Part shown: positions 1-64,000 of the stretch, piece by piece | How positions within the stretch are numbered: the stretch's first letter is position 1 | Layout: every line of letters begins with the position of its first letter | Source: Pseudosulfitobacter sp. DSM 107133 | GTDB taxonomy: Bacteria; Pseudomonadota; Alphaproteobacteria; Rhodobacterales; Rhodobacteraceae | Assembly: GCF_022788695.1 (NCBI RefSeq) | Contig: NZ_CP085161.1 | Coordinates: forward strand, 41,695-105,694 | DNA length: 64,000 nt | Reading direction: 5' to 3' | Made by a program: the position numbers and the translations under genes | The notes under the pieces: generated by a model | What the model was told of the DNA's origin: nothing | The model's input: the letters and a program-made list of their open reading frames with translations, nothing else | Databases searched by the model: none

Positions 1-562
1 AACCGTTCAGCTTGTCCTCCAACCCTCGGTTGGTTAGCACTTCGAGAACGCGTGGTTCCGAACACAGCCATGTATTCCCACCATCGAAGGCGACATGGTG
101 TTGCTCATCGTCCAATGGGCCTATCATCCGTGGAGCCACGAAGAGCGAGCGCCGGGCGACATCAGACCGACTCCAGGCTTGATTGATCTCGTTTCGCCTG
201 TGAAAGTGGGGTGCCGCGTAAAAAACGAGGTTTGAGCCATCATCTAACGCCAGCAGGAGTTCATGCTGATCGGAGGTCGTCGCTTCGGTGATGGGGAAAC
301 GGTAGTAGGGAACGTTCAGTGTCCCGCCCAAGGCCACGACGGCTTGGTGTTCCTTCGCCGTTCGGCGGACCATACAGTGGGATCGTTTGAATTGCAGAAA
401 CAAGGGAACACCTGGCCGGTCGAGCTTCACATCATAGCCGCCCCCTGCTTTGCCTTCCTCGACCAGGCTTGGGAACACGGGTGCGGCTGATAGCGCAACC
501 CAACCGACGAGTTCATTGGTAAGGGCGAACCCGTAAGAGAATTCGGAAATTTCAGGTTTCAT
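1..562 (-). CDS. Partial hypothetical protein, C-terminus beyond window edge
   Basis: Reading the minus strand from an ATG at 560-562 gives 187 codons without a stop up to the window edge, so the gene continues outside. The product begins MKPEISEFSYGFALTNEL and is a soluble-looking protein with no signal peptide or membrane segment; it has an early segment rich in Phe/Lys/Arg around LQFKRSHC. I do not recognise the family. The even amino-acid composition and the uninterrupted frame argue that it is real. It is divergent from the gene at 689, with about 125 bases between them that would hold both promoters. Function unknown. Confidence 0.65.
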   Translation of the reverse strand, partial: MKPEISEFSYGFALTNELVGWVALSAAPVFPSLVEEGKAGGGYDVKLDRPGVPLFLQFKRSHCMVRRTAKEHQAVVALGGTLNVPYYRFPITEATTSDQHELLLALDDGSNLVFYAAPHFHRRNEINQAWSRSDVARRSLFVAPRMIGPLDDEQHHVAFDGGNTWLCSEPRVLEVLTNRGLEDKLNG

Positions 563-688
563 TTTTCAGCCGCCGTTGCCAGTATCTTTGAAATCACGCG
601 GATCGGTGAACCGGCTTCTGCACGACTTCTTTAAACCCGATGATTGCATATATGACTGAAGTAACTCTATAACAAAAAAGGGAATTTT

Positions 689-1153
689 ATGGACACTACC
701 GCCATCCCTCCCGAAATCCGCCACCAGTGGAATAGCGCAAATATTCCAATCATCGTCCGTTCCGGGATTTCAGGCGATAAGCTCACAGCGCGGTTGCCAT
801 ATCGTCCCGATAATCGGGGCTGGCTTTTCGGTCTGGCAACCGGACGCCGGAAGCCCGAAGTACAATGGGCTCCCGTCGAGAAAGCCTGGAAGCTACCAGT
901 TAGTTGGCTCAATCGTTTTGTTGACAGTGGCTTGGAACGATATGGACGGCTCTACGTCGTTCAGCCCTACCGTGAAATGGAGAAGTGCGCGCCCGCTTGT
1001 CGGAACGCCGTCGGACACGATTGCCAGTGTTCCTGCATGGGCGCGAACCACGGCGCAGGTGATGGCGGTGGATGGTTCGACGTCTCCGAGACGTTTTCGT
1101 TCCGATGGGGACCGCAATCTGCGGCGATCAGGTTGATGACCCGAAAGGCATGA
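689..1153 (+). CDS. Small Cys/His-rich hypothetical protein
   Basis: A 154-residue protein beginning MDTTAIPPEIRHQW, with its ATG preceded by a short purine tract (AAAAAAGGGAA). The middle of the protein carries a dense cluster CAPACRNAVGHDCQCSCMG followed by ANHG, about residues 100-121, with five Cys and two His that could bind a metal. Such a CxxxC...HxCxCxCxGxxHG cluster recurs in uncharacterised bacterial proteins of mobile elements, but no function is known to me. The N-terminal half has many aromatic and basic residues and could bind nucleic acid or another protein (inference). It stands alone, divergent from the partial gene at the left edge. Confidence 0.65.
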   Translation: MDTTAIPPEIRHQWNSANIPIIVRSGISGDKLTARLPYRPDNRGWLFGLATGRRKPEVQWAPVEKAWKLPVSWLNRFVDSGLERYGRLYVVQPYREMEKCAPACRNAVGHDCQCSCMGANHGAGDGGGWFDVSETFSFRWGPQSAAIRLMTRKA

Positions 1154-1471
1154 ACAAAGCTATCGGCTCAGTCGTCAAACGAAGCTCGTAAGTGTTGGCA
1201 ACGGTTTTTTGGGACCACTGTCACCATTAGTCGGCATGGGTGTCTGCCAGTCTGCCTAGGTGCATTAGTTTGCTTGGCCTCCTCCTGGCTGTCCGAAGTG
1301 CCGCACTTTGACTCGTTGTTTCCCTTCGCTTGCTCGGCGCTCTGCTAGGCCCACCATTTGTTCGTTCATAGGTATCATGGATACTTGCCGCGGTTTAGTT
1401 GGGAGTGAAAATGAACCCGATGTGCCCTGGTGCGTCTGTCGGTGCAATTCACATTTCCCACCGCGGCCATC
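1154..1471. other. Intergenic stretch without a supported gene
   Basis: About 320 bases between the Cys-rich protein and the repeated leader of the first DUF736 gene. Short open frames exist on both strands but they lack ribosome-binding sites and recognisable products. I see no strong hairpin or repeat here. Confidence 0.5.
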
Positions 1472-2031
1472 GCACTTCTCCCGATTTGTTGCTTTGCATG
1501 ACATGCTGGTCGCAGCTGTCGTCCCGTCCACAAAGGTTGTCGCCGATCTTTTTCCCTTGGCCCTGCGGGCCATTCCTCGCGCAGCAAAAAGACCGGCGCC
1601 TGCCCCTCTCCGCTGCGCTTCGCCTTCGGTGTGGTCAGGCCTTGGCCAGCTGCAAGTTGACCATCATTGCAACGCAAACAAGGAGAAGAGCAATGACCAC
1701 GAACTGCATCAAATTCACCAGCGCCGATGTTGAGACCGCCAAGGGCGTCGGCTCCATCTCGACCCTGACCTTCGACCTCGACATCACGGTCGAACCCGTC
1801 GGGAGCACGAACCCGATGGCCCCCACGCACCGCGTCCTCGGTCGCTCCCCGCGCGGCAAGCTGGTCGAGTGCGGCGGCATCTGGAAGAAGCAGAACAAGG
1901 AGACCGGCGCCGACTACTACACGCTGACCATCCGCGACCACGGCTTCAACGCCAACCTCGGCAAGGCCGCTAGCCAAGACGATCCGTCCCTGCAGGCCGT
2001 CATCCCCTGGGGCCCCAAAGACGCCGCCTAA
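1472..2031 (+). repeat. Direct repeat, left copy (leader plus DUF736 gene)
   Basis: From GCACTTCTCCCGAT at 1472 to the stop codon at 2031 this stretch is nearly the same as 62932-63507 on the same strand. The match includes about 220 bases of untranslated leader and the whole DUF736 gene. The two copies differ by scattered substitutions and two short indels in the leader (near 1560 and near 1660). The duplication brackets almost the entire window. Confidence 0.85.
1693..2031 (+). CDS. DUF736 family protein, copy 1
   Basis: A 112-residue protein starting MTTNCIKFTSADVETAKG, with AAGGAGAAGAG immediately upstream of the ATG, which fixes this start although the frame is open further left. DUF736 proteins are small beta-rich proteins found on plasmids and integrative elements of alphaproteobacteria, usually near conjugation genes; their role is not established. 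Here the residues GSTNPMAPTHRVLGRSPRG and the ending IPWGPKDAA match copy 2 (63169-63507) almost residue for residue. A strong terminator hairpin follows the stop codon, so the gene is probably a single-gene transcription unit. Confidence 0.9.
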   Translation: MTTNCIKFTSADVETAKGVGSISTLTFDLDITVEPVGSTNPMAPTHRVLGRSPRGKLVECGGIWKKQNKETGADYYTLTIRDHGFNANLGKAASQDDPSLQAVIPWGPKDAA

Positions 2032-2038
2032 GCCATCG

Positions 2039-2068
2039 GCCAGACCGCTCCGGCGGTCTGGCTTTTTT
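2039..2068 (+). terminator. Intrinsic terminator after DUF736 copy 1
   Basis: The stem GCCAGACCGC (2039-2048), loop TCCG and the complementary arm GCGGTCTGGC (2053-2062) form a perfect 10-bp hairpin followed by six T. It lies 7 bases after the stop codon. Confidence 0.9.
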
Positions 2069-2665
2069 GTCGTTCCGGGGAACTACCTCTGGGCGGGCCC
2101 AAGATCGGTGTCCGAAGAACGCGGCATATTTCGGACGCGGTCATAGTAGCGGGCCGTCGGACCAGGTGGGTCATACACGCTGTTGGGATCCTTCTCTCTG
2201 GCTGCGTCGAGGATCGTGTGAACCCTTGACGGCACCAAAGGCCTGTCGGGGGTGCTGGTGGTTCATCTCGCAATAGAATCCCATTCTTTCTCTCCCTCCA
2301 GCAACCTGCGTCTGGGTCGTCTTGGCGAAGCCACTGGGTATGCAAACACATCGTTGGCAGCCGGTGATGAAGTCGCAAATCAACGTCATGCTTCCGGGGG
2401 CAACGTCTCATGTCAGGGTCACCGCCGCGCACCTTTCCGTCGACCTGTTGGCCTGTCAGATCGCTAGCCCGGGGTCGAGCGGTCGGCAACGCCGGAGGCA
2501 GGTTTCTGGACGGCAGACGCCTTGAGCTCTGCTGGGCATCGCTCACAACAAACCTGCCCCCGGCGTGCTCCATTTCATTCCGCCCCGTGGCGGGTGCAGC
2601 CCGCTCTCATGCCCCCGGTCTTTTCCACGATCCGTCCAACGACGATCAACGGAAAGGATCACACC
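2069..2665. other. Long intergenic stretch without a supported gene
   Basis: About 600 bases with several overlapping short open frames on both strands, none with a convincing start site or recognisable product. The minus-strand frames around 2170-2390 have protein-like pieces but break into another frame near 2170, so an old decayed gene is possible. Not annotated further. Confidence 0.4.
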
Positions 2666-2842
2666 ATGACACTCGAACAATCCATCGACCTCGCCGAACT
2701 GCAAGCCGACATGGCCTTCGATGCCTACCTCGCCGCCTTCGATGAAGATGCCCATCCTGAGTTTCTCGACAGCCTCGAGACCGAGGCACTGATCGCCCGC
2801 GGCCGCTACGAAGATCTGCGCAATCAGGGACTGGGTCACTGA
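2666..2842 (+). CDS. Small hypothetical protein
   Basis: A 58-residue acidic protein starting MTLEQSIDLAELQADM and ending RNQGLGH. GGAAAGGA lies 8 bases before the ATG. It looks wholly helical (many Ala, Glu, Leu, Asp) and has no Cys. Downstream the sequence folds into GC-rich hairpins (around 2845-2880). Small acidic proteins of this sort are common in the backbone of such elements, but no function is assignable. Confidence 0.55.
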   Translation: MTLEQSIDLAELQADMAFDAYLAAFDEDAHPEFLDSLETEALIARGRYEDLRNQGLGH

Positions 2843-3120
2843 CCCATGCCCTTGCGGGTCTTCGGGTCCGCAGGGGTCCGACGCCGTCTCTCAGAAGCTT
2901 CGTGACGCCCTCAGAGGGTGTGACCTGCGCCATCCCGCGCGGGCCGATTTCGTGTTCCTGGCGCCCAATCCGTGGCCGGCTCGGGCGCTCGATATGTGCG
3001 CTTTCACGCGCTGCTCGGGCACCAGTTTCCGCAGTCTCTTTCCGAGCAACCTCTGTCTGTCGATGAGGAGAGCGCCCATTCAGCGCCTCGCTGTGCAGGG
3101 TTTTGAAGACGCCGCCAAGC

Positions 3121-3180
3121 CATGCAAAAAGTTAAAACATGCAAAACGTAATATTGTGTAATGTGATGTATTGATGTATA
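3121..3180. other. AT-rich repeat tract, possible oriT region
   Basis: This is an unusually AT-rich island in a GC-rich neighbourhood, directly upstream of the mobilisation genes. CATGCAAAA occurs at 3121-3129 and again at 3138-3146, and a run of GTAATGTGATGTATTGATGT-like repeats follows to 3180. Intergenic AT-rich repeats next to a MobC/relaxase pair are where an origin of transfer is normally found. That this is oriT is inference; no nick site was identified. Confidence 0.4.
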
Positions 3181-3252
3181 AGCGAAGGAGAAAAGAAAGA
3201 CGTTGGCAGGATATGGCCAATGTTTGCACATTTTGTCCGAGGGGTCTGACCC

Positions 3253-3975
3253 GTGCCGAGGCCAGCGAAAAACCTTAAGTTCGAACAGCGCATCGAAGTG
3301 GCGCGGCGTTTTGCTGCGGGCGAGAGCGCGAAGGACCTGGCGGCAGCATTCGACATTTCCCCGCGCCATGTGAACCGGCTCGCGAAAGAGGAGGCGGGCG
3401 AGGGCGTCACGGTGCGCGATCCGAGCGAAACGGTGGCGTTCCGGGCCAGTCGATCTGAACTGGAAGCCTTCGATGCCGAGTGGCGCGAACGGGGCTATGC
3501 CAACCGGTCACAGGCGCTGAATGCGGTACTGCGCGGGCGGTGCGGATTTCTCGATGTGCCACGCGATCTGGTCGGGGAATTCTGCGCGGCCTGGCGTCAG
3601 GCGAAGGATGTGAGCGACGCTGGATTGGCACTTTCCAAGGCGGTGCATCGCGGCTTGCTGGAAGTCTCGGAGGCGGACCGCGCCGTGCTGATCGAACTCT
3701 TCGATTTGGCGCAGTCGATGAGCCGTGAGATGGGCCGGATGAAGGATGCCGCACAAGCACTGCGTCATCAGGAATGGCCGCAAAAGGAAGAAGGGCAGGG
3801 GGCGGAGAGCGAGGTTCTGGAGGACGGCCCGCGCGTGGCTGGCGGCGGTCTGAGGCTGGTGCCTGAGAGTTCCGGTTCAGATTTGGATCGGGGTTCGCTG
3901 CCTCTCGGTAAGCCTCGAACGCGAACCCCGATGCATGACTGTTCGATCGTGAACCGGAACTCTCGAAATGGCTGA
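3253..3975 (+). CDS. MobC-like mobilisation accessory protein
   Basis: A 240-residue protein with a GTG start preceded by GAGGGG. Residues about 10-50 form a helix-turn-helix like those in resolvases (AAGESAKDLAAAFDISPRHV). Residues about 55-100 (VAFRASRSELEAFDAEWRERGYANRSQALN) look like a ribbon-helix-helix segment of the kind MobC-type relaxosome proteins use to bind oriT. The C-terminal third is low complexity and probably disordered. The stop codon overlaps the start of the relaxase (ATGGCTGA), so the two are co-translated. Its expected job is to recruit the relaxase to oriT and perhaps autoregulate the operon. The family assignment rests on these motifs and on context. Confidence 0.7.
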   Translation: MPRPAKNLKFEQRIEVARRFAAGESAKDLAAAFDISPRHVNRLAKEEAGEGVTVRDPSETVAFRASRSELEAFDAEWRERGYANRSQALNAVLRGRCGFLDVPRDLVGEFCAAWRQAKDVSDAGLALSKAVHRGLLEVSEADRAVLIELFDLAQSMSREMGRMKDAAQALRHQEWPQKEEGQGAESEVLEDGPRVAGGGLRLVPESSGSDLDRGSLPLGKPRTRTPMHDCSIVNRNSRNG

Positions 3976-5884
3976 CCCCCTCGCCCTCTACACCTCCGTC
4001 ATGGGGCGGCTCTGGGAGGATGAGCGCATCCGCGGCCAGGCCGCGGCGCGGATCGACGCGCGGCTGGCGGGCCGTCGGCAGGGTCGGAGCTTTGCGCGCG
4101 TCGGATCCCTGTCGGCGCGCAACGCACTGAAGGCGGCGTCGGGTCAGAGCCGCGCGGCGGTCTTCAAACGGATCCGGGCAGGGGGCTGCAAGACGCGCGC
4201 CTCGCTCGGAGCGCAGATCTCCTACATCAATGACAAGGCGGTCTACACCTACTCGACGATGACCAACGCGCTGACCGACGCGGAGGTCCTGACCGACGAG
4301 CAGAAGGAAGACATCATCGAGGACTGGGCCGGCACCTGGCGCGGCTCGACCAAGCTCGGGTTCACCTCGCACATGCTGCTGTCCTTCCCGACCGACGTGA
4401 CGGTCGATCAGGTGCGCGACATCGCGATGGACTGGACGGAGCATTTTTTCGAGAGCGGCGAATACGGCGACCAGTGGGATTATGTGCTCGCAGTCCATGA
4501 CGACCGGGCGCACAAGCATGCGCATATCATCCTGAACAATCGCGGCGTCGAGAAGGGCACCTGGTTCTCCTGCTGGGCCGAGGGTGTGATGTCGCCGCAG
4601 CTCATGCGCGAGAAGCAGGCCGAGATCGCTGAAGCGTACGGCGTGATGCTCGACGCCACCACCCGGCTTGAGCGCGGCATCTTCGAGAAGCCCGCCGGGA
4701 TCGAGGAGATTTACCGCGCCAAGGAAGAGGCCCGCCTGCCGCGCGAGATCGCCCTGACGGCCCAGGAATCCGCCATTGCGCAGGCGCAGGTGGTGGGCTT
4801 CGCCAAGGACTACAAGAACCTCGCCGACCTGCTGGACCGGATGGACCGGCAGCACATGGCGCGCGCTGTGCGCGGCATGGCGGACGGGCTTGGTTCCGGC
4901 ACGCCGTGGAACTTCACCGAAGGAGAGATAGACATGAAGGACATCAAGACCGTCGGTGATGCGATCGACTATTCCGAGCGCACGATCGAAGCGCTCAGGC
5001 TCAAGGCCGAGGAACTGGATCCTGCCGAGCGCGCCGCCTTCGAGGCCAAGGCCGCACCGATCATCGCGGACCTTTCGCAGATGGTGCCGGATCCGGACCT
5101 GCGCGCGCGCTTTGGCAAGCAGCTCGAAGAACCCTATCCGCCGGGGGCGGGAAGCGAGGTGCTGATCGCGGCGCTGCAGTCCGGCAATGGCGATGGGCTG
5201 CGCGATGTGCTCGAGCGCGCCGAGGAGGCCGGGATGGACAGCGAGGAGCTGGTGGCCCGGATCGCGGCGGGCGGTACGCGGAACTACGGCATGGCGCAGG
5301 ACTGGGTCGAGCGGGACATGAACGCGGTGCTGGCCAAGGACGGACTGAGCGTGGAGACGGCCAATGACGACCAGCTCGATGCCGCGCTGGAAAAAGTCGA
5401 CGGCGTGATGGACGCGCTGATGGAACGCGCCAAGGAACTGGGTGTCGAGATCGGTCGGACCCTCGCGGACGAAGAACAGGAGATCCTGCCGCTCATCGAC
5501 GAGGACGATCGGACGCCCAATCCCTACCTGCAGGACCTCGCCGACATGTTGCGCGACGGCAAGCTTACCGAGGAGCAGGAAGAGACCGTCGAGCGGACCC
5601 TGCAATCCGAGCTCTTCAAGGAGTTGGGCGAGGAAGGCTTGGCCGAACTTCGGCGCGGAAACTACGAGGTGCTGGACGCGGCCCTGCCGAGCAAGCTCGA
5701 CCAGATCACCGTCACGCAGGAATTCCTCGAGATGACCTTTGAGGAGACCGGCGATCAGGTCTTCACCGACCGCGCCGCCGGTTTGCAGCAGGACAAGGCG
5801 ACCGAAGTTGCGCGGTTGCGCGGCCAGCAGGAAGCGCAGGAGCTGGGCCGTGACCGCGGTCTCGATGACGAGATGGAATTCTGA
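3968..5884 (+). CDS. VirD2-like relaxase (mobilisation nuclease)
   Basis: A 638-residue protein. The N-terminal third carries the relaxase domain: a Tyr-containing segment (ASLGAQISYINDKAVYTYS) that would supply the nicking tyrosine, and the metal-binding histidine motif VHDDRAHKHAHIILNN around residues 175-190. Relaxases nick one strand at oriT, stay covalently joined to its 5-prime end and are exported with it through the type IV channel. The remaining 400 residues are acidic and largely helical, with no recognised helicase or primase domain. The reading frame overlaps the MobC-like gene upstream and lies 5 bases before the coupling-protein gene, so the three form one operon. It is closer to the VirD2/MOBP type than to MOBF. 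Confidence 0.85.
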   Translation: MADPLALYTSVMGRLWEDERIRGQAAARIDARLAGRRQGRSFARVGSLSARNALKAASGQSRAAVFKRIRAGGCKTRASLGAQISYINDKAVYTYSTMTNALTDAEVLTDEQKEDIIEDWAGTWRGSTKLGFTSHMLLSFPTDVTVDQVRDIAMDWTEHFFESGEYGDQWDYVLAVHDDRAHKHAHIILNNRGVEKGTWFSCWAEGVMSPQLMREKQAEIAEAYGVMLDATTRLERGIFEKPAGIEEIYRAKEEARLPREIALTAQESAIAQAQVVGFAKDYKNLADLLDRMDRQHMARAVRGMADGLGSGTPWNFTEGEIDMKDIKTVGDAIDYSERTIEALRLKAEELDPAERAAFEAKAAPIIADLSQMVPDPDLRARFGKQLEEPYPPGAGSEVLIAALQSGNGDGLRDVLERAEEAGMDSEELVARIAAGGTRNYGMAQDWVERDMNAVLAKDGLSVETANDDQLDAALEKVDGVMDALMERAKELGVEIGRTLADEEQEILPLIDEDDRTPNPYLQDLADMLRDGKLTEEQEETVERTLQSELFKELGEEGLAELRRGNYEVLDAALPSKLDQITVTQEFLEMTFEETGDQVFTDRAAGLQQDKATEVARLRGQQEAQELGRDRGLDDEMEF

Positions 5885-5889
5885 GGGAG

Positions 5890-7812
5890 ATGACCACCAT
5901 GACCAAGACACTTCCCCTCTGGGCCGCACTTCTTTTCGGCGTGATCTGCGGCGCCGTCATCGGCACCATTGTCGCTGCCTTCTACCTGACCCTTGCCCTG
6001 AAAACCGGGTTTCAGAGTTTCGACATGTTGGCGCTCTGGAAGGCCGGCGCGGGCACACGCGCGGCCCATCCGGAGGCTTTCAAGGTTGGCTTCGGCGCCG
6101 TCGGCTTCGGAGCAATCGGCCTAGGCGCCCTGGCGCTCGCTTGGACCTGGAAGAAGGAGCGGGATGACTATGGCTCGGCCCACTGGCAGACAAAGGCGGA
6201 GTTGAAGAAGAACGACATGCTGCAGGCGCCGGGCAAGGGCTTTGTCTGTGGCAAGCTCGGCGCACCGAGTTCCAAGGCTGAGTTTATCTCTTCGACCACC
6301 ATCCCCCATGTGATGATGGTGGCCCCGACCCGCGCCGGTAAGGGCGTCGGCTTCGTGATCCCGAACCTCTTGAGCTTCGCAGGTTCGGTGGTGGTGCTCG
6401 ACGTGAAGGGCGAGAACTTCGAGAAAACTGCCCGGCTGCGGGCGCTCAACGGCGACGAGGTCTATCGCTTCAGCCCCTTCGACTGGGCCAATGCCACGCA
6501 CTGCTACAATCCTCTGGCCCGGATCGCCAAGGCCCCGAGCTTCGCGCAGCGCTTCACCGAGGTCTCGATCCTCGCGGACCTCTTCCTTGACAAGGACAAC
6601 AAGACGCTCGACACCTTCTCCGAGGCTGGCAAGTCGATCTTTGTCGCGGCCTGCCTGCTAGCGATCCAGCGGGGCACGCCGAACCTTGGCGCGGTGAACC
6701 AGATCGTCGCCGGGGGCGAATACAAGAACGCCCAATACAAGACCTATGCCGACGAGGCCGAAGAAGACATCCTGCGCGAGCTCTGGACCAACGCGGCCTC
6801 GGCCTCGTCGCGGCTCCTGACTTCAAACATTCAGGCGTTGATGACAGCCGGTCTCAAGCAATGGGACAACCCGGCGGTGCGCTCGGCCACCGAGGCGAGC
6901 GATTTTGATTTCTCGACCTTCCGCAAGACCCCGCAATCGCTCTACATCGCCGTCTCCGAGGATCACATCGCGACATTGGCGCCGCTTTTGCGCCTGATGT
7001 TCGCCGATCTCATCGCCTCGATCCGTTTGAACGAGCCCGGCCCGGATGAGCCCTGGCCGGTCATGATGATGATCGACGAATTCCAGCAGATGGGGGCGAT
7101 GCCCTATCTCGAACGCGCGATCCATTCGCTGGCAAGTTACGGTGGTCGCGTCGCGATGATTGCGCAGTCGCTGGCCTCGCTCGACCGGATCTACGGGCCC
7201 GAGGGCCGTGAAAGCCTCGAGAACGGGGCAGGGCTCAAACTCTACATCACCCCTCGGGATCAGCGCACGGTCAAGGAGGTCTCAGCCGCGGTCGGCAGCA
7301 CCACACGCGAGGCCGTGACCCGCATGTATGGCCGCAACAAGGGCTTCCTCGGCGCGACCTCGACTTCGGCGCGTCTGGAAGAGCGGCCGCTGCTATCTGA
7401 GACCGAGGCTCGCTTGATGGACCCCGACGAGGTCATTATCCTCGCCTCGCCGCAGCACCCGATAAAGGCGAGCCGGATCAAGTATTACGACGATCCGTTC
7501 TTCAAGGACATGCTGGCCCGCCAGGAGGGCAAGCCCTTCCCCTATCCGCCGAGTGTGCAGGGCGTGGGGCCTTGGGCGCGTGAAAGTGCGGATGAAGTCA
7601 GTCAGGATGAGCCGCGACAACCAACCGACCGCACGCCTGTCCGGGATCGCTCGCAACGCCGCGAAGCGCGCGCGATGAGCGTGATGGCGATGGAGGCCGG
7701 GCGCGGGCAACCAGAGCCGGAGACGCTCGAGCGGGAAGCCGCCGTGCCGAAGGAATGGGAGGCGGCGCTCGACCGGCAGGAGGACTTCATCGAGGAATTG
7801 TTGGGAGGGTGA
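5890..7812 (+). CDS. virD4: VirD4/TraG-type conjugative coupling protein
   Basis: A 640-residue ATPase that links the relaxosome to the type IV channel. Two membrane helices lie near the N-terminus (about 8-36 and 66-86). The Walker A motif APTRAGKGVG is at about 145-154 and the Walker B MMMIDEFQQM at about 395-405, with an all-alpha region between. These and the length are typical of VirD4/TraG. A purine-rich site (GAGGGAG) precedes the ATG; a second ATG three codons later is an alternative start. The C-terminal 80 residues are charged and may bind the relaxase. Known role: hexameric inner-membrane translocase receiving the relaxase-DNA complex. Confidence 0.92.
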   Translation: MTTMTKTLPLWAALLFGVICGAVIGTIVAAFYLTLALKTGFQSFDMLALWKAGAGTRAAHPEAFKVGFGAVGFGAIGLGALALAWTWKKERDDYGSAHWQTKAELKKNDMLQAPGKGFVCGKLGAPSSKAEFISSTTIPHVMMVAPTRAGKGVGFVIPNLLSFAGSVVVLDVKGENFEKTARLRALNGDEVYRFSPFDWANATHCYNPLARIAKAPSFAQRFTEVSILADLFLDKDNKTLDTFSEAGKSIFVAACLLAIQRGTPNLGAVNQIVAGGEYKNAQYKTYADEAEEDILRELWTNAASASSRLLTSNIQALMTAGLKQWDNPAVRSATEASDFDFSTFRKTPQSLYIAVSEDHIATLAPLLRLMFADLIASIRLNEPGPDEPWPVMMMIDEFQQMGAMPYLERAIHSLASYGGRVAMIAQSLASLDRIYGPEGRESLENGAGLKLYITPRDQRTVKEVSAAVGSTTREAVTRMYGRNKGFLGATSTSARLEERPLLSETEARLMDPDEVIILASPQHPIKASRIKYYDDPFFKDMLARQEGKPFPYPPSVQGVGPWARESADEVSQDEPRQPTDRTPVRDRSQRREARAMSVMAMEAGRGQPEPETLEREAAVPKEWEAALDRQEDFIEELLGG

Positions 7813-7830
7813 GCGCCGTCGACTAGTCCC

Positions 7831-9252
7831 CTATTCGTCGTAGTAGAATTTCAAGTCGCGTCGCTCTTTCAACTGGGCAGGTCGGTAGGGCTTAACCTCG
7901 CCACACTGGGCGACGGCCTTGGCTCGCATGCGCTCTTCGACTGAAGGATGGAGCGGGAAGTCGTCGCCAACTGCGCGAATTCCCTTCTTCCAGCGGATGC
8001 GGAGGGGGCCAAATGCTACCAACGCGTCTTCGCGGTGCTGCAAACCCAGAGGGTCAGGGGAGCGGTTCAAGACGTTCTCGTTGATCTGGATCGACGGCAC
8101 GCAGTCTTTCAATTCGTCGACCATCCAATCGAGGGCGATATCGCTCAGGCGGGACTCTGCCTCGGGATAACTTCCACCGATGTCGCTATGGCAGCCCGGG
8201 AACCAGACCTGCTTCAACCACTTCGGCTCTCGATCTTTGGTCTCAATCGCGGCCGCCTTGGATGCCCATCCGACCCTTGGAAAGTCAGCACGGTCTTCGT
8301 CGATCGCCATGGCATGACGGGCGTGTTGGACATCGGGATCAAGCCACTTGTCGTAGTTGCGCTTGTTCCAAGCCGCGAAATGACCCGTCTTGAGGATCTG
8401 CGGCCAATCCGTTGGGCGCCAAAGCTTCAGTTTGCGTTCGGGATCGTCCGAGAAATATTTGAAGTTGTCGAGCAACAGGGAACCAAGCTGCCAAAGAAGC
8501 GCAACTAGTAGTACGCCGAGTGGAACAACCAAAAGCCAAGACCACCCGAATGCAACACCTGCGGCAAAAGCCGACCCGACGCCGAACGTGACGCCCCAGA
8601 CCAAGGTGCGGACAACAGCCGTTCGCAGTGACGCCACGGTGTCGAAGACCCCGATGAATGTTGGCTGAACGTTTCCCTGATTGTCTTCGCCTTCAATGGG
8701 AAAGCTCGAATACTTTTTGCGAAATCGTTTGCCGAGCTCTTCACGGTTGTTGAAGTAAGGATCTTGTCCGCGCGGTTTTCCAGCACCGTGATTATACACG
8801 AATTTTACAGCGTCCTTGGCTATCTTCCGCAATCCGGGACCGTGACGCGGGACCGGCGAACCATCCGGCATCTGCGTCGGGACACCGCAGAGGTTCATAA
8901 CGTTCGCCAGTGCTCTTACTGTGTAGGCCCCGCGCGAGAACCCGAACAGCAACACACGGTCGCCGGGTTCGTAATTGGCGATGATCTGCTCGTAGCAATC
9001 GATGATGTTGTGGTCGATGCCAGTGCCGACGGCGCTTTCCAAGATCGGCTTGATCCGACCGAATAACCCGCCACTTTCTCCTGTTCCCAAGCCAGGGTCG
9101 TAAAAGGCCACTTGGTCCTTCGGGCTAATTGGTGAATCTGGACCCGGACGCATGGCTCGATACATCTTGTAAACATTCGACAGCCGTTGGTCAGGCCTGG
9201 CGCCGCCCATTTGGCCTGTTCCGTCCGAGAATATGCAGATGTTCTTTACCAT
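7831..9252 (-). CDS. DUF2235 family alpha/beta hydrolase with membrane segment
   Basis: A 473-residue protein of the DUF2235 (T6SS Tle1-like phospholipase) family. Seen: the nucleophile elbow GFSRG at about residues 104-108, a GVFDT segment near 201-205 that may give the catalytic Asp, and GCHSDIGGSY with the likely catalytic His. Two hydrophobic helices (about 215-257) interrupt the hydrolase fold and should anchor it in the membrane. The start at 9252 follows GGGGCGAC; an ATG four codons upstream is the alternative. It is the last gene of the leftward CBASS operon, 108 bases after the nucC stop codon, and may be co-transcribed. Family members attack lipids; a role as an extra CBASS effector or a separate membrane-acting gene is inference. 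Confidence 0.8.
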   Translation of the reverse strand: MVKNICIFSDGTGQMGGARPDQRLSNVYKMYRAMRPGPDSPISPKDQVAFYDPGLGTGESGGLFGRIKPILESAVGTGIDHNIIDCYEQIIANYEPGDRVLLFGFSRGAYTVRALANVMNLCGVPTQMPDGSPVPRHGPGLRKIAKDAVKFVYNHGAGKPRGQDPYFNNREELGKRFRKKYSSFPIEGEDNQGNVQPTFIGVFDTVASLRTAVVRTLVWGVTFGVGSAFAAGVAFGWSWLLVVPLGVLLVALLWQLGSLLLDNFKYFSDDPERKLKLWRPTDWPQILKTGHFAAWNKRNYDKWLDPDVQHARHAMAIDEDRADFPRVGWASKAAAIETKDREPKWLKQVWFPGCHSDIGGSYPEAESRLSDIALDWMVDELKDCVPSIQINENVLNRSPDPLGLQHREDALVAFGPLRIRWKKGIRAVGDDFPLHPSVEERMRAKAVAQCGEVKPYRPAQLKERRDLKFYYDE

Positions 9253-9360
9253 TTGTCGCCCCATCCAAGAACACGAAGTACAGTCAAAGTCCCTTAACCG
9301 CCAATCGATAGCTGTTGGTGCCGCCGCGAAGCAAAAAGCCGAAGCGGACTTTGGCGACAG

Positions 9361-10083
9361 CTACTTGGTCAGCCAATCGCCGTAGGCATCGATATCGATC
9401 ATTGGCACAGTGCCGCTGAACTGGAGCCGTGAGATCAGTGCAAATAAGAAAGCCGTTGCCGGTTTTGACCCCTCAACAAGGTTATATCGCCCATCCTCGG
9501 CGAACAGGAAATGCCCGTGAGAGGCAACGCATCCGATGTCCAACCTCCTATCATCTTCGCCTTCGTTGAGGATCTTTTCGAACGATGCACCGAGGGGAGG
9601 TTTCCATTCGCTCTCAAAAGTAAGAAGCCCACCAATGATGGGAATGAGCTGTTTTGGCGGATAAACCCCACCAGCATGAGGGATTGGTAGGCTGGTCCGA
9701 TGCAAATTTCGGACTGAAGCCACCTTGTCTTGCGCGTATCTCACCAGACCGGCATCTGCCGTCTGCTTGGCCTCAAAAACAGCGTATACACTTTCTGCTG
9801 GAACTATGAGCTGTTCTTCGTAGGTGAAAATGAAGGGCGAATATTGACGGTCAAAGATCACGGCATCAATTTGATCGCTAAAATTTCCCCGGCTATCGAC
9901 GACATGAGCACTTGCAACCTGATATCTCTCAGGGATGTACTGTGCGAGCATATCGATCCAAATCGCTTCGCTTGCGTCCCCTTTTGTACCGGGATGCTTG
10001 AACGACTTCCGCGCCGTTGACAGCCGATGCTGAATATCCTCGTGCAACGATGATAGAAGTTGTGATAGCGACCATTCAGCCAT
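9361..10083 (-). CDS. nucC: NucC, CBASS effector endonuclease
   Basis: A 240-residue protein that I recognise as NucC by close similarity, as remembered, to the E. coli MS115-1 protein along its whole length (for example AESVYAVFEAKQ, SLPIPHAGG, LQFSGTVPMIDIDAYG). NucC is a restriction-endonuclease-fold double-strand DNase. It forms trimers that pair into hexamers when cyclic tri-AMP binds, and then destroys the host chromosome to abort infection. The catalytic residues fall at D73, E104 and K106, the same numbers as in the characterised enzyme, so it should be active. It begins 12 bases after the CD-NTase stop codon. Its presence predicts that the neighbouring synthase makes cAAA. Confidence 0.95.
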   Translation of the reverse strand: MAEWSLSQLLSSLHEDIQHRLSTARKSFKHPGTKGDASEAIWIDMLAQYIPERYQVASAHVVDSRGNFSDQIDAVIFDRQYSPFIFTYEEQLIVPAESVYAVFEAKQTADAGLVRYAQDKVASVRNLHRTSLPIPHAGGVYPPKQLIPIIGGLLTFESEWKPPLGASFEKILNEGEDDRRLDIGCVASHGHFLFAEDGRYNLVEGSKPATAFLFALISRLQFSGTVPMIDIDAYGDWLTK

Positions 10084-10095
10084 TGTTTCTTCTTT

Positions 10096-10995
10096 CTAAG
10101 ACAGCGGAAATTTTGGTCCGAAGAAAGCGCGCCACGCTTTCAGGGCGTCTCCGTTCTTGCCCTGGCGCGCCAAGTGAATTGCGGCAGCGATGTCGCGGTT
10201 TGCCTGATCCAGAATTGTCTGGGCGCGCTTCACCATCGCTGCGTCCATTCGATCGCTAACAGGAGACCCGAGCCCGGCCGGATCTGGCCAATCCTCGTGA
10301 ATTCGGTCGCGTAGCGTAGCGAAGAACGCTTGGATTTCGCGGTCATGTGAACCACCCCATCCACCATGGAGGCATTCCATCGCCATGACCTCGATCAGAA
10401 AGGATGGCTTGATAGGTTTTTCTCCGTGGCGGCTGTTTTGGTTCCAGTACTTCACCATGCGCACCAGGCCCTTCCACTCATTGCCATAAGCTTGGTGGGC
10501 CGAAACAGCCTTCTGTGCATGGATTTCGGGATTTGTTCCCATCCACTTCCCGGTTGTGTTGTTCGGGATCTCGTAGTCGTCGCCCTTTGCAAATGCGGGC
10601 ACTGCATCCACGCTTACAACCCGGTAATCTGTGTTGTCGTCGGAATCGACGACGACACCAAAGTCCACACCCACAGAGCGTCCCTGTTTTTTGACGGCGC
10701 TGCTTCCATAAACGTCAACCAACGTATCGTAGAATGCGGTCAGTATCTTGTCAGGATGTTTGTCTCGATAGTGGTCCTCGTCCTTTCCAAGAACGAAGAA
10801 GATATCGACATCCTTGAGTGGTTTGGACTTGGTCCAGCGGGCGTAGCTTCCTGTCAAAAAGCTACGGTCGATCTGAAAGGCCTTATCCAGATGCTCGCGA
10901 ACTTCCTTCTGCCGCTTGGATGCGTTCTGCTGCTCTCTTTCGTTCAACTCCATTCGGCTCTTGAACTTTTTGAATGCGTCCGGGAGTGAAATCAT
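10096..10995 (-). CDS. CBASS CD-NTase (cyclic oligonucleotide synthase)
   Basis: A 299-residue nucleotidyltransferase of the cGAS/DncV-like superfamily. Seen: the GS motif at 49-50 (FLTGSYARW), the metal-binding DVD at 62-64 ([10 protein letters not shown]) and a third acid near D129 (RVVSVDAV). The start is the ATG that overlaps the upstream HORMA stop codon (ATGA); the longer open frame to 11106 is discounted. In type III CBASS this enzyme is switched on by HORMA proteins and makes the second messenger; with a NucC partner that is expected to be cyclic tri-AMP (CdnC/CdnD clade). The clade assignment needs a tree. All catalytic residues are present. Confidence 0.9.
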
Positions 10996-11495
10996 GATGC
11001 CTGCCTCCAATACGCTGCCGTCGCTCCCAGACCGTTGTGTTCGATGGTGGAGCCAAGGCTTTGGCGAACCATACCGTCTGTAGATCGGGCGGTGGTCCGG
11101 TGCCAACCCGGGACATCAGGTCGTCCAGGCTTTGTACGTAGCAGGAGGTCATACTTGGCGCTTGCCGGCGCAACTCCCGCTTTGCGAATTGCCCAACGAA
11201 GTTGATCGGTGTCCGTCCAGAAGTTTCCATCTCCAGCAGACCAACTGTAGTTCACGTCGATATCCCAACGCAGGATTAGTCCATTGGTTGCCGGATCGTA
11301 TATCTCGAGTGTGATCTTCTCGAGGTCTTCGCTCTCCAACCATGCCTTGATTCCGCGCATGTTGATTTCCGTGTCGTTCACGAAATTTGTTGGATCCATG
11401 CCACTCAGACGGATAATGTCTTTGAGGCTCTTGAGGATGTTATCGGCCACATAGGTGACAGACTGGGTGCGGGAATACGTGATGACTGTTGTCAT
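10992..11495 (-). CDS. Bacterial HORMA-domain protein of type III CBASS
   Basis: A 167-residue protein starting [19 protein letters not shown], with features of bacterial HORMA proteins: an N-terminal helix followed by [12 protein letters not shown] and a beta-rich core ([21 protein letters not shown]). In type III CBASS, HORMA proteins (Cap7/Cap8) act as infection sensors: the closed, peptide-bound form binds and activates the CD-NTase, and the TRIP13-like ATPase reopens it. Stop and start codons overlap by 4 bases with both neighbours (ATGA), so the gene is translationally coupled to the upstream second HORMA gene and to the synthase. The call rests on sequence feel plus the diagnostic gene order. 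Confidence 0.8.
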
Positions 11496-11965
11496 GGTTT
11501 CAACAACCCCTCGAGATCAATTTCGAGCGTAGCACCTTGCGAGTTGTTCGCTGTGTCTTGCTTTTTGGTTTCGGTTCTGTCGCGTGCTGTGATGCGGTTG
11601 CTCTTCTGTTGCAGCGCAGATTGGACCCAACCGAGATCATCGGGTTCACATGGCAGTGAAATCGACCAATCACCTTTCAGCGGGTCAAACCCGAGCACGT
11701 CTTCGTTCGCGTCCGACCCGTCGATCGCATCGTCATCGTAAAGACAGTAGATGCGCGTCTGCGGCCCTTCACAGCTGACAATGATTGGTGAGTTTTCGCA
11801 GGCTTTGTCCGCGATTATGCTGCTTGCAATGCCAGCGACACTGCTGAGTTCTTGCTGCGCTCCGGTATTTGTACGGGTGAGCAAGTCGCTGATGGCGGCC
11901 CATGTTGCCAATGCGTCGCGATGCGGAGAGCTTCGGAATGTTCTGCGGGCTACAGTTATCATCAC
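11492..11965 (-). CDS. Second HORMA-type CBASS protein with possible closure motif
   Basis: A 157-residue protein between the TRIP13-like ATPase and the first HORMA gene, overlapping each by 4 bases. The sequence is more divergent than its neighbour; I infer a HORMA-like protein from the position that a second HORMA (as in the Pseudomonas aeruginosa system) occupies. The last 30 residues are separated by a polar linker ([14 protein letters not shown]) and end in a short hydrophobic-acidic strand, [11 protein letters not shown]. That looks like a closure motif that the partner HORMA safety belt could capture. No membrane segment or signal peptide is seen. Alternatives: an unrelated accessory factor. 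Confidence 0.65.
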
Positions 11966-12867
11966 TTCCCCCGATTCGCTCTTTTGTTGGTTTGGGCTGA
12001 TTTTGCGGCAGCAGCTAACTGGGGCAGTGTTACTGAGCCGGGGTTCAGTGCCACCTGAGTGTTAGAGGCGAGCGCGTTTGCGACGGTCTTTCGGATTGTC
12101 CTGCCGTCGAGGCCGACGAATTCGCCAGCACAGGTGTCGAAACCACGGTCGCTGGTCAGCTCTTCTATCTCAGGATACGTGCTGCTTAGCCCCAACAGGC
12201 ATTCCCGCAAAATCGTCTTGCAGGCTTCCTTTCCGGGAAGAGGCACTTCAAGCACCAGATCGCATCGGGAAACGAAGGCATCGTCCACCGCTTCCGGGTA
12301 GTTGCTGGTTGCCACAAACAGCAGGTTCTTGTGAGATTCTGCCAGCAGGTCGAGCTGTACCAGAACGGCGTCCGTGGCTCGATGAATGTCGACAGGGTTG
12401 GCATCGAGGCTTAGCCTAGAGCGGTCCACCGCAAGGGTTTCCACTTCATCTAGCAGGACAATCGTCGGGCCTGCATTGGCAAGTTCTGAAAGTGTTTGCG
12501 CGAAGAGGTCAGTAACCGCTCGCTGCGTTTTCCCCATGGCGGAACTCGTCAAGCCATGCGCTTCAACCTCGACCAGTTGGAAGTTCCCCCCCTTGAAAGC
12601 CGCTGCTGTTCGGTTGGCCAACCCTCGCGCGAGCGACGTTTTGCCCGTTCCGGGTGCGCCAACCAACAGGAGGACGCCATGGAGTGGCAACACGGCTCGG
12701 CTCATCTTTGGTCGCATTGTGAAATTCAGCACCGCCTGAGAGAGCAGGCGCTCCTTTATCTCGGCTTCGACGATGATCGAGTCCCAGAGTTCTGCCAGAC
12801 CGGGGTCCGGCAGTGCCGTGATCTTCTGAATTCCTCTAGGTAGGTCGCCCGCAAACGGTGCGTTCAT
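11962..12867 (-). CDS. TRIP13/Pch2-like AAA+ ATPase of CBASS
   Basis: A 301-residue AAA+ protein. Walker A is GAPGTGKT at 70-77, Walker B IVLLDEVETL near 136-145, and a sensor segment LLFVATSNYPEAVDDAF follows; VSRCDLVLEVPLPG contains the arginine-finger region. This layout matches TRIP13/Pch2 (Cap6), which in type III CBASS disassembles the active CD-NTase-HORMA complex and sets the threshold for activation. It is the first gene of the leftward operon. Its ATG is preceded by AGAGGAAG, and the divergent promoter region to the regulator gene lies just upstream. A TRIP13-type ATPase next to HORMA, CD-NTase and NucC is diagnostic of the system. Confidence 0.9.
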   Translation of the reverse strand: MNAPFAGDLPRGIQKITALPDPGLAELWDSIIVEAEIKERLLSQAVLNFTMRPKMSRAVLPLHGVLLLVGAPGTGKTSLARGLANRTAAAFKGGNFQLVEVEAHGLTSSAMGKTQRAVTDLFAQTLSELANAGPTIVLLDEVETLAVDRSRLSLDANPVDIHRATDAVLVQLDLLAESHKNLLFVATSNYPEAVDDAFVSRCDLVLEVPLPGKEACKTILRECLLGLSSTYPEIEELTSDRGFDTCAGEFVGLDGRTIRKTVANALASNTQVALNPGSVTLPQLAAAAKSAQTNKRANRGK

Positions 12868-12918
12868 GGCTACTTCCTCTTTTCTTTGCCTGTTTAGCGC
12901 CTCGTGAAGCGACTTGGC

Positions 12919-13032
12919 GGTTTACAAATTTGCCTTTCTTTCGGCTTGCTGTTACAAGTTAGGGACAAAAAGCCGCGCTTTCAAGCATTGTAGTTTACAA
13001 AATATCAATCATATGGGTGAAATGTAAACCAC
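12919..13032. promoter_or_regulatory. Divergent control region with repeated GTTTACAAA boxes
   Basis: Between the CBASS operon (left) and the XRE-ImmA/IrrE gene (right). GGTTTACAAATT occurs at 12919-12930, a weaker GTTACAAGTT at 12951-12960, AGTTTACAAAAT at 12992-13003, and the inverted form ATGTAAACC at 13022-13030. The last two form an inverted pair centred near 13012 and close to the regulator's own start. Such spaced inverted boxes suit a dimeric HTH repressor that controls both directions. Binding is inferred. Confidence 0.55.
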
Positions 13033-13048
13033 CCACTGGGAGGACGTT

Positions 13049-14110
13049 ATGATTGGCAAGCGACTCAAAGGAGCCCGGGCAGCATCTGGCCTCTCGCTCC
13101 GTGCACTTTCCGATGCCATGGAGAAAAAGGTGTCCGCTCAAGCCATAGGCAAGTACGAGCGCAATGAAGACATGCCCGGATCGGGCGTGCTGCTAGGTCT
13201 TGCCCGAGCACTCGAGGTCTCTGTGGATTTCCTGCTGAGCGATGACGAGCTTGAGTTGGAGGGCGTGGAGTTTCGCAAGTCAGCCAGCTCGTCAGCCAAG
13301 GAGATCGCGACGATCGAAGCCAAGACGCTCAATATGGTTGAAAAGTACCTCGCCATCGAAAGCTTGCTGAATCTTTCGAGCCAGGAATGGGATGCCCCAC
13401 ACGAAGCGCCCTACTGGGTGGCCGATGTTCGTGATGCCGAAGACGCGGCTCGCAACATGCGTGCTTCCTGGCAGCTGGGTCACGATCCGATCCCAATGCT
13501 TGCTGAACTCCTCGAGGAGCACGGGATCAAGGTGTTGTCTTTGGACGTTGATCGGATTGATGGCCTTGCGGCCAAAGTCCGTCGAAAAGAGCATCACTCT
13601 GCGCGGGTGATTATGATCAAGAAGAAGACCTGGTCTGAACGGAAGCGCTTCAGTTTAGCTCACGAACTGGGCCACATGGTTCTTAAGGTCGCTGAAGGAT
13701 GTGATTCAGAACGCGCCGCAAATCGATTTGCTGGTGCATTTCTCGTTCCGGCAGAAGTGCTACGGCAGGAGATCGGTGCCCGCAGAACGGACATAAGCAT
13801 TGGTGAGCTCATTAGTCTAAAGGATCGGTTTGGCGTCAGCATTCAAGCGCTGACGTATCGATGCAAGGATTTGGACATCATCAACCAGGCAACATTTGCG
13901 CGCCTGTTCAAGGTCTATAAGCAACGGGGTTGGCGCGATGAGCCGTTCGAGGAGCCGAATTCCATTCCTTGGGAACGAGAAGAGCCTGACCGCTTTCAGA
14001 GGCTGTGTTTTCGTGCCCTCTCCGAAGGGTTGATTGGGTTGTCTCGCGCGGCAGAACTTCTCGAAATACGAGTAAAAGAGCTGGAAGAACGGTTGAACCA
14101 CATGTCATAG
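13049..14110 (+). CDS. XRE-family regulator fused to ImmA/IrrE metallopeptidase
   Basis: A 353-residue fusion. Residues 1-65 are an XRE helix-turn-helix (KRLKGARAASGLSLRALSD, YERNEDMPGSGVL). After a linker, residues about 150-250 are an ImmA/IrrE (COG2856) zinc peptidase with HELGH at 205-209 and a downstream ERAANRFAGAFLVP segment giving the third ligand. GGGAGG precedes the ATG. Proteins of this sort are repressors inactivated by, or acting through, proteolysis. In several CBASS loci a separate HTH repressor (CapH) and metallopeptidase (CapP) sit divergently and derepress the operon on DNA damage; here both functions may be in one chain. Alternatively it is the antitoxin-like half of a pair with the PIN gene 8 bases downstream. 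Confidence 0.85.
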   Translation: MIGKRLKGARAASGLSLRALSDAMEKKVSAQAIGKYERNEDMPGSGVLLGLARALEVSVDFLLSDDELELEGVEFRKSASSSAKEIATIEAKTLNMVEKYLAIESLLNLSSQEWDAPHEAPYWVADVRDAEDAARNMRASWQLGHDPIPMLAELLEEHGIKVLSLDVDRIDGLAAKVRRKEHHSARVIMIKKKTWSERKRFSLAHELGHMVLKVAEGCDSERAANRFAGAFLVPAEVLRQEIGARRTDISIGELISLKDRFGVSIQALTYRCKDLDIINQATFARLFKVYKQRGWRDEPFEEPNSIPWEREEPDRFQRLCFRALSEGLIGLSRAAELLEIRVKELEERLNHMS

Positions 14111-14117
14111 TAGTTAT

Positions 14118-14603
14118 GTGCAAGTTCTTGTTTCCGATACCTCTGTCTTGATTGACATCGAAAGAGCCTCGCTGACCGCGAGGCTTTTTGACCTGCCTTA
14201 TGAATTTGTGGTCCCAGATATTCTGTATGAATCGGAACTCCTCGATTGGTTGGGCCCTGATTTGCTCGATCTTGGATTGAAGGTCGAACAACTCACTCCA
14301 CAAGAAACCGCACGTGCAACAGAACTGAAACGGGCGAAAGCAATGCTATCGACGCCAGATGTTTTTGCGTTCTGTTTAGCGGTGGAACGGAATTGGGTAC
14401 TACTAACCGGCGATGGTGCGCTTAGGGCAGAAGCAGAGAGTCAAAAGCTCTCGATGCACGGTGTGTTGTGGGTGTTTGACGAAATGGAAAAACACATGGT
14501 TTGTGCGACAAGCGCGCTAAAAGCGGGTTTGGAGGCCGTTCGTGACCATCCGAGATGCAGACTTCCACAAAAAGAAATCAACCGAAGACTTGCACGATAC
14601 TAG
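14118..14603 (+). CDS. PIN-like domain protein
   Basis: A 161-residue protein with a GTG start 8 bases after the regulator's stop codon. Seen: VLVSDTSVLIDIE at the N-terminus with D7 and D13, an acidic residue in the TPDVFAFCLAV helix, and LLTGDGALR near residue 97-105. These are the spaced acidic residues of PIN-domain ribonucleases and fit COG2405/DUF3368-like members. Genes of this kind often follow XRE-ImmA/IrrE proteins, and the pair may act as a toxin-antitoxin-like unit; whether it also serves the adjacent CBASS is unknown. Tight spacing says it is co-transcribed with the regulator. Confidence 0.7.
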   Translation: MQVLVSDTSVLIDIERASLTARLFDLPYEFVVPDILYESELLDWLGPDLLDLGLKVEQLTPQETARATELKRAKAMLSTPDVFAFCLAVERNWVLLTGDGALRAEAESQKLSMHGVLWVFDEMEKHMVCATSALKAGLEAVRDHPRCRLPQKEINRRLARY

Positions 14604-14755
14604 CCCTTCGCCACGACGAAATGCCACTCCCACGTGGGCGTAGGAGCCAGCCCGCTGCAACTGTGTCTGCCGATCAAAGTCCGCTCCTGCAATTGACCAT
14701 TGGAGCCTTCGCTCCAGCCGCGAACGGCAGCTTCCGACCCTTTGTGCCGAGGGGC

Positions 14756-15739
14756 TTACGACCCCGGCAGATAGAACTCCGTAATCCCTCGCTTGCCCTC
14801 GGCGCGGCCGAGCTGCACGATCACATCGATGGATTTCCGGATGTATTCGCGCACTTCGGCGAAGGTCAGCGGTGTGCCAGCCTGCAGCACCATGATCGCA
14901 AGCCGGTCGATGGCGAGTTCTGCGGTTTCAGCGTGGATTGTAGAGACCGACCCGCCATGGCCGGTGTTGATGGCTTCGAGATAGGTCAGGGCCTCGGCCC
15001 CGCGCAGTTCGCCAACGATGATCCGGTCGGGTCGCATTCGGAGGGAGGCCTGGAGAAGGGCGTTGGCGCTACGTTGCGAGCCGGAACCGCGGTCGGCCAA
15101 GAGGGCGACGGTGTTGGGTTGACCGGGGAAGAGCTCGAAGGCGTCTTCGATGGTGATCAGCCGTTCGCGTTCGCTGACATGAGTCAGAAGGTGGCGGGCG
15201 AAAGTGGTTTTGCCGGTCGAGGTCCCACCGCTGATCAGGACGTTGAGCCGCCCCTCGACCAGGGTCTGCAACGCGGCTTCGAGGTTCTCATCTGCCAGAC
15301 TGGCGATGTTCTTCATTTTCTCGGCGCGGAGCGCGTCCAGCGACACGGCCTTGCCGAAGAGATAGGCCGGGGCGTAGTCCCGGACGCTGCCCGAGGCGAA
15401 GAGACGGATGGTGATCGAGGCACCGCGATCGATGGCGGGCGGTACGGCGACCTGGACCCGAAGCGGACGGCCTGCATATTCTACCTTGCCGGAGACGAGG
15501 GGGTTCTTTTCAGAAACGCGGGCCTTGGCATCGCCGACGATGGTCTGGGCCATGTTGAGGGCTGTGGTCCGATCCACGGTCTGACCTTCGTGGCGCATGG
15601 TGGCGTCGCCTGCGACCTCAAGCCAGACCTTGCCGTCCGGGTTGATCGCGATCTCGACCACGTCATCGCGTCGCAAGAGGTCGCGGAACGGGTCGAGATA
15701 GCGCTCGAGATATGAGGCTGGCGATGCCTGATCCATCAA
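14756..15739 (-). CDS. virB11: VirB11 type IV secretion ATPase
   Basis: A 327-residue hexameric traffic ATPase of the VirB11/PulE family. An N-terminal domain is followed by Walker A GGTSTGKTTF at 171-180, an Asp box (RLITIEDAFEL), Walker B (RIIVGELRGAEAL) and a His box (GHGGSVSTIHAE). It works at the cytoplasmic mouth of the channel with VirB4 and VirD4, first for pilus assembly and then for substrate transfer. It is the last gene of the leftward virB operon; the start overlaps the virB10 stop codon by 4 bases. Convergent with the PIN gene. Confidence 0.92.
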   Translation of the reverse strand: MMDQASPASYLERYLDPFRDLLRRDDVVEIAINPDGKVWLEVAGDATMRHEGQTVDRTTALNMAQTIVGDAKARVSEKNPLVSGKVEYAGRPLRVQVAVPPAIDRGASITIRLFASGSVRDYAPAYLFGKAVSLDALRAEKMKNIASLADENLEAALQTLVEGRLNVLISGGTSTGKTTFARHLLTHVSERERLITIEDAFELFPGQPNTVALLADRGSGSQRSANALLQASLRMRPDRIIVGELRGAEALTYLEAINTGHGGSVSTIHAETAELAIDRLAIMVLQAGTPLTFAEVREYIRKSIDVIVQLGRAEGKRGITEFYLPGS

Positions 15740-17160
15740 TAAATCACCACATCCCGGTCGACGAGCACGGTGACCGAGGCTCCCTGATCGACATAGATCG
15801 TCGGCGCGATCGACACCTGGTCGGCGATGACCGAGCCGACGGCATCCTGCAGGTCGCTGCCGACATCGCCCAGAACGATGCTGGTGGTTTCATTGTTGGC
15901 GCTCTCGGCTGCCACGGCCGGTGCCGCCCCGATCACGGAAATCAGCGCCGCACCTCCGAAGCGCTCGGCGAACTTGGTGTCGACGAGGCCGGTGAGGCCC
16001 GACCGGCCAAGCTGGTCCCCGCCAACAGCGGCGATTTCCATTGAGGTTCCGTCCGGTGTCAGGACGCGGGTCCAGAGAATGAGGATGCGTTTCTGGTGCA
16101 TCTCGATGCCAGAGCGGTATTGGCCAAAAAGGCGGGAGCCCCGGGGGATCAGGATCCGGTCCCCGGAAAACGCCGGGACCGGTTCGGAGACAACCGCCAC
16201 AACGGAGCCCGGCAGGTCGCTGTTGATGGCGGTCTGGAGCGCGGCCTGGATGACGGACCCTTGGGTCAACGTGCGTTCGGGGTGGGTGAGGCGGGTGGCC
16301 TCCTGCACTTCGAGCGGTCGCGCACTCTGCAGGAACGCCTCATTGCCCGAGAGGACCGGCCCCTCGGTGCCTGCGGCAGCAGGATCGGCCACCGCCGCGC
16401 CACTTTGGCCGCCGCGCGGACCGTCGGCATAGACCACGGCGGGGGATTTGATCTGCGCGGTCAGAAGCTCCTCGGCGACCCGCTCGGCCTCGCGCTGGCG
16501 CTGTTCCTCTTCCTGACGACGGCGTTCTTCGAGTAGGCGCTGATCGGCGATCAGCCCCTCGCGATCGAGCTCAGCCTCGAGCCCCTCGCGCTGCGCCCGT
16601 TCGGCATCGAGCATGGCCTGCAGACCTTCGATGCGGGCCTCGGTCTGGCGCTGCAGGTTGGCAAGCTCTGCCTCCTTCTCCGCTATAAGTGCTTCCAAGG
16701 CCGCCTTCTGCTCATCGAAGGCCTCGCGCAGGTCGGCAACGGCGGACTGGATTTCCGAGTTGCGGGCGGCCTGGCTGGCGGCAAGGGCCTCGCGGAGCTT
16801 GGCGATCTCGGCCAGCACCTCGGCGCTCGGCTCGGGGGCAGGGGCGGCGGGCACATCAAGCGCTTCTTCGACGGCGATCAGCGCGTCATTGACCCGTTGT
16901 TCGGTCTCATCGGGTGGAAACTCCAGCCGCCCACCGGTGCCGGGGCGGCGGTCCTGGAAGGTTTCAACATCGGAGGTCTCGAGTGCGCTGTCGCCCTCCT
17001 GCAGGCCGGTGGCCAGGAAATACGCGACCCCGGCCCCGCCAAGGGCGAGGGCGGCGGCGAGGGCACCGACCCCGAGGCTGTTGCCCCGGCGTTTCGATTT
17101 GCCGCGCTGGCTGAACTGGTCGAGACGGTTCTGAAGGTCGGGAGGGGTTTGATCGGCCAT
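15736..17160 (-). CDS. virB10: VirB10/TrbI channel protein
   Basis: A 474-residue inner-to-outer membrane spanning protein. A short cytoplasmic N-terminus is followed by one membrane helix (about residues 29-52). A long periplasmic segment rich in Glu, Gln and Ala, about 90-250, should be a coiled coil. The C-terminal beta-barrel domain carries the family pattern LIPRGSRLFGQY and the RILILWTRV segment. VirB10 senses ATP use by VirB4, VirB11 and VirD4 and gates the outer membrane pore. The ATG at 17160 follows a GGAGG site; the longer frame to 17235 runs into virB9 and is discounted. The coiled coil is longer than in the Agrobacterium protein. Confidence 0.92.
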   Translation of the reverse strand: MADQTPPDLQNRLDQFSQRGKSKRRGNSLGVGALAAALALGGAGVAYFLATGLQEGDSALETSDVETFQDRRPGTGGRLEFPPDETEQRVNDALIAVEEALDVPAAPAPEPSAEVLAEIAKLREALAASQAARNSEIQSAVADLREAFDEQKAALEALIAEKEAELANLQRQTEARIEGLQAMLDAERAQREGLEAELDREGLIADQRLLEERRRQEEEQRQREAERVAEELLTAQIKSPAVVYADGPRGGQSGAAVADPAAAGTEGPVLSGNEAFLQSARPLEVQEATRLTHPERTLTQGSVIQAALQTAINSDLPGSVVAVVSEPVPAFSGDRILIPRGSRLFGQYRSGIEMHQKRILILWTRVLTPDGTSMEIAAVGGDQLGRSGLTGLVDTKFAERFGGAALISVIGAAPAVAAESANNETTSIVLGDVGSDLQDAVGSVIADQVSIAPTIYVDQGASVTVLVDRDVVIY

Positions 17161-17162
17161 GG

Positions 17163-17885
17163 TCAGTTGCTCACATAGATCGCGCTCTCGTCGCGCCAGG
17201 CGCAGATCGCCTCGTCGCCGATGCGCAGCGTCCAATAGGTGTTCACCCCGAGAACGCGAACGGTGTTGCCTTGCTGGGTCCAGTTGACTGTGCGCTCGCG
17301 GCCTTGGTCATCGGCCTTGAAGAGGGCGGGCTGGCGACCGTTTTCCGGGAAGACGAAATACGTGTAGCGCCCGTCGTCGTAGATATGGCTGGGGCGGAAA
17401 TCCCCTTCGCCGGAGACGCGGTAGTTGTAGTTGCGAGGTGCCTCGAACCCCTTCGGTTGGGTGGCACCCGCCGCACGGCGTTCCTCATCGGGGTAGCGGA
17501 AGCGCACCTCGAAGAACATGCCTGTGCGGTTCGGGATCGAGCCTTCGCGCAGGTGGAAGGAATAGGTGCGGCGGTTGGTGATCACCGTCATGTTGGTCGA
17601 GGTCTGCGCAACATGCGGTTTGATGGTCAGTACATTGCCAAGCTCGGGGATCGGATCGACCTGAAAGCTTTCGGTGTCGCCGACAATCACTGCTTCAAAC
17701 CGCTCGCCCGTCCCGAAATGGATCGTGGTCGAATGCCGAAGATCCGTTTCGATCCGGTAGACCTGGTTCTCGTTATAGACGGCGGTGCGAATGCGGATAT
17801 CGAGCGGGCCGCCTTGCGGCGTGGCCTCGGCGAGTGCGGCAACAGGAAGGGCAAGCGCCAGGAGGAGCGCGGGCAGGGATTTCAT
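17163..17885 (-). CDS. virB9: VirB9/TrbG outer-membrane core protein
   Basis: A 240-residue protein with a Sec signal peptide (KSLPALLLALALPVAALAEA). The two VirB9 domains follow, including HVAQTSTNMTVITNRRTYSF in the N-terminal domain and PSHIYDDGRYTYFVFPENG in the C-terminal, VirB7/VirB10-contacting domain. It forms the ring of the outer-membrane complex together with the VirB7-type lipoprotein and VirB10. It sits between virB8 and virB10 with gaps of 5 and 2 bases. Confidence 0.92.
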   Translation of the reverse strand: MKSLPALLLALALPVAALAEATPQGGPLDIRIRTAVYNENQVYRIETDLRHSTTIHFGTGERFEAVIVGDTESFQVDPIPELGNVLTIKPHVAQTSTNMTVITNRRTYSFHLREGSIPNRTGMFFEVRFRYPDEERRAAGATQPKGFEAPRNYNYRVSGEGDFRPSHIYDDGRYTYFVFPENGRQPALFKADDQGRERTVNWTQQGNTVRVLGVNTYWTLRIGDEAICAWRDESAIYVSN

Positions 17886-17890
17886 GTTGG

Positions 17891-18571
17891 TCAGTTCTCC
17901 AGGGTCTCGGCGTCGACGCGGTAGGAGGTCACCACGAAGCCCAAGGGGTTGGCCCAGACGTCCTGAAGGCGCTGGCGGGTTTCGGGTTGGAAGTCGTAGC
18001 CGACAGTGGCGACATAGGACCGGGTGACGGTGCGGGTGTCGCGGGGACGGCGGAGCGTGCGGGTGAAGCGGACCTGGGCCACGCCGCGCTCGATCTGGTT
18101 CACGGACTTGATCACCACCTCGATCTTGGCATCGCGCCCATAGACGGTGATCGGGTAGTCCTCGTTGGTGGAGGACCAGAGATCGCGCAGCGTGCGGGCG
18201 GCGTCACCATCCGAGCGGTCGAGCACCGAGTTGATGCGTTGCTCGCCATCGGTCAGGTCGTAGGTCTCGCGATCGTCGACATAGGCCACGAGATTGGCCT
18301 GGATGATGGCGTCGCTCTCGGAAAGGGTCAGCGCTTGGACCGCGGCGACCCGGTCCATCTCGCCGGTTTCCTTGTCGACCACGACAACGAAGGTCTCGGT
18401 GGATTTGAGCGGAAAGAGGCTCGCGCCCGCGACCATGCCGGCCACGCCGACTAGCACGCCTGCCGCGGCGACGAACCAGGCGAAGCGCTCGCGCCGCCTG
18501 GGCCCGTAGATGAAATCCGCCTCAAAGGCGTCGCGGTCAGGCGCGGAGGAACTGGTCACAGTCTTCTTCAA
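17891..18571 (-). CDS. virB8: VirB8 inner-membrane assembly protein
   Basis: A 226-residue bitopic protein. A cytoplasmic N-terminus of about 33 residues is followed by one membrane helix (WFVAAAGVLVGVAGMVAGAS) and the periplasmic NTF2-like VirB8 domain, with the segments ETYDLTDGEQRINSVL and a terminal GFVVTSYRVD. VirB8 nucleates channel assembly and contacts VirB4, VirB5, VirB6, VirB9 and VirB10. Gene order virB6-virB8-virB9-virB10-virB11 is canonical. Confidence 0.9.
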   Translation of the reverse strand: MKKTVTSSSAPDRDAFEADFIYGPRRRERFAWFVAAAGVLVGVAGMVAGASLFPLKSTETFVVVVDKETGEMDRVAAVQALTLSESDAIIQANLVAYVDDRETYDLTDGEQRINSVLDRSDGDAARTLRDLWSSTNEDYPITVYGRDAKIEVVIKSVNQIERGVAQVRFTRTLRRPRDTRTVTRSYVATVGYDFQPETRQRLQDVWANPLGFVVTSYRVDAETLEN

Positions 18572-18588
18572 AGTAGTGGTCTTTCAAA

Positions 18589-19602
18589 TCAGGGTTTGCG
18601 GAAGGCCTTGGCGGCGGAGAGGAGCGCGCCAGGGCTTTGCCGGATCATCTCGCCGGTCTTCACCACGCCTGTATTGGCCATCTGGTTCAGCTCGTGCGGA
18701 GACTTGCCGGTGACGAGGCGCGAGGTCGCGCCCGTGCCATACTCCCGCGTGTTCACGAAGCCCTGCCGCGCGAGGCCCGTAAGACCCACGGCATTGGACG
18801 CAATGCCCACGACACCGGTGAGGTTGGAGGCGATGTAGGGCACCGAGGCCATGATCCCGGCGCTGAGGATCAGGATCACGAGGAAGGGTAGGATCAGGCT
18901 GACGGTTTCGACATCGCCCGGATCGGCGGAGGCATCGCCAATCGCTTCGGCGATGGCGACGATGATGCCCGCGGCCCCGGCGGCAGCGACAGGCATGAGC
19001 GCATAGCCGATGGTGGCGCGGGTCCAGGCCTCGAAGAGCGACTGGGTGGGCTTGAAGAGCGAGGTCACGATCATGAAGGGGGCGATGACGATCATCAGCG
19101 CGAAGACGATGCGGGCAAAGGCGATGATCCCGGCGGTGACGGCGGCAAAGACGGCAGAGAGGACGAAGAAGATCGCGCCCAGGACCGCGCCGAAAACCCA
19201 GCCTGCGCGGTCGCCGATCGTGTCGCCATAGGCGGTGATGCGGGCGACCATGTTGTCGAGGCTTGCGTAAACCCCGGCCTCGTCGCCCGACCCGGTGAGG
19301 GCCAAGATGGAGGCGCCGATAGAGTCGGGGACCTGCGTGACGATGCCATAGATCACGCTGAAATTGTCCCAGCTCTGCGCGAATATCCCGACAAGTGCCA
19401 CCTTGATGCCGAAGGCAAAGCCGGTGCCGAAGGGCAGGGGGCGCAGCTGCATCACGGCGTTGATTCCCAGAAGCACGAGCAGCAGTGTCGCGCCCGCCGA
19501 GATGACGTTGCCGACCGAGGCTGCGGAAGAGACAAAGCCGTCCTGCGCCACGGTGTTCACCGCGGCGTCGACCTGCCCGAGGATGTCGCGAATGACCCCC
19601 AT
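18589..19602 (-). CDS. virB6: VirB6/TrbL polytopic inner-membrane protein
   Basis: A 337-residue protein with about six to eight hydrophobic segments (for example AGATLLLVLLGINAVMQL, AGIIAFARIVFALMIVIAPF, LILPFLVILILSAGIMASV). It ends in a polar tail containing ELNQMANTGVVKTGEM. VirB6 forms part of the inner-membrane pore for DNA. The gene is placed directly upstream of virB8 and follows the small exported protein by 0 bases. No frameshift is seen. Confidence 0.88.
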   Translation of the reverse strand: MGVIRDILGQVDAAVNTVAQDGFVSSAASVGNVISAGATLLLVLLGINAVMQLRPLPFGTGFAFGIKVALVGIFAQSWDNFSVIYGIVTQVPDSIGASILALTGSGDEAGVYASLDNMVARITAYGDTIGDRAGWVFGAVLGAIFFVLSAVFAAVTAGIIAFARIVFALMIVIAPFMIVTSLFKPTQSLFEAWTRATIGYALMPVAAAGAAGIIVAIAEAIGDASADPGDVETVSLILPFLVILILSAGIMASVPYIASNLTGVVGIASNAVGLTGLARQGFVNTREYGTGATSRLVTGKSPHELNQMANTGVVKTGEMIRQSPGALLSAAKAFRKP

Positions 19603-20040
19603 TTACTCCGCACATCCTGCGGCAATTTGGGCTTCCAGCTCATCGGCCTTGGCGTAGAGATCCAGCACCTTGAAGGGCAGGTGCGGGGTGTCCGAAGTCT
19701 GGAACCGGGGCAAAGCGTCAAGTGCCTGATCCCAGGTGAACTGGTCCAGCAGGCAGGTGCAGCTTTGCGAGGCGAGCGCCTCTTCGGCGATCAGGATGCG
19801 CAGGATCGCGCGGTAGCCGTTGCGTAAGTAAGCGGTCTCGGCCAGATCGGCGGGTGGTTTCGGGACACGGCAGGCGTCGCCCTCGTCCCGCGCGATGGCC
19901 ATCGAACTGAAGGGCGTATTGCTGGACGGGTCCGTGCTCGGGGTCTGGGCCAGCGCGGCACAGGGCAGGGCACCGAGCACTAGCGCGGCGAAACCAACGA
20001 AGCGAATATCCGGGATAGTGAGGCGCATCGACGTGCTCAT
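19603..20040 (-). CDS. Exported hypothetical protein of the virB operon
   Basis: A 145-residue protein beginning MSTSMRLTIPDIRFVGFAAL, with a signal peptide that ends near ALAQTPST. The mature part has four Cys (GDACRVP, SQSCTCLLD, AAGCAE) that could pair in the periplasm, and is predicted to be mainly helical. Its start overlaps the virB5 stop codon (ATGA) and its stop abuts virB6. I do not recognise the family; the position suggests a periplasmic accessory of the channel or pilus tip, perhaps with an inhibitor-like or chaperone role. A second ATG four codons in is an alternative start. Confidence 0.75.
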   Translation of the reverse strand: MSTSMRLTIPDIRFVGFAALVLGALPCAALAQTPSTDPSSNTPFSSMAIARDEGDACRVPKPPADLAETAYLRNGYRAILRILIAEEALASQSCTCLLDQFTWDQALDALPRFQTSDTPHLPFKVLDLYAKADELEAQIAAGCAE

Positions 20041-20804
20041 GGATCCACCGCCATCGAGCGGAACTTGCGCTCATCCGCGAGGGTCGCGGCATCGACAACG
20101 CCAAGCTGGCCGGCACTGACGCCCTGGGCCGCTTCCAGCCGCCAGATTTGAGTCAGGATGATACCCAGCTCGGCGGTGACGCGGGTGTTGAGATCGACGG
20201 CGGCTTTCAGCCCGTCCTGATCGTCGATCAGCCCGACCATGGTTTCGAGCCGTTCAAGGCTCTGGCCTGCCTCTTCGTGGCTTTCCTGCGCCGCGACGGA
20301 CAGCATGGCGCTGGCTCCGGCGGAGGCGGCTATGCGGTTGTCGGCGGGCTGATCCGATCCCGAGAGCGTGCTCAGGCGCTCCGAGGTGAAGCCGCTGCCC
20401 GACAGCACGCGCTCGACGGAGGCCGAGAGTTCCGCACCGGGATTGAAGCCGCTGAGGAAATCGCCGCTGGCCAAGGACTGCGCGGTGTTGAGAGGAGCCA
20501 CGAGCTTGCCGCGCAGCGCGCGGAATTCCTCGACTGTTGCGAAGAGCTCGCCCAACCCGCTGCCCTCGATCAGCGAGGTCAGTTGCGCCTCAAGGTTTGT
20601 GAGCTGCGACAGCTGGGTTTCCAGTTCCAGCCGCATGGTGGCGAGTTGCTGCATCTGGACATTTAGATCCTCAGCCATGTGTTCGAGCTGGGCGACGAGT
20701 TGGCCAAGCTGCGAGCCATCGAAGGTCGGCACGCCCTGAGCCGTGGCGGGCCCGCTGAGCCCGAGCGCGGTGACCGCGGCGGCGGTCAGGAGAAGGTGTC
20801 TCAT
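20037..20804 (-). CDS. virB5: VirB5/TrbJ-like minor pilin
   Basis: A 255-residue secreted protein with a signal peptide (LLLTAAAVTALGLSGPATAQ). A long helical body follows with a coiled-coil-like stretch (EHMAEDLNVQMQQLATMRLE). This is typical of VirB5/TrbJ proteins, which sit at the pilus tip and in the stalk. The start overlaps the transglycosylase stop codon by 4 bases. Interestingly, its first mature residues (GVPTFDGSQLGQLV) resemble the start of the upstream transglycosylase (GVPTQDNSAIGRAI), which hints at a shared N-terminal module. Confidence 0.82.
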   Translation of the reverse strand: MRHLLLTAAAVTALGLSGPATAQGVPTFDGSQLGQLVAQLEHMAEDLNVQMQQLATMRLELETQLSQLTNLEAQLTSLIEGSGLGELFATVEEFRALRGKLVAPLNTAQSLASGDFLSGFNPGAELSASVERVLSGSGFTSERLSTLSGSDQPADNRIAASAGASAMLSVAAQESHEEAGQSLERLETMVGLIDDQDGLKAAVDLNTRVTAELGIILTQIWRLEAAQGVSAGQLGVVDAATLADERKFRSMAVDP

Positions 20805-21913
20805 TCGGGAACTCCCATCTGCATGAAGTCGCGTTCGGCCAGACGGTCGGCGACGAGGTGCTGCGCATAGGCCGCCTCGCGCTGCTGGTTGGCGGCCATC
20901 AGCCGGACGCGAAGGTTGAGGATGCGGCCGATCTCGGCCTTGGCGTAGGTGTTGAGCTCCCAGGCCGCCTTGGCATTGGGCTGCGCATCGATCTGCAGGA
21001 TGATCGCGCGGAGGCGGTTGATGACCTGTTCGGTGGTGGCGGAGCTGTCCGCGGCGTAATAGACGCCGGCCTCGGAGATGCTGGCATATTCAGCCAGCGC
21101 AAAATCCGAGGGCGAGAGCGTGCCGAGTGCATCGGCACCGCCCACCACGGCGAGGTATTCGTTGTAGAACTTGGAGATGTTGCGCACGTAGCCCTGAGTT
21201 TCGGCAAAGGGCGGCACGCCGCCGTATTCGATGACCCGACCGGGCCCCGCGTTATAGGCTGCGAGCGCATGGGGGATATTGCCGAACCGGTTGAGCTGCG
21301 TGGTGATGTAGCGCGCGCCGCCGCGCAGGTTGTCTTTCACGTCATAGCGGTCGACGCCGAGGTCGGAGGCAGTGCCGGGCATGAGCTGGGTGAGGCCATA
21401 GGCCCCGACCGGGCTTTCGGCGGCAACGTTGAATCGGCTTTCCTGCTTGATCAGGGCCTGGAAGAGGCAGCGCCACTGGGTGGCCGAGAGCCCGGCCCGG
21501 GCCACACCGGGCGCGCCCGCGAATTCGCCCGCCACCTCGACGATCATCATCTCTACCGTCTCGCGGCCCTCGCCGAAGAGGCGGCTGTTCATGGGGCTTG
21601 CATCGGTATTTGGATAGACCGCCGCCACGCCGAAATCCGCATTGCCCTCGAGCGCGGGGATATCGAAGCCGGGCCCGGTGATGGCCGCCGTCATCTCCTC
21701 GAGGACGCGGAGCTGGCCGGCCTGCACGTCCGCCAGCGTGGACTCTGTCCGATCCTTGTCCTGCTGGACGCCGAGGTCTTCAGCCAATGCCGTCACCCGC
21801 GCGATGGCGCGCCCGATCGCGGAATTGTCCTGCGTCGGCACCCCCTGGGCATGGGCGGGCATGGCGCTGAGGCCGAGGCAGAGCCCGGCGGATATGATCG
21901 CGGCACGGCTCAT
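20801..21913 (-). CDS. Lytic transglycosylase of the transfer system (VirB1-like)
   Basis: A 370-residue periplasmic enzyme with a signal peptide. The lysozyme-like SLT domain is in the middle, with the catalytic Glu in LIKQESRFN, then SPVGAYGLTQLMPGTA and the family motif HALAAYNAGPGRV. It cleaves peptidoglycan so that the channel can cross the wall. A further 110 residues of helical C-terminal domain and a 130-residue N-terminal helical region resembling VirB5 make it longer than the classical VirB1. It overlaps its neighbours by 4 bases on both sides. This is the second transglycosylase of the operon. Confidence 0.88.
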   Translation of the reverse strand: MSRAAIISAGLCLGLSAMPAHAQGVPTQDNSAIGRAIARVTALAEDLGVQQDKDRTESTLADVQAGQLRVLEEMTAAITGPGFDIPALEGNADFGVAAVYPNTDASPMNSRLFGEGRETVEMMIVEVAGEFAGAPGVARAGLSATQWRCLFQALIKQESRFNVAAESPVGAYGLTQLMPGTASDLGVDRYDVKDNLRGGARYITTQLNRFGNIPHALAAYNAGPGRVIEYGGVPPFAETQGYVRNISKFYNEYLAVVGGADALGTLSPSDFALAEYASISEAGVYYAADSSATTEQVINRLRAIILQIDAQPNAKAAWELNTYAKAEIGRILNLRVRLMAANQQREAAYAQHLVADRLAERDFMQMGVPE

Positions 21914-22119
21914 TCCGGACGCGGCAGGTGTTCAAAGATGCAGTCAGACTTTGCAGCCTGCTGGACCGGAGCGCCCATGGTCGAGAAGGAGAGGGCGGCG
22001 CGCGTGACTTGCGGCGCGCCATTGCGTCCGAAGCAGGGCGAAGTTTTCTCGGTGTATTTCTCGCAAGCGGCCAGAAGGCTAGCGGCGGCGCAAAGCGCCA
22101 GGATGGGTTTTGAACTCAT
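21910..22119 (-). CDS. Small lipoprotein, probable VirB7 counterpart
   Basis: A 69-residue protein starting MSSKPILALCAAASLLAACEK. The lipobox LLAAC puts the acylated Cys at residue 19. The mature part is about 50 residues with two more Cys. VirB7 proteins are small outer-membrane lipoproteins that stabilise VirB9. This gene is between virB4 and the transglycosylase rather than beside virB9, so the equivalence is by type and not by sequence. The frame is open to 22155, but the ATG at 22119 gives a proper signal sequence and overlaps the virB4 stop codon. Confidence 0.75.
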   Translation of the reverse strand: MSSKPILALCAAASLLAACEKYTEKTSPCFGRNGAPQVTRAALSFSTMGAPVQQAAKSDCIFEHLPRPE

Positions 22120-24494
22120 ATCACATGTCTCCAGAAATCGGGATTGGCGCGCCAATCGGCAGGCACACGCGCCTCACCCGTGGCGCCGCCGCCAAGGATG
22201 GGAAGGAGGTTGCCCAAGGCGGAGAGGTCGGCGTCGACGAAGACGCTGTCACCCGCCGAGCGAACGAGCGCGATGCGCTGGCCAATGGTGGGCTGGACGA
22301 GGAGCGCGGCCTCCTTGGCGTTCACGCGCAGGAAGTCGTAATCCGAGACGGTGGCGCGGTCGTTGGGAAAGAGGATTTGGGTTGGCACCGTCTCGACGAT
22401 GGTCTTGCCGACGCGGCTGTCGCGCAGCTGGCTCGGATATTGCGTCATCATGATCACGACGCAATTCATCTTCCGAAGTGTGACCAGCCAGTTTTCCAGC
22501 CGCGCCCCGAAGTAGGGATCGTCAAGGAGCTTCCAGGCCTCGTCGAGCACGATGATGGTGGGACGGCGATCCTCGACCACGCGTTCGATCTGGCGGAAGA
22601 TGTAGGAAAGCACCGCCATGCGCTCGGTCGTCATGTCGAGAATCTCGGTCATGTCGAACCCGATGATGTCAGCAGCCAATTCAAGGCCGGCCCCGTGCTC
22701 CGGCGCCTCAAAAACCCAGCCATAACGCCCGCCGGGGGCCCATTCGGCGACGCGGGACTGCAACTCGCCATCGTCATCGAGCGACTGGAACAGGGTCTCG
22801 AAGCTGGAAAACTTTTGGAGCGCGCTCCCGGCATGGGCGTTCTGGGTCACGGCGCTCTGGATATGGCGCGACTGCTCGCCGGTCAGCGTGCCACCCTGTG
22901 TGAGAAGTGTCACGAGCCAGTCCGAGAGCCAGGCGCGACCACGCTCGTCGGTCTCGGTCATCAGCGGGTTCAGACCTGTCGGCACGCCTGCGCGGATTTC
23001 GTTGTAGCGGCCGCCGAGGGCGCGCACCGCCATCTCGAGGCCGCGATCCTTGTCGAAGAAGAAGAGCCGGGCGCCGACCCGCTGTGCCTGCGCTGCGAGG
23101 AAAGCGGTGGTCAGCGTCTTGCCGGTGCCGGTGCGCCCCAGAACCAGGGTATGGCCAACGGTCGGTTCCTTGCCCGGGCTACCCGTCTCGTGGAAATTAA
23201 ACCGATAGCCCGAGGTGCCAACCGTCGGCAGGACCGAGATCGTCTGGCCCCAGGGCGACTGGTCAGGACCACGCCCCTCGACGCTTCCGTGAAGGGCGGC
23301 GAAATCCGCGAAATTGATCGAGGAGATCGGCGTCTTGCGCGCCCGGTAGCCGAAGTTGCCGGGGGATTGCGCGAAGTAGGTGGCTTTCAGCGCCATGTTT
23401 TCGCGCACGATCACCGACATGATCTCCTGGCCGACGCGTTTGATCTGGGCGGCGGCGCGTTCGAGCGTGTCGCGGTCTGGCGCATAGACCGCGATGGAGA
23501 GGTGATGATCGCCAAAGGCAATGCGGCCCGCTTCCTGATCGTCGGCGGCTTGGCCGAGCTGTTCACGCAGGGAGACGGCAGCATCGTCGGAGGCATACAT
23601 CTGACGGATGATGCGTTGAATGCGTTCGGCCATGATGTTGTTCGGGATCGGGCTGAAAGAATTCGTCAGCACGATGTCGAGCGGCAGGTCGAGCGCATCG
23701 AGCAGCGTGACATCCGTGAGGGCCGGATAGGTCTTCATGGAAAAGAGCGCGCCGTATTTGACCTGACCGGTCACGGCATCGGTCAGGGTGACGACACCGC
23801 CGTCAAAGGTGGCGCGGCAATTGCTCAGGGTGTGCGAGAGGGGCAGGGCGCTTTGCCCGAAGGCGATGGGGGAGAAGCTGCCTGCGTTCAGCGTGTTGAG
23901 ATAGCCCAGCCATTCACCGCCCGTGCGGGTCAGCCGGACCGGGTTGGCCGAGGAGAGCGCTACCTCGAAGAAGCCCATGACCTCGTTCAGTTCCTGCATC
24001 CGTGTCGCGCGGTCCTTGACCCAGGCCTTGCGGGCCAGTGCTCGCAGGAGCGGGATGCGGGCCGAGATATCGGGCCGCCGGATGACACTGAGATAGAGCT
24101 GGCGCTTTGCCGGGCGCAGGTCTTTGACATGGGCCTGCCATCGGGCGTCGATCGCGGCGGCGAAGCTGTCACCCTCGATGGGGCGCATGCCGAGATCCTG
24201 CGGGACCGAGATCCGGTGAATGTAGAAGCCGAAGGCGTTACCGGTCTGGGCGACGATGGCCGCGACCGCGCGTTTCAGGGCATCGAGCCGGGCGTCCTCA
24301 GTGGTCATCGGGTTCAGACCATCAAGGCGCAGGGTCGCCAAGAGATCGCCCTCGCGCAGCACCATGACATCGTCATCGGCGAGGGCAAAATACGGCAGGT
24401 GTTCGGCGAGATAGCTCTCCCGCGCGAACTCCCCGCTGCCGGCCTGGAGCAGAGCGGTTCCGTGAGTGGAAAGTGTGCCTGCATCAAGCGCCAA
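22116..24494 (-). CDS. virB4: VirB4 type IV secretion ATPase
   Basis: A 792-residue ATPase, the largest and most conserved part of the channel. The C-terminal RecA-like domain has Walker A LGRTGTGKTL and Walker B TIIVLDEAWKLLDD, followed by the motifs MTQYPSQL and the end segment. I chose a TTG start at 24494 because GGAGG lies 8 bases upstream and the start then overlaps the end of virB3 by about 11 bases. The ATG at 24545 has no ribosome-binding site and would overlap virB3 by 62 bases. It energises pilus assembly and works with VirB11. Confidence 0.92.
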   Translation of the reverse strand: MALDAGTLSTHGTALLQAGSGEFARESYLAEHLPYFALADDDVMVLREGDLLATLRLDGLNPMTTEDARLDALKRAVAAIVAQTGNAFGFYIHRISVPQDLGMRPIEGDSFAAAIDARWQAHVKDLRPAKRQLYLSVIRRPDISARIPLLRALARKAWVKDRATRMQELNEVMGFFEVALSSANPVRLTRTGGEWLGYLNTLNAGSFSPIAFGQSALPLSHTLSNCRATFDGGVVTLTDAVTGQVKYGALFSMKTYPALTDVTLLDALDLPLDIVLTNSFSPIPNNIMAERIQRIIRQMYASDDAAVSLREQLGQAADDQEAGRIAFGDHHLSIAVYAPDRDTLERAAAQIKRVGQEIMSVIVRENMALKATYFAQSPGNFGYRARKTPISSINFADFAALHGSVEGRGPDQSPWGQTISVLPTVGTSGYRFNFHETGSPGKEPTVGHTLVLGRTGTGKTLTTAFLAAQAQRVGARLFFFDKDRGLEMAVRALGGRYNEIRAGVPTGLNPLMTETDERGRAWLSDWLVTLLTQGGTLTGEQSRHIQSAVTQNAHAGSALQKFSSFETLFQSLDDDGELQSRVAEWAPGGRYGWVFEAPEHGAGLELAADIIGFDMTEILDMTTERMAVLSYIFRQIERVVEDRRPTIIVLDEAWKLLDDPYFGARLENWLVTLRKMNCVVIMMTQYPSQLRDSRVGKTIVETVPTQILFPNDRATVSDYDFLRVNAKEAALLVQPTIGQRIALVRSAGDSVFVDADLSALGNLLPILGGGATGEARVPADWRANPDFWRHVI

Positions 24495-24762
24495 AGCTGT
24501 CGCCTCCGTGCAGGGCCCGGTTCTTTGTCGGGCGTACCGAGCCATAGGAGACGTGCAGCACCTCGAAAAAATGCGGCTCTCGGTCGGCGACGAACCAGAG
24601 GATCGGGTAGGCGACGAGCCCGATCAGGAAAAAGACCATCGACTTCGTCCAGATGAACGGCAGAACGACCCCAGTCGCCAGAACCACGAGGTATCCGACA
24701 GGGAGACCCAGATACTTGGGCGGACGGGCGAGGCCCAGAAAGAGGGGGGATCGTTCTGCCAT
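24484..24762 (-). CDS. virB3: VirB3 inner-membrane protein
   Basis: A 92-residue protein starting MAERSPLFLGLARPPKYLG, with two adjacent hydrophobic helices (LPVGYLVVLATGVVLPFIW and FFLIGLVAYPILWFV). That is the VirB3/TrbD pattern; it associates with VirB4. The frame is open to 24831, but the ATG at 24762 gives the conserved N-terminus. It ends inside the start region of virB4, which suggests translational coupling. Confidence 0.88.
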   Translation of the reverse strand: MAERSPLFLGLARPPKYLGLPVGYLVVLATGVVLPFIWTKSMVFFLIGLVAYPILWFVADREPHFFEVLHVSYGSVRPTKNRALHGGDSFGA

Positions 24763-24873
24763 TGGGTGATATTCCGGCTTAGAAGAAATTGTGTGTCCGG
24801 AGAGGGACCCGAGGCAGCGTTTGCGAAGCACAACGCGTTCGGGGCGCTCGTAGGACGCTATTTTGCCGGAATG

Positions 24874-25155
24874 TCACGAGAAGCCGTCGACGATGGTGCC
24901 GGCCGAGAAGATCAGCACGATCCCGATGATGACCGAGGCGAACCAGCCCCAGTTCAGCCGTCCCATCATACACATGAAGCCGGTGCCGATCACGGCGAGC
25001 GTGGCGACCGCGATACCGATCGGACCAGTCAGTGCGGCCTCGACGGTTTCCAGCATGGTCTGGATCGGCGACAAGTCTTGCGCGAGAGCGGGCGTTGCGA
25101 AAGCCGCCAGGGTTGTGGCGGCGGGCAAGAGGCGGCTGAGGCGATGTCGAAGCAT
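24874..25155 (-). CDS. virB2: VirB2-type conjugative pilin
   Basis: A 93-residue prepilin: signal peptide ending ATPALA with mature QDLSPIQTML, then two hydrophobic helices separated by a short polar loop (MMGRLNW). This matches VirB2/TrbC pilins, which after cleavage are stored in the inner membrane and polymerise into the pilus. The upstream in-frame extension to 25425 overlaps the transglycosylase gene and is discounted. The 111 bases to virB3 hold no gene. Confidence 0.88.
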   Translation of the reverse strand: MLRHRLSRLLPAATTLAAFATPALAQDLSPIQTMLETVEAALTGPIGIAVATLAVIGTGFMCMMGRLNWGWFASVIIGIVLIFSAGTIVDGFS

Positions 25156-25171
25156 GCGAGATTCCCTTGTT

Positions 25172-25870
25172 TTACTGAAGTTCGATGAGGACCGGCGCGC
25201 GGGCGGGCATCCGGTCTGCGATGCGGATGTCCGGAGCTGAAGCGGGAGGGCCTGCCAGCCGGGACCGGATCCGGTGGATGCGCGCGATGTAGTCGCGGGT
25301 CTCGGTGAAAGGCGGGATGCCGGAATACTCGACCACCCTGTGCGGCCCGGCATTATAGGCTGCCAGCGCCAGGTCGATGTCCTTGAAGGTGGCAAGCTGA
25401 GCGAGCAAATAGCGCGCCGCGCCATCGAGGTTCTGGGACGGATTGCGCGGATCGACCCCGAGTGCGCGCGCCGTGTCGGGCATCAGTTGCCCCAATCCAT
25501 AGGCACCTTTCGGGCTCATGGCGGCCGGGTTGTAGCCGCTCTCTGCCTCGACCAGGGCGCGGAACAGGACCTGCCAGTCACCCGCCTCAAGGCCAACCTG
25601 GCGTAGAGCACGGTTACCTTCATGTCGGACTGCCGTAGCTTGGATCAGGGAGAGGATATCGTGGCGACCGGAAGGCGGCGCGGCTTCTAGTGACGCAAGT
25701 ACGATCTCGGCCTCAGCCGGTTCGTCCAACCCAGCCCAAGCAGGGCGCTGGCCATGGAAGGTCCAGCCGGAGGTCCGGGCTGTGCCGTCGCGGCCGAAGG
25801 CGATGACGTCAGCCGCGCTCCTCGAGGGTAATACTGTAGTCAGGACCAAAGCGCAGATCGCGCCCGTCAC
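25172..25870 (-). CDS. virB1: VirB1-like lytic transglycosylase
   Basis: A 232-residue SLT-domain enzyme with the catalytic Glu in LVEAESGYNPAAM, then SPKGAYGLGQLMPDTA and LALAAYNAGPHRVVEYSG. The GTG at 25870 gives a signal-peptide-like N-terminus (MTGAICALVLTTVLP); the longer open frame to 26086 would sit on the upstream gene in another frame. It overlaps the stop of the 25809-26123 gene by about 60 bases. The start is uncertain because no clear ribosome-binding site is visible. It leads the virB2-virB11 gene set. Confidence 0.85.
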   Translation of the reverse strand: MTGAICALVLTTVLPSRSAADVIAFGRDGTARTSGWTFHGQRPAWAGLDEPAEAEIVLASLEAAPPSGRHDILSLIQATAVRHEGNRALRQVGLEAGDWQVLFRALVEAESGYNPAAMSPKGAYGLGQLMPDTARALGVDPRNPSQNLDGAARYLLAQLATFKDIDLALAAYNAGPHRVVEYSGIPPFTETRDYIARIHRIRSRLAGPPASAPDIRIADRMPARAPVLIELQ

Positions 25871-26123
25871 CGAACTCGAGATGATGTTTGAAGAGCCCCG
25901 GCCATATGTTGAAATACCGCGGCTCAGGCCCGTGTGGGGTGATCCGGGTCGAGACCAGAATGGCTTCCGGTTCGCCCTCGCGCAGGTAGATGCACTGGTA
26001 GCGCGGCTTGCCATCGTCCGTGAACCCCACGAGTTCATACCGGCAGCGGTACGCGATGCCCTCCTCCTGGAGGTCTTTGACACCATCGATGGTGATCAGG
26101 ATCTGGTTGCGCGCTATCGGCAT
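25809..26123 (-). CDS. Hypothetical protein at the head of the virB operon
   Basis: A 104-residue protein starting MPIARNQILITIDGVKDLQE and ending YSITLEERG. It is beta-rich, with no signal peptide or membrane segment, so it is probably cytoplasmic. Alternating hydrophobic and charged residues (YRCRYELVGFTDDGKPRYQ) make it look real rather than a shadow. It is the first gene of the leftward transfer operon, with GGGAGAGTCC upstream of the ATG, and overlaps the transglycosylase gene. The function is unknown; a regulator of transfer is possible from position only. Confidence 0.65.
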   Translation of the reverse strand: MPIARNQILITIDGVKDLQEEGIAYRCRYELVGFTDDGKPRYQCIYLREGEPEAILVSTRITPHGPEPRYFNIWPGLFKHHLEFGDGRDLRFGPDYSITLEERG

Positions 26124-26255
26124 GTTTGGACTCTCCCGTTGAGAGCCCTTCTACTTCACGACACTAAGGCCATAAAGTCATATAGAGTCAATACGACATA
26201 TTGCAGAAAAATACAAATTGCACGATAGTTGCCGCAACTTTTGCGGGAGAGTGGC

Positions 26256-26834
26256 ATGAAACGTCAGATGATGGCGGCGATAATCGGGGTGTTTGGTGCT
26301 CTTGGTGCCCCTGAGAAAGCGCAGGCCTATGATATCGACTGCGCCATCATGCTCTGTATGGCGGGAGGTTTCCCCCCGAGCGCGGTCTGCGCGCGGGCCT
26401 ATCGCACCATGATTCGTCGGATCACGCCCTGGCCGAGCCTGCCGCCCTTCGGGGTCTGCACCTTTGCCCATGTCCCGGTCGAGCTTGGTGGGCCAGGTGG
26501 GGAGGGTGAGCTCGACACCAACCTGCCGGAATACGAATGGCTGAACCGCACTCACGTAATCTGGTTCACCGGACGCTCCTACGAGCCGCGCGACGAGCCG
26601 CGTCAGTGGGATTGGTCGATCCGCTCTTGCGATCGCGAGAACCGGACCTGTCGGTATATCCAACGGGTCTACGGATCCCACACGCCCTGGCCCGCGACAT
26701 TCACCTCAGAAAGCGGGCAGGAGATTGCCTACCCAAGCGGTGGCGGCCTTTGGCACTTCTACTCCCGCAGCATCATGGTCGAATACGGCGACTATGAGGG
26801 CAACTTGGGCCATTCGGAGTGGTTTTCCTACTGA
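26256..26834 (+). CDS. Exported Cys- and Trp-rich hypothetical protein
   Basis: A 192-residue protein with a signal peptide (KRQMMAAIIGVFGALGAPEKAQA) preceded by GCGGGAGAG. The mature part has Cys pairs (DIDCAIMLCMAGG, SAVCARAY, CTFAH) and many Trp and Tyr residues, with no known motif. A segment like DIDCAIMLCMAGGFP recurs in exported proteins encoded beside alphaproteobacterial transfer genes. It is divergent from the virB operon and may share its control region. I infer a periplasmic or surface role, not a defined function. Confidence 0.7.
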   Translation: MKRQMMAAIIGVFGALGAPEKAQAYDIDCAIMLCMAGGFPPSAVCARAYRTMIRRITPWPSLPPFGVCTFAHVPVELGGPGGEGELDTNLPEYEWLNRTHVIWFTGRSYEPRDEPRQWDWSIRSCDRENRTCRYIQRVYGSHTPWPATFTSESGQEIAYPSGGGLWHFYSRSIMVEYGDYEGNLGHSEWFSY

Positions 26835-27028
26835 TCTGAGCTGTCACTGGGCGTCAGGGAAAACGGGCGCACGATGGCAAGACTGGCATCAAAGCGTTCC
26901 GGATCGACATGCCAACGACGGCTCACCGAGCCATCATTCCAACGGTAATCGGTGAACAGGTGAATCTTCTGCGTCCCGTCGTTCAGAAACCCTTCCTGGA
27001 AAGGCCAGCCTGTCTTTCTCTTCGCCAT
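26828..27028 (-). CDS. Small hypothetical protein
   Basis: A 66-residue basic protein starting MAKRKTGWPFQEGFLNDGTQ, with a beta-rich, Trp-containing middle (YRWNDGSVSRRWHVD). Its stop codon overlaps the end of the convergent exported-protein gene by 7 bases. No family recognised. The ribosome-binding site is weak, so this is a moderate call. Confidence 0.5.
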   Translation of the reverse strand: MAKRKTGWPFQEGFLNDGTQKIHLFTDYRWNDGSVSRRWHVDPERFDASLAIVRPFSLTPSDSSDQ

Positions 27029-27093
27029 GTATCCGCGCCACTCGTACCGTTTTTGCCGTTATGTCTCTCGCGTTGGGGGACGGGATCAAAGCC

Positions 27094-27315
27094 TCAGGAA
27101 ACGGACTTGCGCTTCGCGAAGAGTTCTTCGGGGTCGACATTGAGCGCCTTGGCGATGCGTTCGAGAAGGTCGAGGGAAGCCGCGAACTTGGCGTTCTCGA
27201 CCTTGCCCATATGGCCGCGGCTCACTTCGGCCCGATGAGCAAGCTCCTCCTGGCTGAGGCCGCGGGCGCGTCTCAATTCCTGGATGTTCAGTGCTACACG
27301 GTCCCGCAAGTTCAT
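27094..27315 (-). CDS. XRE-family transcriptional regulator
   Basis: A 73-residue protein that consists of a single helix-turn-helix domain: NIQELRRARGLSQEELAHRA, then EVSRGHMGKVENAKFAASLD. Such small Cro/CI-type proteins usually repress their own gene and a neighbouring transfer or defence operon. An inverted repeat at 27343-27359 is placed just upstream of the start. It stands between the transfer region and the catabolic island. Confidence 0.8.
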   Translation of the reverse strand: MNLRDRVALNIQELRRARGLSQEELAHRAEVSRGHMGKVENAKFAASLDLLERIAKALNVDPEELFAKRKSVS

Positions 27316-27342
27316 GCCCGCGAAACGGGCACGATGCGCGAA

Positions 27343-27359
27343 ATATCGCCACGCGATAT
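27343..27359. promoter_or_regulatory. Inverted repeat upstream of the XRE gene
   Basis: ATATCGC-CAC-GCGATAT is a perfect 7-bp inverted repeat with a 3-base spacer, 28 bases upstream of the regulator's ATG. It has the size of an operator for a small XRE dimer, so autoregulation is likely (inference). Confidence 0.5.
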
Positions 27360-27496
27360 ATGTTACATTCGGAGGCGCAGAGAAGAAATGTTTGAGCGGC
27401 GCGAGATCGCCGAAATGGGATGCCTGCCGAAACGCAGGTCACGGGATTATCCGTCTCGCAAACATTTTGGGCCGTTCAATCGTTCTTTCTGAAAAG

Positions 27497-27523
27497 GGCG
27501 GCACCGGCAATACCGGTGCCGCC
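27497..27523 (-). terminator. Terminator of the leftward catabolic operon
   Basis: The arms GGCGGCACCGG and CCGGTGCCGCC pair perfectly (11 bp) around the loop CAATA. On the minus strand the hairpin is followed by CTTTTC. It lies about 110 bases after the thiolase stop codon. Confidence 0.7.
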
Positions 27524-27633
27524 AGTTGGTCGTCCACAGGGAGGTTCAAGAGGACGAATTCTACAGCGAAATTTGAGGTCAGCCAAAAATCGCATAAGAG
27601 AACTTATGTTAGTTTTGTGGTTGTCGCGGCACC

Positions 27634-28833
27634 TCAGACAGCTTCGAGCGCGATTGCAATCCCCTGTCCCACGCCAATACACATGGTCGATAACGACTTT
27701 TCTCCAGGTTTGAGGTCCAGCATCGCTGAACCAGTGATGCGGGCACCTGACATGCCAAGCGGATGGCCGAGAGCAATAGCGCCGCCGTTCGGGTTCACGC
27801 GGGCGTCATCATCCGCGATCCCCAGGTGCCGTAGTGTGGCCAGACCCTGCGAAGCAAAGGCTTCGTTAAGTTCGATTACCGAGAAGTCTTCTTGTTTCAG
27901 TCCAAGTCGCGCCATCAGCTTTTCCGACGCCGGTGCCGGCCCGAAACCCATGATGCGCGGTGCGACGCCCGCGGTTGCGCCGCCCAAGACCCTTGCGATC
28001 GGTGTGAGGCCAAATTTTTTTGCGACGTCGCTGGTGGCAAGGATCAATGCTGCGGCACCATCGTTCACGCCCGAAGAATTCCCAGCGGTTACAGTGCCGT
28101 CCGCTTTTACGAAAGTTTTCAGTTGGGCGAGCGCTTCCAAAGTCGTACCCGCGCGAGGGTGTTCATCCTGTACGACGATCTTTGGCTCCCCCTTTCGCTG
28201 AGGAATCTCTACCGGGACAATTTCACGGGCCAAACGACCGTTCGCCATGGCATCTCTCGCCTTTCGCTGCGAACGCATGGCGAAGGCATCTTGGTCGGCG
28301 CGGTTGATGCTGAAGTCTTCCGCTACGTTTTCGGCCGTTTCAGGCATGCTGTCGACGCCGTATTGACTCTTCATCTGTTTATTGACGAAGCGCCAGCCGA
28401 TGGTGGTGTCTTCAGCAGAATTTTCGCGCGAGAATGCAGTTGTAGCTTTTGGCATCACAAACGGAGCACGAGACATGCTTTCCACACCGCCAGCAACAAT
28501 GAGATCGGCTTCTCCAGCTTTGATCGCGCGGGCGGCTGTGATTACGGCGTCCATACCCGATCCGCACAACCGGTTCATCGTCGTGCCAGGGACACAATCC
28601 GGAAATCCCGCGAGTAGCAGCGACATGCGTGCGACGTTGCGGTTGTCCTCGCCCGCCTGGTTGGCGCAGCCGAAAATCACTTCGTCAATGGCCGCTAGAT
28701 CTAGCTTCGGGTTTCGGCTGGCCAGGGCCCTGAGTGGGATTGCACCAAGATCGTCGGCTCGCACAGAAGAAAGCGCGCCGCCATAGCGACCAATTGGTGT
28801 GCGGATGTAATCGCAGATGTAGACGTTTGTCAT
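27634..28833 (-). CDS. Beta-ketoadipyl-CoA-type thiolase
   Basis: A 399-residue acetyl-CoA acyltransferase. Seen: nucleophile Cys in TTMNRLCGSGMDAV, ELNEAFASQ, the active-site His in GHPLGMSGARI and the second Cys in STMCIGVGQG. N-terminus and internal segments resemble PcaF/PaaJ thiolases, which split 3-oxoadipyl-CoA into succinyl-CoA and acetyl-CoA. That is the last step needed for adipyl-CoA from the cyclohexanol pathway encoded around it. It is the last gene of the leftward operon, 2 bases after the ETF alpha stop codon. Substrate is inferred from context. Confidence 0.88.
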   Translation of the reverse strand: MTNVYICDYIRTPIGRYGGALSSVRADDLGAIPLRALASRNPKLDLAAIDEVIFGCANQAGEDNRNVARMSLLLAGFPDCVPGTTMNRLCGSGMDAVITAARAIKAGEADLIVAGGVESMSRAPFVMPKATTAFSRENSAEDTTIGWRFVNKQMKSQYGVDSMPETAENVAEDFSINRADQDAFAMRSQRKARDAMANGRLAREIVPVEIPQRKGEPKIVVQDEHPRAGTTLEALAQLKTFVKADGTVTAGNSSGVNDGAAALILATSDVAKKFGLTPIARVLGGATAGVAPRIMGFGPAPASEKLMARLGLKQEDFSVIELNEAFASQGLATLRHLGIADDDARVNPNGGAIALGHPLGMSGARITGSAMLDLKPGEKSLSTMCIGVGQGIAIALEAV

Positions 28834-28835
28834 TC

Positions 28836-29756
28836 TTAGAGTGCCTTTGTCATATCCGGGACGGCGTCGAGCAGGTCTGCGACCAGGCCGTAGTCGGCGA
28901 CCTGGAAGATCTGGGCCTCTTCATCCTTGTTGATGGCGACGATGACCTTGCTGTCCTTCATGCCTGCAAGGTGTTGAATTGCCCCGGAAATCCCGACCGC
29001 GATGTACAGCTCGGGCGCCACGACCTTGCCGGTCTGGCCGACCTGCCAGTCGTTCGGTGCGAACCCGCTATCCACCGCCGCGCGCGAGGCGCCGACCGCC
29101 GCGCCCAGCTTGTCGGCCAGGCCCTCGATGATCGCGAAGTTCTCCTCGGAACCGACGCCGCGACCGCCCGAGACCACGATCTTGGCCGAGGTCAGTTCCG
29201 GACGATCCGACGCCGCGACCTTGTCCTCGACCCAGGCGCTCAGGCCCGCGTTGCCGGCCGCTGCGATGGCCTCGACGGCGGCCGAACCACCCTGGCCAGC
29301 CGCGTCGAAGGCGGTGGTGCGGACGGTCAGTACCTTCTTGGAATCGTTGGACTTTACCGTCTGAATCGCGTTGCCCGCGTAGATCGGGCGTTCGAACGTG
29401 GACCCGTCCACGATGGCGGTGACGTCCGACAAAACCATCACGTCCAGCAGCGCCGCGACGCGCGGCAGGATGTTTTTCGCGCTCGCCGTGGACGGAGCAA
29501 CGATATGTTCATAATTGCCTGCCAGGCTGACCACCAGATCGGCGACCGGCTCGGCCAGGCCGTTGGCATAGGCGGCGTCATCCGCCACCAGAACCTTTGC
29601 CACGCCGTCGATCTTCGACGCGGCCTCGCCTGCGGCAGCGGGGCCCGCAACCAGAACGGTCACATCGCCCAGCGATTTGGCAGCGGTCACCGCCTTGGCG
29701 GTGGCGTCCAGCGCCAGTGCACCACCGGCGATTTCTGCAAGGAGAAGAACAGCCAT
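28836..29756 (-). CDS. etfA: Electron transfer flavoprotein subunit alpha
   Basis: A 306-residue ETF alpha subunit. The C-terminal FAD domain is recognisable from SGGRGVGSEENF, AVGISGAIQHLAGM and the signature segment VIVAINKDEEAQIFQVADYG. ETF takes electrons from acyl-CoA dehydrogenases and passes them to ETF-quinone oxidoreductase, which is not encoded here and must be chromosomal. It overlaps ETF beta by 1 base. The gene appears richer in G and C than the adjacent SDR and monooxygenase genes, suggesting a separate source. Confidence 0.95.
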   Translation of the reverse strand: MAVLLLAEIAGGALALDATAKAVTAAKSLGDVTVLVAGPAAAGEAASKIDGVAKVLVADDAAYANGLAEPVADLVVSLAGNYEHIVAPSTASAKNILPRVAALLDVMVLSDVTAIVDGSTFERPIYAGNAIQTVKSNDSKKVLTVRTTAFDAAGQGGSAAVEAIAAAGNAGLSAWVEDKVAASDRPELTSAKIVVSGGRGVGSEENFAIIEGLADKLGAAVGASRAAVDSGFAPNDWQVGQTGKVVAPELYIAVGISGAIQHLAGMKDSKVIVAINKDEEAQIFQVADYGLVADLLDAVPDMTKAL

Positions 29757-30514
29757 TACACGATCCCCTTTTCTTTCAGCTTCGACACCAGCTCGTCGAC
29801 CGAGCCAACCATTTCCCCGGCCGAACGCGCGGCGGGCTCTGCCGTCTTGACGACGGTCAGGCGCGGCGTGACATCGACGCCGAAATCGGCGGCGGTCTTT
29901 TCGTCCAGCGGTTTCTTCTTGGCTTTCATGATGTTGGGCAGCGAGGCGTAGCGCGGCTCGTTCAGGCGCAGGTCGGCGGTGACGATCGCCGGCAGCTTCA
30001 CCTTGATGGTCTGCAGACCGCCGTCCACTTCGCGGGTCACGACGGCATGCTCGCCCTCGATCGCAACCTCAGAGGCATAGGTCGCCTGACCCCAGCCCAG
30101 CAGCGCCGCCAGCATCTGGCCGGTCGCGTTCATGTCGTTGTCGATCGCCTGTTTGCCCGCGATCACCAGGCCCGGCGCCTCGGCGTCGATCACGGCCTTT
30201 AGGATCTTGGCCACCGCCAGCGGCTCGATATCTTGGTGCACGTCGTCGGCGGCCACGACGAGGATCGCCCGGTCCGCGCCCATCGCCAGCGCCGTGCGCA
30301 GCGTTTCCTGCGCCTGTTTCACGCCGATCGACACGACGACAAGCTCGTCCGCCTTGCCCGCTTCCTTCAGACGGATCGCCTCTTCAACCGCAATCTCGTC
30401 GAACGGGTTCATCGACATCTTCACATTCGCGAGACCAACTCCGCTACCGTCCGCCTTAACGCGAACCTTCACGTTGTAATCAATTAGGTGTTTTATAGGT
30501 GCAATTATTTTCAT
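29756..30514 (-). CDS. etfB: Electron transfer flavoprotein subunit beta
   Basis: A 252-residue ETF beta subunit starting [20 protein letters not shown], with [19 protein letters not shown], the AMP-binding region and the signature segment [20 protein letters not shown] followed by [19 protein letters not shown]. It pairs with the alpha subunit downstream and should serve the acyl-CoA dehydrogenase at 40934-42094. Encoding a dedicated ETF pair inside a catabolic island is unusual, as most bacteria use the housekeeping copy. Confidence 0.95.
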
Positions 30515-30590
30515 TGGCGTTTATCGTCTTGGAAATTTGCAATGGCAGTAACGGCCCGGGTTCCAGGCCGTTACTTGGGATGTGTCTCTG

Positions 30591-31346
30591 TCAATTCGCA
30601 GTATAACCGCCATCTACTACAATCTCTGCTCCGTGAACGAACGATGACTCATCCGATGCGAGGAACAGGACCGCATTCGAAACCTCTTCAGGTTTGCTTG
30701 GCCGCTTGAGCAGCGTGGCCCCCAGAATTGCCTGCCGGGTCTCTTCGTCGGCGTGTAGCAGATCTTTTGTCATGGGAGTATCGATGACACCGGGATGGAT
30801 CGAATTGACACGTATGCCACTTTCGGCCAGGTCGACTGCGCAGGATTTGGTCAACATCCGTACGGCGCCTTTGGATCCAATGTAGGCTCCCGCCGAAGCG
30901 GCACCAACAATCCCATAGATTGAAGAAATATTGATAATTGATGCTTTTTCGGTCTCTTTCATCAATGGAACCGCGGCTCGGATACCGAGATAAACACCGC
31001 GTACATTGACGTTGATCGTCATGTCAAATTCGTCAGGCGAGGTTTCGTGGAGCGGCTTCAGAATGAGAATGCCAGCGTTGTTCACTAGCACATCAAGTCG
31101 ACCAGCACTTGATTGCACCGTGGAGATGACATTCTTCCAATCTTCTTCAAGCGTCACGTCATGCTGAATGAATTCCGCCTTCCCTCCGGCTCCAATGATA
31201 CCTTTTACTACGCTTTCACCCGCTTCCGTATCACGGTCGGTTACAAATACATGCGCGCCTTCACGTGCCAGCGTTTCACAATGGGCTTTTCCCATGCCCA
31301 TGGCGCCACCTGTTACCAGTGCGACTTTTCCGGATACCCGTCCCAT
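30591..31346 (-). CDS. Short-chain dehydrogenase, probable cyclohexanol dehydrogenase
   Basis: A 251-residue classical SDR: NAD-binding TGGAMGMGKAH near the N-terminus, NNAG, active-site Ser in IINISSIYG and the catalytic YxxxK (AYIGSKGAV). The Asp after the second strand (FVTDRD) favours NAD over NADP. The ATG at 31346 follows AGGAGAG and is preferred to the upstream ATG. Set directly before a cyclohexanone monooxygenase gene, its likely job is cyclohexanol to cyclohexanone (the ChnA step). SDR substrates cannot be read from sequence, so this is from context. Confidence 0.85.
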   Translation of the reverse strand: MGRVSGKVALVTGGAMGMGKAHCETLAREGAHVFVTDRDTEAGESVVKGIIGAGGKAEFIQHDVTLEEDWKNVISTVQSSAGRLDVLVNNAGILILKPLHETSPDEFDMTINVNVRGVYLGIRAAVPLMKETEKASIINISSIYGIVGAASAGAYIGSKGAVRMLTKSCAVDLAESGIRVNSIHPGVIDTPMTKDLLHADEETRQAILGATLLKRPSKPEEVSNAVLFLASDESSFVHGAEIVVDGGYTAN

Positions 31347-31418
31347 AGTTCTCTCCTGAGTGTTCATGAACAAATTTAATTGTTTCCGCCGGGTTTTCTT
31401 AATGCCCGACGGAATTCT

Positions 31419-33056
31419 TTACACCTTCTCGGCAGTGCGGTCGCGGATCAGGGATGTATAACCTTCCTCCTTAACCGCACTAATGGCATTGCGATAATTG
31501 CCAATCCCGGCCATGTAGAACATCACCGCATTCTTCTTTCCGGGGATATTTGCGCCGAAGATCCAGCTTTCAGCTTTGGGGAAGAGTGTCATGTCGGCGA
31601 TTTCACGGCAGGTGCCAACCCAAGCGTCGCGCGCCTCCACGGTTGGCTCCACACTTTGAACCCCCTCTTCTTCCATTGCGCAAATCGTGTCAGCGATCCA
31701 TTCAACTTGCGTCTCAATGCTGGGGGGCAGGTTAGTGAAGGGGCCATTAGGGCCAAGGATCATGAAGAAGTTAGGGAAGTCTACCTCCATCATGCCGAGG
31801 TAACCGAGTGGGCCTTCCTTCCAAGTGTCGCGCATGGTCACGCCTCCGCGTCCGCGGAGGTCCATTTTGACGTAATTGCCGTCGACCGCATCGAAACCAG
31901 TGGCAAAGATTACGATGTCAAGCTCATGCTCCTCGCCGCTTTCGAGACGAATGCCGTTCGGAGTGAACTCTGCGATCGGATCGGCCTTCACGTCGGCGAG
32001 GGTCACGTTGTCTCGGTTGTAGACCTCGTAATAGTTGTTTCCGCAAAGCGGGCGCTTGGCGTAAAGGTCCTTCGGCGTCAGTTTCTCTGCGACCTTGGGG
32101 TCCTTCACGATTTGCTTGATCTTGCCCTTGATGAAGTCAGCGGCCGCATCATTGGCCACTTGGCTGGTCGCAATATCGCAAAAGGTGCCAAACATGAAAT
32201 AGAAACCACCGCCGCGCTGCCAGGCGGCTTCGAAGACCCGCTCCCGTTCCTCGGGCGAGGCGGTTTCGGCGGGTTCGGCGCTTTCTTCGAAGCCGAAGGC
32301 CACAACAGAATTCTTCACTTGATTCCAGATATTATCGTAGTTCGCCTTTTGCTCGGCGATGGTAGCATCGTCTTGCGGGGTGTTCCCAATCGGCACGACA
32401 TATTGTGCAGAGCGCTGAAAAACAGTCAGGTGTTTTGCAATTGGTGCCGTTGCAGTGATAACCTGAACACCCGTCGAGCCGGTGCCGATAATGCCCACGC
32501 GTTTGTTGCTCAAGTCCACTCCCTCGGGCCAGGCACCTGTGTGTAAGATACGGCCTTTGAAATCATCGATGCCCTTGAATTTTGGAACATTCGTTGCGGA
32601 CAAGAGACCGAGGCCAGTGACAAGGTATTTTGCGGTAACTGTCTCACCACTATCAGTGATCACGTTCCAGAGACCGGTTTTTTCATTATAGTGCGCGCCA
32701 TCCACTTTGGTGTCGAACTTGTAGCTGCGTCGAAGATCGAGATGATCCGCTACCTCGTTCATGTATTCGAGGATCTCGGGCTGGGTCAGATACCGGGTTT
32801 TCCAGCGGCCTTTTCGAAGCAACTCTTTGTCAAAAGAATAGCGATAGACATAGCTTTCCGTGTCTGACAGCGCACCGGGATATCGGTTCCACCACCAGGT
32901 GCCGCCAACGTCACTGGCGCTGTCATAGCCCCGGACGTTCAGTCCCTGCTCGTTGCGAAGTTTGTGGACAGCGTAAAGCCCGCCGAAGCCCGCGCCAATG
33001 ACGACTGCGTCAAAATCCGCTCCGACCGTTTTAGTATTCTCAGTCTGAATGTTCAT
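31419..33056 (-). CDS. chnB: Cyclohexanone monooxygenase (Baeyer-Villiger, ChnB-like)
   Basis: A 545-residue class B flavoprotein monooxygenase that converts cyclohexanone to epsilon-caprolactone using NADPH and oxygen. Seen: FAD-binding VIGAGFGGLYAV near residue 20, the Baeyer-Villiger fingerprint FKGRILHTGAWP, the NADPH-binding IIGTGSTGVQV and late segments ILGPNGPFTNLPPSIE and SWIFGANIPGKK. These match the Acinetobacter enzyme closely as I recall it, and the length is normal. The ATG at 33056 follows CTGGGAGGAG; the open frame to 33254 is discounted. It lies between the lactone hydrolase and SDR genes, in pathway order. Confidence 0.92.
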   Translation of the reverse strand: MNIQTENTKTVGADFDAVVIGAGFGGLYAVHKLRNEQGLNVRGYDSASDVGGTWWWNRYPGALSDTESYVYRYSFDKELLRKGRWKTRYLTQPEILEYMNEVADHLDLRRSYKFDTKVDGAHYNEKTGLWNVITDSGETVTAKYLVTGLGLLSATNVPKFKGIDDFKGRILHTGAWPEGVDLSNKRVGIIGTGSTGVQVITATAPIAKHLTVFQRSAQYVVPIGNTPQDDATIAEQKANYDNIWNQVKNSVVAFGFEESAEPAETASPEERERVFEAAWQRGGGFYFMFGTFCDIATSQVANDAAADFIKGKIKQIVKDPKVAEKLTPKDLYAKRPLCGNNYYEVYNRDNVTLADVKADPIAEFTPNGIRLESGEEHELDIVIFATGFDAVDGNYVKMDLRGRGGVTMRDTWKEGPLGYLGMMEVDFPNFFMILGPNGPFTNLPPSIETQVEWIADTICAMEEEGVQSVEPTVEARDAWVGTCREIADMTLFPKAESWIFGANIPGKKNAVMFYMAGIGNYRNAISAVKEEGYTSLIRDRTAEKV

Positions 33057-33171
33057 ATCACTCCTCCCAGAGTAAGACCGCTCCGCCCCGCAGATTGCGG
33101 GTGAGATGCTAGATGAATGTTTCGTAGGGGTTTGTCTCGCACCGCACCGCAATGCAGTGCGAGTACAGGTC

Positions 33172-34074
33172 TCAGAGGGCCCGATACCATGCGGCGATGC
33201 GACCAAGTTCCTCGTTTGCCTCGGGCGCGCGTCCCGAAAGCGCGGGAAAGACATGCTGCATGCCTTCGACGATAGACAGGGTCACGTTTACGCCCTGTGC
33301 CTTGGCCTTTTCGTGCAACCGTTCGGCATCGCTCTTAAGCGTCTCGGCCCCTCCGGCATTGATATAGAGCGGCGGGTAACCGGTGAAATCGTTCTCCAGC
33401 GGGTTGGCCAACGGATTAAGCGGATCCGTGCCTTCACCGAGGAACATCCCCGCCATCGCTTCGAGGATCGGTTTGCCGACTAGCGCATCGGTTTCCGCGT
33501 TGGTTTCCAGTGTTTCCCCGCGCATCGCCATGTCGAGCCAGGGCGAATAGGCGATGACCGCTCCGGGCAGTGGCAACCCAAGTTCGCGTAACTTCAGCAC
33601 GCTGGCGATGGCAAGATTGCCGCCAGCACTGTCGCCAGCCGTCAGAATATTTCTTGCCTTGAAACCCTTATCCAGCAGCGCTTTGTATGCGGCTACTGCA
33701 TCTTCGATCTGCGCCGGAAATGGGTGCTCGGGTGCGCGCCGATAGTGCAGGATCACCGACGTAACCCCAAGCACCTTAGCGAGGTGCCCTGCCATTTTTC
33801 GATGACTATCGGCTGAGCCGACGGCAAAGCCGCCACCATGAGTGTAAACAATTACACGCGAGGTATCTGCCCCGGCTGGTAGGGCCCAGATAGCCTCAAC
33901 TCCTCCGACATGATCGCTTTTGTAGCTAACGTTTTCCGGCTCTAGTGCGGGCTGCCCCCATTCATCGAACATGCTGCGCAGGTTCGCGATCGTCAGGTCT
34001 GGGTTCTCGACCATCTGATCGGTCCAATTCTGATAAAGCGCCCGCAGCGTATCGGCTTCTCTACTGATTTCCAT
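33172..34074 (-). CDS. chnC: HSL-family esterase, probable caprolactone hydrolase (ChnC-like)
   Basis: A 300-residue alpha/beta hydrolase. The oxyanion motif HGGGFAVGS, the nucleophile elbow GDSAGGNLA and a late His in GMQHVFPAL mark the hormone-sensitive-lipase-like family, to which caprolactone hydrolases belong. Expected reaction: epsilon-caprolactone to 6-hydroxyhexanoate. The ATG at 34074 follows TTGGGAGG. It is the first gene of the leftward operon that runs through chnB, SDR and ETF to the thiolase. The symbol rests on context with the monooxygenase. Confidence 0.85.
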   Translation of the reverse strand: MEISREADTLRALYQNWTDQMVENPDLTIANLRSMFDEWGQPALEPENVSYKSDHVGGVEAIWALPAGADTSRVIVYTHGGGFAVGSADSHRKMAGHLAKVLGVTSVILHYRRAPEHPFPAQIEDAVAAYKALLDKGFKARNILTAGDSAGGNLAIASVLKLRELGLPLPGAVIAYSPWLDMAMRGETLETNAETDALVGKPILEAMAGMFLGEGTDPLNPLANPLENDFTGYPPLYINAGGAETLKSDAERLHEKAKAQGVNVTLSIVEGMQHVFPALSGRAPEANEELGRIAAWYRAL

Positions 34075-34361
34075 GTTTATCCTCCCAAGCATAACATTTG
34101 GCAAAGCCACCAACTGACGTCGCCAATCTCGAAGACGTCAAACGGTCAACGGCATACGCCAATTATCTCAGAGTAAGGGCGAAAAATGCGCCATGTATTG
34201 AACAATCCTGCTTTGGAAATAGTATGATCGTGCTCAGCCTGTCGTGAGGCAGATATGCCCGTTACTAGGCTCTGTTGATGGCGTGGATACCCCCTCCCGA
34301 CGGCATCGCAATGTGCCACTATGATGAGCGTTAAAAGCCATCACAGAAGGAAGGAGCATCT
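34075..34361. promoter_or_regulatory. Presumed promoter region of the chnC-thiolase operon
   Basis: This gap must hold the promoter for the leftward catabolic operon, between about 34075 and 34260. The right part, from about 34270 (GGATACCCCCTCCCG onward), looks like the left end of the decayed IS110 copy. No clear palindrome or -35/-10 pair stood out. The AraC regulator at 44522 is a likely activator here (inference). Confidence 0.4.
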
Positions 34362-35389
34362 ATGTCCGAAATTAAAATTATCGGTGTCGACTTGGCAAAG
34401 CGCGTTATCCAGTTGCATGGTGCGTACAATGATGGGTCAGTCGCGTTTCGCAAAAAGCTTTCACGAGGCCAGTTTCTCGCGTTCGTGGCACAGCAACCCA
34501 AATGCATGATCGCCATGGAGGCGTGGCCACGGCGTATGGCTGGGGCCGCGAATTTGAGAAGCTGGGGTGCGACGTGCGGTTGATACCGCCGGTCTATGTG
34601 AAGCCGTTCGTCAAACGCCAGAAGAATGATGCGACCGATGCAGAGGCCATCTTGGAGGCTGCATTGCGTCCAACCATGCGCTTTTTCGCAGTGAAGACGG
34701 AAGATCAGCAGGCCCGTGCCATGCTGTTTCGCACGCGGCAGATGTTTGTCGGCCAGCGCCCCCAGATGATCAACGCTTTACGCGGCCACCTCGCCGAACA
34801 CGGATTGGTCGCGGCCCGCGGGCCTGCCCATCTCAAGCGACTCGCGGACGCAATCGCAGGTGATGACACCGCGCTGCATGCTGAGGTTCGTGACCTCGGC
34901 CGGATGTATCTGGGGCAGATTGAGGGGCTGAATACGCGTGTTGCAGAGCTTGACGCGAAGATGCGATGTGCCGCCAAGAAAGCCGACTTGGTGCGCCGAA
35001 CACAAACCATGCCGGGCGTGGTTCCTGTCACGGCGCTTGCGATCGAGACATTTGCCCGTGACCTGGCCACCTTCCGGCGCGGGTGCGATTTTGCCGCCTG
35101 GCTTGGGCTTGTGCCGAAGCAGCACTCGACGGGCGGCAAAGCCCGGCTCGGGAAGACCTCGAAGATGCGACAGCGCGACTCCGGACACTCTTGGTCTCTG
35201 GCGCTATGGCTGTCCTCCAGGCTGTCGAGCGGTTTGACACACCGAATAATGGCTGGCTGAAACGCCTACTAACCCGCAAGCCGCGCATGGGTCGCCGCGA
35301 TTGCGCTGGCCAACAAGATGGCGCGTGGCCTCTGGGCCATCATAATGAAACAAGAGGATTACCGGAATCCGGTGGCGGCGATGGCATAG
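34362..35389 (+). pseudogene. IS110-family transposase, frameshifted
   Basis: The frame opens with MSEIKIIGVDLAKRVIQLHG after a good AAGGAAGG site, which is the DEDD-type start of IS110 transposases. It then breaks near 34523 (one base missing in the MEAC region), again near 35177-35190 (GQRDIRR region scrambled) and near 35295 (one extra G). The continuation shows KRQKNDATDAEAI, MPGVVPVTALAIETF, FAAWLGLVPKQHSTGGK and the final PRMVAAIALANK-type region, ending at TAG 35387-35389. At least three frameshifts mean it is inactive. Confidence 0.88.
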
Positions 35390-35713
35390 CGAAGACGGCA
35401 TGCCACGACGTCCCGGTAAGTTGGGAGTGTGAGGAGGTCACTGAAAAGTAAGGGCAAAGGATCGATCAGATCCGGGTCAGAGAAAGCAGCATTTGTGCAG
35501 GAGCCACCGAGCTCGGTTTGTTGATATGCCTCTGGTCCGCGCATCGCCATACCGGCCCGCGGTTACATCAGCGCCGCACACAGAGGCCTGATACATGACC
35601 GCACCCGATCACACGCTCGCGCCGTTCAAAAAATCACTTGCACCAATGGGGGCATGCATGCACAAATCCCGTGTCGGACTCATCTTATGAATCCAGCGTG
35701 GTAGCTGAGGTGC

Positions 35714-36460
35714 ATGAGCAGACCGACAACCCCGACATACAAGACCATGAACTGGCCCGCTTATAACGAAGCGCTCAAGCGCCGTGGCTCGCTGACGATC
35801 TGGTTTGACCCCGAGATGAGCTGGGAGGCCGTGCCGACAGGCAGAAGAGTTACAGCGACGCCGCGACCCAGACCTGTCTTTCGATGAAGGTCCTGTTCGG
35901 CATGGCCTTGCGACAGGCGACCGGGTTCGTCGAGAGCCTGTTGCGGCTGATCGGTCTCGACTGGACGGTGCTCGACTTCAGCACCCTGTCCCGGCGCCAG
36001 AAGACCCTGGCCGTGAACATCCCGTATCGCGGCTCCAAAGGGCCGTTGCACTTGTTGGTGGACAGCACGGGGATCAAGCTTGAAGGTGAGTGGCATGCCC
36101 GCAAGCATGGCGGCCCCAAGCGACGGGTCTGGCGCAAGATCCACCTCGGGATCGACGAGCAAACGTTGGAAGTGCGCGCTGTTCAGATCACCGGGAGCCA
36201 CATCGGTGACGCTCCAGTGTTACCCAACCTTCTTGAACAGATCCCGGCAGACCAGCAGTGTCACGGCTGACGGTGCGTATGACACACGAAAATGCCAGGA
36301 CGCGATTGCGGACCGTGGCGTCCACGCCGTTATCCCACCAGGTAAGAACGCAAAGTCTTGGAAGACCATCACCGCCTAAGCCGCGTCGAGACGAAGATGC
36401 ACTGTGTTAAGTTGCTGGGGCAGCGCCTTATGGCGCGGGACTTTGACCGTCAGGTCGCGA
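35714..36460 (+). pseudogene. IS5-family transposase remnant
   Basis: The start MSRPTTPTYKTMNWPAYNEA and a run of IS5-type DDE sequence (LLVDSTGIKLEGEWHARKHG, WRKIHLGIDEQTLEVRAVQ, ITGSHIGDAPVLPNLL) are readable in broken frames. Frameshifts lie near 35850 and 36262. Between KTITA and SRVETKMHCVKLLGQ about 80 bases seem to have been lost between two CACCGC copies. The 3-prime end (ARDFDRQVA) is cut at about 36458, where the convergent hydratase/dehydrogenase gene begins. Not functional. Confidence 0.85.
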
Positions 36461-38501
36461 AAACCCTTTCTAAATAACGAGGCACCCTCCAGTCGCAAGG
36501 GTCCTCTTTGACAAGCGCGCTAAACAGCGCGGCCAACCGATCCTTGCCGATATTTTTGGCGTGGTGCATCAGGCCTCCCCGCCAGCGGGGAAATCCGTAG
36601 CCGTGAATCATTACTAGGTCGATGTCTTGCGGTTTTTCTGCGACGCCTTCGTCAAGGATATCGCAGGCTTCCGCCACCATTGCGAGCAAGAGCCTTTCTA
36701 CGATTTCGTCAGCTGAGAACTCCCGGCGAGTGAAGTTCATTTCTTCTGAGACACGGAGTATTTCGCTAGCGACCAGCTCCGAAGGTGAGGGTTTGCCGTC
36801 CGGCCCATAGTCGTACCATCCGGCGCCCGATTTGCGTCCTAGGCGTTTGTGCTTTTCGACCAGCCGCTCGACCAAGGGCATGTGACCACAGCAGTTCCCT
36901 TCTGCAGCGGCCTTGCGACGGATATTCGCGTAGGCGATGTCCAGCCCCGACATGTCCTGTGCAGCATATGGACCCATCGCCATACCGAATCCGCGCATAG
37001 CCGCGTCGATCTCGTCGACAATAGCCCCCTTCACCAGAAGGCGATTAGCGGCGTGACGGTAGCTAGACAAAATTCGGTTTCCGATGAAGCCATCGCAAAC
37101 ACCAGACAGTACCGGGATTTTACCAAGCCTGCGCGCCAGCACAAATGCTGCACCTAATGTATCGTCTGACGTTCGGTCGCTCCTGACGACTTCCAGAAGC
37201 TTCATAATATGCGCAGGACTGAAGAAATGAATCCCTACAAAGCGTGCTGGGTGCTTCAACCCATCAGAAAGCCGATTTACATCGAGATAGGATGTGTTTG
37301 TGGCAATAATCGTCTCGGGCGGCAGAGCACCTTCGAGTTCGGTCAAGATCGCGCTCTTGACCGCAAAATCCTCGAAGGCCGCCTCGATTGCTAGATCGGT
37401 TGGTGGCAGAGCGTCATAGCCTGAGACCGTAACCAGCCGGTCCTCAACCGCCTTTCCCGCATCGGGGGACAGAATGCCGCGACTGATACCCTGATCAATC
37501 AGCTTTTGCAGGTTTTCTCTGGCCCACTCTGCGGACGAGGCACTGCGTTCGACGACAGTCACCGAGATCCCTGCGGTCGCTAGCGTGTACGCAATAGCTG
37601 CTCCCATATTACCACCACCGACCACGATGGCGGTTTCAGCATCTCGGGAAGGTCGGGGGTAGGTGCGCCCCTTGTTGGTTGCGGTACGCTCGGTGAAGAA
37701 AACGTGCCTAAGGGCCCGCGCCTGATCCGAGGCACGAAGGTCCAAAAACGCAGCGCGCTCGCTGGCCAGTGCGTCGTGCAGCGGCGTCATCGCGCTGGCC
37801 GCGACCAGGTCCACCGCAACATGCGGGGCATTCTGGCCAGGCATACGCCGCGCTACCTGCGCGCGGGCGACTTCCGCTGCGAAGTGGTTTGGCATTGGTG
37901 AAGGAAGATTGTCGGGTGCCTGTGCCGCCTCTAGAACAGCGTCATCGAGAGCTATGGCCGCGCCAAGCGGGTCATCGGCTAGCAGCTGGATCAGTCCTAT
38001 TTTCAGTGCCTGCTCGGCGGAAACAGCCTTCCCGGTGACGATCATGTCAAGCGCAGCTTCAATACCGATAAGTCGCGGCAGTCTTTGGGTTCCCCCTGCG
38101 CCAGGCACGATCCCCAAGTTTACCTCTGGCAGGCCCAGTTTGGTAGAAGTTGAGGCGATGCGATAGCAGCAAGCCAGAGCAATCTCTAGTCCCCCACCAA
38201 GCGCAGCCCCGTTGATGGCTGCGATAGTCGGAATCGGAAGGTGCGCAAGTTGCAACAGCACGTCATTTAGTTGTGGATCAACAGGCAACTGTCCGAATTC
38301 CTTCGCATCCGCGCCCGCGACGAACGTCGTTCCTGCGCCGGTGATAATCAGCCTGGTAGCGCCAGTTTCGAGGACTTGGAAGATACATTGTTGTATTCCA
38401 GCCCGAACCTCCGCGTTGATTAGGTTAAGCGGCGAATTGTCTATGGTCAGAATTGCTGCGCCATTTGAGAAGCTTAATTCAACAGGCATGGGCATCCTCA
38501 C
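36450..38501 (-). CDS. Fused enoyl-CoA hydratase / 3-hydroxyacyl-CoA dehydrogenase
   Basis: A 683-residue two-enzyme protein of the FadB type. The crotonase domain comes first (oxyanion segment GAALGGGLEIALA, LGIVPGAGGTQRLPRL), then the NAD-binding domain (VVGGGNMGAAIAY) and two 3HCDH C-terminal domains. It should convert 2,3-dehydroadipyl-CoA through 3-hydroxyadipyl-CoA to 3-oxoadipyl-CoA. The GTG start overlaps the aldehyde dehydrogenase stop codon; an ATG two codons on is an alternative. The last codons and the TGA stop lie inside the IS5 remnant, so the natural C-terminus may have been changed by a few residues. Confidence 0.9.
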   Translation of the reverse strand: MRMPMPVELSFSNGAAILTIDNSPLNLINAEVRAGIQQCIFQVLETGATRLIITGAGTTFVAGADAKEFGQLPVDPQLNDVLLQLAHLPIPTIAAINGAALGGGLEIALACCYRIASTSTKLGLPEVNLGIVPGAGGTQRLPRLIGIEAALDMIVTGKAVSAEQALKIGLIQLLADDPLGAAIALDDAVLEAAQAPDNLPSPMPNHFAAEVARAQVARRMPGQNAPHVAVDLVAASAMTPLHDALASERAAFLDLRASDQARALRHVFFTERTATNKGRTYPRPSRDAETAIVVGGGNMGAAIAYTLATAGISVTVVERSASSAEWARENLQKLIDQGISRGILSPDAGKAVEDRLVTVSGYDALPPTDLAIEAAFEDFAVKSAILTELEGALPPETIIATNTSYLDVNRLSDGLKHPARFVGIHFFSPAHIMKLLEVVRSDRTSDDTLGAAFVLARRLGKIPVLSGVCDGFIGNRILSSYRHAANRLLVKGAIVDEIDAAMRGFGMAMGPYAAQDMSGLDIAYANIRRKAAAEGNCCGHMPLVERLVEKHKRLGRKSGAGWYDYGPDGKPSPSELVASEILRVSEEMNFTRREFSADEIVERLLLAMVAEACDILDEGVAEKPQDIDLVMIHGYGFPRWRGGLMHHAKNIGKDRLAALFSALVKEDPCDWRVPRYLERVFAT

Positions 38502-39952
38502 AGCACTGGCGCTCGATTGCGCGAGATAAATTTGGTATTGAGATAGCCTTCGAAGGTTTCTGTCCCGCCTTCAGTCCCATAGCCGCTGTCTCTTACGCCG
38601 CCAAACGGAGTCTCGGGCAGAGCCAGGCCGAACTGGTTGATGCTTACCATACCTGCCTGCAAACCCGCAGCTGCTTTATCTGCACGCTCCAACGAATTGG
38701 TAAAGACATAGGACGCCAGCCCGAAGGGTAGCCCGTTGGCCCGCGACAGTCCGTCCTCTATTTCACGAAAAGACGAGACGACAGCAATCGGGCCGAAGGG
38801 TTCTTCGCGCATCAAGTCGATGTCGTCGTTGGGCGTATCGACGACTGTCGGGGCATAGAAGTTACCATGATTCCCAACCCTTTTGCCTCCCGTCAACACC
38901 CGTGCACCGTTTTCGCGGGCATCCTCGACGAGCTTTTCCATCGCATTCACGCGTCCGCGATGACACAATGGCCCCATCTGTGTGCCCTCGGTTAAACCAT
39001 CGCCCACCTTTACGCTCTCAAATGCTGAAACTAGCTCGGACAGAAATCGGTCGTAGATGCCTTGTTGTACGTAAAACCGGGTTGGGGCGATGCACACCTG
39101 GCCTGCATTGCGCAGCTTGTTGCCCGCCAAGGCGCGCGCCGCGGCCGTGGCATCGGCGTCGTCGAACACCAATACGGGCGCGTGACCGCCGAGTTCCATC
39201 GTCGCCCGCTTCATGTGGCGGCCAGCCAATTCTGCCAGATGCTTGCCCACCTCGACCGAACCGGTGAAGGTGATCTTGCGCACCTCGGGGCGCGCAATAA
39301 GAGTTTCCGAAATGAAGGCCGCATTACCCCAGACAAGGTTCAGACAGCCTTCGGGCAAGCCTGCATCCAGCAGATAGCGCGCAATTGCCATGCAGCCCGC
39401 CGGAGCCTCTGCCGGGGCTTTCAAGATCATCGTGCAACCTGACGCAAGCGCCGCCGCGACCTTGCGTACCGCTTGGCTCAGCGGAAAATTCCAAGGCGTG
39501 ATGGCAAGGCAGACGCCTATCGGTTCGCGCACGACAAGCTGCTGTACCCCCGGGCTGCGCGATGGAATGATGCGCCCATAAATGCGCCGACATTCCTCGG
39601 CGTGCCAGTCGACGTGGTCAGCTGAGGCGCGGACCTCAGCCAAGGCCTCAGCCAGCGGCTTGCCTTCATCGAGAGTGATCCAGCCAGCGATCAGTCTGTC
39701 ATTTTGGCGCAGCAGGTCGGCAAACCGTCGCAAAATTGCACTTCGTTCCATGGGAGAGCTGTTTTTCCATCGGCGAAAAGCTGATTCGGCCGAGTGAACC
39801 GCATGGTCCAGATCTGCGGCGCTAGCCTGCGGAATCTGTCCGATAGTTTGCCCGTTTGCAGGGTTTATGACTGCACGATCCTCCGGCGTGGGAGAAGCGA
39901 TCCAGTCCCGTCCGATGAGGTGCTGGATGGTCGGATAATTCATTTCTTTCAT
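38498..39952 (-). CDS. Aldehyde dehydrogenase, probable 6-oxohexanoate dehydrogenase
   Basis: A 484-residue NAD(P)-dependent aldehyde dehydrogenase of the succinate-semialdehyde dehydrogenase type. Seen: ITPWNFPLSQAVRK, general base Glu in MELGGHAPV, nucleophile Cys in NAGQVCIAPTRF and the end segment EPFGPIAVV. Context gives 6-oxohexanoate to adipate (the ChnE step). The ATG at 39952 follows GAGGGC; an in-frame ATG three codons later is possible, and the open frame to 40051 runs over the operator. It is the first gene of a two-gene leftward operon. Confidence 0.88.
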   Translation of the reverse strand: MKEMNYPTIQHLIGRDWIASPTPEDRAVINPANGQTIGQIPQASAADLDHAVHSAESAFRRWKNSSPMERSAILRRFADLLRQNDRLIAGWITLDEGKPLAEALAEVRASADHVDWHAEECRRIYGRIIPSRSPGVQQLVVREPIGVCLAITPWNFPLSQAVRKVAAALASGCTMILKAPAEAPAGCMAIARYLLDAGLPEGCLNLVWGNAAFISETLIARPEVRKITFTGSVEVGKHLAELAGRHMKRATMELGGHAPVLVFDDADATAAARALAGNKLRNAGQVCIAPTRFYVQQGIYDRFLSELVSAFESVKVGDGLTEGTQMGPLCHRGRVNAMEKLVEDARENGARVLTGGKRVGNHGNFYAPTVVDTPNDDIDLMREEPFGPIAVVSSFREIEDGLSRANGLPFGLASYVFTNSLERADKAAAGLQAGMVSINQFGLALPETPFGGVRDSGYGTEGGTETFEGYLNTKFISRNRAPVL

Positions 39953-40023
39953 GGCGTTATGCCCTCGCTCAGTTGTGTCATCCGCAGGATCCGGCACGAA
40001 GGGGACCAGATGGACGACTTTAG

Positions 40024-40042
40024 TTTTCCGCATAGCGGAAAA
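40024..40042. promoter_or_regulatory. Palindromic operator, IclR-type
   Basis: TTTTCCGC-ATA-GCGGAAAA is a perfect 8-bp inverted repeat with a 3-base centre. It lies 72 bases upstream of the aldehyde dehydrogenase start and 82 bases upstream of the divergent iclR-family gene. Fifteen-base palindromes of this form are typical IclR-family targets, so the neighbour probably binds here. Confidence 0.65.
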
Positions 40043-40123
40043 GTTTACCACAGTATTGACGCGGACGTTATCGATCGTTTAGATGTGTTTCAAGACGCAT
40101 AATTCTTCCCGAGGAGGGATGTC

Positions 40124-40918
40124 GTGAGACCAAGGAAAGACCGCACCAAGGACGCCGAGAGACAGGACCGCGATTTTGTCACGGCGTTGGCGCGCGGCTT
40201 GGAGCTGTTGCGGGCCTTTCGGCGGGAAGGGGAAGCTCTGGGGAATGGTGAGTTGGCCGAGCGCACTGGCCTGAGCAGATCGACGGTCTCAAGGCTGGCC
40301 TATACACTGAACAAGCTGGAATACCTCAGCTACGATCCGGATACAGCACGCTATCGACTGGCCCCTCCAGTGCTTTCGCTGGGTTTCTCCTGCCTTGCAG
40401 GGATTCCGCTGCGGCAACTCGCAAAGCCCTTTATGCAGGAATTAGCCGATTACACAGGTATGCCGGCGGCCATGGCCAGTCGTGACCGACTATCGATGGT
40501 CTATCTAGAGCGGTGCAAGGGCACCAACGCCGTCACGCTGGCGATTGAGGTTGGTGCCCATATTAAACTGGCCACTACCGCGGTTGGTCGCGCCTGCATA
40601 GCGGCACACGGCCCGGATGAGCAGGCCAGAATTCTGGCCCTTGTGGAGGAACATGAGGGTGACAACTGGCCGAATGTGCAGCCCGGAATCGAAGCAGCTA
40701 TCGAAGACTACCAACAGTACGGTTATTGCACGTCCTTCACGGAGTGGAAGCGTGATGTGAACGCAGTAGCAGTGCCCTTCGTGCCGACGGACGGCTCACC
40801 CATCATTGCCTTCAACTGCGGCGGTCCTTCGCAAACCCTTACGCGCGATTGGATCGAAAGCGACGTCGCGCACCGCCTTGTCGATCTTGTCCGCCGCGTT
40901 GCAGCGGTCGCACCCTGA
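40124..40918 (+). CDS. IclR-family transcriptional regulator
   Basis: A 264-residue regulator with a GTG start after GAGGAGGGA. An N-terminal winged helix (NGELAERTGLSRSTVSRLAY) precedes the effector-binding domain (TGMPAAMASRDRLSMVYLER, WKRDVNAVAVPFVP). IclR proteins often control aromatic and dicarboxylate degradation and sense a pathway acid or CoA ester; adipate or an adipyl intermediate would fit. It is divergent from the ALDH/hydratase operon across a strong palindrome and precedes the acyl-CoA dehydrogenase by 15 bases, so it may control both directions. Confidence 0.9.
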   Translation: MRPRKDRTKDAERQDRDFVTALARGLELLRAFRREGEALGNGELAERTGLSRSTVSRLAYTLNKLEYLSYDPDTARYRLAPPVLSLGFSCLAGIPLRQLAKPFMQELADYTGMPAAMASRDRLSMVYLERCKGTNAVTLAIEVGAHIKLATTAVGRACIAAHGPDEQARILALVEEHEGDNWPNVQPGIEAAIEDYQQYGYCTSFTEWKRDVNAVAVPFVPTDGSPIIAFNCGGPSQTLTRDWIESDVAHRLVDLVRRVAAVAP

Positions 40919-40933
40919 ACAATAGAGAGCATA

Positions 40934-42094
40934 ATGGCCCTTGATACAGATACCCTTTCCCAGTTTCTCGACGCGCTCGACCGCTTCGTGAAAGAGCGAC
41001 TAATCCCTTACGAGGATCGCGTCGCCGATGAAGATGTGATTCCGCCTATGCTGGTCGATGAAATCCGCACGATGGGCCTTTTCGGCATGTCGATCCCGGA
41101 GGATTTCGGCGGGCTTGGCTTGTCGATGATAGAGGAAGTGCAAGCCGCTTTCGTTCTTGGCCAGGCTTCGCCTGCGTTCCGGTCGCTAGTTGGCACAAAC
41201 AACGGGATCGGCTCGCAGGGAATCATCATCGATGGAACCGACGAGCAGAAGGCGAAGTATCTACCAGCTCTCGCCTCCGGAGATATGATCGCATCCTTCG
41301 CCCTAACCGAGCCAGATGCTGGTTCGGATGCTGGCGGTCTGCGCACCACTGCGCGGCGTGATGGAAACGATTTCCTACTGAACGGCACGAAGCGCTACAT
41401 TACCAATGCGCCGCGTGCCGATCTATTCACGGTTTTTGCCCGGACCAGTCCAGAGGTGAAAGGTTCTGCCGGCGTAAGCGCTTTTCTCGTCGAGGCAGGG
41501 ACGCCGGGCATAACGCTTGGCCAGCCTGACAGGAAGATGGGGCAGAAGGGTTCGCACACATGCGACGTCATCCTTGACAATGTCCGCGTGCCTGCCTCGA
41601 ACATCATCGGCGGGCCGGACCGTCTGAACAAGGGCTTCAAAACGGCAATGAAAGTCCTTGATCGGGGCCGACTGCATATTTCTGCCGTCTGTGTGGGCGC
41701 CGCCGAACGGCTGATCCGTGACAGCCTATCCTATGCGATTGAACGCAAACAATTCGGTGAACCCATCGCTGAAAAGCAACTGATCCAAGCCATGCTGGCT
41801 GACAGTCGCGCCGAGGCCTTCGCAGCGCGTTGCATGATCGAAGAAACAGCACGCCGCAAGGACGCTGGTCAGAACGTGTCGACTGATGCTGCCTGCTGCA
41901 AGATGTTTGCCAGTGAGATGGTAGGTCGAGTGGCCGATCGCGCAGTGCAAATCCACGGCGGTGCAGGATACATGGCCGAATATGCGGTCGAGCGCTTCTA
42001 TCGCGATGTGCGTCTCTTCCGCATCTACGAGGGGACAACCCAGATTCAGCAAATACTGATCGCGCGGAATATGATCCGCACTGCAGCAGCTTAA
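40934..42094 (+). CDS. Acyl-CoA dehydrogenase, probable adipyl-CoA dehydrogenase
   Basis: A 386-residue flavoprotein with the family segments IASFALTEPDAGSDAGG, YITNAPRADLFTVFAR, KMGQKGSHTCDVIL and the FAD/ETF-side end RLFRIYEGTTQIQQ. The Glu of that last motif is the catalytic base of short/medium-chain types. Expected reaction: adipyl-CoA to 2,3-dehydroadipyl-CoA, electrons to the ETF pair at 28836-30514. It starts a rightward series with the alcohol dehydrogenase and CoA-transferase. Substrate from context. Confidence 0.9.
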   Translation: MALDTDTLSQFLDALDRFVKERLIPYEDRVADEDVIPPMLVDEIRTMGLFGMSIPEDFGGLGLSMIEEVQAAFVLGQASPAFRSLVGTNNGIGSQGIIIDGTDEQKAKYLPALASGDMIASFALTEPDAGSDAGGLRTTARRDGNDFLLNGTKRYITNAPRADLFTVFARTSPEVKGSAGVSAFLVEAGTPGITLGQPDRKMGQKGSHTCDVILDNVRVPASNIIGGPDRLNKGFKTAMKVLDRGRLHISAVCVGAAERLIRDSLSYAIERKQFGEPIAEKQLIQAMLADSRAEAFAARCMIEETARRKDAGQNVSTDAACCKMFASEMVGRVADRAVQIHGGAGYMAEYAVERFYRDVRLFRIYEGTTQIQQILIARNMIRTAAA

Positions 42095-42112
42095 CAGGAG
42101 CGAAGACAAACT

Positions 42113-43267
42113 ATGGACTTCAATTTCCTTTCCACCCCGAGGATCGTCTGCGAGAGCGGTGGGCTTGGCCGGATCGGCAGCCTGATGCAAGATTTGTCTT
42201 GCACCCGTGCGCTGGTCGTGACGGACCCGGGCATATTGGCCTGTGGTTTTGCGGACGAGGCAGCCGCCTCACTTAGGGCTGCTGGCATCGAGGTTGAGAT
42301 TTTTCATAAAGTCAAAGCGGACCCCCCGATCGCTGTCGTCGAGGCCGCGGTAGAGGTCGCGCGGGCCTTTGGTGCTGACGGAATCATCGGACTTGGCGGC
42401 GGCAGTTCACTGGACACTGCCAAGGTCATCGCAGCGGCGGTAGCCAACGATCAACCGATTACGGACATGATCGGGATCAATCAGGTCACCGATAAACGCT
42501 TGCCACTGATTCAGGTGCCAACCACGGCAGGGACCGGATCAGAGGTAACATGGGTGTCCGTGCTGACTTCGGAAAGCCACGAAAAAAAAGCGGTATATGC
42601 ACCGCAGCTTCTGCCTGACGTTGCCTTGCTAGATGCAAAGCTAACATTGGGAATGCCTCGTCACATCACAGCGGCCACGGCGTTAGACGCAATGGTTCAC
42701 GCCATTGAGGCAGTAACCAGTCGCACCAGAAAGAATCCCATTTCCGATGGAATGGCGGACAAAGCGCTGGTGCTTCTCGGTCAGAACTTACCAATCGTCA
42801 TGGAAACGCCTTCGGACCTGTCAGCGCGAGAGGCCATGCTGTTGGGGGCGACACTGGCTGGGATGGCCTTCATTAATGCCAGCGTGGGGGCGATTCATGC
42901 CTTGTCATACCCACTGGGAACAGGTTTCAAGGTTCCTCACGGGCACGCAAACGCTCTGGTCGCAGGACCAGTGATGAGGTTCAACATGCCCGTTGCAGAA
43001 GCTGAATATGCTCGTCTATCGCGGTTACTACTGCCCTCGCGGCCTTTTAACTCTGATGCGGCTGCGGCCCATGGCCTGATCGACGAGATGGAACGGATGC
43101 TAGTCGAAAGCGGACTTGAGTCTCGACTTTCTGGTGTCGGAGTGACCGAGGCAGCCATTCCCGGAATGGCTAATGAGGTCGTGACCGGTATCACGCGATT
43201 GCTGGAGACCAACCCGCGCGACATGACAGCCGAAGATGTGTCGCGCCTCTATCAGGAGGCGCTTTGA
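42113..43267 (+). CDS. Iron-containing alcohol dehydrogenase, probable 6-hydroxyhexanoate dehydrogenase
   Basis: A 384-residue type III alcohol dehydrogenase. Seen: the nucleotide-binding GLGGGSSLDTAKVIA, PTTAGTGSEVTWVSVL, and metal ligands in ITAATALDAMVHAIE, GAIHALSYPLG and VPHGHANAL. AGGAG lies upstream of the ATG. In the Acinetobacter pathway the 6-hydroxyhexanoate step uses a zinc enzyme, so this would be a non-homologous replacement. It overlaps the next gene (TGATG). The substrate is inferred from pathway completeness; no other alcohol dehydrogenase is in the island apart from the SDR. Confidence 0.85.
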   Translation: MDFNFLSTPRIVCESGGLGRIGSLMQDLSCTRALVVTDPGILACGFADEAAASLRAAGIEVEIFHKVKADPPIAVVEAAVEVARAFGADGIIGLGGGSSLDTAKVIAAAVANDQPITDMIGINQVTDKRLPLIQVPTTAGTGSEVTWVSVLTSESHEKKAVYAPQLLPDVALLDAKLTLGMPRHITAATALDAMVHAIEAVTSRTRKNPISDGMADKALVLLGQNLPIVMETPSDLSAREAMLLGATLAGMAFINASVGAIHALSYPLGTGFKVPHGHANALVAGPVMRFNMPVAEAEYARLSRLLLPSRPFNSDAAAAHGLIDEMERMLVESGLESRLSGVGVTEAAIPGMANEVVTGITRLLETNPRDMTAEDVSRLYQEAL

Positions 43268-44469
43268 TGGCTGGCTCATTGGACGGGATCAAGGTGGTCG
43301 ACCTCAGCCGCGTGCTGGGCGGGCCTTACTGCACCCAAATGCTTGCGGATCATGGCGCTGAGGTCATCAAGGTGGAGCCGCCTCTGGGCGACGAGACCCG
43401 CAGTTGGGGCCCGCCTTTCAATGATGAACTCAGCGCCTATTTCTCTGGCGCCAACCGCAACAAGCGGTCCATCGCTATCGATCTGCAGCAACCGGAAGGG
43501 CGCGACCTGATATTGCGGTTTCTTCAGGATGCAGATGTTTTAGTTCACAATTTTAAGTCTGGTACTCTTGAAAAATGGGGGCTTGGTTATGATGATGTTC
43601 TCAGGGCACGTTTTCCTAGACTGGTACTCTGCCACGTGACTGGATTTGGTTCCGATGGCCCACTTGGCGGTTTTCCCGGCTATGACGCCGTGGTACAAGC
43701 TATGACGGGCCTCATGAGCATCAACGGCAATCCCTCCGAAGGCCCGACACGCATGGGTACGCCCATCGTGGACATCGGCACCGGTCTGATCGCCTGTAAC
43801 GCTATTCTCGCCGCACTTTTGGAACGGGGCCGGTCCGGATTGGGCCAAGCCATCGAAGTGCCGCTATATGATTGCGCGATCAGCATGATGCATCCCCAAG
43901 CGGCTAATTCCCTCATGTCCGGACAGATACCAATGGCGACCGGCAATGGGCATCCAAATATCGTACCATACGACATGTTCGAAACAAGTAATGGCAAACT
44001 CTATCTGGCTATCGGTAACAATGGTCAGTTCGCAAAACTCTGTGACGTGCTTGGCCTACCTGAGGTGCCCTGCGATCCACGATTTGCCGACAATGCCGCG
44101 CGTCTTGCGCATCGGTCAGAGATGACAGAGGTCTTGTCAGAGTGCCTGGTGCAACATGACGCCTTCAAACTTGAGCCGGTGCTTTTGAAAGCTGGGATTC
44201 CCGCCGGAGTCGTTCGGAATGTGAATGAAGCGTTGGAGCATCCACACACCCGACATCGCGGAATGGTGGTATCAGTTGGCACCTACCGCGGCACCGGCGT
44301 GCCAGCACGCTTGTCGCGTACCCCCGGAGCGGTTCGCGCGGCACCGCCTCGCTTCGGGCAGCATAGTAGGCAGTTGCTTAGCGAGGCTGGACTGACAGAA
44401 GCTGAAATCGATAGATTGACTCAAGCGGATATCGTTCGAGAAGAACCGCGGATGCGCGAGACGACCTAA
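43267..44469 (+). CDS. CaiB/BaiF class III CoA-transferase
   Basis: A 400-residue family III CoA-transferase: KVVDLSRVLGGPYCTQMLAD at the N-terminus, HGAEVIKVEPPLGDETR, FGSDGPLGGFPGYDAVVQAM and the Asp expected to carry CoA in VDIGTGLIACNA or near NPPYDAV-like segments. It should form adipyl-CoA from adipate using succinyl-CoA or another donor. The ATG at 43267 overlaps the preceding TGA; a TTG one codon upstream is possible. It closes the gap between adipate and beta-oxidation in this island. Confidence 0.88.
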   Translation: MAGSLDGIKVVDLSRVLGGPYCTQMLADHGAEVIKVEPPLGDETRSWGPPFNDELSAYFSGANRNKRSIAIDLQQPEGRDLILRFLQDADVLVHNFKSGTLEKWGLGYDDVLRARFPRLVLCHVTGFGSDGPLGGFPGYDAVVQAMTGLMSINGNPSEGPTRMGTPIVDIGTGLIACNAILAALLERGRSGLGQAIEVPLYDCAISMMHPQAANSLMSGQIPMATGNGHPNIVPYDMFETSNGKLYLAIGNNGQFAKLCDVLGLPEVPCDPRFADNAARLAHRSEMTEVLSECLVQHDAFKLEPVLLKAGIPAGVVRNVNEALEHPHTRHRGMVVSVGTYRGTGVPARLSRTPGAVRAAPPRFGQHSRQLLSEAGLTEAEIDRLTQADIVREEPRMRETT

Positions 44470-44521
44470 GCCGAAATTTCAGCTCAAGCGGACGATCGTG
44501 AAAAAGTTCAGGGAGGCCAAG

Positions 44522-45403
44522 ATGGAAAGATTGCTCATATCACCGGACCGGATACCCGAATGGATTCCCGGCACGACTACGTTGGACAGTTCCGGGTGCA
44601 ACTGGAACGGCATTACCCTGAAGGGCTATCGTTATGAGCGACAAGACGCGGCAATTCCCCCCATGCGCGACTATATGATTGTTGCATATGATGGCGCGCC
44701 AACCACTATGCGCCGCACGAGTGGCGGCCCATGGCAAAGCGCGCGCGTAGAGAAAGGTAGGATTTCCTTGCTCACGCGTGCAGAGGAATCCACTTGGAGT
44801 TGGTCCGAGCCTATCACGGTTAGACACGTCTATCTCAATCACAGCGAACTCGAAAACACGGCCCTTTCGGTCTTTGATCGTGACCCGAAGTCCATTGAGA
44901 TCAATGATTGGCTATCTGCGAAGGACCCCTGTATCCTGAACTGCATCCAATTGCTAGAGAATGAGCTAAAGAACGGTGGAATCGGCCAGAGATTGATCAT
45001 CGACGCCCTGCGCAGCCAGATCGCCGTTCACCTTCTGCGTCAGTACGCCAAGGTCTCTTTGACCAGCGACGCAAACTCGAACTTCAGCCCTGCTCAAAGG
45101 CAGAGAATCATCGATCTCGTTGAAAGCTGCTTAGGTGAAAACCTCAGTCTGGAAGACATGGCCGCATCTATCGGTTTCAGCCAGTTTCACTTTTCGCGTC
45201 AGTTCAAGGCGGAGTTTGGGTTGGCACCGTATGCATATGTTTTGCGCAAGCGAATATCGAAGGCCCAGGAGATGCTGAGAAAGGGTAATGCCCCCCTGAA
45301 AGTGGTCGCGCTTGACTGCGGTTTTGCAGATCAGAGTCATTTTAGTCGAACTTTTCGAAAAATGACAGGCGCGACCCCCGCCGAATTCCGGCGCATGGCA
45401 TAA
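44522..45403 (+). CDS. AraC-family regulator (ChnR-like)
   Basis: A 293-residue regulator with a C-terminal double HTH (LSLEDMAASIGFSQFHFSRQ, VVALDCGFADQSHFSRTFRK, GATPAEFRRMA). The N-terminal 180 residues are a sensor domain starting MERLLISPDRIPEWIPG. AGGGAGG lies 9 bases before the ATG at 44522 and decides this start over the GTG at 44498. In Acinetobacter an AraC/XylS protein (ChnR) activates the cyclohexanone monooxygenase operon when ring ketone is present; this gene is the natural counterpart. It could activate the chnC operon at 34075-34260. Confidence 0.88.
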   Translation: MERLLISPDRIPEWIPGTTTLDSSGCNWNGITLKGYRYERQDAAIPPMRDYMIVAYDGAPTTMRRTSGGPWQSARVEKGRISLLTRAEESTWSWSEPITVRHVYLNHSELENTALSVFDRDPKSIEINDWLSAKDPCILNCIQLLENELKNGGIGQRLIIDALRSQIAVHLLRQYAKVSLTSDANSNFSPAQRQRIIDLVESCLGENLSLEDMAASIGFSQFHFSRQFKAEFGLAPYAYVLRKRISKAQEMLRKGNAPLKVVALDCGFADQSHFSRTFRKMTGATPAEFRRMA

Positions 45404-45476
45404 TGACCGGAAAACTATTCCTTCCTATCGCTGTCACGCACCAGAGACAAAGAAATGTTGAGCCCGTAACGCTGCA

Positions 45477-45935
45477 ATGAATGTACCAGAAACAGAATTT
45501 AAACCACGATTTGCCTTCGAACGCAGGATTTTCTTTGGCGACTGTGACCAGCTGGGAATCGCCTTTACTGGCCGGATTACGAATTTCGCGCTGGAAGCGA
45601 TCGAGACTTTCTGGGACGATTTGCTTTCAGGCCGGGGCTGGCTTTTTCTACTCACGGAAAGAAACACGGCCATGCCTTTTGTCTCTATGGACCTACAATT
45701 CCATGCGCCGGTGAAAGCAGGCGCGAACCTAGCATGCGAGGTCTATGTGGTCCATGTCGGGGAAAGTTCAGTTGGTCTAAAAGTTGTCGGCCGTCAGCAT
45801 GACTTGATTTGCTTCGAATGCGAAACGAAGTCAGTTTTCCGAGATGCTTCAACATTTGGTAAAGTCAAAATTGAAAGCTCAATTCGGCAGATTTTGCTCG
45901 CGGAAGTGGGTTCGGAAAATCAAACAGTGAGCTAG
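45477..45935 (+). CDS. Hotdog-fold thioesterase (4-hydroxybenzoyl-CoA type)
   Basis: A 152-residue hotdog protein: FERRIFFGDCDQLGIAFTGR corresponds to the 4HBT start with the catalytic Asp, followed by the long helix (ITNFALEAIETFWDD) and PFVSMDLQFHAPVKAG. It would hydrolyse an acyl-CoA, perhaps releasing adipate or 6-hydroxyhexanoate from CoA esters that build up. The ribosome-binding site is weak. It is the last gene of the catabolic island, 74 bases after the AraC gene. Confidence 0.8.
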   Translation: MNVPETEFKPRFAFERRIFFGDCDQLGIAFTGRITNFALEAIETFWDDLLSGRGWLFLLTERNTAMPFVSMDLQFHAPVKAGANLACEVYVVHVGESSVGLKVVGRQHDLICFECETKSVFRDASTFGKVKIESSIRQILLAEVGSENQTVS

Positions 45936-46014
45936 GCCTGTAGGCTTTGGAGACAGCAAAGCCTGTGCAAAACGATCTCATGTAAGGGAACACAAGAAAA
46001 AGCCAGAGAAAGGG

Positions 46015-46033
46015 AAGCCCGGGTGCCGGGCTT
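46015..46033 (+). promoter_or_regulatory. Hairpin in the leader of the parB-like gene
   Basis: AAGCCCGG-GTG-CCGGGCTT is a perfect 8-bp stem with a 3-base loop, 52 bases before the ATG. It is followed by GAAAGGATAGAGAGAGG, not by T, so a terminator is less likely than a leader element. Confidence 0.45.
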
Positions 46034-46084
46034 GAAAGGATAGAGAGAGGCTCTTCCGGGTCCGGCGTGACAAGGACCCTGACC

Positions 46085-48256
46085 ATGGCCAAGACCACAA
46101 CCCGCCCGAAACCCGCCACTGCGAAGAAAACCGAAGCCACTGAGTTGTCCGTGCCTGGCGGCGGGACCGACATCCGGATGATCCCGCTCGACCAGTTGGA
46201 GCCGAGCCCGCTCAACGTTCGAAAAGTTGCGGCCAGCGCCAGCGACGATGCTGAGCTCCTCGTCAGTATCCGCGAGACCGGAATTAAACAGAATCTGGTG
46301 GTTCATGCGCTGTCAGAGACACGTTTTGCAGTCGATGCCGGCGGTCGTCGCCTCAAGGCGCTGAAGCAGCTCGCTGAGGACAGCGTCATCCCCGCCGATC
46401 ACCCCGTGCCCTGCCTCGTCGATGATAAGCGCAACGCCATCCTTACTTCTGCAACTGAAAACCTCCAGCGCGCGGCGATGCACCCCGCCGACCAGTTCGA
46501 GGCTTTTGAGGCGATGATCGCCGAGGGCCGCAGCGAAGACGAGATCGCGCTCAAATTCGGCGTCTCCGTCGACCTGGTGCGCCGCCGCCTCAAACTCGCC
46601 CGTGTCGCGCCCGAGATCATCGAGCAGTTCCGCGCGGGTGATCTGACCCTTGAATGCGTGATGGCTTTCACACTGACCGACGACCATGATCGCCAGCTGG
46701 CGGTCTGGAACGCAGTGAAGGGCGGCTATCACATCCATCCGCAAAGCATCAAACGCCATCTTACCGAGACCGCCCATTCGGCGAACTCGGCCATCGGGCG
46801 CTTTGTCGGCATTGAGGCCTATGAGGCGGCGGGTGGTGTTCTGCTGCGCGATCTCTTCGACGACCGCGCCAGCGCCCATATGGAGAACCCCGAACTCCTA
46901 GAGCGTCTCGCCATCGAAAAGCTGCAGGCTGCGGCGAAAACCTTCGAGGGAACGTGGAAATGGGTCGAGGTGCATCTCTCGGTGGATTACGGCGCGTTTC
47001 GCAGCTTCGGGCGGGTCTATCCGCAGGACATCGACCCCGATCCGGACCTGCTCACCGAAGAAGAACGTCTCATTGCGCGCGAGGAAGAACTGGCGGCGAA
47101 GAATGACGGCGAGGACTGGACGGACGCGGAGACGGAAGAATATTATGCCATCGAGCCGCGCCTGCGCGAGATCGAGGCCCTGCAACGCGAACGGCAGCCT
47201 TACGCGGACGAAGATCGTGCCATCGCGGGCGTGGTTCTGACCATCGGTCATGACGGCGCGCTGCGTGTCGAGAAAGGCCTCGTGCGGCCAGAAGATATCC
47301 CCGCTGCGGTCGTCCCGAGCGAAAATAGTGCTGACGCGGGTGATGCCCCGTCTCCTGTCCGCCCGAACGTGACGCCGCCAACCTCCTCGACACCGGTGCC
47401 CACCTCCGACCCGGCCGCGACCTTGCGCAAGGCGAACGGGATTTCGGCGAGCCTCGCCGACGATCTGCGCGCGACGCGTCAGCATATCCTTCGGGCGCAT
47501 CTGGCGGCGGATTTCGAGGTGGCGTTCGATGCGATGCTCTACGCGCTCTGCGAGCAGGCTCTGGGGCGGTCCTACAACAACGAGGCGCTCGATATCTCGA
47601 TCCGGCCCTTCCAGGCGCAGAACCGCGAGGTGCTGCATTCGGATACTGTTGCCCAGAAGATGCTCGAGGCGCTGGAGCAGGGCCTCGCCACCGACTGGAT
47701 TACGCTGGAGAAGCCCGAAAACTTCCGGGCGATGTCGGCGCTGCCCATTGCCGCCAAGCAGGCGCTTTTCGCCTGGGCGACGGGTCTGGCAGTCAAGCCG
47801 CAGCTTTCCTCCGACAATCGCCCCTCCCCGATCATCGAGGAGATCGGCGCGCGTCTTGACGTCGATGTGGCGGCCTGCTGGCGCCCGACTGCTCAGAATT
47901 ACTGGGGTCGGGTCAACAAGGGGCATGCGGTCGCTACCGCGCGCAAGCTCATTGGCGACGATTACGCCGAAGATCGCAATCGCGAGCGTAAGGGCGATAT
48001 CGCGGCCGCGATGGAGCGGGCCTTCGCGGAAACGGCCGGCGAGACGGAAGGGTTCGACGCCGCAACGGTTGTCAGGACGACGCGCTGGCTGCCCGACGGG
48101 ATGGTGTTTGCCGGTGCGGCGGAGGCTGTTGCCGACATGGCAGGCGAAGCGCCGGAGACCGAGGAGGGGGATGTGTCCGCCGAAGATTCTCTGAGCGACG
48201 CCGAGAGCGATGAACCGTCGTCCTTGCCCGCCTTCCTCAGCGAGGATGCGGCTTGA
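46085..48256 (+). CDS. Long ParB/RepB-like nuclease-fold protein
   Basis: A 723-residue protein. The N-terminal 200 residues are a ParB domain (PLDQLEPSPLNVRK, RETGIKQNLVVHAL, DAGGRRLKALKQL, ENLQRAAMHPADQ) followed by an HTH (IALKFGVSVDLVRRRLKLA). The remaining 500 residues are charged and without a known fold and end in an acidic tail. Canonical partition ParB is about 300 residues and has a parA gene beside it; none is seen here, so this is more likely a backbone regulator or plasmid maintenance factor than a classical partner of ParA. The ATG at 46085 follows AAGGA; a GTG six codons earlier is possible. Confidence 0.85.
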   Translation: MAKTTTRPKPATAKKTEATELSVPGGGTDIRMIPLDQLEPSPLNVRKVAASASDDAELLVSIRETGIKQNLVVHALSETRFAVDAGGRRLKALKQLAEDSVIPADHPVPCLVDDKRNAILTSATENLQRAAMHPADQFEAFEAMIAEGRSEDEIALKFGVSVDLVRRRLKLARVAPEIIEQFRAGDLTLECVMAFTLTDDHDRQLAVWNAVKGGYHIHPQSIKRHLTETAHSANSAIGRFVGIEAYEAAGGVLLRDLFDDRASAHMENPELLERLAIEKLQAAAKTFEGTWKWVEVHLSVDYGAFRSFGRVYPQDIDPDPDLLTEEERLIAREEELAAKNDGEDWTDAETEEYYAIEPRLREIEALQRERQPYADEDRAIAGVVLTIGHDGALRVEKGLVRPEDIPAAVVPSENSADAGDAPSPVRPNVTPPTSSTPVPTSDPAATLRKANGISASLADDLRATRQHILRAHLAADFEVAFDAMLYALCEQALGRSYNNEALDISIRPFQAQNREVLHSDTVAQKMLEALEQGLATDWITLEKPENFRAMSALPIAAKQALFAWATGLAVKPQLSSDNRPSPIIEEIGARLDVDVAACWRPTAQNYWGRVNKGHAVATARKLIGDDYAEDRNRERKGDIAAAMERAFAETAGETEGFDAATVVRTTRWLPDGMVFAGAAEAVADMAGEAPETEEGDVSAEDSLSDAESDEPSSLPAFLSEDAA

Positions 48257-48292
48257 CGAGCCGCACGCTGACCTGATCACGACATGAGCCTT

Positions 48293-48319
48293 GGGCCGTC
48301 CTCACATCGAGGGCGGCCC
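48293..48319 (+). terminator. GC-rich hairpin after the parB-like gene
   Basis: GGGCCGTCCTC (48293-48303) pairs with GAGGGCGGCCC (48309-48319) around ACATC, with one G-U pair. TTTCC follows. It lies 37 bases after the stop codon and 64 before the next start, so it may end transcription or act in the leader of the next gene. Confidence 0.55.
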
Positions 48320-48382
48320 TTTCCGGCTGACGGGTTACCAACAGCCGATATCGGATCGGCGGGCCCGTCCCGGAGATATCCC

Positions 48383-48763
48383 ATGACCACCACACTTGAC
48401 CTCGATCCCGTTAAGGAAGCCGCACTCGTCGCTTCGCAGAATGACGCCTTTCGTCGCTCTATCCTTGGCAATATCCTCGTCACCGATGCCCCGCAGGGCC
48501 AGTTCGTGATGACCCGTGGCGTTGCAGCGCTTGGGCCCGATGCCCAGCTTGCTCTCACCCGCAGCGTGGCTTCATTTGACGCGTTCAACGCTGACAGCGA
48601 CCCGCAAGGATGGCACGAGATGGGCGTCATCGACCTCGACGGCACGAAGGTCTGGTTCAAGATCGACCTGTACGACGTCGACTACACCTATGGCTCGCCT
48701 GAGCCCTCCGATCCTGATCAGACGCGCCGGGTCCTGACCCTGCTTCTGCCGTCGGAATACTGA
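48383..48763 (+). CDS. DUF3768 family protein
   Basis: A 126-residue acidic protein with the DUF3768 segments QNDAFRRSILGNILVTD, VMTRGVAALGPD, DPQGWHEMGVIDLDGTKVWF and the ending DPDQTRRVLTLLLPSEY. The ATG follows CGGAGATATCCC; the longer frame to 48284 covers the hairpin and is discounted. The family is found on alphaproteobacterial plasmids and ICEs next to ParB-like and strawberry-notch genes; no role is known. It begins a run of small conserved proteins. Confidence 0.85.
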   Translation: MTTTLDLDPVKEAALVASQNDAFRRSILGNILVTDAPQGQFVMTRGVAALGPDAQLALTRSVASFDAFNADSDPQGWHEMGVIDLDGTKVWFKIDLYDVDYTYGSPEPSDPDQTRRVLTLLLPSEY

Positions 48764-48793
48764 CGCCCCTTTTTCACCGACATCGCCACGGAT

Positions 48794-48812
48794 CGCCCTT
48801 GCACAAAGGGCG
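48794..48812 (+). terminator. Hairpin after the DUF3768 gene
   Basis: CGCCCTT-GCACA-AAGGGCG forms a 7-bp stem 31 bases after the stop codon, followed by GTCCTTTC. The flanking CCTTTCGGGCTGGCGGGTTCC resembles the sequence after the hairpin at 48293-48319, so the two leaders seem related. Confidence 0.5.
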
Positions 48813-48879
48813 GTCCTTTCGGGCTGGCGGGTTCCAAGGGGCGCGATGATCGTGTCCGGCCTGCCGCAGGAGACCAGAG

Positions 48880-49176
48880 ATGGCCAAGACACTCGACTAC
48901 CAGATCACCCTCTATCCCGCACATCGCGATGGCGCCTTCGTCGTCACCCAGTTCCAGATGCTGGCGAACTACCCCGAAAAGCGCATCGAGGCCGCGGGCA
49001 TGGATGATCTGATCGACCAAGTGACGCAGTTCGCGATGGAGCACGGCGAGAGCTGCAGCGCCTCGGTGCGCTGCCTCGCTCCGCGCAAACCGCCGGGGTT
49101 CAAGCGCGCGACCGAGAATTTGTATTTCAACCTGGTTGACCGGACGGCTGAGAAACGCGGCGACGCTGCGGCCTGA
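48880..49176 (+). CDS. Conserved small hypothetical protein
   Basis: A 98-residue protein starting MAKTLDYQITLYPAHRDGAF. GGAGACCAGAG precedes the ATG. Predicted alpha/beta; two Cys (ESCSASVRCLAPRK) are in the middle. It lies in a collinear row of small genes between the ParB-like and helicase genes. No function recognised. Confidence 0.7.
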   Translation: MAKTLDYQITLYPAHRDGAFVVTQFQMLANYPEKRIEAAGMDDLIDQVTQFAMEHGESCSASVRCLAPRKPPGFKRATENLYFNLVDRTAEKRGDAAA

Positions 49177-49256
49177 AGCCCCCCAAAGGAAACCTCCGGG
49201 GCGCGGCCTGCAAGACGGTCGCCCTCACCCTCCCTCAATTCCAAAGGACCGAAGAT

Positions 49257-49640
49257 ATGACACAAGCAAATGATTTCTACGCGCAGATGCTCGAAGCCCA
49301 GAGACGGGCAGCCGAACAGCGGGTCGAGACCCGCGCGGCGCTTCTCACCGAACTGCGCGGCCTCGGCGTGACCGGCCTCGACGTGCAATATGAAGGCTAT
49401 GGCGATTCCGGCAATGTCGAGGAGGTCGTCGTGACGCCTGACACGATTACCCTGACAGAAGAGCTGCGGCGACGGGTCGAAGATTTCGGCTGGGACTTTG
49501 CCTATGCGCTGAGCCCTGGCTTCGAAAACAACGAGGGCGGCTATGGCGAATTGACCTGGGCGCTCGAGACGGACAAGATCGATGTCAGCCACTCGAACCG
49601 CTTCATCGAGACCGACACCACAGAACATGAGGGGCTCTGA
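49257..49640 (+). CDS. Small hypothetical protein, probably DUF6878
   Basis: A 127-residue acidic protein starting MTQANDFYAQMLEAQRRAAE, with a helical N-terminus and then a region QYEGYGDSGNVEEVVVTPDT and the end CGG-free FENNEGGYGELTW. AAAGGACCGAAG lies upstream of the ATG. I believe it belongs to the DUF6878 family from memory of its opening; this is not verified. It is followed after 1 base by the next gene, so the two are coupled. Confidence 0.7.
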   Translation: MTQANDFYAQMLEAQRRAAEQRVETRAALLTELRGLGVTGLDVQYEGYGDSGNVEEVVVTPDTITLTEELRRRVEDFGWDFAYALSPGFENNEGGYGELTWALETDKIDVSHSNRFIETDTTEHEGL

Positions 49641-49641
49641 C

Positions 49642-50118
49642 ATGGCACATCCTCTCCACCACGCCGAAAGCTCGGCCCGTAGATTTGGCGGTGTTCCAGA
49701 TGATTACCAACATGTGCATGACTGGTTTGACTCATCTAAAGAGCACCTAGGTCTCTTTGTTCACAGAGCCCAAAAACATCATACGGTCGGGATTTATGAT
49801 GCCGAGCGGGTGTTCGGTCGCAGCCTGATCAACAGCGCGGGCCGGGTCGTTCCGATCCGCTGGATCGGCGAGCAGCATGTGCGCGAAGACTGCCAGGGGC
49901 GTATCCCGTCACTGGCTGACTGGCTCGGACGCATACAACCCGAACCGTGGATGGCCAATGGCCGGATCGACAACGACCCGACGCAGATCGGCAGCGATCC
50001 GCGTGCGGCCTGGGTCCAGGCGGTTGCGGGTCACCAGACCATTCTTGGCTTTGAGGATTGGCTTCTCAAGGTCTCTGTCGAGCACGTCCAGCATCGCCAG
50101 AATCGCGCCGCCGCCTGA
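49642..50118 (+). CDS. Small hypothetical protein, probably DUF6915
   Basis: A 158-residue protein starting MAHPLHHAESSARRFGGVPD, with several His-rich segments (HDWFDSSKEHLGLFVHRAQK, HHTVGIYDAERVFG). The pattern of conserved His and Asp residues could bind metal, but no known catalytic motif is clear. The ATG at 49642 comes directly after the upstream stop codon; the in-frame extension to 49582 is discounted. Probably DUF6915 (from memory). Confidence 0.7.
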   Translation: MAHPLHHAESSARRFGGVPDDYQHVHDWFDSSKEHLGLFVHRAQKHHTVGIYDAERVFGRSLINSAGRVVPIRWIGEQHVREDCQGRIPSLADWLGRIQPEPWMANGRIDNDPTQIGSDPRAAWVQAVAGHQTILGFEDWLLKVSVEHVQHRQNRAAA

Positions 50119-50160
50119 TCCGCCGGGCGGCAAACTCACCAACCATCTGATCCCATCCAG

Positions 50161-50199
50161 ATCGACCCGCCTGCGCCACAACCGGCTTGGCGGGTCGAT
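50161..50199 (+). promoter_or_regulatory. Long perfect stem-loop in an intergenic leader
   Basis: ATCGACCCGCC (50161-50171) and GGCGGGTCGAT (50189-50199) pair over 11 bp around a 17-base loop, ending 18 bases before the next ATG. There is no T-run, so it is more likely a leader element than a terminator. Confidence 0.5.
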
Positions 50200-50217
50200 T
50201 GCGTTTCGAGAAAGGAC

Positions 50218-50853
50218 ATGGACATGCAAGATCCCGTCTACGAGGAGGTCCACCAGGGCCACACGATCAAGATCTACCACGACCCCGACGCTGAGGACCC
50301 ACGAGAGTGGTGCAACCTCGGTACGCTGATCTGCTGGCACCGCCGCTATCGGCTGGGTGACAGCCATCAGTACGACAGCCCTGAGGCGTTCCTGCGCGAT
50401 CTTGCGGGCGTCTCGGATCAGAGCGATCTCTCGATGGATCGTCTGCGGGACCGCGCCGAGCGGAAGGCAATCATTCTGCCTGTGTTTCTCTATGACCATT
50501 CCGGTCTCGCGATGAACACCGTCGGGTTCCACTGCCCGTGGGATTCTGGGCAGGTCGGTTACGTCTACGTGACGCTCGAAGCGGTCCGAAAGGAATTCGG
50601 TGTAAAACGCGTGACCAAGGCCCTGCGCGAACAGGCTGTAGACATCTTACGTGGTGAGACCGCCGACTACGATTCTTACCTTGGTGGGCGTGTCTATGGT
50701 TACATCGTCGAACAGGGTGGCGAGGAGATCGACGCTTGCTGGGGGTTTGTTGGCGCCTATGAGACGCATTGTTTGCCGGAGGCGCGGAATGCCGTTCCTC
50801 GGTCCGATCCCCATGCGCCACCCGCGACCGGTGCATTGACCGCATATCCATAG
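50218..50853 (+). CDS. Conserved hypothetical protein of the backbone
   Basis: A 211-residue protein starting MDMQDPVYEEVHQGHTIKIY, with aromatic-rich segments (WCNLGTLICWHRRYRLGD, FHCPWDSGQVGYVYVTLEAV, DSYLGGRVYGYIVEQGG). GAGAAAGGAC precedes the ATG and a second ATG two codons later is possible. Similar proteins occur in many phages and mobile elements without assigned function. It is the last of the small-gene run. Confidence 0.75.
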   Translation: MDMQDPVYEEVHQGHTIKIYHDPDAEDPREWCNLGTLICWHRRYRLGDSHQYDSPEAFLRDLAGVSDQSDLSMDRLRDRAERKAIILPVFLYDHSGLAMNTVGFHCPWDSGQVGYVYVTLEAVRKEFGVKRVTKALREQAVDILRGETADYDSYLGGRVYGYIVEQGGEEIDACWGFVGAYETHCLPEARNAVPRSDPHAPPATGALTAYP

Positions 50854-51368
50854 AATAACTCGCCGCCACACACCGGAACTATGGGCAGCACCCGATCGCG
50901 GACATGCATTGCTGCATTGCAGAAAAGTCATAGCCCGCCCATTGTGCGACTGCAGCATTGCTCCTATGTTCGCTCTTGTGATCGGTTCTCTCCTCCTCCC
51001 TGAGCCGATCCGGAATAATCGGCGGCATCCACCTCCTCCCGGATGTCGCCTTTTTATTTGCAGATCCCCATTCTGAGCTCTTGCGATTTCTCCTCGTTGA
51101 CCATTCGGTCCCCGAGCTTGCTGTGTGTCGGGTCCGTTTCGCTGGAGGTGCCCAAAATGCAGGCACGGCCGTGTCCCAGCAGCCTGGCATGGGTTTGCGC
51201 GACAACGCCCACAGCGTCATCCCCAGATTTTGTGGATAAGTTTTCGCTGCCAAGACTTCAGTTTTCGAGGCCATGAAAGAGTGAGAGACAGGGCGGGAGG
51301 GGTGACCCCTCCCGGGTGAGAGAGTGCACGCGGGGCTCGGGGCCAACCCTCAACCCCGGAGATTGCCG
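50854..51368. other. Intergenic region before the helicase gene
   Basis: About 515 bases. No supported gene. TGTGGATAA (51231-51239) is one exact DnaA-box-like 9-mer, too little to call an origin. A strong hairpin at 51294-51314 lies near the right end, before the helicase start. Confidence 0.45.
51294..51314 (+). promoter_or_regulatory. Hairpin in the helicase gene leader
   Basis: CGGGAGGGG-TGA-CCCCTCCCG is a perfect 9-bp stem with a 3-base loop, 54 bases before the ATG and flanked by GAGAGAC and GTGAGAGAG. Like the parB-like leader hairpin it lacks a T-run. Confidence 0.5.
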
Positions 51369-53660
51369 ATGAACGCTCACCCCCATTCCGTCCAACTTGC
51401 AACCGAGCCCGAAGCCCCTGCCCTGCCGGATGCCCCACGCTTCGCCCAAAACCTGATGCAGGCTGCGAAAATCCTCGTCCCCGTTTTCGAGGCAGGCAGG
51501 TCCATCGACGCCGCCGCACTTCGCGCCGCGATGGAAGATGCTTGCGGTGCCAGTGACACAAGTGGTGCCTGGGTCTGGAAAGACGCCTATGAGGCGGCCG
51601 AGGTCGCCCAAATCCTTATACTCTCGCGCTACGGCGCGCTGATGCAGCGTCAGGCACTGTCGCCGCAGGCCTTCCTCACCATGATCGAACGTTTCACGGC
51701 TCTGGCCCCGTCTCACACGCGCCGCTCCGAAGACAGTATCCGTCTGCAACAGTTTTCCACGCCTTTGCCCCTCGCGGCCATCGTCGCGCAGGCCGCCGGG
51801 TTTCGGGACGACGACCTGATGCTCGAGCCGTCGACGGGCACGGGCATGCTGGCCATCTTTGCAAAGATCGCTGGTGCACGGTTGGCGCTGAATGAACTTG
51901 CCGACACGCGCCGCGCCCTACTGGGGCAGTTGTTCCCCGATGCCGCCGTATCTGACCACGATGCTGCCTCGATCGACGATCGTCTTGATCGCTCGATCAC
52001 GCCCTCGGTCGTGGTGATGAACCCGCCGTTTTCCGCTGCCAACCATGTCGAGGGCCGGTTTAGGCAAGCGACCAGTCAGCATGTGCTTTCCGCCCTGGCA
52101 CGCCTCGCGCCTGGTGGGCGGCTTGTCGTCATCACCGGCGAAAGCTTCCGTCCCTCTTTGAAATCCTTCCAGTCGACATTTCAGCGGATCGGCCAGAGCG
52201 CCGATGTCGTGTTTTCGGCCCCCATCGACGGCAAGGTCTTCGCACGGCATGGCACCACGATCGACACGCGGTTGACGGTAATCGATAAGCGCGCGGCTGG
52301 TGCTGAAGAGACCGCACCGGCTGATATTGACGCCGCCTATCATCCGATCTGCGCGACCACGAGTGATCTTCTCTCCGTAGTACTCGCCCATTGCCCGGAA
52401 CGCCGCAGCCCCCCGCCCTGCCCCACCACATCGGCCCTTTCGGTCCCGTCTCAGCCGACCCGCACCAACCTCCACGCCCTGCGCAACGCAGCACGCAAAG
52501 AAACCCGTGCGCTCGCCGAGGAACGCGCGAAGCATCCGTTCGACGACATCGAGACGGCCCCGCTCGACTACTTGCCAAAAGCCTGGAGCGAACCCTATGG
52601 CACGTTGCAGGACACGGTCTACGAGGTCTATGACCTGCAGGCGATCCGGATCGACGGCGCGGCGGAGCATCCGACAGCACTTGTGCAATCCGCCGCCATG
52701 GCCTCGGTGCCGCCGCCCGTGCCGAGCTACCGCCCCGTTCTGCCGAAGACCCTCGTTCGAGACGGTCTCCTCTCTGCGCCGCAGCTCGAAAGCGTGATCT
52801 ACGCGGGCAATGCACACGAGACGCATCTCAAAGGCTTGTTCAAGCGTGGCGAGATCGAAGGCCAACTGATTGCAGCGGCTGAGGGTGACGAAGGCGCCTT
52901 CCGCCTGCGCAAGGGCTGGTTCCTCGGTGATGGCACTGGATGCGGTAAAGGGCGACAGGTCGCGGGTATCATTCTCGACAACTGGCTGCAGGGGCGTCGC
53001 AGGGCGGTCTGGGTCTCAAAAAGCGACAAGCTCATCGAGGATGCGCGACGCGACTGGATGGCGCTCGGCGGGCGTGAAAGCGATATCGTGCCGCTCTCAA
53101 AATTCCGCCAAGGCAGCGACATACGCCTGCCCGAGGGCATCCTCTTCGTTACCTACGCCACGCTGCGCTCGGCTGAACGTGAGGGCAAGGCTGCCCGCCT
53201 CGAGCAAGTGACCTCCTGGCTCGGCGAGGGGTTCGACGGGGTCATCGCTTTTGATGAAAGCCACGCCATGGCCAATGCCGCCGGCGAAAAGTCCGACCGC
53301 GGCGACAAAAAGGCCTCTCAACAAGGCCTTGCGGGCCTCGCGCTGCAAAACGCCGTGCCCGACGCCCGCGTACTCTATGTCTCGGCCACCGGGGCGACGG
53401 TCGTTGGCAATCTTGCCTATGCTTCGCGCCTCGGTCTCTGGGGCACGGGAGATTTCCCCTTCGTGACGCGGGCAGAATTTGTCGCCGCGATGGAGGCCGG
53501 GGGCATCGCCGCCATGGAGATGATCTCGCGCGACCTGAAGGCGCTTGGGCTCTATCTCGCGCGGTCCCTCTCCTATGCCGGGGTCGAATACGAGATGCTG
53601 GTCCATGAGCTGACGCCCGCCCAGGTCGCGATCTACGACAGCTACGCTGATGCCTACCGG
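51369..53660 (+). pseudogene. Strawberry-notch-like helicase/methylase, N-terminal part
   Basis: The first 764 codons of a protein of about 1,460 residues. Seen: SAM-binding EPSTGTGMLAIF and the methylase NPPF motif (VVMNPPFSAAN) near residues 155-220. Then comes the SNF2-like helicase start with Walker A LGDGTGCGKGRQ, the DEAH-type box IAFDESHAMAN and LYVSATGATVVG. After YDSYADAYR the frame enters the RIT element and continues 400 residues as nonsense to 54884, so the helicase lacks motifs V-VI. The ATG at 51369 is in the conserved position. The 3-prime half lies at 57513. Its normal role on such elements is unknown but is thought to support DNA processing. Confidence 0.88.
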
Positions 53661-53663
53661 ACG

Positions 53664-53683
53664 TTATGCGCAGCTGCGCATAA
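53664..53683. repeat. Perfect 20-bp palindrome at the left RIT junction
   Basis: TTATGCGCAG-CTGCGCATAA is a perfect palindrome of 20 bases, 8 bases outside the left inverted repeat. ATAATGCGCAGC also occurs inside the right end at about 57419-57430. It does not belong to the helicase gene, so it is probably part of the element's left end. Confidence 0.75.
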
Positions 53684-53690
53684 GATGGCT

Positions 53691-53717
53691 AATCGCGAGG
53701 ACGCGATAATGCGAAGG
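53691..53717. repeat. Left terminal inverted repeat of the RIT element
   Basis: Twenty-seven bases beginning AATCGCGAGGACGCG and ending ATAATGCGAAGG are the exact reverse complement of 57485-57511. Confidence 0.92.
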
Positions 53718-53789
53718 AACGCGGCGCCATCGCTATTGTTCGGGGATTTGAGGGCTACGTCCTTCACATTATCTCTCCTTGGTTTGGGG

Positions 53790-54794
53790 TCAGAGGGTAT
53801 CGAGCCAGGCGAGCAGGTCCGCGTCACGTTTCCATCGCGCGGGTCGATTTCCTGCTGTCGGAACGCCGACCTGTTCGAGCGCCTTTCGCTTGGTTTCGAG
53901 ATTGGCCTGGGCGTAGTGGTTGGTCGTGTCGAGACTGACATGTCCCAGCCAGCTTCGGATGACGGTGATGTCGACGCCCGCCGCGACGAGGTGGACGGCC
54001 GTTGCGTGTCGGAAGCTGTGCGGCGTCACATGCTTCGAACGAAGCGTGGGTGTCGTTTTCGCCGCCGCCGCGACGTAGGCCGCCAGCTTGTACCGCACGC
54101 CCGAGGCTCCCAGTGGTTCGCCGTAGCGATTGACGAAGATGCGCTCATCGGGTGCGCGCGGCTGCCGCTCCAGCAGTTTCTTCAGCAACGTCACAGTTTC
54201 CGGCCAGAGCGGGCAGATACGTTCCTTTCGGCCCTTTCCGTAAAGACGCACGCAATACGGTGCTTCGAACCGGATCGCCTTGGGACAGAGATCGAGCGCC
54301 TCTTGGATGCGTGCACCACTATTATAGAGCAGCGACAGCAGCACATGGTCTCGCATCCCTTCGATCGTCGATCGGTTCGGCTGCGCGAGGATGGCCTCGA
54401 CCTCTCCCGGTTCAAGGTAGCAGGGTGCGGCAGAGGGTTTGCGCTTGAGCGGGATCGTGAGGACCTCGGCGCATTGGGCGACATATTCGGGGCTCTTGTC
54501 CGCCACGAAGCTGAAGAAGCTGCGGATCGCGGCAAGCCGACAGTTGCGCGTGCCGATCGTGCCCTTGCGACCATGCTCAGCATGGTTGAGGAACGCGCGC
54601 ACCTCGCTGGCGGAGACGTCCGCCAGGGTGACCCGTGCGACACCAACGCCGTTTCGCTCCGCGACGAACCGGAGCAACAGCCGCCAAGTGTCCCGATAGG
54701 ACTTGATGGTATGGATCGAGGCGCTGCGCTGTTCTGCCAGCCATTCCTGGAAGAAGGCCCGCAACAATTCGGGGAACGGATTGGCCGATTTCAC
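53790..54794 (-). CDS. ritC: Tyrosine recombinase RitC
   Basis: A 334-residue site-specific recombinase. The N-terminal SAM-like domain (HTIKSYRDTWRLLLRF) precedes the catalytic domain with the first Arg in YNSGARIQEAL, the His-x-x-Arg in HSFRHATAVHL, LGHVSLDTT and the nucleophile Tyr in NHYAQ. The GTG start overlaps the ritB stop codon (GTGA); the longer frame to 54971 lies over ritB and is discounted. It is the third of the co-oriented trio. Confidence 0.88.
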   Translation of the reverse strand: MKSANPFPELLRAFFQEWLAEQRSASIHTIKSYRDTWRLLLRFVAERNGVGVARVTLADVSASEVRAFLNHAEHGRKGTIGTRNCRLAAIRSFFSFVADKSPEYVAQCAEVLTIPLKRKPSAAPCYLEPGEVEAILAQPNRSTIEGMRDHVLLSLLYNSGARIQEALDLCPKAIRFEAPYCVRLYGKGRKERICPLWPETVTLLKKLLERQPRAPDERIFVNRYGEPLGASGVRYKLAAYVAAAAKTTPTLRSKHVTPHSFRHATAVHLVAAGVDITVIRSWLGHVSLDTTNHYAQANLETKRKALEQVGVPTAGNRPARWKRDADLLAWLDTL

Positions 54795-56146
54795 GACAGT
54801 GCCTCCCCGTTGAGGCAGGGGGCGCCGACGGCGCGGAACCGCTCGCTGGCTTCCTGCAGCAGATCCTGCGTGACGGTGATGTAGACCAGCGTGGAGTTGA
54901 TGTCCCGGTGACCCAGATAGGTCGAGAGGAAGTGCAGCCGGTCCTGCGGGTTGATGCCGATCCGGTACCATTGAAGGATCCGGTTCACGACCATCGAATG
55001 CCGCAGGTCATGCACACGCGGCCCCGTCCGCCCGGAGGGCGGCTTGAACCCGGCGCGGCGCATGACGTTGGTGATCATCGTGGTGACCGTCTCCGGGGTG
55101 TGATGCCCCTTGAAGTGGTTCTGCCAGAACAGCCCCGATTGCGGGTCCTGCGGAGCGCCAGCGCGCTGCCGCGCATCGAGATAGATGCGTAATTCGGTCA
55201 TGACGCTGCCCGACAGCGGCAGGATCCTGGTCTTGTAGAACTTCGTTTCCCGGATCGTGATCGTGCCGGATCGAAGGTCGACGTCGCCCAGATCGAGCCG
55301 CGCAATCTCACTACGTCGAAGCCCGGCGCAATAGGCCAGCAGGATCATGGTGTAGAGGGTCTTCGGCCGCAGCGGGGCATGCGGCGACGGATAGCGTCGG
55401 GCCACATCGAGCATGTGCCGGATGTCGACCGGGCTGAAGATATGCGGTCGCCGGTGCTCCCGCGCCACCTCTCGTTCCGGTCGCGGGTTGAAGCGTTTCG
55501 GCGGGATGTTCGGATCGAGCCGGTGTCGCGCCTTTGTCAGGATGCGTCCCAGCTTCTGGCATTCCGCCGCGTGATTGCGGGTGGACTTGGCCGCCGCCCA
55601 ATGGGACAGCATCGTCTCGAGCGACTCGTCGGCCAGTTCCGGATGCGATTGCAGGAATCGGTCGAACCGCAGCAGCCAGTGAGCTTGCGCTTCGTATTGG
55701 TAGCCCCGGTTTCGCATCAGCGCGACATGGTCACGCATGACGCCGCCCAGAACGCTGCCGTAGGGCGCAGGCCGGTACAGCCCGGCGAGTGCCTCGTCGG
55801 GATTGGAGGAGGCAAGAGCCCGCCAGATCGGCTTGTTCTGTTTGATGTTGTGCTGCCTGCGAAGCTCTGCGACGGGATTGCCGGGGATCAACTCGTTCTG
55901 GACCAGATAGTCGAGGAAGCGGTCAACGATGCAGACTTGGTTCAACAGCGTCGACAATTTCCACCGCGTTGCCATTTCACCCAGCCAGTCCTCGAGCATC
56001 TGGCGATCCACTGCTGAGTGCCGGCGCGCAACATCCTCGAAGCTGCGAAGGATAGACCGGTAAGTGTAGCTGCTTCTCTGTCCGAACCGGGACGTGCGGA
56101 GAAAGTCCTCGACAACGGTGTGATCGGGATCGTGCCAGGCGCTCAT
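54791..56146 (-). CDS. ritB: Tyrosine recombinase RitB
   Basis: A 451-residue recombinase, the longest of the three. Catalytic residues: first Arg in YCAGLRRSEIARL, His-x-x-Arg in HDLRHSMVV, then LGHRDINST and the Tyr in LVYITV. Its ATG overlaps the ritA stop codon by 4 bases and its stop overlaps the ritC start, so the three are translationally coupled. The extended N-terminus (about 240 residues) is normal for the middle recombinase of RIT elements. Confidence 0.88.
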   Translation of the reverse strand: MSAWHDPDHTVVEDFLRTSRFGQRSSYTYRSILRSFEDVARRHSAVDRQMLEDWLGEMATRWKLSTLLNQVCIVDRFLDYLVQNELIPGNPVAELRRQHNIKQNKPIWRALASSNPDEALAGLYRPAPYGSVLGGVMRDHVALMRNRGYQYEAQAHWLLRFDRFLQSHPELADESLETMLSHWAAAKSTRNHAAECQKLGRILTKARHRLDPNIPPKRFNPRPEREVAREHRRPHIFSPVDIRHMLDVARRYPSPHAPLRPKTLYTMILLAYCAGLRRSEIARLDLGDVDLRSGTITIRETKFYKTRILPLSGSVMTELRIYLDARQRAGAPQDPQSGLFWQNHFKGHHTPETVTTMITNVMRRAGFKPPSGRTGPRVHDLRHSMVVNRILQWYRIGINPQDRLHFLSTYLGHRDINSTLVYITVTQDLLQEASERFRAVGAPCLNGEALS

Positions 56147-57372
56147 GACAGCACCTCCGAACCGGGCACGTCGAGCGCCACAGCCCGCAAATCTTCGGTG
56201 GCAAGTTTGAGATAGGCATTCGTGGACTCGGTCGATCGGTGCCCGAGCACGTCGCCGATGATCTTTTGCGGAACCGACGCCCGTAGTAGTTCAACCGCCC
56301 GCGCGTGGCGGAAGACATGTGGCCCCCGTTTCCCAACCGGGGTGACGCCCGCTGCCGCCAGACGTCTTTTGACCATGCCATACAGGTTCGTCATCCGCGT
56401 ATAGGGCGCGAGGGAGCGGATGAAGACTTCCCGGCTTTCGACTTGCGGGCGCCCGAGGCGCAGATAGTCGAGCACCGCATCGCCGACCGGCGTCAGTAGT
56501 GGCATGTAGGAACAGGAGTTGGTCTTGGTGTGACGGATGCGCAGGGATTCCGCGCGCCAGTCGATGTCGTCGAGCCGGAGACTGCAGATTTCGCTCTGAC
56601 GCAGCCCGTAGATGGCGAGCATCTGCAGAATCGCATGGTCGCGCAGCCCCCTCGGCGACCTGTCCTTTCTGGTGGCCTCCAGAACTATGTCGATCTGGCT
56701 GCGGTCCAGGGTCGAGGGAATATCCTCGTAGGCATAGAGCATGGGGCCGATGACCTGTGCACTCAGATCGGTCGGAACTCGCCCTGACTGATGGAGATAG
56801 CGCAGCAGTGAACGGAGCCATGCGGCAGAACCCGCGAGCGATATCCGTCGCAGCCCGATGGCGCGCATGTCCATGTAGTGATCGATATCGCGCACGGCCA
56901 TTGCTGAGAGATCGTCGGCGCCCCTGCGGCCGAAGTACCAGTCCAGAAAGCGCCGCGCCTCCCGGAGCCGTGCGTCGATTGTTTCATCTGCCAGCCCGCG
57001 CTCGTCACGCATCCAGGCGCCATATTCACGGCAGATCGCATGCCGAAGCGCTGTATCCGGCGCAATTTCGGCGACCGGTGGCCATGTGCCTTGGGCCAGC
57101 CGGAGCAACTTGCAGATCGCCGTACGAGGCACCCCATGCCAACGCGAACTGGGCGGACGGCCATAGCGTGAATGAAAGCAATGGACAGCGTGGCGGAAAT
57201 ACTGATCGACCTGCGATGGCGTTACCAGCGCCACCGGCATGTCGCGCTCGGCCAGGTAGTCCAGGAACCGGCGGGCATAGAGCCGATGGTTGGCCACAAC
57301 CACGGGATTGTAGTTCTGCTCCGTGAGCGATTGCGAGAGCTCTTCGATCAGCTCGTCGTGCGACTTCAACAT
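56143..57372 (-). CDS. ritA: Tyrosine recombinase RitA
   Basis: A 409-residue recombinase. Catalytic residues: first Arg in YGLRQSEICSL, His-x-x-Arg in HVFRHARAVEL, LGHRSTEST and the Tyr in NAYLK. GGAGACACTC precedes the ATG at 57372; the upstream extension to 57414 is discounted. It is the first gene of the trio, about 110 bases from the right inverted repeat, so the promoter must lie in that end. Confidence 0.88.
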   Translation of the reverse strand: MLKSHDELIEELSQSLTEQNYNPVVVANHRLYARRFLDYLAERDMPVALVTPSQVDQYFRHAVHCFHSRYGRPPSSRWHGVPRTAICKLLRLAQGTWPPVAEIAPDTALRHAICREYGAWMRDERGLADETIDARLREARRFLDWYFGRRGADDLSAMAVRDIDHYMDMRAIGLRRISLAGSAAWLRSLLRYLHQSGRVPTDLSAQVIGPMLYAYEDIPSTLDRSQIDIVLEATRKDRSPRGLRDHAILQMLAIYGLRQSEICSLRLDDIDWRAESLRIRHTKTNSCSYMPLLTPVGDAVLDYLRLGRPQVESREVFIRSLAPYTRMTNLYGMVKRRLAAAGVTPVGKRGPHVFRHARAVELLRASVPQKIIGDVLGHRSTESTNAYLKLATEDLRAVALDVPGSEVLS

Positions 57373-57484
57373 GAGTGTCTCCTCAGACGGTTGGAAAGCC
57401 GCTGAGGTCTGCAATCAAAATAATGCGCAGCAAAGGTTGCGCCGACACCCAGAAAACAAGGAAAACAACGATAAACCTCGGACA

Positions 57485-57511
57485 CCTTCGCATTATCGCG
57501 TCCTCGCGATT
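57485..57511. repeat. Right terminal inverted repeat of the RIT element
   Basis: Begins CCTTCGCATTATCGCG and ends TCCTCGCGATT; the exact reverse complement of 53691-53717 over 27 bases. Confidence 0.92.
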
Positions 57512-57512
57512 A

Positions 57513-59621
57513 CAGATCATCCACACCAACCTTGAGGCTGCCCTACAAGCCTCTGGCATTTCGTCTGATACCGGCACCTTGAACCCCCAGGCGAAATCCG
57601 CCGCGCGCTCGGCGTTTGAGAGCAACAAGCAGCGCTTCTTCAACCACCTCATCACCGCCATGAAATGCCCCTCTCTGATCCGTTCGATCGAGGCAGACCT
57701 GGCGGCCGGTCATTCGGCGGTGATCCAGGTGGTGTCGACCAGCGAGGCGGTGATGGAACGGCGTCTCGAAGAGATCCCGCCTTCGGAGTGGGATGATCTG
57801 CAGGTCGATTTTACGCCGCGCGAGAACATCATGGACTACCTGATGCATTCCTTCCCGACGCGGCTCTTCGAGCCTTACACCGACGAGAGCGGGGATCTGC
57901 GCTCGCGCCCGGCCGTCGATGGCGATGGCAATCACATCATTTGCCGCGAGGCGGAGCGGCGGCGGGACGAGCTTGTCGAGCATCTCGGTGCCCTCGCCCC
58001 AGTACAGGGTGCCCTCGACCAGATCCTTTGGCATTTCGGAGGGGAGGCTGTGGCCGAGGTCACGGGGCGCAAACGGCGCATCGTGAAGACGCGGGAGGGG
58101 CGGCTCAGGGTCGAGAAGCGTCCCGCTTCCTCCAACCTCGGAGAAACCCAGGCCTTCATGGATGATGCCAAGCGCATCCTGATCTTCTCCGATGCCGGTG
58201 GCACCGGGCGCAGCTATCATGCCGATCTCGGGGCCAAGAACCAGCGCCTGCGGGTGCATTACCTCCTTGAGCCCGGCTGGAAGGCCGACAATGCGATCCA
58301 GGGGCTCGGGCGCACCAACCGCACCAATCAGGCGCTGCCGCCGCTGTTTCGACCCGTCGCAACAGACGTGAAGGGTGAGAAACGGTTCCTCTCCACCATC
58401 GCGCGCCGCCTCGACACGCTCGGGGCGATCACCAAGGGGCAGCGCGAAACCGGCGGCCAGAACATGTTCCGCGCCGAGGACAATCTTGAGAGCCCCTACG
58501 CACGCGCGGCGCTGCGACAGTTCTTCTACAAGCTGCGGGCGGGCAAGATCGACGCCTGCTCATATGCCAGGTTCCAGGAGATGACCGGGCTGACACTCGA
58601 TGAGGCGGATGGCACGATGAAAGAGAATCTGCCGCCTATCCAGCAGTTCCTGAACCGCTGTCTGGCACTGCGGATCGACATGCAGGACGCGATCTTCGAG
58701 GCTTTCGGCGGGTTACTTTCGGCCATCATCGAGGACGCACGGCAGGCTGGCACGCTGGACGTCGGGCTAGAGACCCTGCGCGCCGAAAAATTCGAGATCG
58801 TCGACCGCAAGGTGATCTTCGAACATGAGGCGACGGGGGCGACGGCCACCGCCCTGACCGTTGAGCGTACGGATCGAAACGATCCGCTCACCCTGTCCCG
58901 CGTGAAAGCCATCTGCGCTGATAACAAAGGCGCGACGCTCTATTGGAACAAGACCTCCAAACGCGCGGCCCTGATGGTGAAGGCGCCGGCCTTCATGGAT
59001 GAGGATGGCGTACCGATCCTGCGGGTGAAACTGCTACGGCCCATGGCGACCGAGATCCTCGCCCTCACCGAGTTCTCGAAATCGCACTGGGAAGAGATAG
59101 ACGATGCGATGTTCGAACAGCTCTGGCAGGCTGAGGTCGACGCGGTGCCGCAGTTCACCACATCGAAGATCACGCTGATCTGCGGCCTCCTCCTGCCGAT
59201 CTGGGACCGGCTTCCTGCCGACAACATGCGCATTTACCGCCTGCAGGCCGAGGACGGGGAGCGCGCTATCGGCCGTCTCGTCAGTCAGGAGCAGCTCCTG
59301 AATGTCTATTCACGCCTTGGTCTCGATTGTCAGATCGAGATGTCGCCGCAGGAAGTGCTCAGCGCGGTGATGGAAGCCAGGACGACCCTGAACCTCCTCG
59401 GCGGCTACCAGTTGCGCCGGTCGTTGGTCATGGGACAGCCGAGACTTGAGCTGATCGGCGCGTCGGGCGCGGCCCTGCCCCGTCTGAAAGCGATGGGTTG
59501 TTTTGCCGAGGTGATCCAGTGGAAGACTCGGGTGTTCATCCCAGTGGATGGCACTGACGTGCTGGCGCGGGTTCTGGCTGAGCACCCGGTGGGTGCCAGC
59601 GCAGCGGATGTCGCCGCATGA
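57513..59621 (+). pseudogene. Strawberry-notch-like helicase, C-terminal part
   Basis: The continuation of the helicase interrupted at 53660. It starts QIIHTNLEAALQASG and carries helicase motifs V-VI: ILIFSDAGGTGRSYHADL, VHYLLEPGWKADNAIQG and LGRTNRTNQ, plus 430 residues of C-terminal domain (FKSHWEE-like region and VFIPVDGTDVLARVL). An open frame extends back to a GTG at 57375 inside the RIT element, so a truncated product could be made. The stop overlaps the Toprim start by 4 bases. Together with the N-terminal part it gives about 1,466 residues. Confidence 0.88.
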
Positions 59622-60664
59622 GCGCGCGGCGCAGCATCGCAGACCTCTCGGCCGCTCTGGCAGACCGTGCCGAGAGTTTCTGCCGCCAGTATTTCCCCGA
59701 GGGTCGTAAGCAGGGCAATTATTGGCAGGTCGGCGACACGTCCGGTGCAAAGGGCCAAAGCCTCGCCATCCGTCTGCAAGCTCAAGGTGAGCGCAAGGCC
59801 GGATCCTGGCAAGATTTCGCGACGGGTGAATATGGCGATCTCATCGACCTGCTGCAGGAACGGCTTGGGTCGGTCACGCTCAAGGAGACGCTGAGGGAGG
59901 CCCGGTCCTTTCTCGGCGAGGCCCCCTGCCCTGCCGCACCTCGAGACACCCAAAGGGCTGAGCGCCCTGATGCAGCCTCCGCCAAACGCATCGCGCGGGC
60001 GCGGAAGCTCTTTGCCGCTGGCAAGCCGGTGCTTGGCACCCCGGCCGCCACCTATCTGCAGGGGCGCGGCATCACACGGCTTGGACCTGCCCTGCGCTAT
60101 CACCCTCGAGTCTTCCTGCGGCAGGGCGAGGACGATCCCGATCAGCCGCGAAGGGCCCCTGCCCTGCTCGCAAAGATCACCGACAAACGGGGCCAGATCA
60201 CCGGATGCGCGCGGGTCTATCTCGACCCGTCTACCGACGGGTTGGCCACGATCGAGAGACCCAAACGGATCCTTGGGCAGCTGCACGGCCATGCCATCCG
60301 CTTCTGGGCCGGCGCGGGTCGCTCGGATCTCATCGTCGGCGAAGGGCTCGAAAACACCCTCTCAATCGGAACGGCTCTCCCGGAGTTCGACCTCGCCTCC
60401 TGTCTCACCGCCACCCATCTCGGCCTCTTCATTCCATCGCCGGGGATTCAGCGCATCTGGATCGCGCGGGACAATGACGATGCCGGACGCAATGCATCCA
60501 TAAGATTGCGTAACCAACTGGAATATCGAGGAATTTCCTGCGGTTATCTCGTCCCTGAACTGGGCGATTTCAACGATGATCTGCGGACATTTGGCAGAGA
60601 TGCGCTGCGCCGGTCTCTGTTAGGGGCCATGAAGGCAAACGGTCTGGAGATCGAGGACGGATGA
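59618..60664 (+). CDS. Toprim-domain protein (primase-like, DUF7146)
   Basis: A 348-residue protein. The N-terminal 130 residues resemble a primase zinc-binding region but without the Cys/His ligands (QSLAIRLQAQGERKAGSWQD, FATGEYGDLIDLL). A middle DUF7146-like region (YLQGRGITRLGPALRYHPRV) precedes the Toprim fold: Glu in LIVGEGLENTLSIG and the DxD pair in IWIARDNDDAGRNAS. Toprim proteins of this type synthesise or process primers on mobile elements. It is translationally coupled to the helicase gene, so the RIT insertion may have polar effects on it. Confidence 0.85.
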   Translation: MSARRSIADLSAALADRAESFCRQYFPEGRKQGNYWQVGDTSGAKGQSLAIRLQAQGERKAGSWQDFATGEYGDLIDLLQERLGSVTLKETLREARSFLGEAPCPAAPRDTQRAERPDAASAKRIARARKLFAAGKPVLGTPAATYLQGRGITRLGPALRYHPRVFLRQGEDDPDQPRRAPALLAKITDKRGQITGCARVYLDPSTDGLATIERPKRILGQLHGHAIRFWAGAGRSDLIVGEGLENTLSIGTALPEFDLASCLTATHLGLFIPSPGIQRIWIARDNDDAGRNASIRLRNQLEYRGISCGYLVPELGDFNDDLRTFGRDALRRSLLGAMKANGLEIEDG

Positions 60665-60962
60665 GCGCCAGTCTCCCCGGTGATGCCGGACAGGGCAAAG
60701 GTTCCGCGGGTTCGATCTGATCCCGTTTGGATAAGGGGAGCGATGGACCGGCGGGTCGGGGCAGAGTGCCCCTCGCCCGGGCAGCAATGCCCCCCGAACC
60801 AGAAAATTCCCCTGCCCCTTCGGGCCATTCCTCGCGGGAGCAATTTTCCGGCCTTGGGCGCATTCTCCGCTGCGCTCCGATCCTGACGGATGCGGCCCGG
60901 TCGCCGCCGGTCCTGATATCGCCCCATCCAAATCGGGTCAGATCAAACAGAGGAACCAGACA
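60665..60962. other. Intergenic region with a partial leader repeat
   Basis: About 300 bases without a gene. CGGGCCATTCCTCGCG (60821-60836) and CTCCGCTGCGCT (about 60868) also occur in the leaders of both DUF736 genes (near 1565 and 63040). This is therefore a third, shortened relative of that leader. Confidence 0.5.
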
Positions 60963-61874
60963 ATGCCCCATCAGACAGACATCCAAGAGGAGACCGGCGT
61001 GACCTCCGGCATCCTCGACCACCTGGCACTTCACGGCGCAACACCGGGACCCGGCGAGACCGATCACCGCCCCCTGCCCCAGCCCGACGAAGTCGAACTC
61101 GCCATGGCGACCCTCTTTGACACCACCATCGGCCTCCTCACTGGCAGCCAGTTGGAAGACAATCTCGAAGAGATGCTCTGGTCCCTCACCTCGATCTTCC
61201 ATCGTCGGCTCACCCATATCCAGAAGCTTCTCGACGACAACGAATTCGAGGTCAGGGAAAGCTTGGGGCTACAGGACGGCTCCGAGGTCGCCTCGGTCGA
61301 ACTCGAGCGCCTCCAGATGATCGGGCTCAAGCTCTGGGACCATCGCGACGCCTTCGAGCAGATGCGCGATCTGGCCGTAGACCACTTCTCGGCCGCCACC
61401 GGTTCGCCCTGGCTCCCCCGCACCGGATCCAAGGTCTCACATCGCGGCCTCACCTCCGCCGTGGTGGACAGCCGGGCCTATCTCTCGGCCAAGCGTCGCA
61501 AGGAGACCGAGGTGCACTGCCCCGAAGGCACGCGGATCGCTTTCTCAGGCGGGGACTATCAGGCTTACGATCTGATCTGGTCCGTCCTCGATGCCACCCA
61601 TGCGAAATACCCCGACATGGTGCTGCTGCATGGTGGCACGCCCAAAGGCGCCGAGATGATCGCGGCCCGCTGGGCAGATACCCGTGGGATCACCCAGGTG
61701 GTCTTCAAGCCCGACTGGAAGAGCCACGGCAAGGCCGCCCCCTTCAAGCGCAACGACAAGATGCTCGAAACCATGCCACAGGGTCTGATTGCCACGCCCG
61801 GTTCGGGCATCACCGAGAACATCGTCGACAAGGCCCGCAAGCTCGGAATCCGCATCAAGAGGATCGGGGCTTAG
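60963..61874 (+). CDS. DUF2493 (SLOG-like, YspA-type) protein
   Basis: A 303-residue protein starting MPHQTDIQEETGVTSGILDH after GAGGAACC. The N-terminal 180 residues are helical (LEEMLWSLTSIFHRRLTHI). The C-terminal 120 residues are the DUF2493 domain, with RIAFSGGDYQAYDLIWSVLD, LLHGGTPKGAEMIAARWAD, VVFKPDWKSHG and an ATPGSGITENIV loop. The fold is related to DprA/SLOG nucleotide-binding proteins, which may bind or cleave nucleotides or sense ADP-ribose-type ligands. Its role on such elements is not known. Confidence 0.85.
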   Translation: MPHQTDIQEETGVTSGILDHLALHGATPGPGETDHRPLPQPDEVELAMATLFDTTIGLLTGSQLEDNLEEMLWSLTSIFHRRLTHIQKLLDDNEFEVRESLGLQDGSEVASVELERLQMIGLKLWDHRDAFEQMRDLAVDHFSAATGSPWLPRTGSKVSHRGLTSAVVDSRAYLSAKRRKETEVHCPEGTRIAFSGGDYQAYDLIWSVLDATHAKYPDMVLLHGGTPKGAEMIAARWADTRGITQVVFKPDWKSHGKAAPFKRNDKMLETMPQGLIATPGSGITENIVDKARKLGIRIKRIGA

Positions 61875-61882
61875 GCCCCGGT

Positions 61883-62176
61883 TCACGCCCCGCGCAAGAG
61901 GTCCTGTACGACGGAAGGCTTCTTGGCGATCAATGCCAGCAGAACCTGTGCTGGGCCTGTCGGGTGCCGGCGCCCGTGTTCCCAGTTCAGGAGCGTACCT
62001 TTCGCGACGCCAATGCTCTTCGCAAACTCGGCCTGGGACAGGCCCGTCCGTTGCCGGACTTCGGCGACATCGACCTCCGCCACGGAAACTTCATGCACTT
62101 TGGCGTCGGCCAAATCGCCATTCGCGAAGGCCAGAGCCTCTTCGAGGCCCTTGGATACGGTTTCAAATGCACTCAT
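61883..62176 (-). CDS. HTH antitoxin of a HigBA/NadS-like pair
   Basis: A 97-residue protein with a C-terminal XRE helix-turn-helix (RTGLSQAEFAKSIGVAKGTL, NWEHGRRHPTGPAQVLLALI). The first 30 residues are helical and probably bind the toxin. It follows the toxin gene with a 4-base overlap, the toxin-first order of HigBA and NadS modules. It should neutralise the toxin and repress the operon. Confidence 0.85.
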   Translation of the reverse strand: MSAFETVSKGLEEALAFANGDLADAKVHEVSVAEVDVAEVRQRTGLSQAEFAKSIGVAKGTLLNWEHGRRHPTGPAQVLLALIAKKPSVVQDLLRGA

Positions 62177-62514
62177 GTTGCGTCTCCATATTTCGCGACA
62201 AGCGCCTTGCTCATCTCTACCGCAGCAGCTTGTTCGGTCTTTGACAGGTTGGCTTTCTCATTCTTGGCAAAGACCGTAATCAGAAAGATCGGCATATGGG
62301 TCCCGCCAAAGACATACACCGTCCTGAAGCCGCCACTCTTGCCGCTCCCCTCTCTCGGGATGCGGACTTTGCGTAATCCGCCGCCAAGAGAGACGCCCGC
62401 TTCCGGATTGGCGGCAATGAAGTTGATCGCCGCCTCACGCTCCTGGTCCGACATGATTGCCTTGGCGCGCCTTTGGAATTCGGGCAGTTCGACCACTGTC
62501 TGCAATCGCGTCAT
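62173..62514 (-). CDS. RelE/HigB-type toxin
   Basis: A 113-residue basic protein of the RelE/ParE superfamily: FQRRAKAIMSDQEREAAINF, LRKVRIPREGSGKSGGFRTV and the beta-strand end IFLITVFAKNEKANLSKTE. RelE-like toxins cleave mRNA on the ribosome or block gyrase. The ATG at 62514 follows GGGACAAGAG; the frame is open to 62571. It is placed at the right end of the helicase-DUF2493 block and would stabilise the element. Confidence 0.82.
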   Translation of the reverse strand: MTRLQTVVELPEFQRRAKAIMSDQEREAAINFIAANPEAGVSLGGGLRKVRIPREGSGKSGGFRTVYVFGGTHMPIFLITVFAKNEKANLSKTEQAAAVEMSKALVAKYGDAT

Positions 62515-62571
62515 CTCTTGTCCCATATAGGTTTCGGCGGTGTATGTGTCAATGACGTATAGCATGAGCAC

Positions 62572-62931
62572 TGGAAGGACAAGTCGCCGACGCTTGCCGG
62601 AGCTAGAGAGGATGTCCCGTCCGTTGGTAGCGGCGGCCCTTGGTCAAATGTCCTGTCGCATTTTCTGACCTAACCAACCAGCCGGGCTGTCATCTAGGGC
62701 TATTGGGTGGTTGCTGTGTCTCGTGGCGACCCGGTCTTTCGTTCCACGCTCTGATCGCGCCGAGCACTCCTCCGCATCGTGGGCGCTTCAGCGAAGACTA
62801 TCGGCACGTTAGTGATCCTGGGGATGCGACTTTGACGTCTGGACTATGTCTCATCTTCGGTGAATTTGGAAGGAGTCAAGACACTCGTGGCATCTCCCTC
62901 GGCCGTTCACCCAGTTTCCTTCGTGGCCAGG
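62572..62931. other. Intergenic stretch without a supported gene
   Basis: About 360 bases between the toxin gene and the right DUF736 repeat. Short frames only; nothing recognisable. Possible promoter for the toxin-antitoxin pair at its left end. Confidence 0.45.
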
Positions 62932-63507
62932 GCACTTCTCCCGATGTGTTGCTTTGCATGACACGCTGGTCGCAGCTGTCGTCCCGTCCACAAAGGTTGT
63001 CGCCGATCTTTTTCCCCTGACCCACCAAAGAACAGGGGTGGGCCATTCCTCGCGCAGCAAAAAGACCGGCGCCTGCCCCTCTCCGCTGCGCTTCGCCTTC
63101 GGAGTGGTCGGGCCTTGGCCAGCTGCATGACCGCACGTCGTGCTGCAACGCAAACAAGGAGAAGAGCAATGACCACGAACTGCATCAAATTCACCAGCGC
63201 CGACATCGAAACCGCCAAGGGCGTCGGCTCCATCTCGACCTTGACCTTCGACCTCGACATCACAGTCGAACCCGTCGCGAGCACGAACCCGATGGCCCCC
63301 ACACACCGCGTCCTCGGCCGCTCCCCGCGTGGCAAGCTGGTTGAGTGCGGCGGCATCTGGAAGAAGCAGAACAAGGAGACCGGCGCCGACTACTTCACGC
63401 TGACCATCCGCGACCACGGCTTCAACGCCAACCTCGGCAAGGCGGCAAGCCAGGACGATCTGTCCCTGCAGGCGATCATCCCCTGGGGCCCCAAAGACGC
63501 CGCGTGA
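62932..63507 (+). repeat. Direct repeat, right copy (leader plus DUF736 gene)
   Basis: Nearly identical to 1472-2031 on the same strand. The leader carries one extra tract, GACCCACCAAAGAACAGGGG, near 63018-63037 where the left copy has only a few bases. Confidence 0.85.
63169..63507 (+). CDS. DUF736 family protein, copy 2
   Basis: A 112-residue protein starting MTTNCIKFTSADIETAKG, with only a handful of differences from copy 1 (1693-2031), for example VASTN for VGSTN and YFTL for YYTL. AAGGAGAAGAG sets the ATG. The near identity of the two genes, mostly with silent or conservative changes, indicates a fairly recent duplication or ongoing gene conversion. A terminator hairpin follows. Confidence 0.9.
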   Translation: MTTNCIKFTSADIETAKGVGSISTLTFDLDITVEPVASTNPMAPTHRVLGRSPRGKLVECGGIWKKQNKETGADYFTLTIRDHGFNANLGKAASQDDLSLQAIIPWGPKDAA

Positions 63508-63513
63508 CGCAAA

Positions 63514-63541
63514 GAATCGGCTGGGGCAACCCAGCCGATTC
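63514..63541 (+). terminator. Hairpin after DUF736 copy 2
   Basis: GAATCGGCTGG and CCAGCCGATTC pair perfectly over 11 bp around GGCAAC, 6 bases after the stop codon. There is no T-run but TCGTTGTCTC follows. Its sequence is unrelated to the terminator after copy 1, so the repeat ends at the stop codon. Confidence 0.65.
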
Positions 63542-64000
63542 TCGTTGTCTCCTATGGCACTGACACGATTTATTATGTGTTGGAGTGGCATGGGCGATGT
63601 GTTTGACGGAACCAAGTGACCACGGTTCAGATGTAGAACTTTTCTGATGCAGCTCGCTGCGTGGCTGTCGTGTTTGCGGATCCGCTAGGCGTTTCGACGC
63701 TTCAAGCCATGTGCCGTTTGACAGCCGTGCAGTTACATAAATGTATTTTAAAACAGTAGGTTAAAGTATTTTTACCGCGCCGTTCGAGTTGAGTGCTGCG
63801 CAGAAGGCCGCACCGTTGGTTCCATATGTTGGGCCGCCTTTTTCGCCGCTCACTATAGCTTGTCGCCGCATCTAGACTCGATCGTGCTGCGGGAGTGCAT
63901 AAGCCACCGCGTGAAAATCGTTGTTAAGACTCATTTTTCCGTGTAGATGACACTTTAAAGGGATAAATTGCTGAAAAAGCGATATTTAGAGGGCAGGCGG
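63542..64000. other. Terminal stretch without a supported gene
   Basis: About 460 bases with lower GC content than the rest (for example ATAAATGTATTTTAAAACAG near 63737). No open frame with a start site, no tRNA and no terminal repeat were seen. It may be the control region of a gene beyond the window. Confidence 0.45.

Follow-up and report, generated by a model that had tools for sequence, protein, structure and literature searches.

An 18-kb catabolic cassette on a plasmid of marine Rhodobacterales, a RepABC type with a VirB-type transfer region, is probably an exchangeable cargo unit that takes cyclohexanol to acetyl-CoA and succinyl-CoA. The window analyzed here is a stretch of 64,000 nt from Pseudosulfitobacter sp. 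DSM 107133 (GCF_022788695.1, NZ_CP085161.1 positions 41,695–105,694, forward strand). Read directly from the window, all 14 cassette genes are open reading frames, and genes for every expected step of this route are present between 27634 and 45935, as judged from protein families, model cut-offs, and recurrence in other records. The initial annotation had claimed this set of steps together with CoA activation and two regulators; the sequence backs the route and an activation by CoA transfer, and the regulators were found by Pfam as one IclR and one AraC protein. The genes are as follows.

27634–28833, minus strand: 3-oxoadipyl-CoA thiolase, PcaF type (Pfam Thiolase_N/C; TIGR02430 669.7 bits, cut-off 597)
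28836–29756, minus strand: EtfA (PF00766, PF01012)
29756–30514, minus strand: EtfB (PF01012)
30591–31346, minus strand: SDR, predicted cyclohexanol dehydrogenase (PF13561/PF00106; YxxxK, TGxxxGxG)
31419–33056, minus strand: cyclohexanone monooxygenase (CHMO), type I BVMO, 545 aa (PDB ranking; FKGRILHTGAWP fingerprint)
33172–34074, minus strand: HSL-type alpha/beta hydrolase, predicted caprolactone hydrolase (PF07859; HGGG, GDSAG)
36450–38501, minus strand: enoyl-CoA hydratase/3-hydroxyacyl-CoA dehydrogenase (ECH/3HCDH) fusion (PF00378, PF02737, PF00725; HFFSP, GGGNMG)
38498–39952, minus strand: aldehyde dehydrogenase (ALDH), predicted 6-oxohexanoate dehydrogenase (PF00171)
40124–40918, plus strand: IclR-family regulator (PF01614, PF09339)
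40934–42094, plus strand: acyl-CoA dehydrogenase (ACAD), predicted adipyl-CoA dehydrogenase (PF00441, PF02770, PF02771)
42113–43267, plus strand: iron-type alcohol dehydrogenase (Fe-ADH), predicted 6-hydroxyhexanoate dehydrogenase (PF00465, PF25137)
43264–44469, plus strand: family III CoA-transferase, predicted succinyl-CoA:adipate CoA-transferase (PF02515)
44522–45403, plus strand: AraC-family regulator, ChnR-like (PF12833)
45477–45935, plus strand: 4HBT thioesterase, role unclear (PF03061, weak, 4.8e−5)

In the proposed route, the SDR would oxidize cyclohexanol, CHMO would form caprolactone, and the hydrolase would open the caprolactone ring; Fe-ADH and then ALDH would yield adipate, which the CoA-transferase would convert to adipyl-CoA, and ACAD with EtfAB, the fused hydratase/dehydrogenase, and the PcaF-type thiolase would carry adipyl-CoA to acetyl-CoA and succinyl-CoA. 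When the monooxygenase was compared with PDB sequences (phmmer, with the longer ORF as the query), the best seven were all named CHMO (744.5–723.1 bits), followed by unnamed flavin monooxygenases at no more than 701 bits, steroid monooxygenase at 494, and phenylacetone monooxygenase at 470. This ranking, together with the fingerprint found by a motif scan, suggests that the enzyme belongs to the CHMO clade; no NCBIfam model scored above its cut-off for this protein. The thiolase lies above the PcaF equivalog cut-off, as expected of the 3-oxoadipyl-CoA thiolase of adipate beta-oxidation, and an HSL-type hydrolase and an SDR adjoin the CHMO gene, an apparent chn-type feature. Cyclopentanol or another ring size was set aside as the substrate because the thiolase is of the PcaF type and the CHMO ranks with CHMOs.

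The SDR, hydrolase, Fe-ADH, ALDH, ACAD, and CoA-transferase are broad-family matches, and their predicted substrates were assigned from context. The only NCBIfam model that the SDR cleared is a broad subfamily, glucose 1-dehydrogenase by name (253 vs 215 bits), and the closest PDB entries to the hydrolase were esterases, such as EstD11. ALDH gave the strongest family E-value among the cassette genes in the Pfam search (6e−159, far beyond what chance would give), with SSADH as its top NCBIfam model, below cut-off; neither ACAD nor Fe-ADH had an NCBIfam model above cut-off, and the thioesterase had no NCBIfam match. The ECH/3HCDH fusion remained below the FadB model cut-off (450 bits vs 870). 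By sequence comparison, the CoA-transferase is close to succinate-HMG and succinate-glutarate enzymes, and its top NCBIfam model was NF052585, succinate-glutarate CoA-transferase (360.7 bits, below the cut-off of 750).

The breadth of the SDR and hydrolase families is one reason to consider that the real substrate is another compound passing via caprolactone or adipate (a substituted cyclohexanone, a polyester or caprolactone monomer, or adipate itself) and that activity on cyclohexanol is incidental. CHMOs are known to be promiscuous, which also favors this alternative, and neither a transporter nor a ring hydroxylase pins down the natural source: no transporter or outer-membrane channel occurs among the identified cassette genes, and no cyclohexane hydroxylase among the scanned ORFs, such that the route appears to begin at the alcohol or ketone. 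However, CHMO, hydrolase, and SDR genes also adjoin in distant loci (L115, L118), the thiolase belongs to the PcaF type, and the complete route closes at C6, and we therefore regard a different substrate as unlikely.

The cyclohexanol route would still depend on its host. The initial annotation called the cassette self-contained, which is slightly overstated, because electrons from EtfAB need an ETF-quinone oxidoreductase, whose single genomic match falls on contig C1, the presumed chromosome, and because no transporter gene was seen in the cassette. Clusters elsewhere (L034, L029, and L040) do have a transporter or channel gene. A duplicate chromosomal route was rejected, since the CHMO has one match genome-wide at E 0.001 or better; a thiolase stretch (67% identical) and several short ETF stretches occur elsewhere in the genome.

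Between and within the gene modules lie two predicted operators and two insertion-sequence remnants.

34195–34235, minus strand: tandem 22-bp direct repeat, predicted AraC/ChnR-type operator of the hydrolase-CHMO-SDR transcript (19-sequence alignment)
34279–35658, plus strand: IS110-family insertion, with a transposase fragment at 34502–35260 (PF02371/PF01548)
35659–36391, plus strand: IS5-family remnant, with a transposase fragment at 35884–36270 (PF13737/PF01609)
40026–40040, no strand: TTCCGC-N3-GCGGAA palindrome, predicted IclR operator (aligned relatives)

An AraC/ChnR-type activator would turn on hydrolase-CHMO-SDR-EtfBA-thiolase via the tandem element, and the IclR protein would act on the divergent iclR/aldh promoter. 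The cassette regulator was assigned to the AraC family by Pfam, its likeness to ChnR being at the family level; ChnR is described as a cyclohexanone-induced AraC/XylS protein (PMC4225500). The tandem element, 120 bp upstream of the hydrolase gene, lies between that gene and the IS remnants; its leave-one-out score was 34.0 bits, whereas 20 shuffled windows gave no more than 11.9. When a pattern was fitted to the window copy, it matched once in the window and never in 100 shuffles. The element also occurs ahead of the hydrolase gene in the held-out loci L115 and L116; it scored below 12 bits in 15 of the 18 held-out loci (10 actinobacterial and 4 proteobacterial loci among them), and in L040 it failed the leave-one-out analysis. 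The IclR palindrome, read by eye, has zero or one mismatch in all 12 aligned stretches and is perfect in seven; the copy listed above is the sole perfect one in the window, where 0.54 matches with at most one mismatch are expected by chance.

The IS110 and IS5 fragments, which the initial annotation did not mention, sit between the hydrolase and ECH/3HCDH genes, in remnants that span 34279–36391, and the IS110 stretch is missing in the relatives L104, L105, L018, and L020. Because both lie upstream of the tandem element, the remnants probably do not silence the CHMO transcript, although they might still alter expression. They could also be taken as signs of a decaying relic, in which IS insertions have split the hydratase/dehydrogenase and ALDH genes from the CHMO genes and the set is no longer one working route. 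Some other cassette copies do look decayed or rearranged: in the S. alexandrii copy, which lies beside an IS3, the CoA-transferase is shortened and neither AraC nor thioesterase is present, and in L019, AraC and thioesterase come after the SDR, with no EtfBA or thiolase within the fetched stretch. Nevertheless, with every one of the 14 window genes open, the tandem element conserved on the gene side of the remnants, and near-identical CHMO genes in 12 genera (by record title), a relic is very improbable.

The carrier of the cassette is a 105.7-kb contig with repABC-like DNA, a relaxase, TraG, and a VirB region, of which the window holds the following backbone features.

3968–7812, plus strand: relaxase (3968–5884) and TraG/VirD4 coupling protein (5890–7812) (PF03432, PF02534)
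15700–26900, minus strand: VirB-type conjugation region (alignment to plasmid records with annotated VirB genes)
46067–48256, plus strand: ParB-like backbone gene, right slot border (PF02195; border mapping)

The start of the contig aligns with repA, repB, and repC of plasmid records, and 32 of the 72,556 plasmid records match the VirB region over 80% or more of its length, the listed matches being annotated there as VirB genes. The description "transfer element" in the initial annotation is thus correct as anatomy. The genes appear to be those of a conjugative RepABC plasmid, VirB and repABC being recognized by DNA similarity to annotated records, and the plasmid looks able to transfer itself. 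Of the 44 records whose VirB region is related, however, MOB-suite classed 37 as mobilizable and three as conjugative.

Identity-step mapping placed sharp borders of the cassette slot at about 27.6 and 45.94 kb. Several plasmids carry the cassette at 99–100% identity but the VirB side at about 89%, and other metabolic cargo is annotated in the slot in L099 and L100. No repeat of at least 20 bases occurs at the cassette borders, and repeats shared by the two border stretches do not exceed 11 bases; a composite transposon or transposon-borne island was rejected, as the borders have no terminal repeats. The cassettes may instead swap between backbones via homologous recombination in conserved flanks. 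At least 80% of positions 27000–47000 is covered by 11 of the 72,556 plasmid records, and among 394 genomes of the family, three matched at E 1e−150 or better: the source genome itself and two others, at 97% and 52%. The initial annotation proposed that a recipient would gain growth on cyclohexanol or cyclohexanone, probably in contaminated or marine habitats; cassette carriers come from kelp culture, a cold-water coral, a copepod, a vent plume, and plastic surfaces, so the records do not require pollution.

More tentatively, and with a chance that we put a little below even, this roseobacter plasmid family may be a two-slot vehicle, in which one slot, flanked by a small HTH gene and by parB, takes catabolic cargo and the other, ahead of the VirB region, takes anti-phage defence; backbones sharing a cell would exchange whole cassettes through homologous recombination, and the spread of the cyclohexanol cassette would represent a recent sweep through at least 12 genera, kept expressible by per-module operators. 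This reading is slightly weakened by L010, L011, and L024, in which the cassette has a full 10-kb flank without VirB4; the left neighborhood is therefore not uniform. If these proposals are true, a complete alicyclic degradation route travels as one unit between marine bacteria, a catabolic trait is tied to plasmids whose family carries defence genes as well, and the clean cassette borders make the exchange mechanism testable. The cassette also yields predicted operators and a candidate non-homologous 6-hydroxyhexanoate dehydrogenase to assay.

That plasmids spread widely in this family is already known: PMC13386836 describes plasmids that are identical between distant Roseobacteraceae, as well as the transfer of Dinoroseobacter shibae plasmids across genera, in passages that mention neither a cyclohexanol cassette nor a swappable cargo slot. 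The strings "cyclohexan" and "adipate" are absent from the main texts of PMC9025767 and PMC13386836. A title search of the open-licence literature found no cyclohexanol or cyclohexanone cassette on a Sulfitobacter or Roseobacter plasmid, which is not a claim of absence from print.

The chn cluster (Acinetobacter NCIMB 9871 and Rhodococcus), which leads from cyclohexanol to adipate, shares with the cassette a CHMO, an HSL-type lactone hydrolase, an SDR, an ALDH, and an AraC-type regulator. ChnD of that cluster is a zinc-type ADH, whereas the cassette has an Fe-type ADH and no zinc-type 6-hydroxyhexanoate dehydrogenase; the Fe-ADH may work like ChnD without homology. Further additions in the cassette are an IclR regulator and a full arm for adipate beta-oxidation that has an EtfAB of its own. 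ChnC and ChnE are described in PMC9477822, and dcaAKIJP is named as the adipate pathway of Acinetobacter baylyi in PMC12543098. Like the cassette, dcaAKIJP is a dedicated adipate beta-oxidation gene set; by description only, the cassette is set apart by its single family III CoA-transferase and fused hydratase/dehydrogenase. Closer in arrangement are upper-only clusters of Stakelama, Sphingomonas, and Actibacterium (L034, L038, L029, and L119), in which ACAD-IclR is likewise divergent from hydrolase-CHMO-SDR, with 72–84% protein identity to the cassette in L029, L034, and L038. These clusters differ in having a channel-type protein (L034, L029) and a zinc ADH (Pfam, L034) where the cassette has Fe-ADH, and their fetched stretches lack the ECH/3HCDH fusion, EtfBA, and thiolase of the cassette type, with other acyl-CoA genes nearby. 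The Labrenzia/Roseibium plasmid L001 differs from the cassette in being another plasmid (MOBQ), with no IS between the genes and no thioesterase match, yet it carries 13 of 13 core genes at 68–89% protein identity, in an order identical to that of the cassette and also found in L028, L030, L031, and L033, and in L023 with the thiolase moved.

All of the genes that the initial annotation had listed for a route from cyclohexanol to central metabolism were recovered by Pfam searches of the main open reading frames (ORFs) of the window. The left part of the cassette, from 27634, encodes thiolase, EtfA, EtfB, SDR, flavin monooxygenase, alpha/beta hydrolase, a hydratase/dehydrogenase fusion (hadh), and aldehyde dehydrogenase (ALDH), and the right part, up to 45935, encodes IclR, acyl-CoA dehydrogenase (ACAD), iron-type alcohol dehydrogenase (Fe-ADH), family III CoA-transferase, AraC, and 4HBT thioesterase; none of the 14 translations contains an internal stop. 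The hydrolase and hydratase/dehydrogenase genes are separated by IS110 and IS5 fragments, which the initial annotation did not mention. The cyclohexanol cassette is real, well bounded, and probably functional, on a carrier plasmid with parts for its own transfer.

When the longer ORF of the cyclohexanone monooxygenase (CHMO) was used as the query in a PDB search, the best seven sequences were named cyclohexanone monooxygenase (744.5–723.1 bits), followed by unnamed flavin monooxygenases (up to 701 bits), steroid monooxygenase (494 bits), and phenylacetone monooxygenase (470 bits). A motif search located the type I fingerprint FKGRILHTGAWP. Among NCBIfam models, the thiolase passed the PcaF equivalog cut-off (669.7 bits versus 597), which points to a C6 dicarboxylate. 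The model nearest to the CoA-transferase was succinate-glutarate CoA-transferase (360.7 bits, under the cut-off of 750), and succinate-hydroxymethylglutarate CoA-transferase was among its PDB neighbors. The sole NCBIfam model passed by the SDR was the one for the broad subfamily that is called glucose 1-dehydrogenase (253 versus 215), the nearest relatives of the hydrolase were esterases, and no specific NCBIfam model was passed by the Fe-ADH, ALDH, or ACAD. Because these matches were broad or no specific model was passed, the substrates of these five enzymes were predicted from gene context. ETF-quinone oxidoreductase, with a single match in the genome on contig C1, and a transporter, absent from the cassette genes, were counted as host needs.

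Positions 27000–47000 were covered to at least 80% by 11 of 72,556 plasmid records (Sulfitobacter, Mameliella, Ruegeria, and Yoonia). Identity along the window was calculated in 500-base bins for nine of these, for two relatives that lack the cassette, and for one Labrenzia plasmid. For Sulfitobacter D7 and the two S. faviae plasmids, the first cassette bin was 98% identical and all later ones 99.4–100%, and the VirB-type region to its left (the VirB side) was 81–95% identical; in Ruegeria THAF33, the values were 82–98% for the VirB side, 97–100% for the left half of the cassette, and 94.6–100% for the right half. The left identity step lay near 27.58–27.63 kb. The VirB side itself was close in Sulfitobacter LC.270 (97.3% overall) and Mameliella (93.3% overall). 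At the right border, Ruegeria 43209 and Yoonia were 99.5% identical over 45300–45935 and 86.6% over 45999–46400, with an IS3 between these stretches in Ruegeria 43209 and none there in Yoonia; both cassettes were uneven, with most bins at 90–99.6% in the former and identity down to 74% in the thiolase gene of the latter. Both flanks are also present in Roseovarius THAF9 and Paracoccus albus, where other metabolic genes are annotated between them, accompanied in P. albus by transposase and recombinase genes. A search for repeats at the cassette borders found none, so homologous recombination in the flanks would be the simplest reading of exchange at this slot. In Mameliella alba (L102, 40771–41943), the Fe-ADH gene is unannotated, although the DNA is at least 99.8% identical there; either the gene carries a small disruption or its annotation is incomplete.

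The window is the final 64 kb of contig C8 (105,694 bases), the start of which could be aligned to repA, repB, and repC genes in plasmid records; the relaxase, TraG, and VirB region all lie within the window. Of the 44 records whose VirB region is related, MOB-suite classified 37 as mobilizable, 3 as conjugative, and 4 as non-mobilizable. In a genome scan, 80 of 184 confirmed CHMO relatives were kept, and the CHMO protein was at least 97% identical in 15 of these 80, representing 12 genera by record title. VirB4 occurred on the fetched stretch in eight of the 15 loci; among the other seven, four (L014, L018, L019, and L021) were cut by contig ends, and three (L010, L011, and L024) lacked VirB4 despite a full 10-kb flank. 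Records R12_2, R13_0, and R14_0, alike in name, may come from one study, so shared contamination is possible. Among 393 other family genomes sampled, CHMO was found once at 97% and once at 52%. A second metabolic cargo lies on the same contig as the cassette, outside the window (L113, 5302–20000). This stretch of approximately 14.7 kb is 100% identical to an S. faviae plasmid and contains genes for a sugar ABC transporter and for Mu/Tni-type transposases.

The plasmid also carries a Type III CBASS-like set (NucC, CD-NTase, two HORMA, and TRIP13; 9361–12867) between traG and the VirB region. The matching place holds HamA/HamB (Hachiman) in L102 and TIR/ThsB-like proteins in L009, and a SAVED protein precedes virB11 in L099; these differing defense genes suggest a second slot, for defense. 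A Tle1-like phospholipase-domain protein (7831–9264) adjoins traG, and a DUF2235 protein is annotated at its place in L102. Three tyrosine recombinase genes (53790–57414) lie between the halves of a strawberry-notch-type gene (51324–54884 and 57375–59621) annotated unsplit in relatives such as L101; they look like a recombinase-in-trio element.

ACAD-IclR divergent from hydrolase-CHMO-SDR is kept in the upper-only clusters L029, L034, L035, and L038. Downstream, these clusters have a channel-type protein (assigned by Pfam for both L029 and L034), a zinc alcohol dehydrogenase (by Pfam in L034; the L119 counterpart is annotated just as alcohol dehydrogenase), and another ALDH. In the window, aldh-hadh lies between iclR and the hydrolase gene, EtfBA-thiolase follows the SDR, and Fe-ADH-CoA-transferase follows the ACAD. 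At identity thresholds that we chose, and with other loci often cut by the 10-kb flank, all 13 core genes were present in L023, L028, L030, L031, and L033 among the 80 loci; in L023, the thiolase is at a different place in the gene row. Labrenzia L001 also has all 13. In a Pseudosulfitobacter conjugative plasmid (L115, 1–15584), the cluster around a more distant CHMO (69%) adjoins genes for citryl-CoA lyase and hydroxymethylglutaryl-CoA lyase and may act on a branched or substituted ring.

Two candidate regulatory sites were located in the cassette:
34195–34235, tandem element, predicted operator before the hydrolase gene (34.0 bits with a matrix built from 10 loci, the window excluded)
40026–40040, palindrome TTCCGC-N3-GCGGAA between iclR and aldh, predicted IclR site

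When the stretches upstream of the hydrolase gene were aligned for the window and 18 loci, a 41-base element was readable in 18 of the 19 (L037, partly masked, was dropped), consisting of two half-sites AGCA-GA...CAAT, mostly with a 22-base period, 112–129 bases before the gene. Both IS remnants (34279–36391) lie upstream of the element. The matrix maximum in 20 mononucleotide-shuffled windows was 11.9 bits, versus 34.0 at the element, and in leave-one-out runs the top match lay before the hydrolase gene in nine of the 10 other training loci (L040 failed). Three of the 18 held-out loci exceeded 20 bits, namely L115, the Pseudomonas plasmid L116, and L119, which is closely related to L029, one of the training loci; the other 15 were below 12 bits. 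A pattern fitted to the window copy, which matches the window by construction, had no matches in 100 shuffles. In the upper-only clusters, the palindrome lies between iclR and the hydrolase gene. Seven of 12 copies, some from close relatives, were perfect and five had one mismatch, as read by eye from the alignment; the two matches in the window with at most one mismatch (0.54 expected) are unremarkable by count alone.

Tandem sites with such spacing are usual for AraC/XylS proteins. ChnR of Acinetobacter is a cyclohexanone-responsive member of this family (PMC4225500). The broad spread of plasmids in this bacterial family is already known: identical plasmids in distant Roseobacteraceae and cross-genus transfer of Dinoroseobacter shibae plasmids are described in PMC13386836. 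The enzymes are of known kinds, and what sets this cassette apart as a variant is the gene combination, the slot, and the predicted operators.
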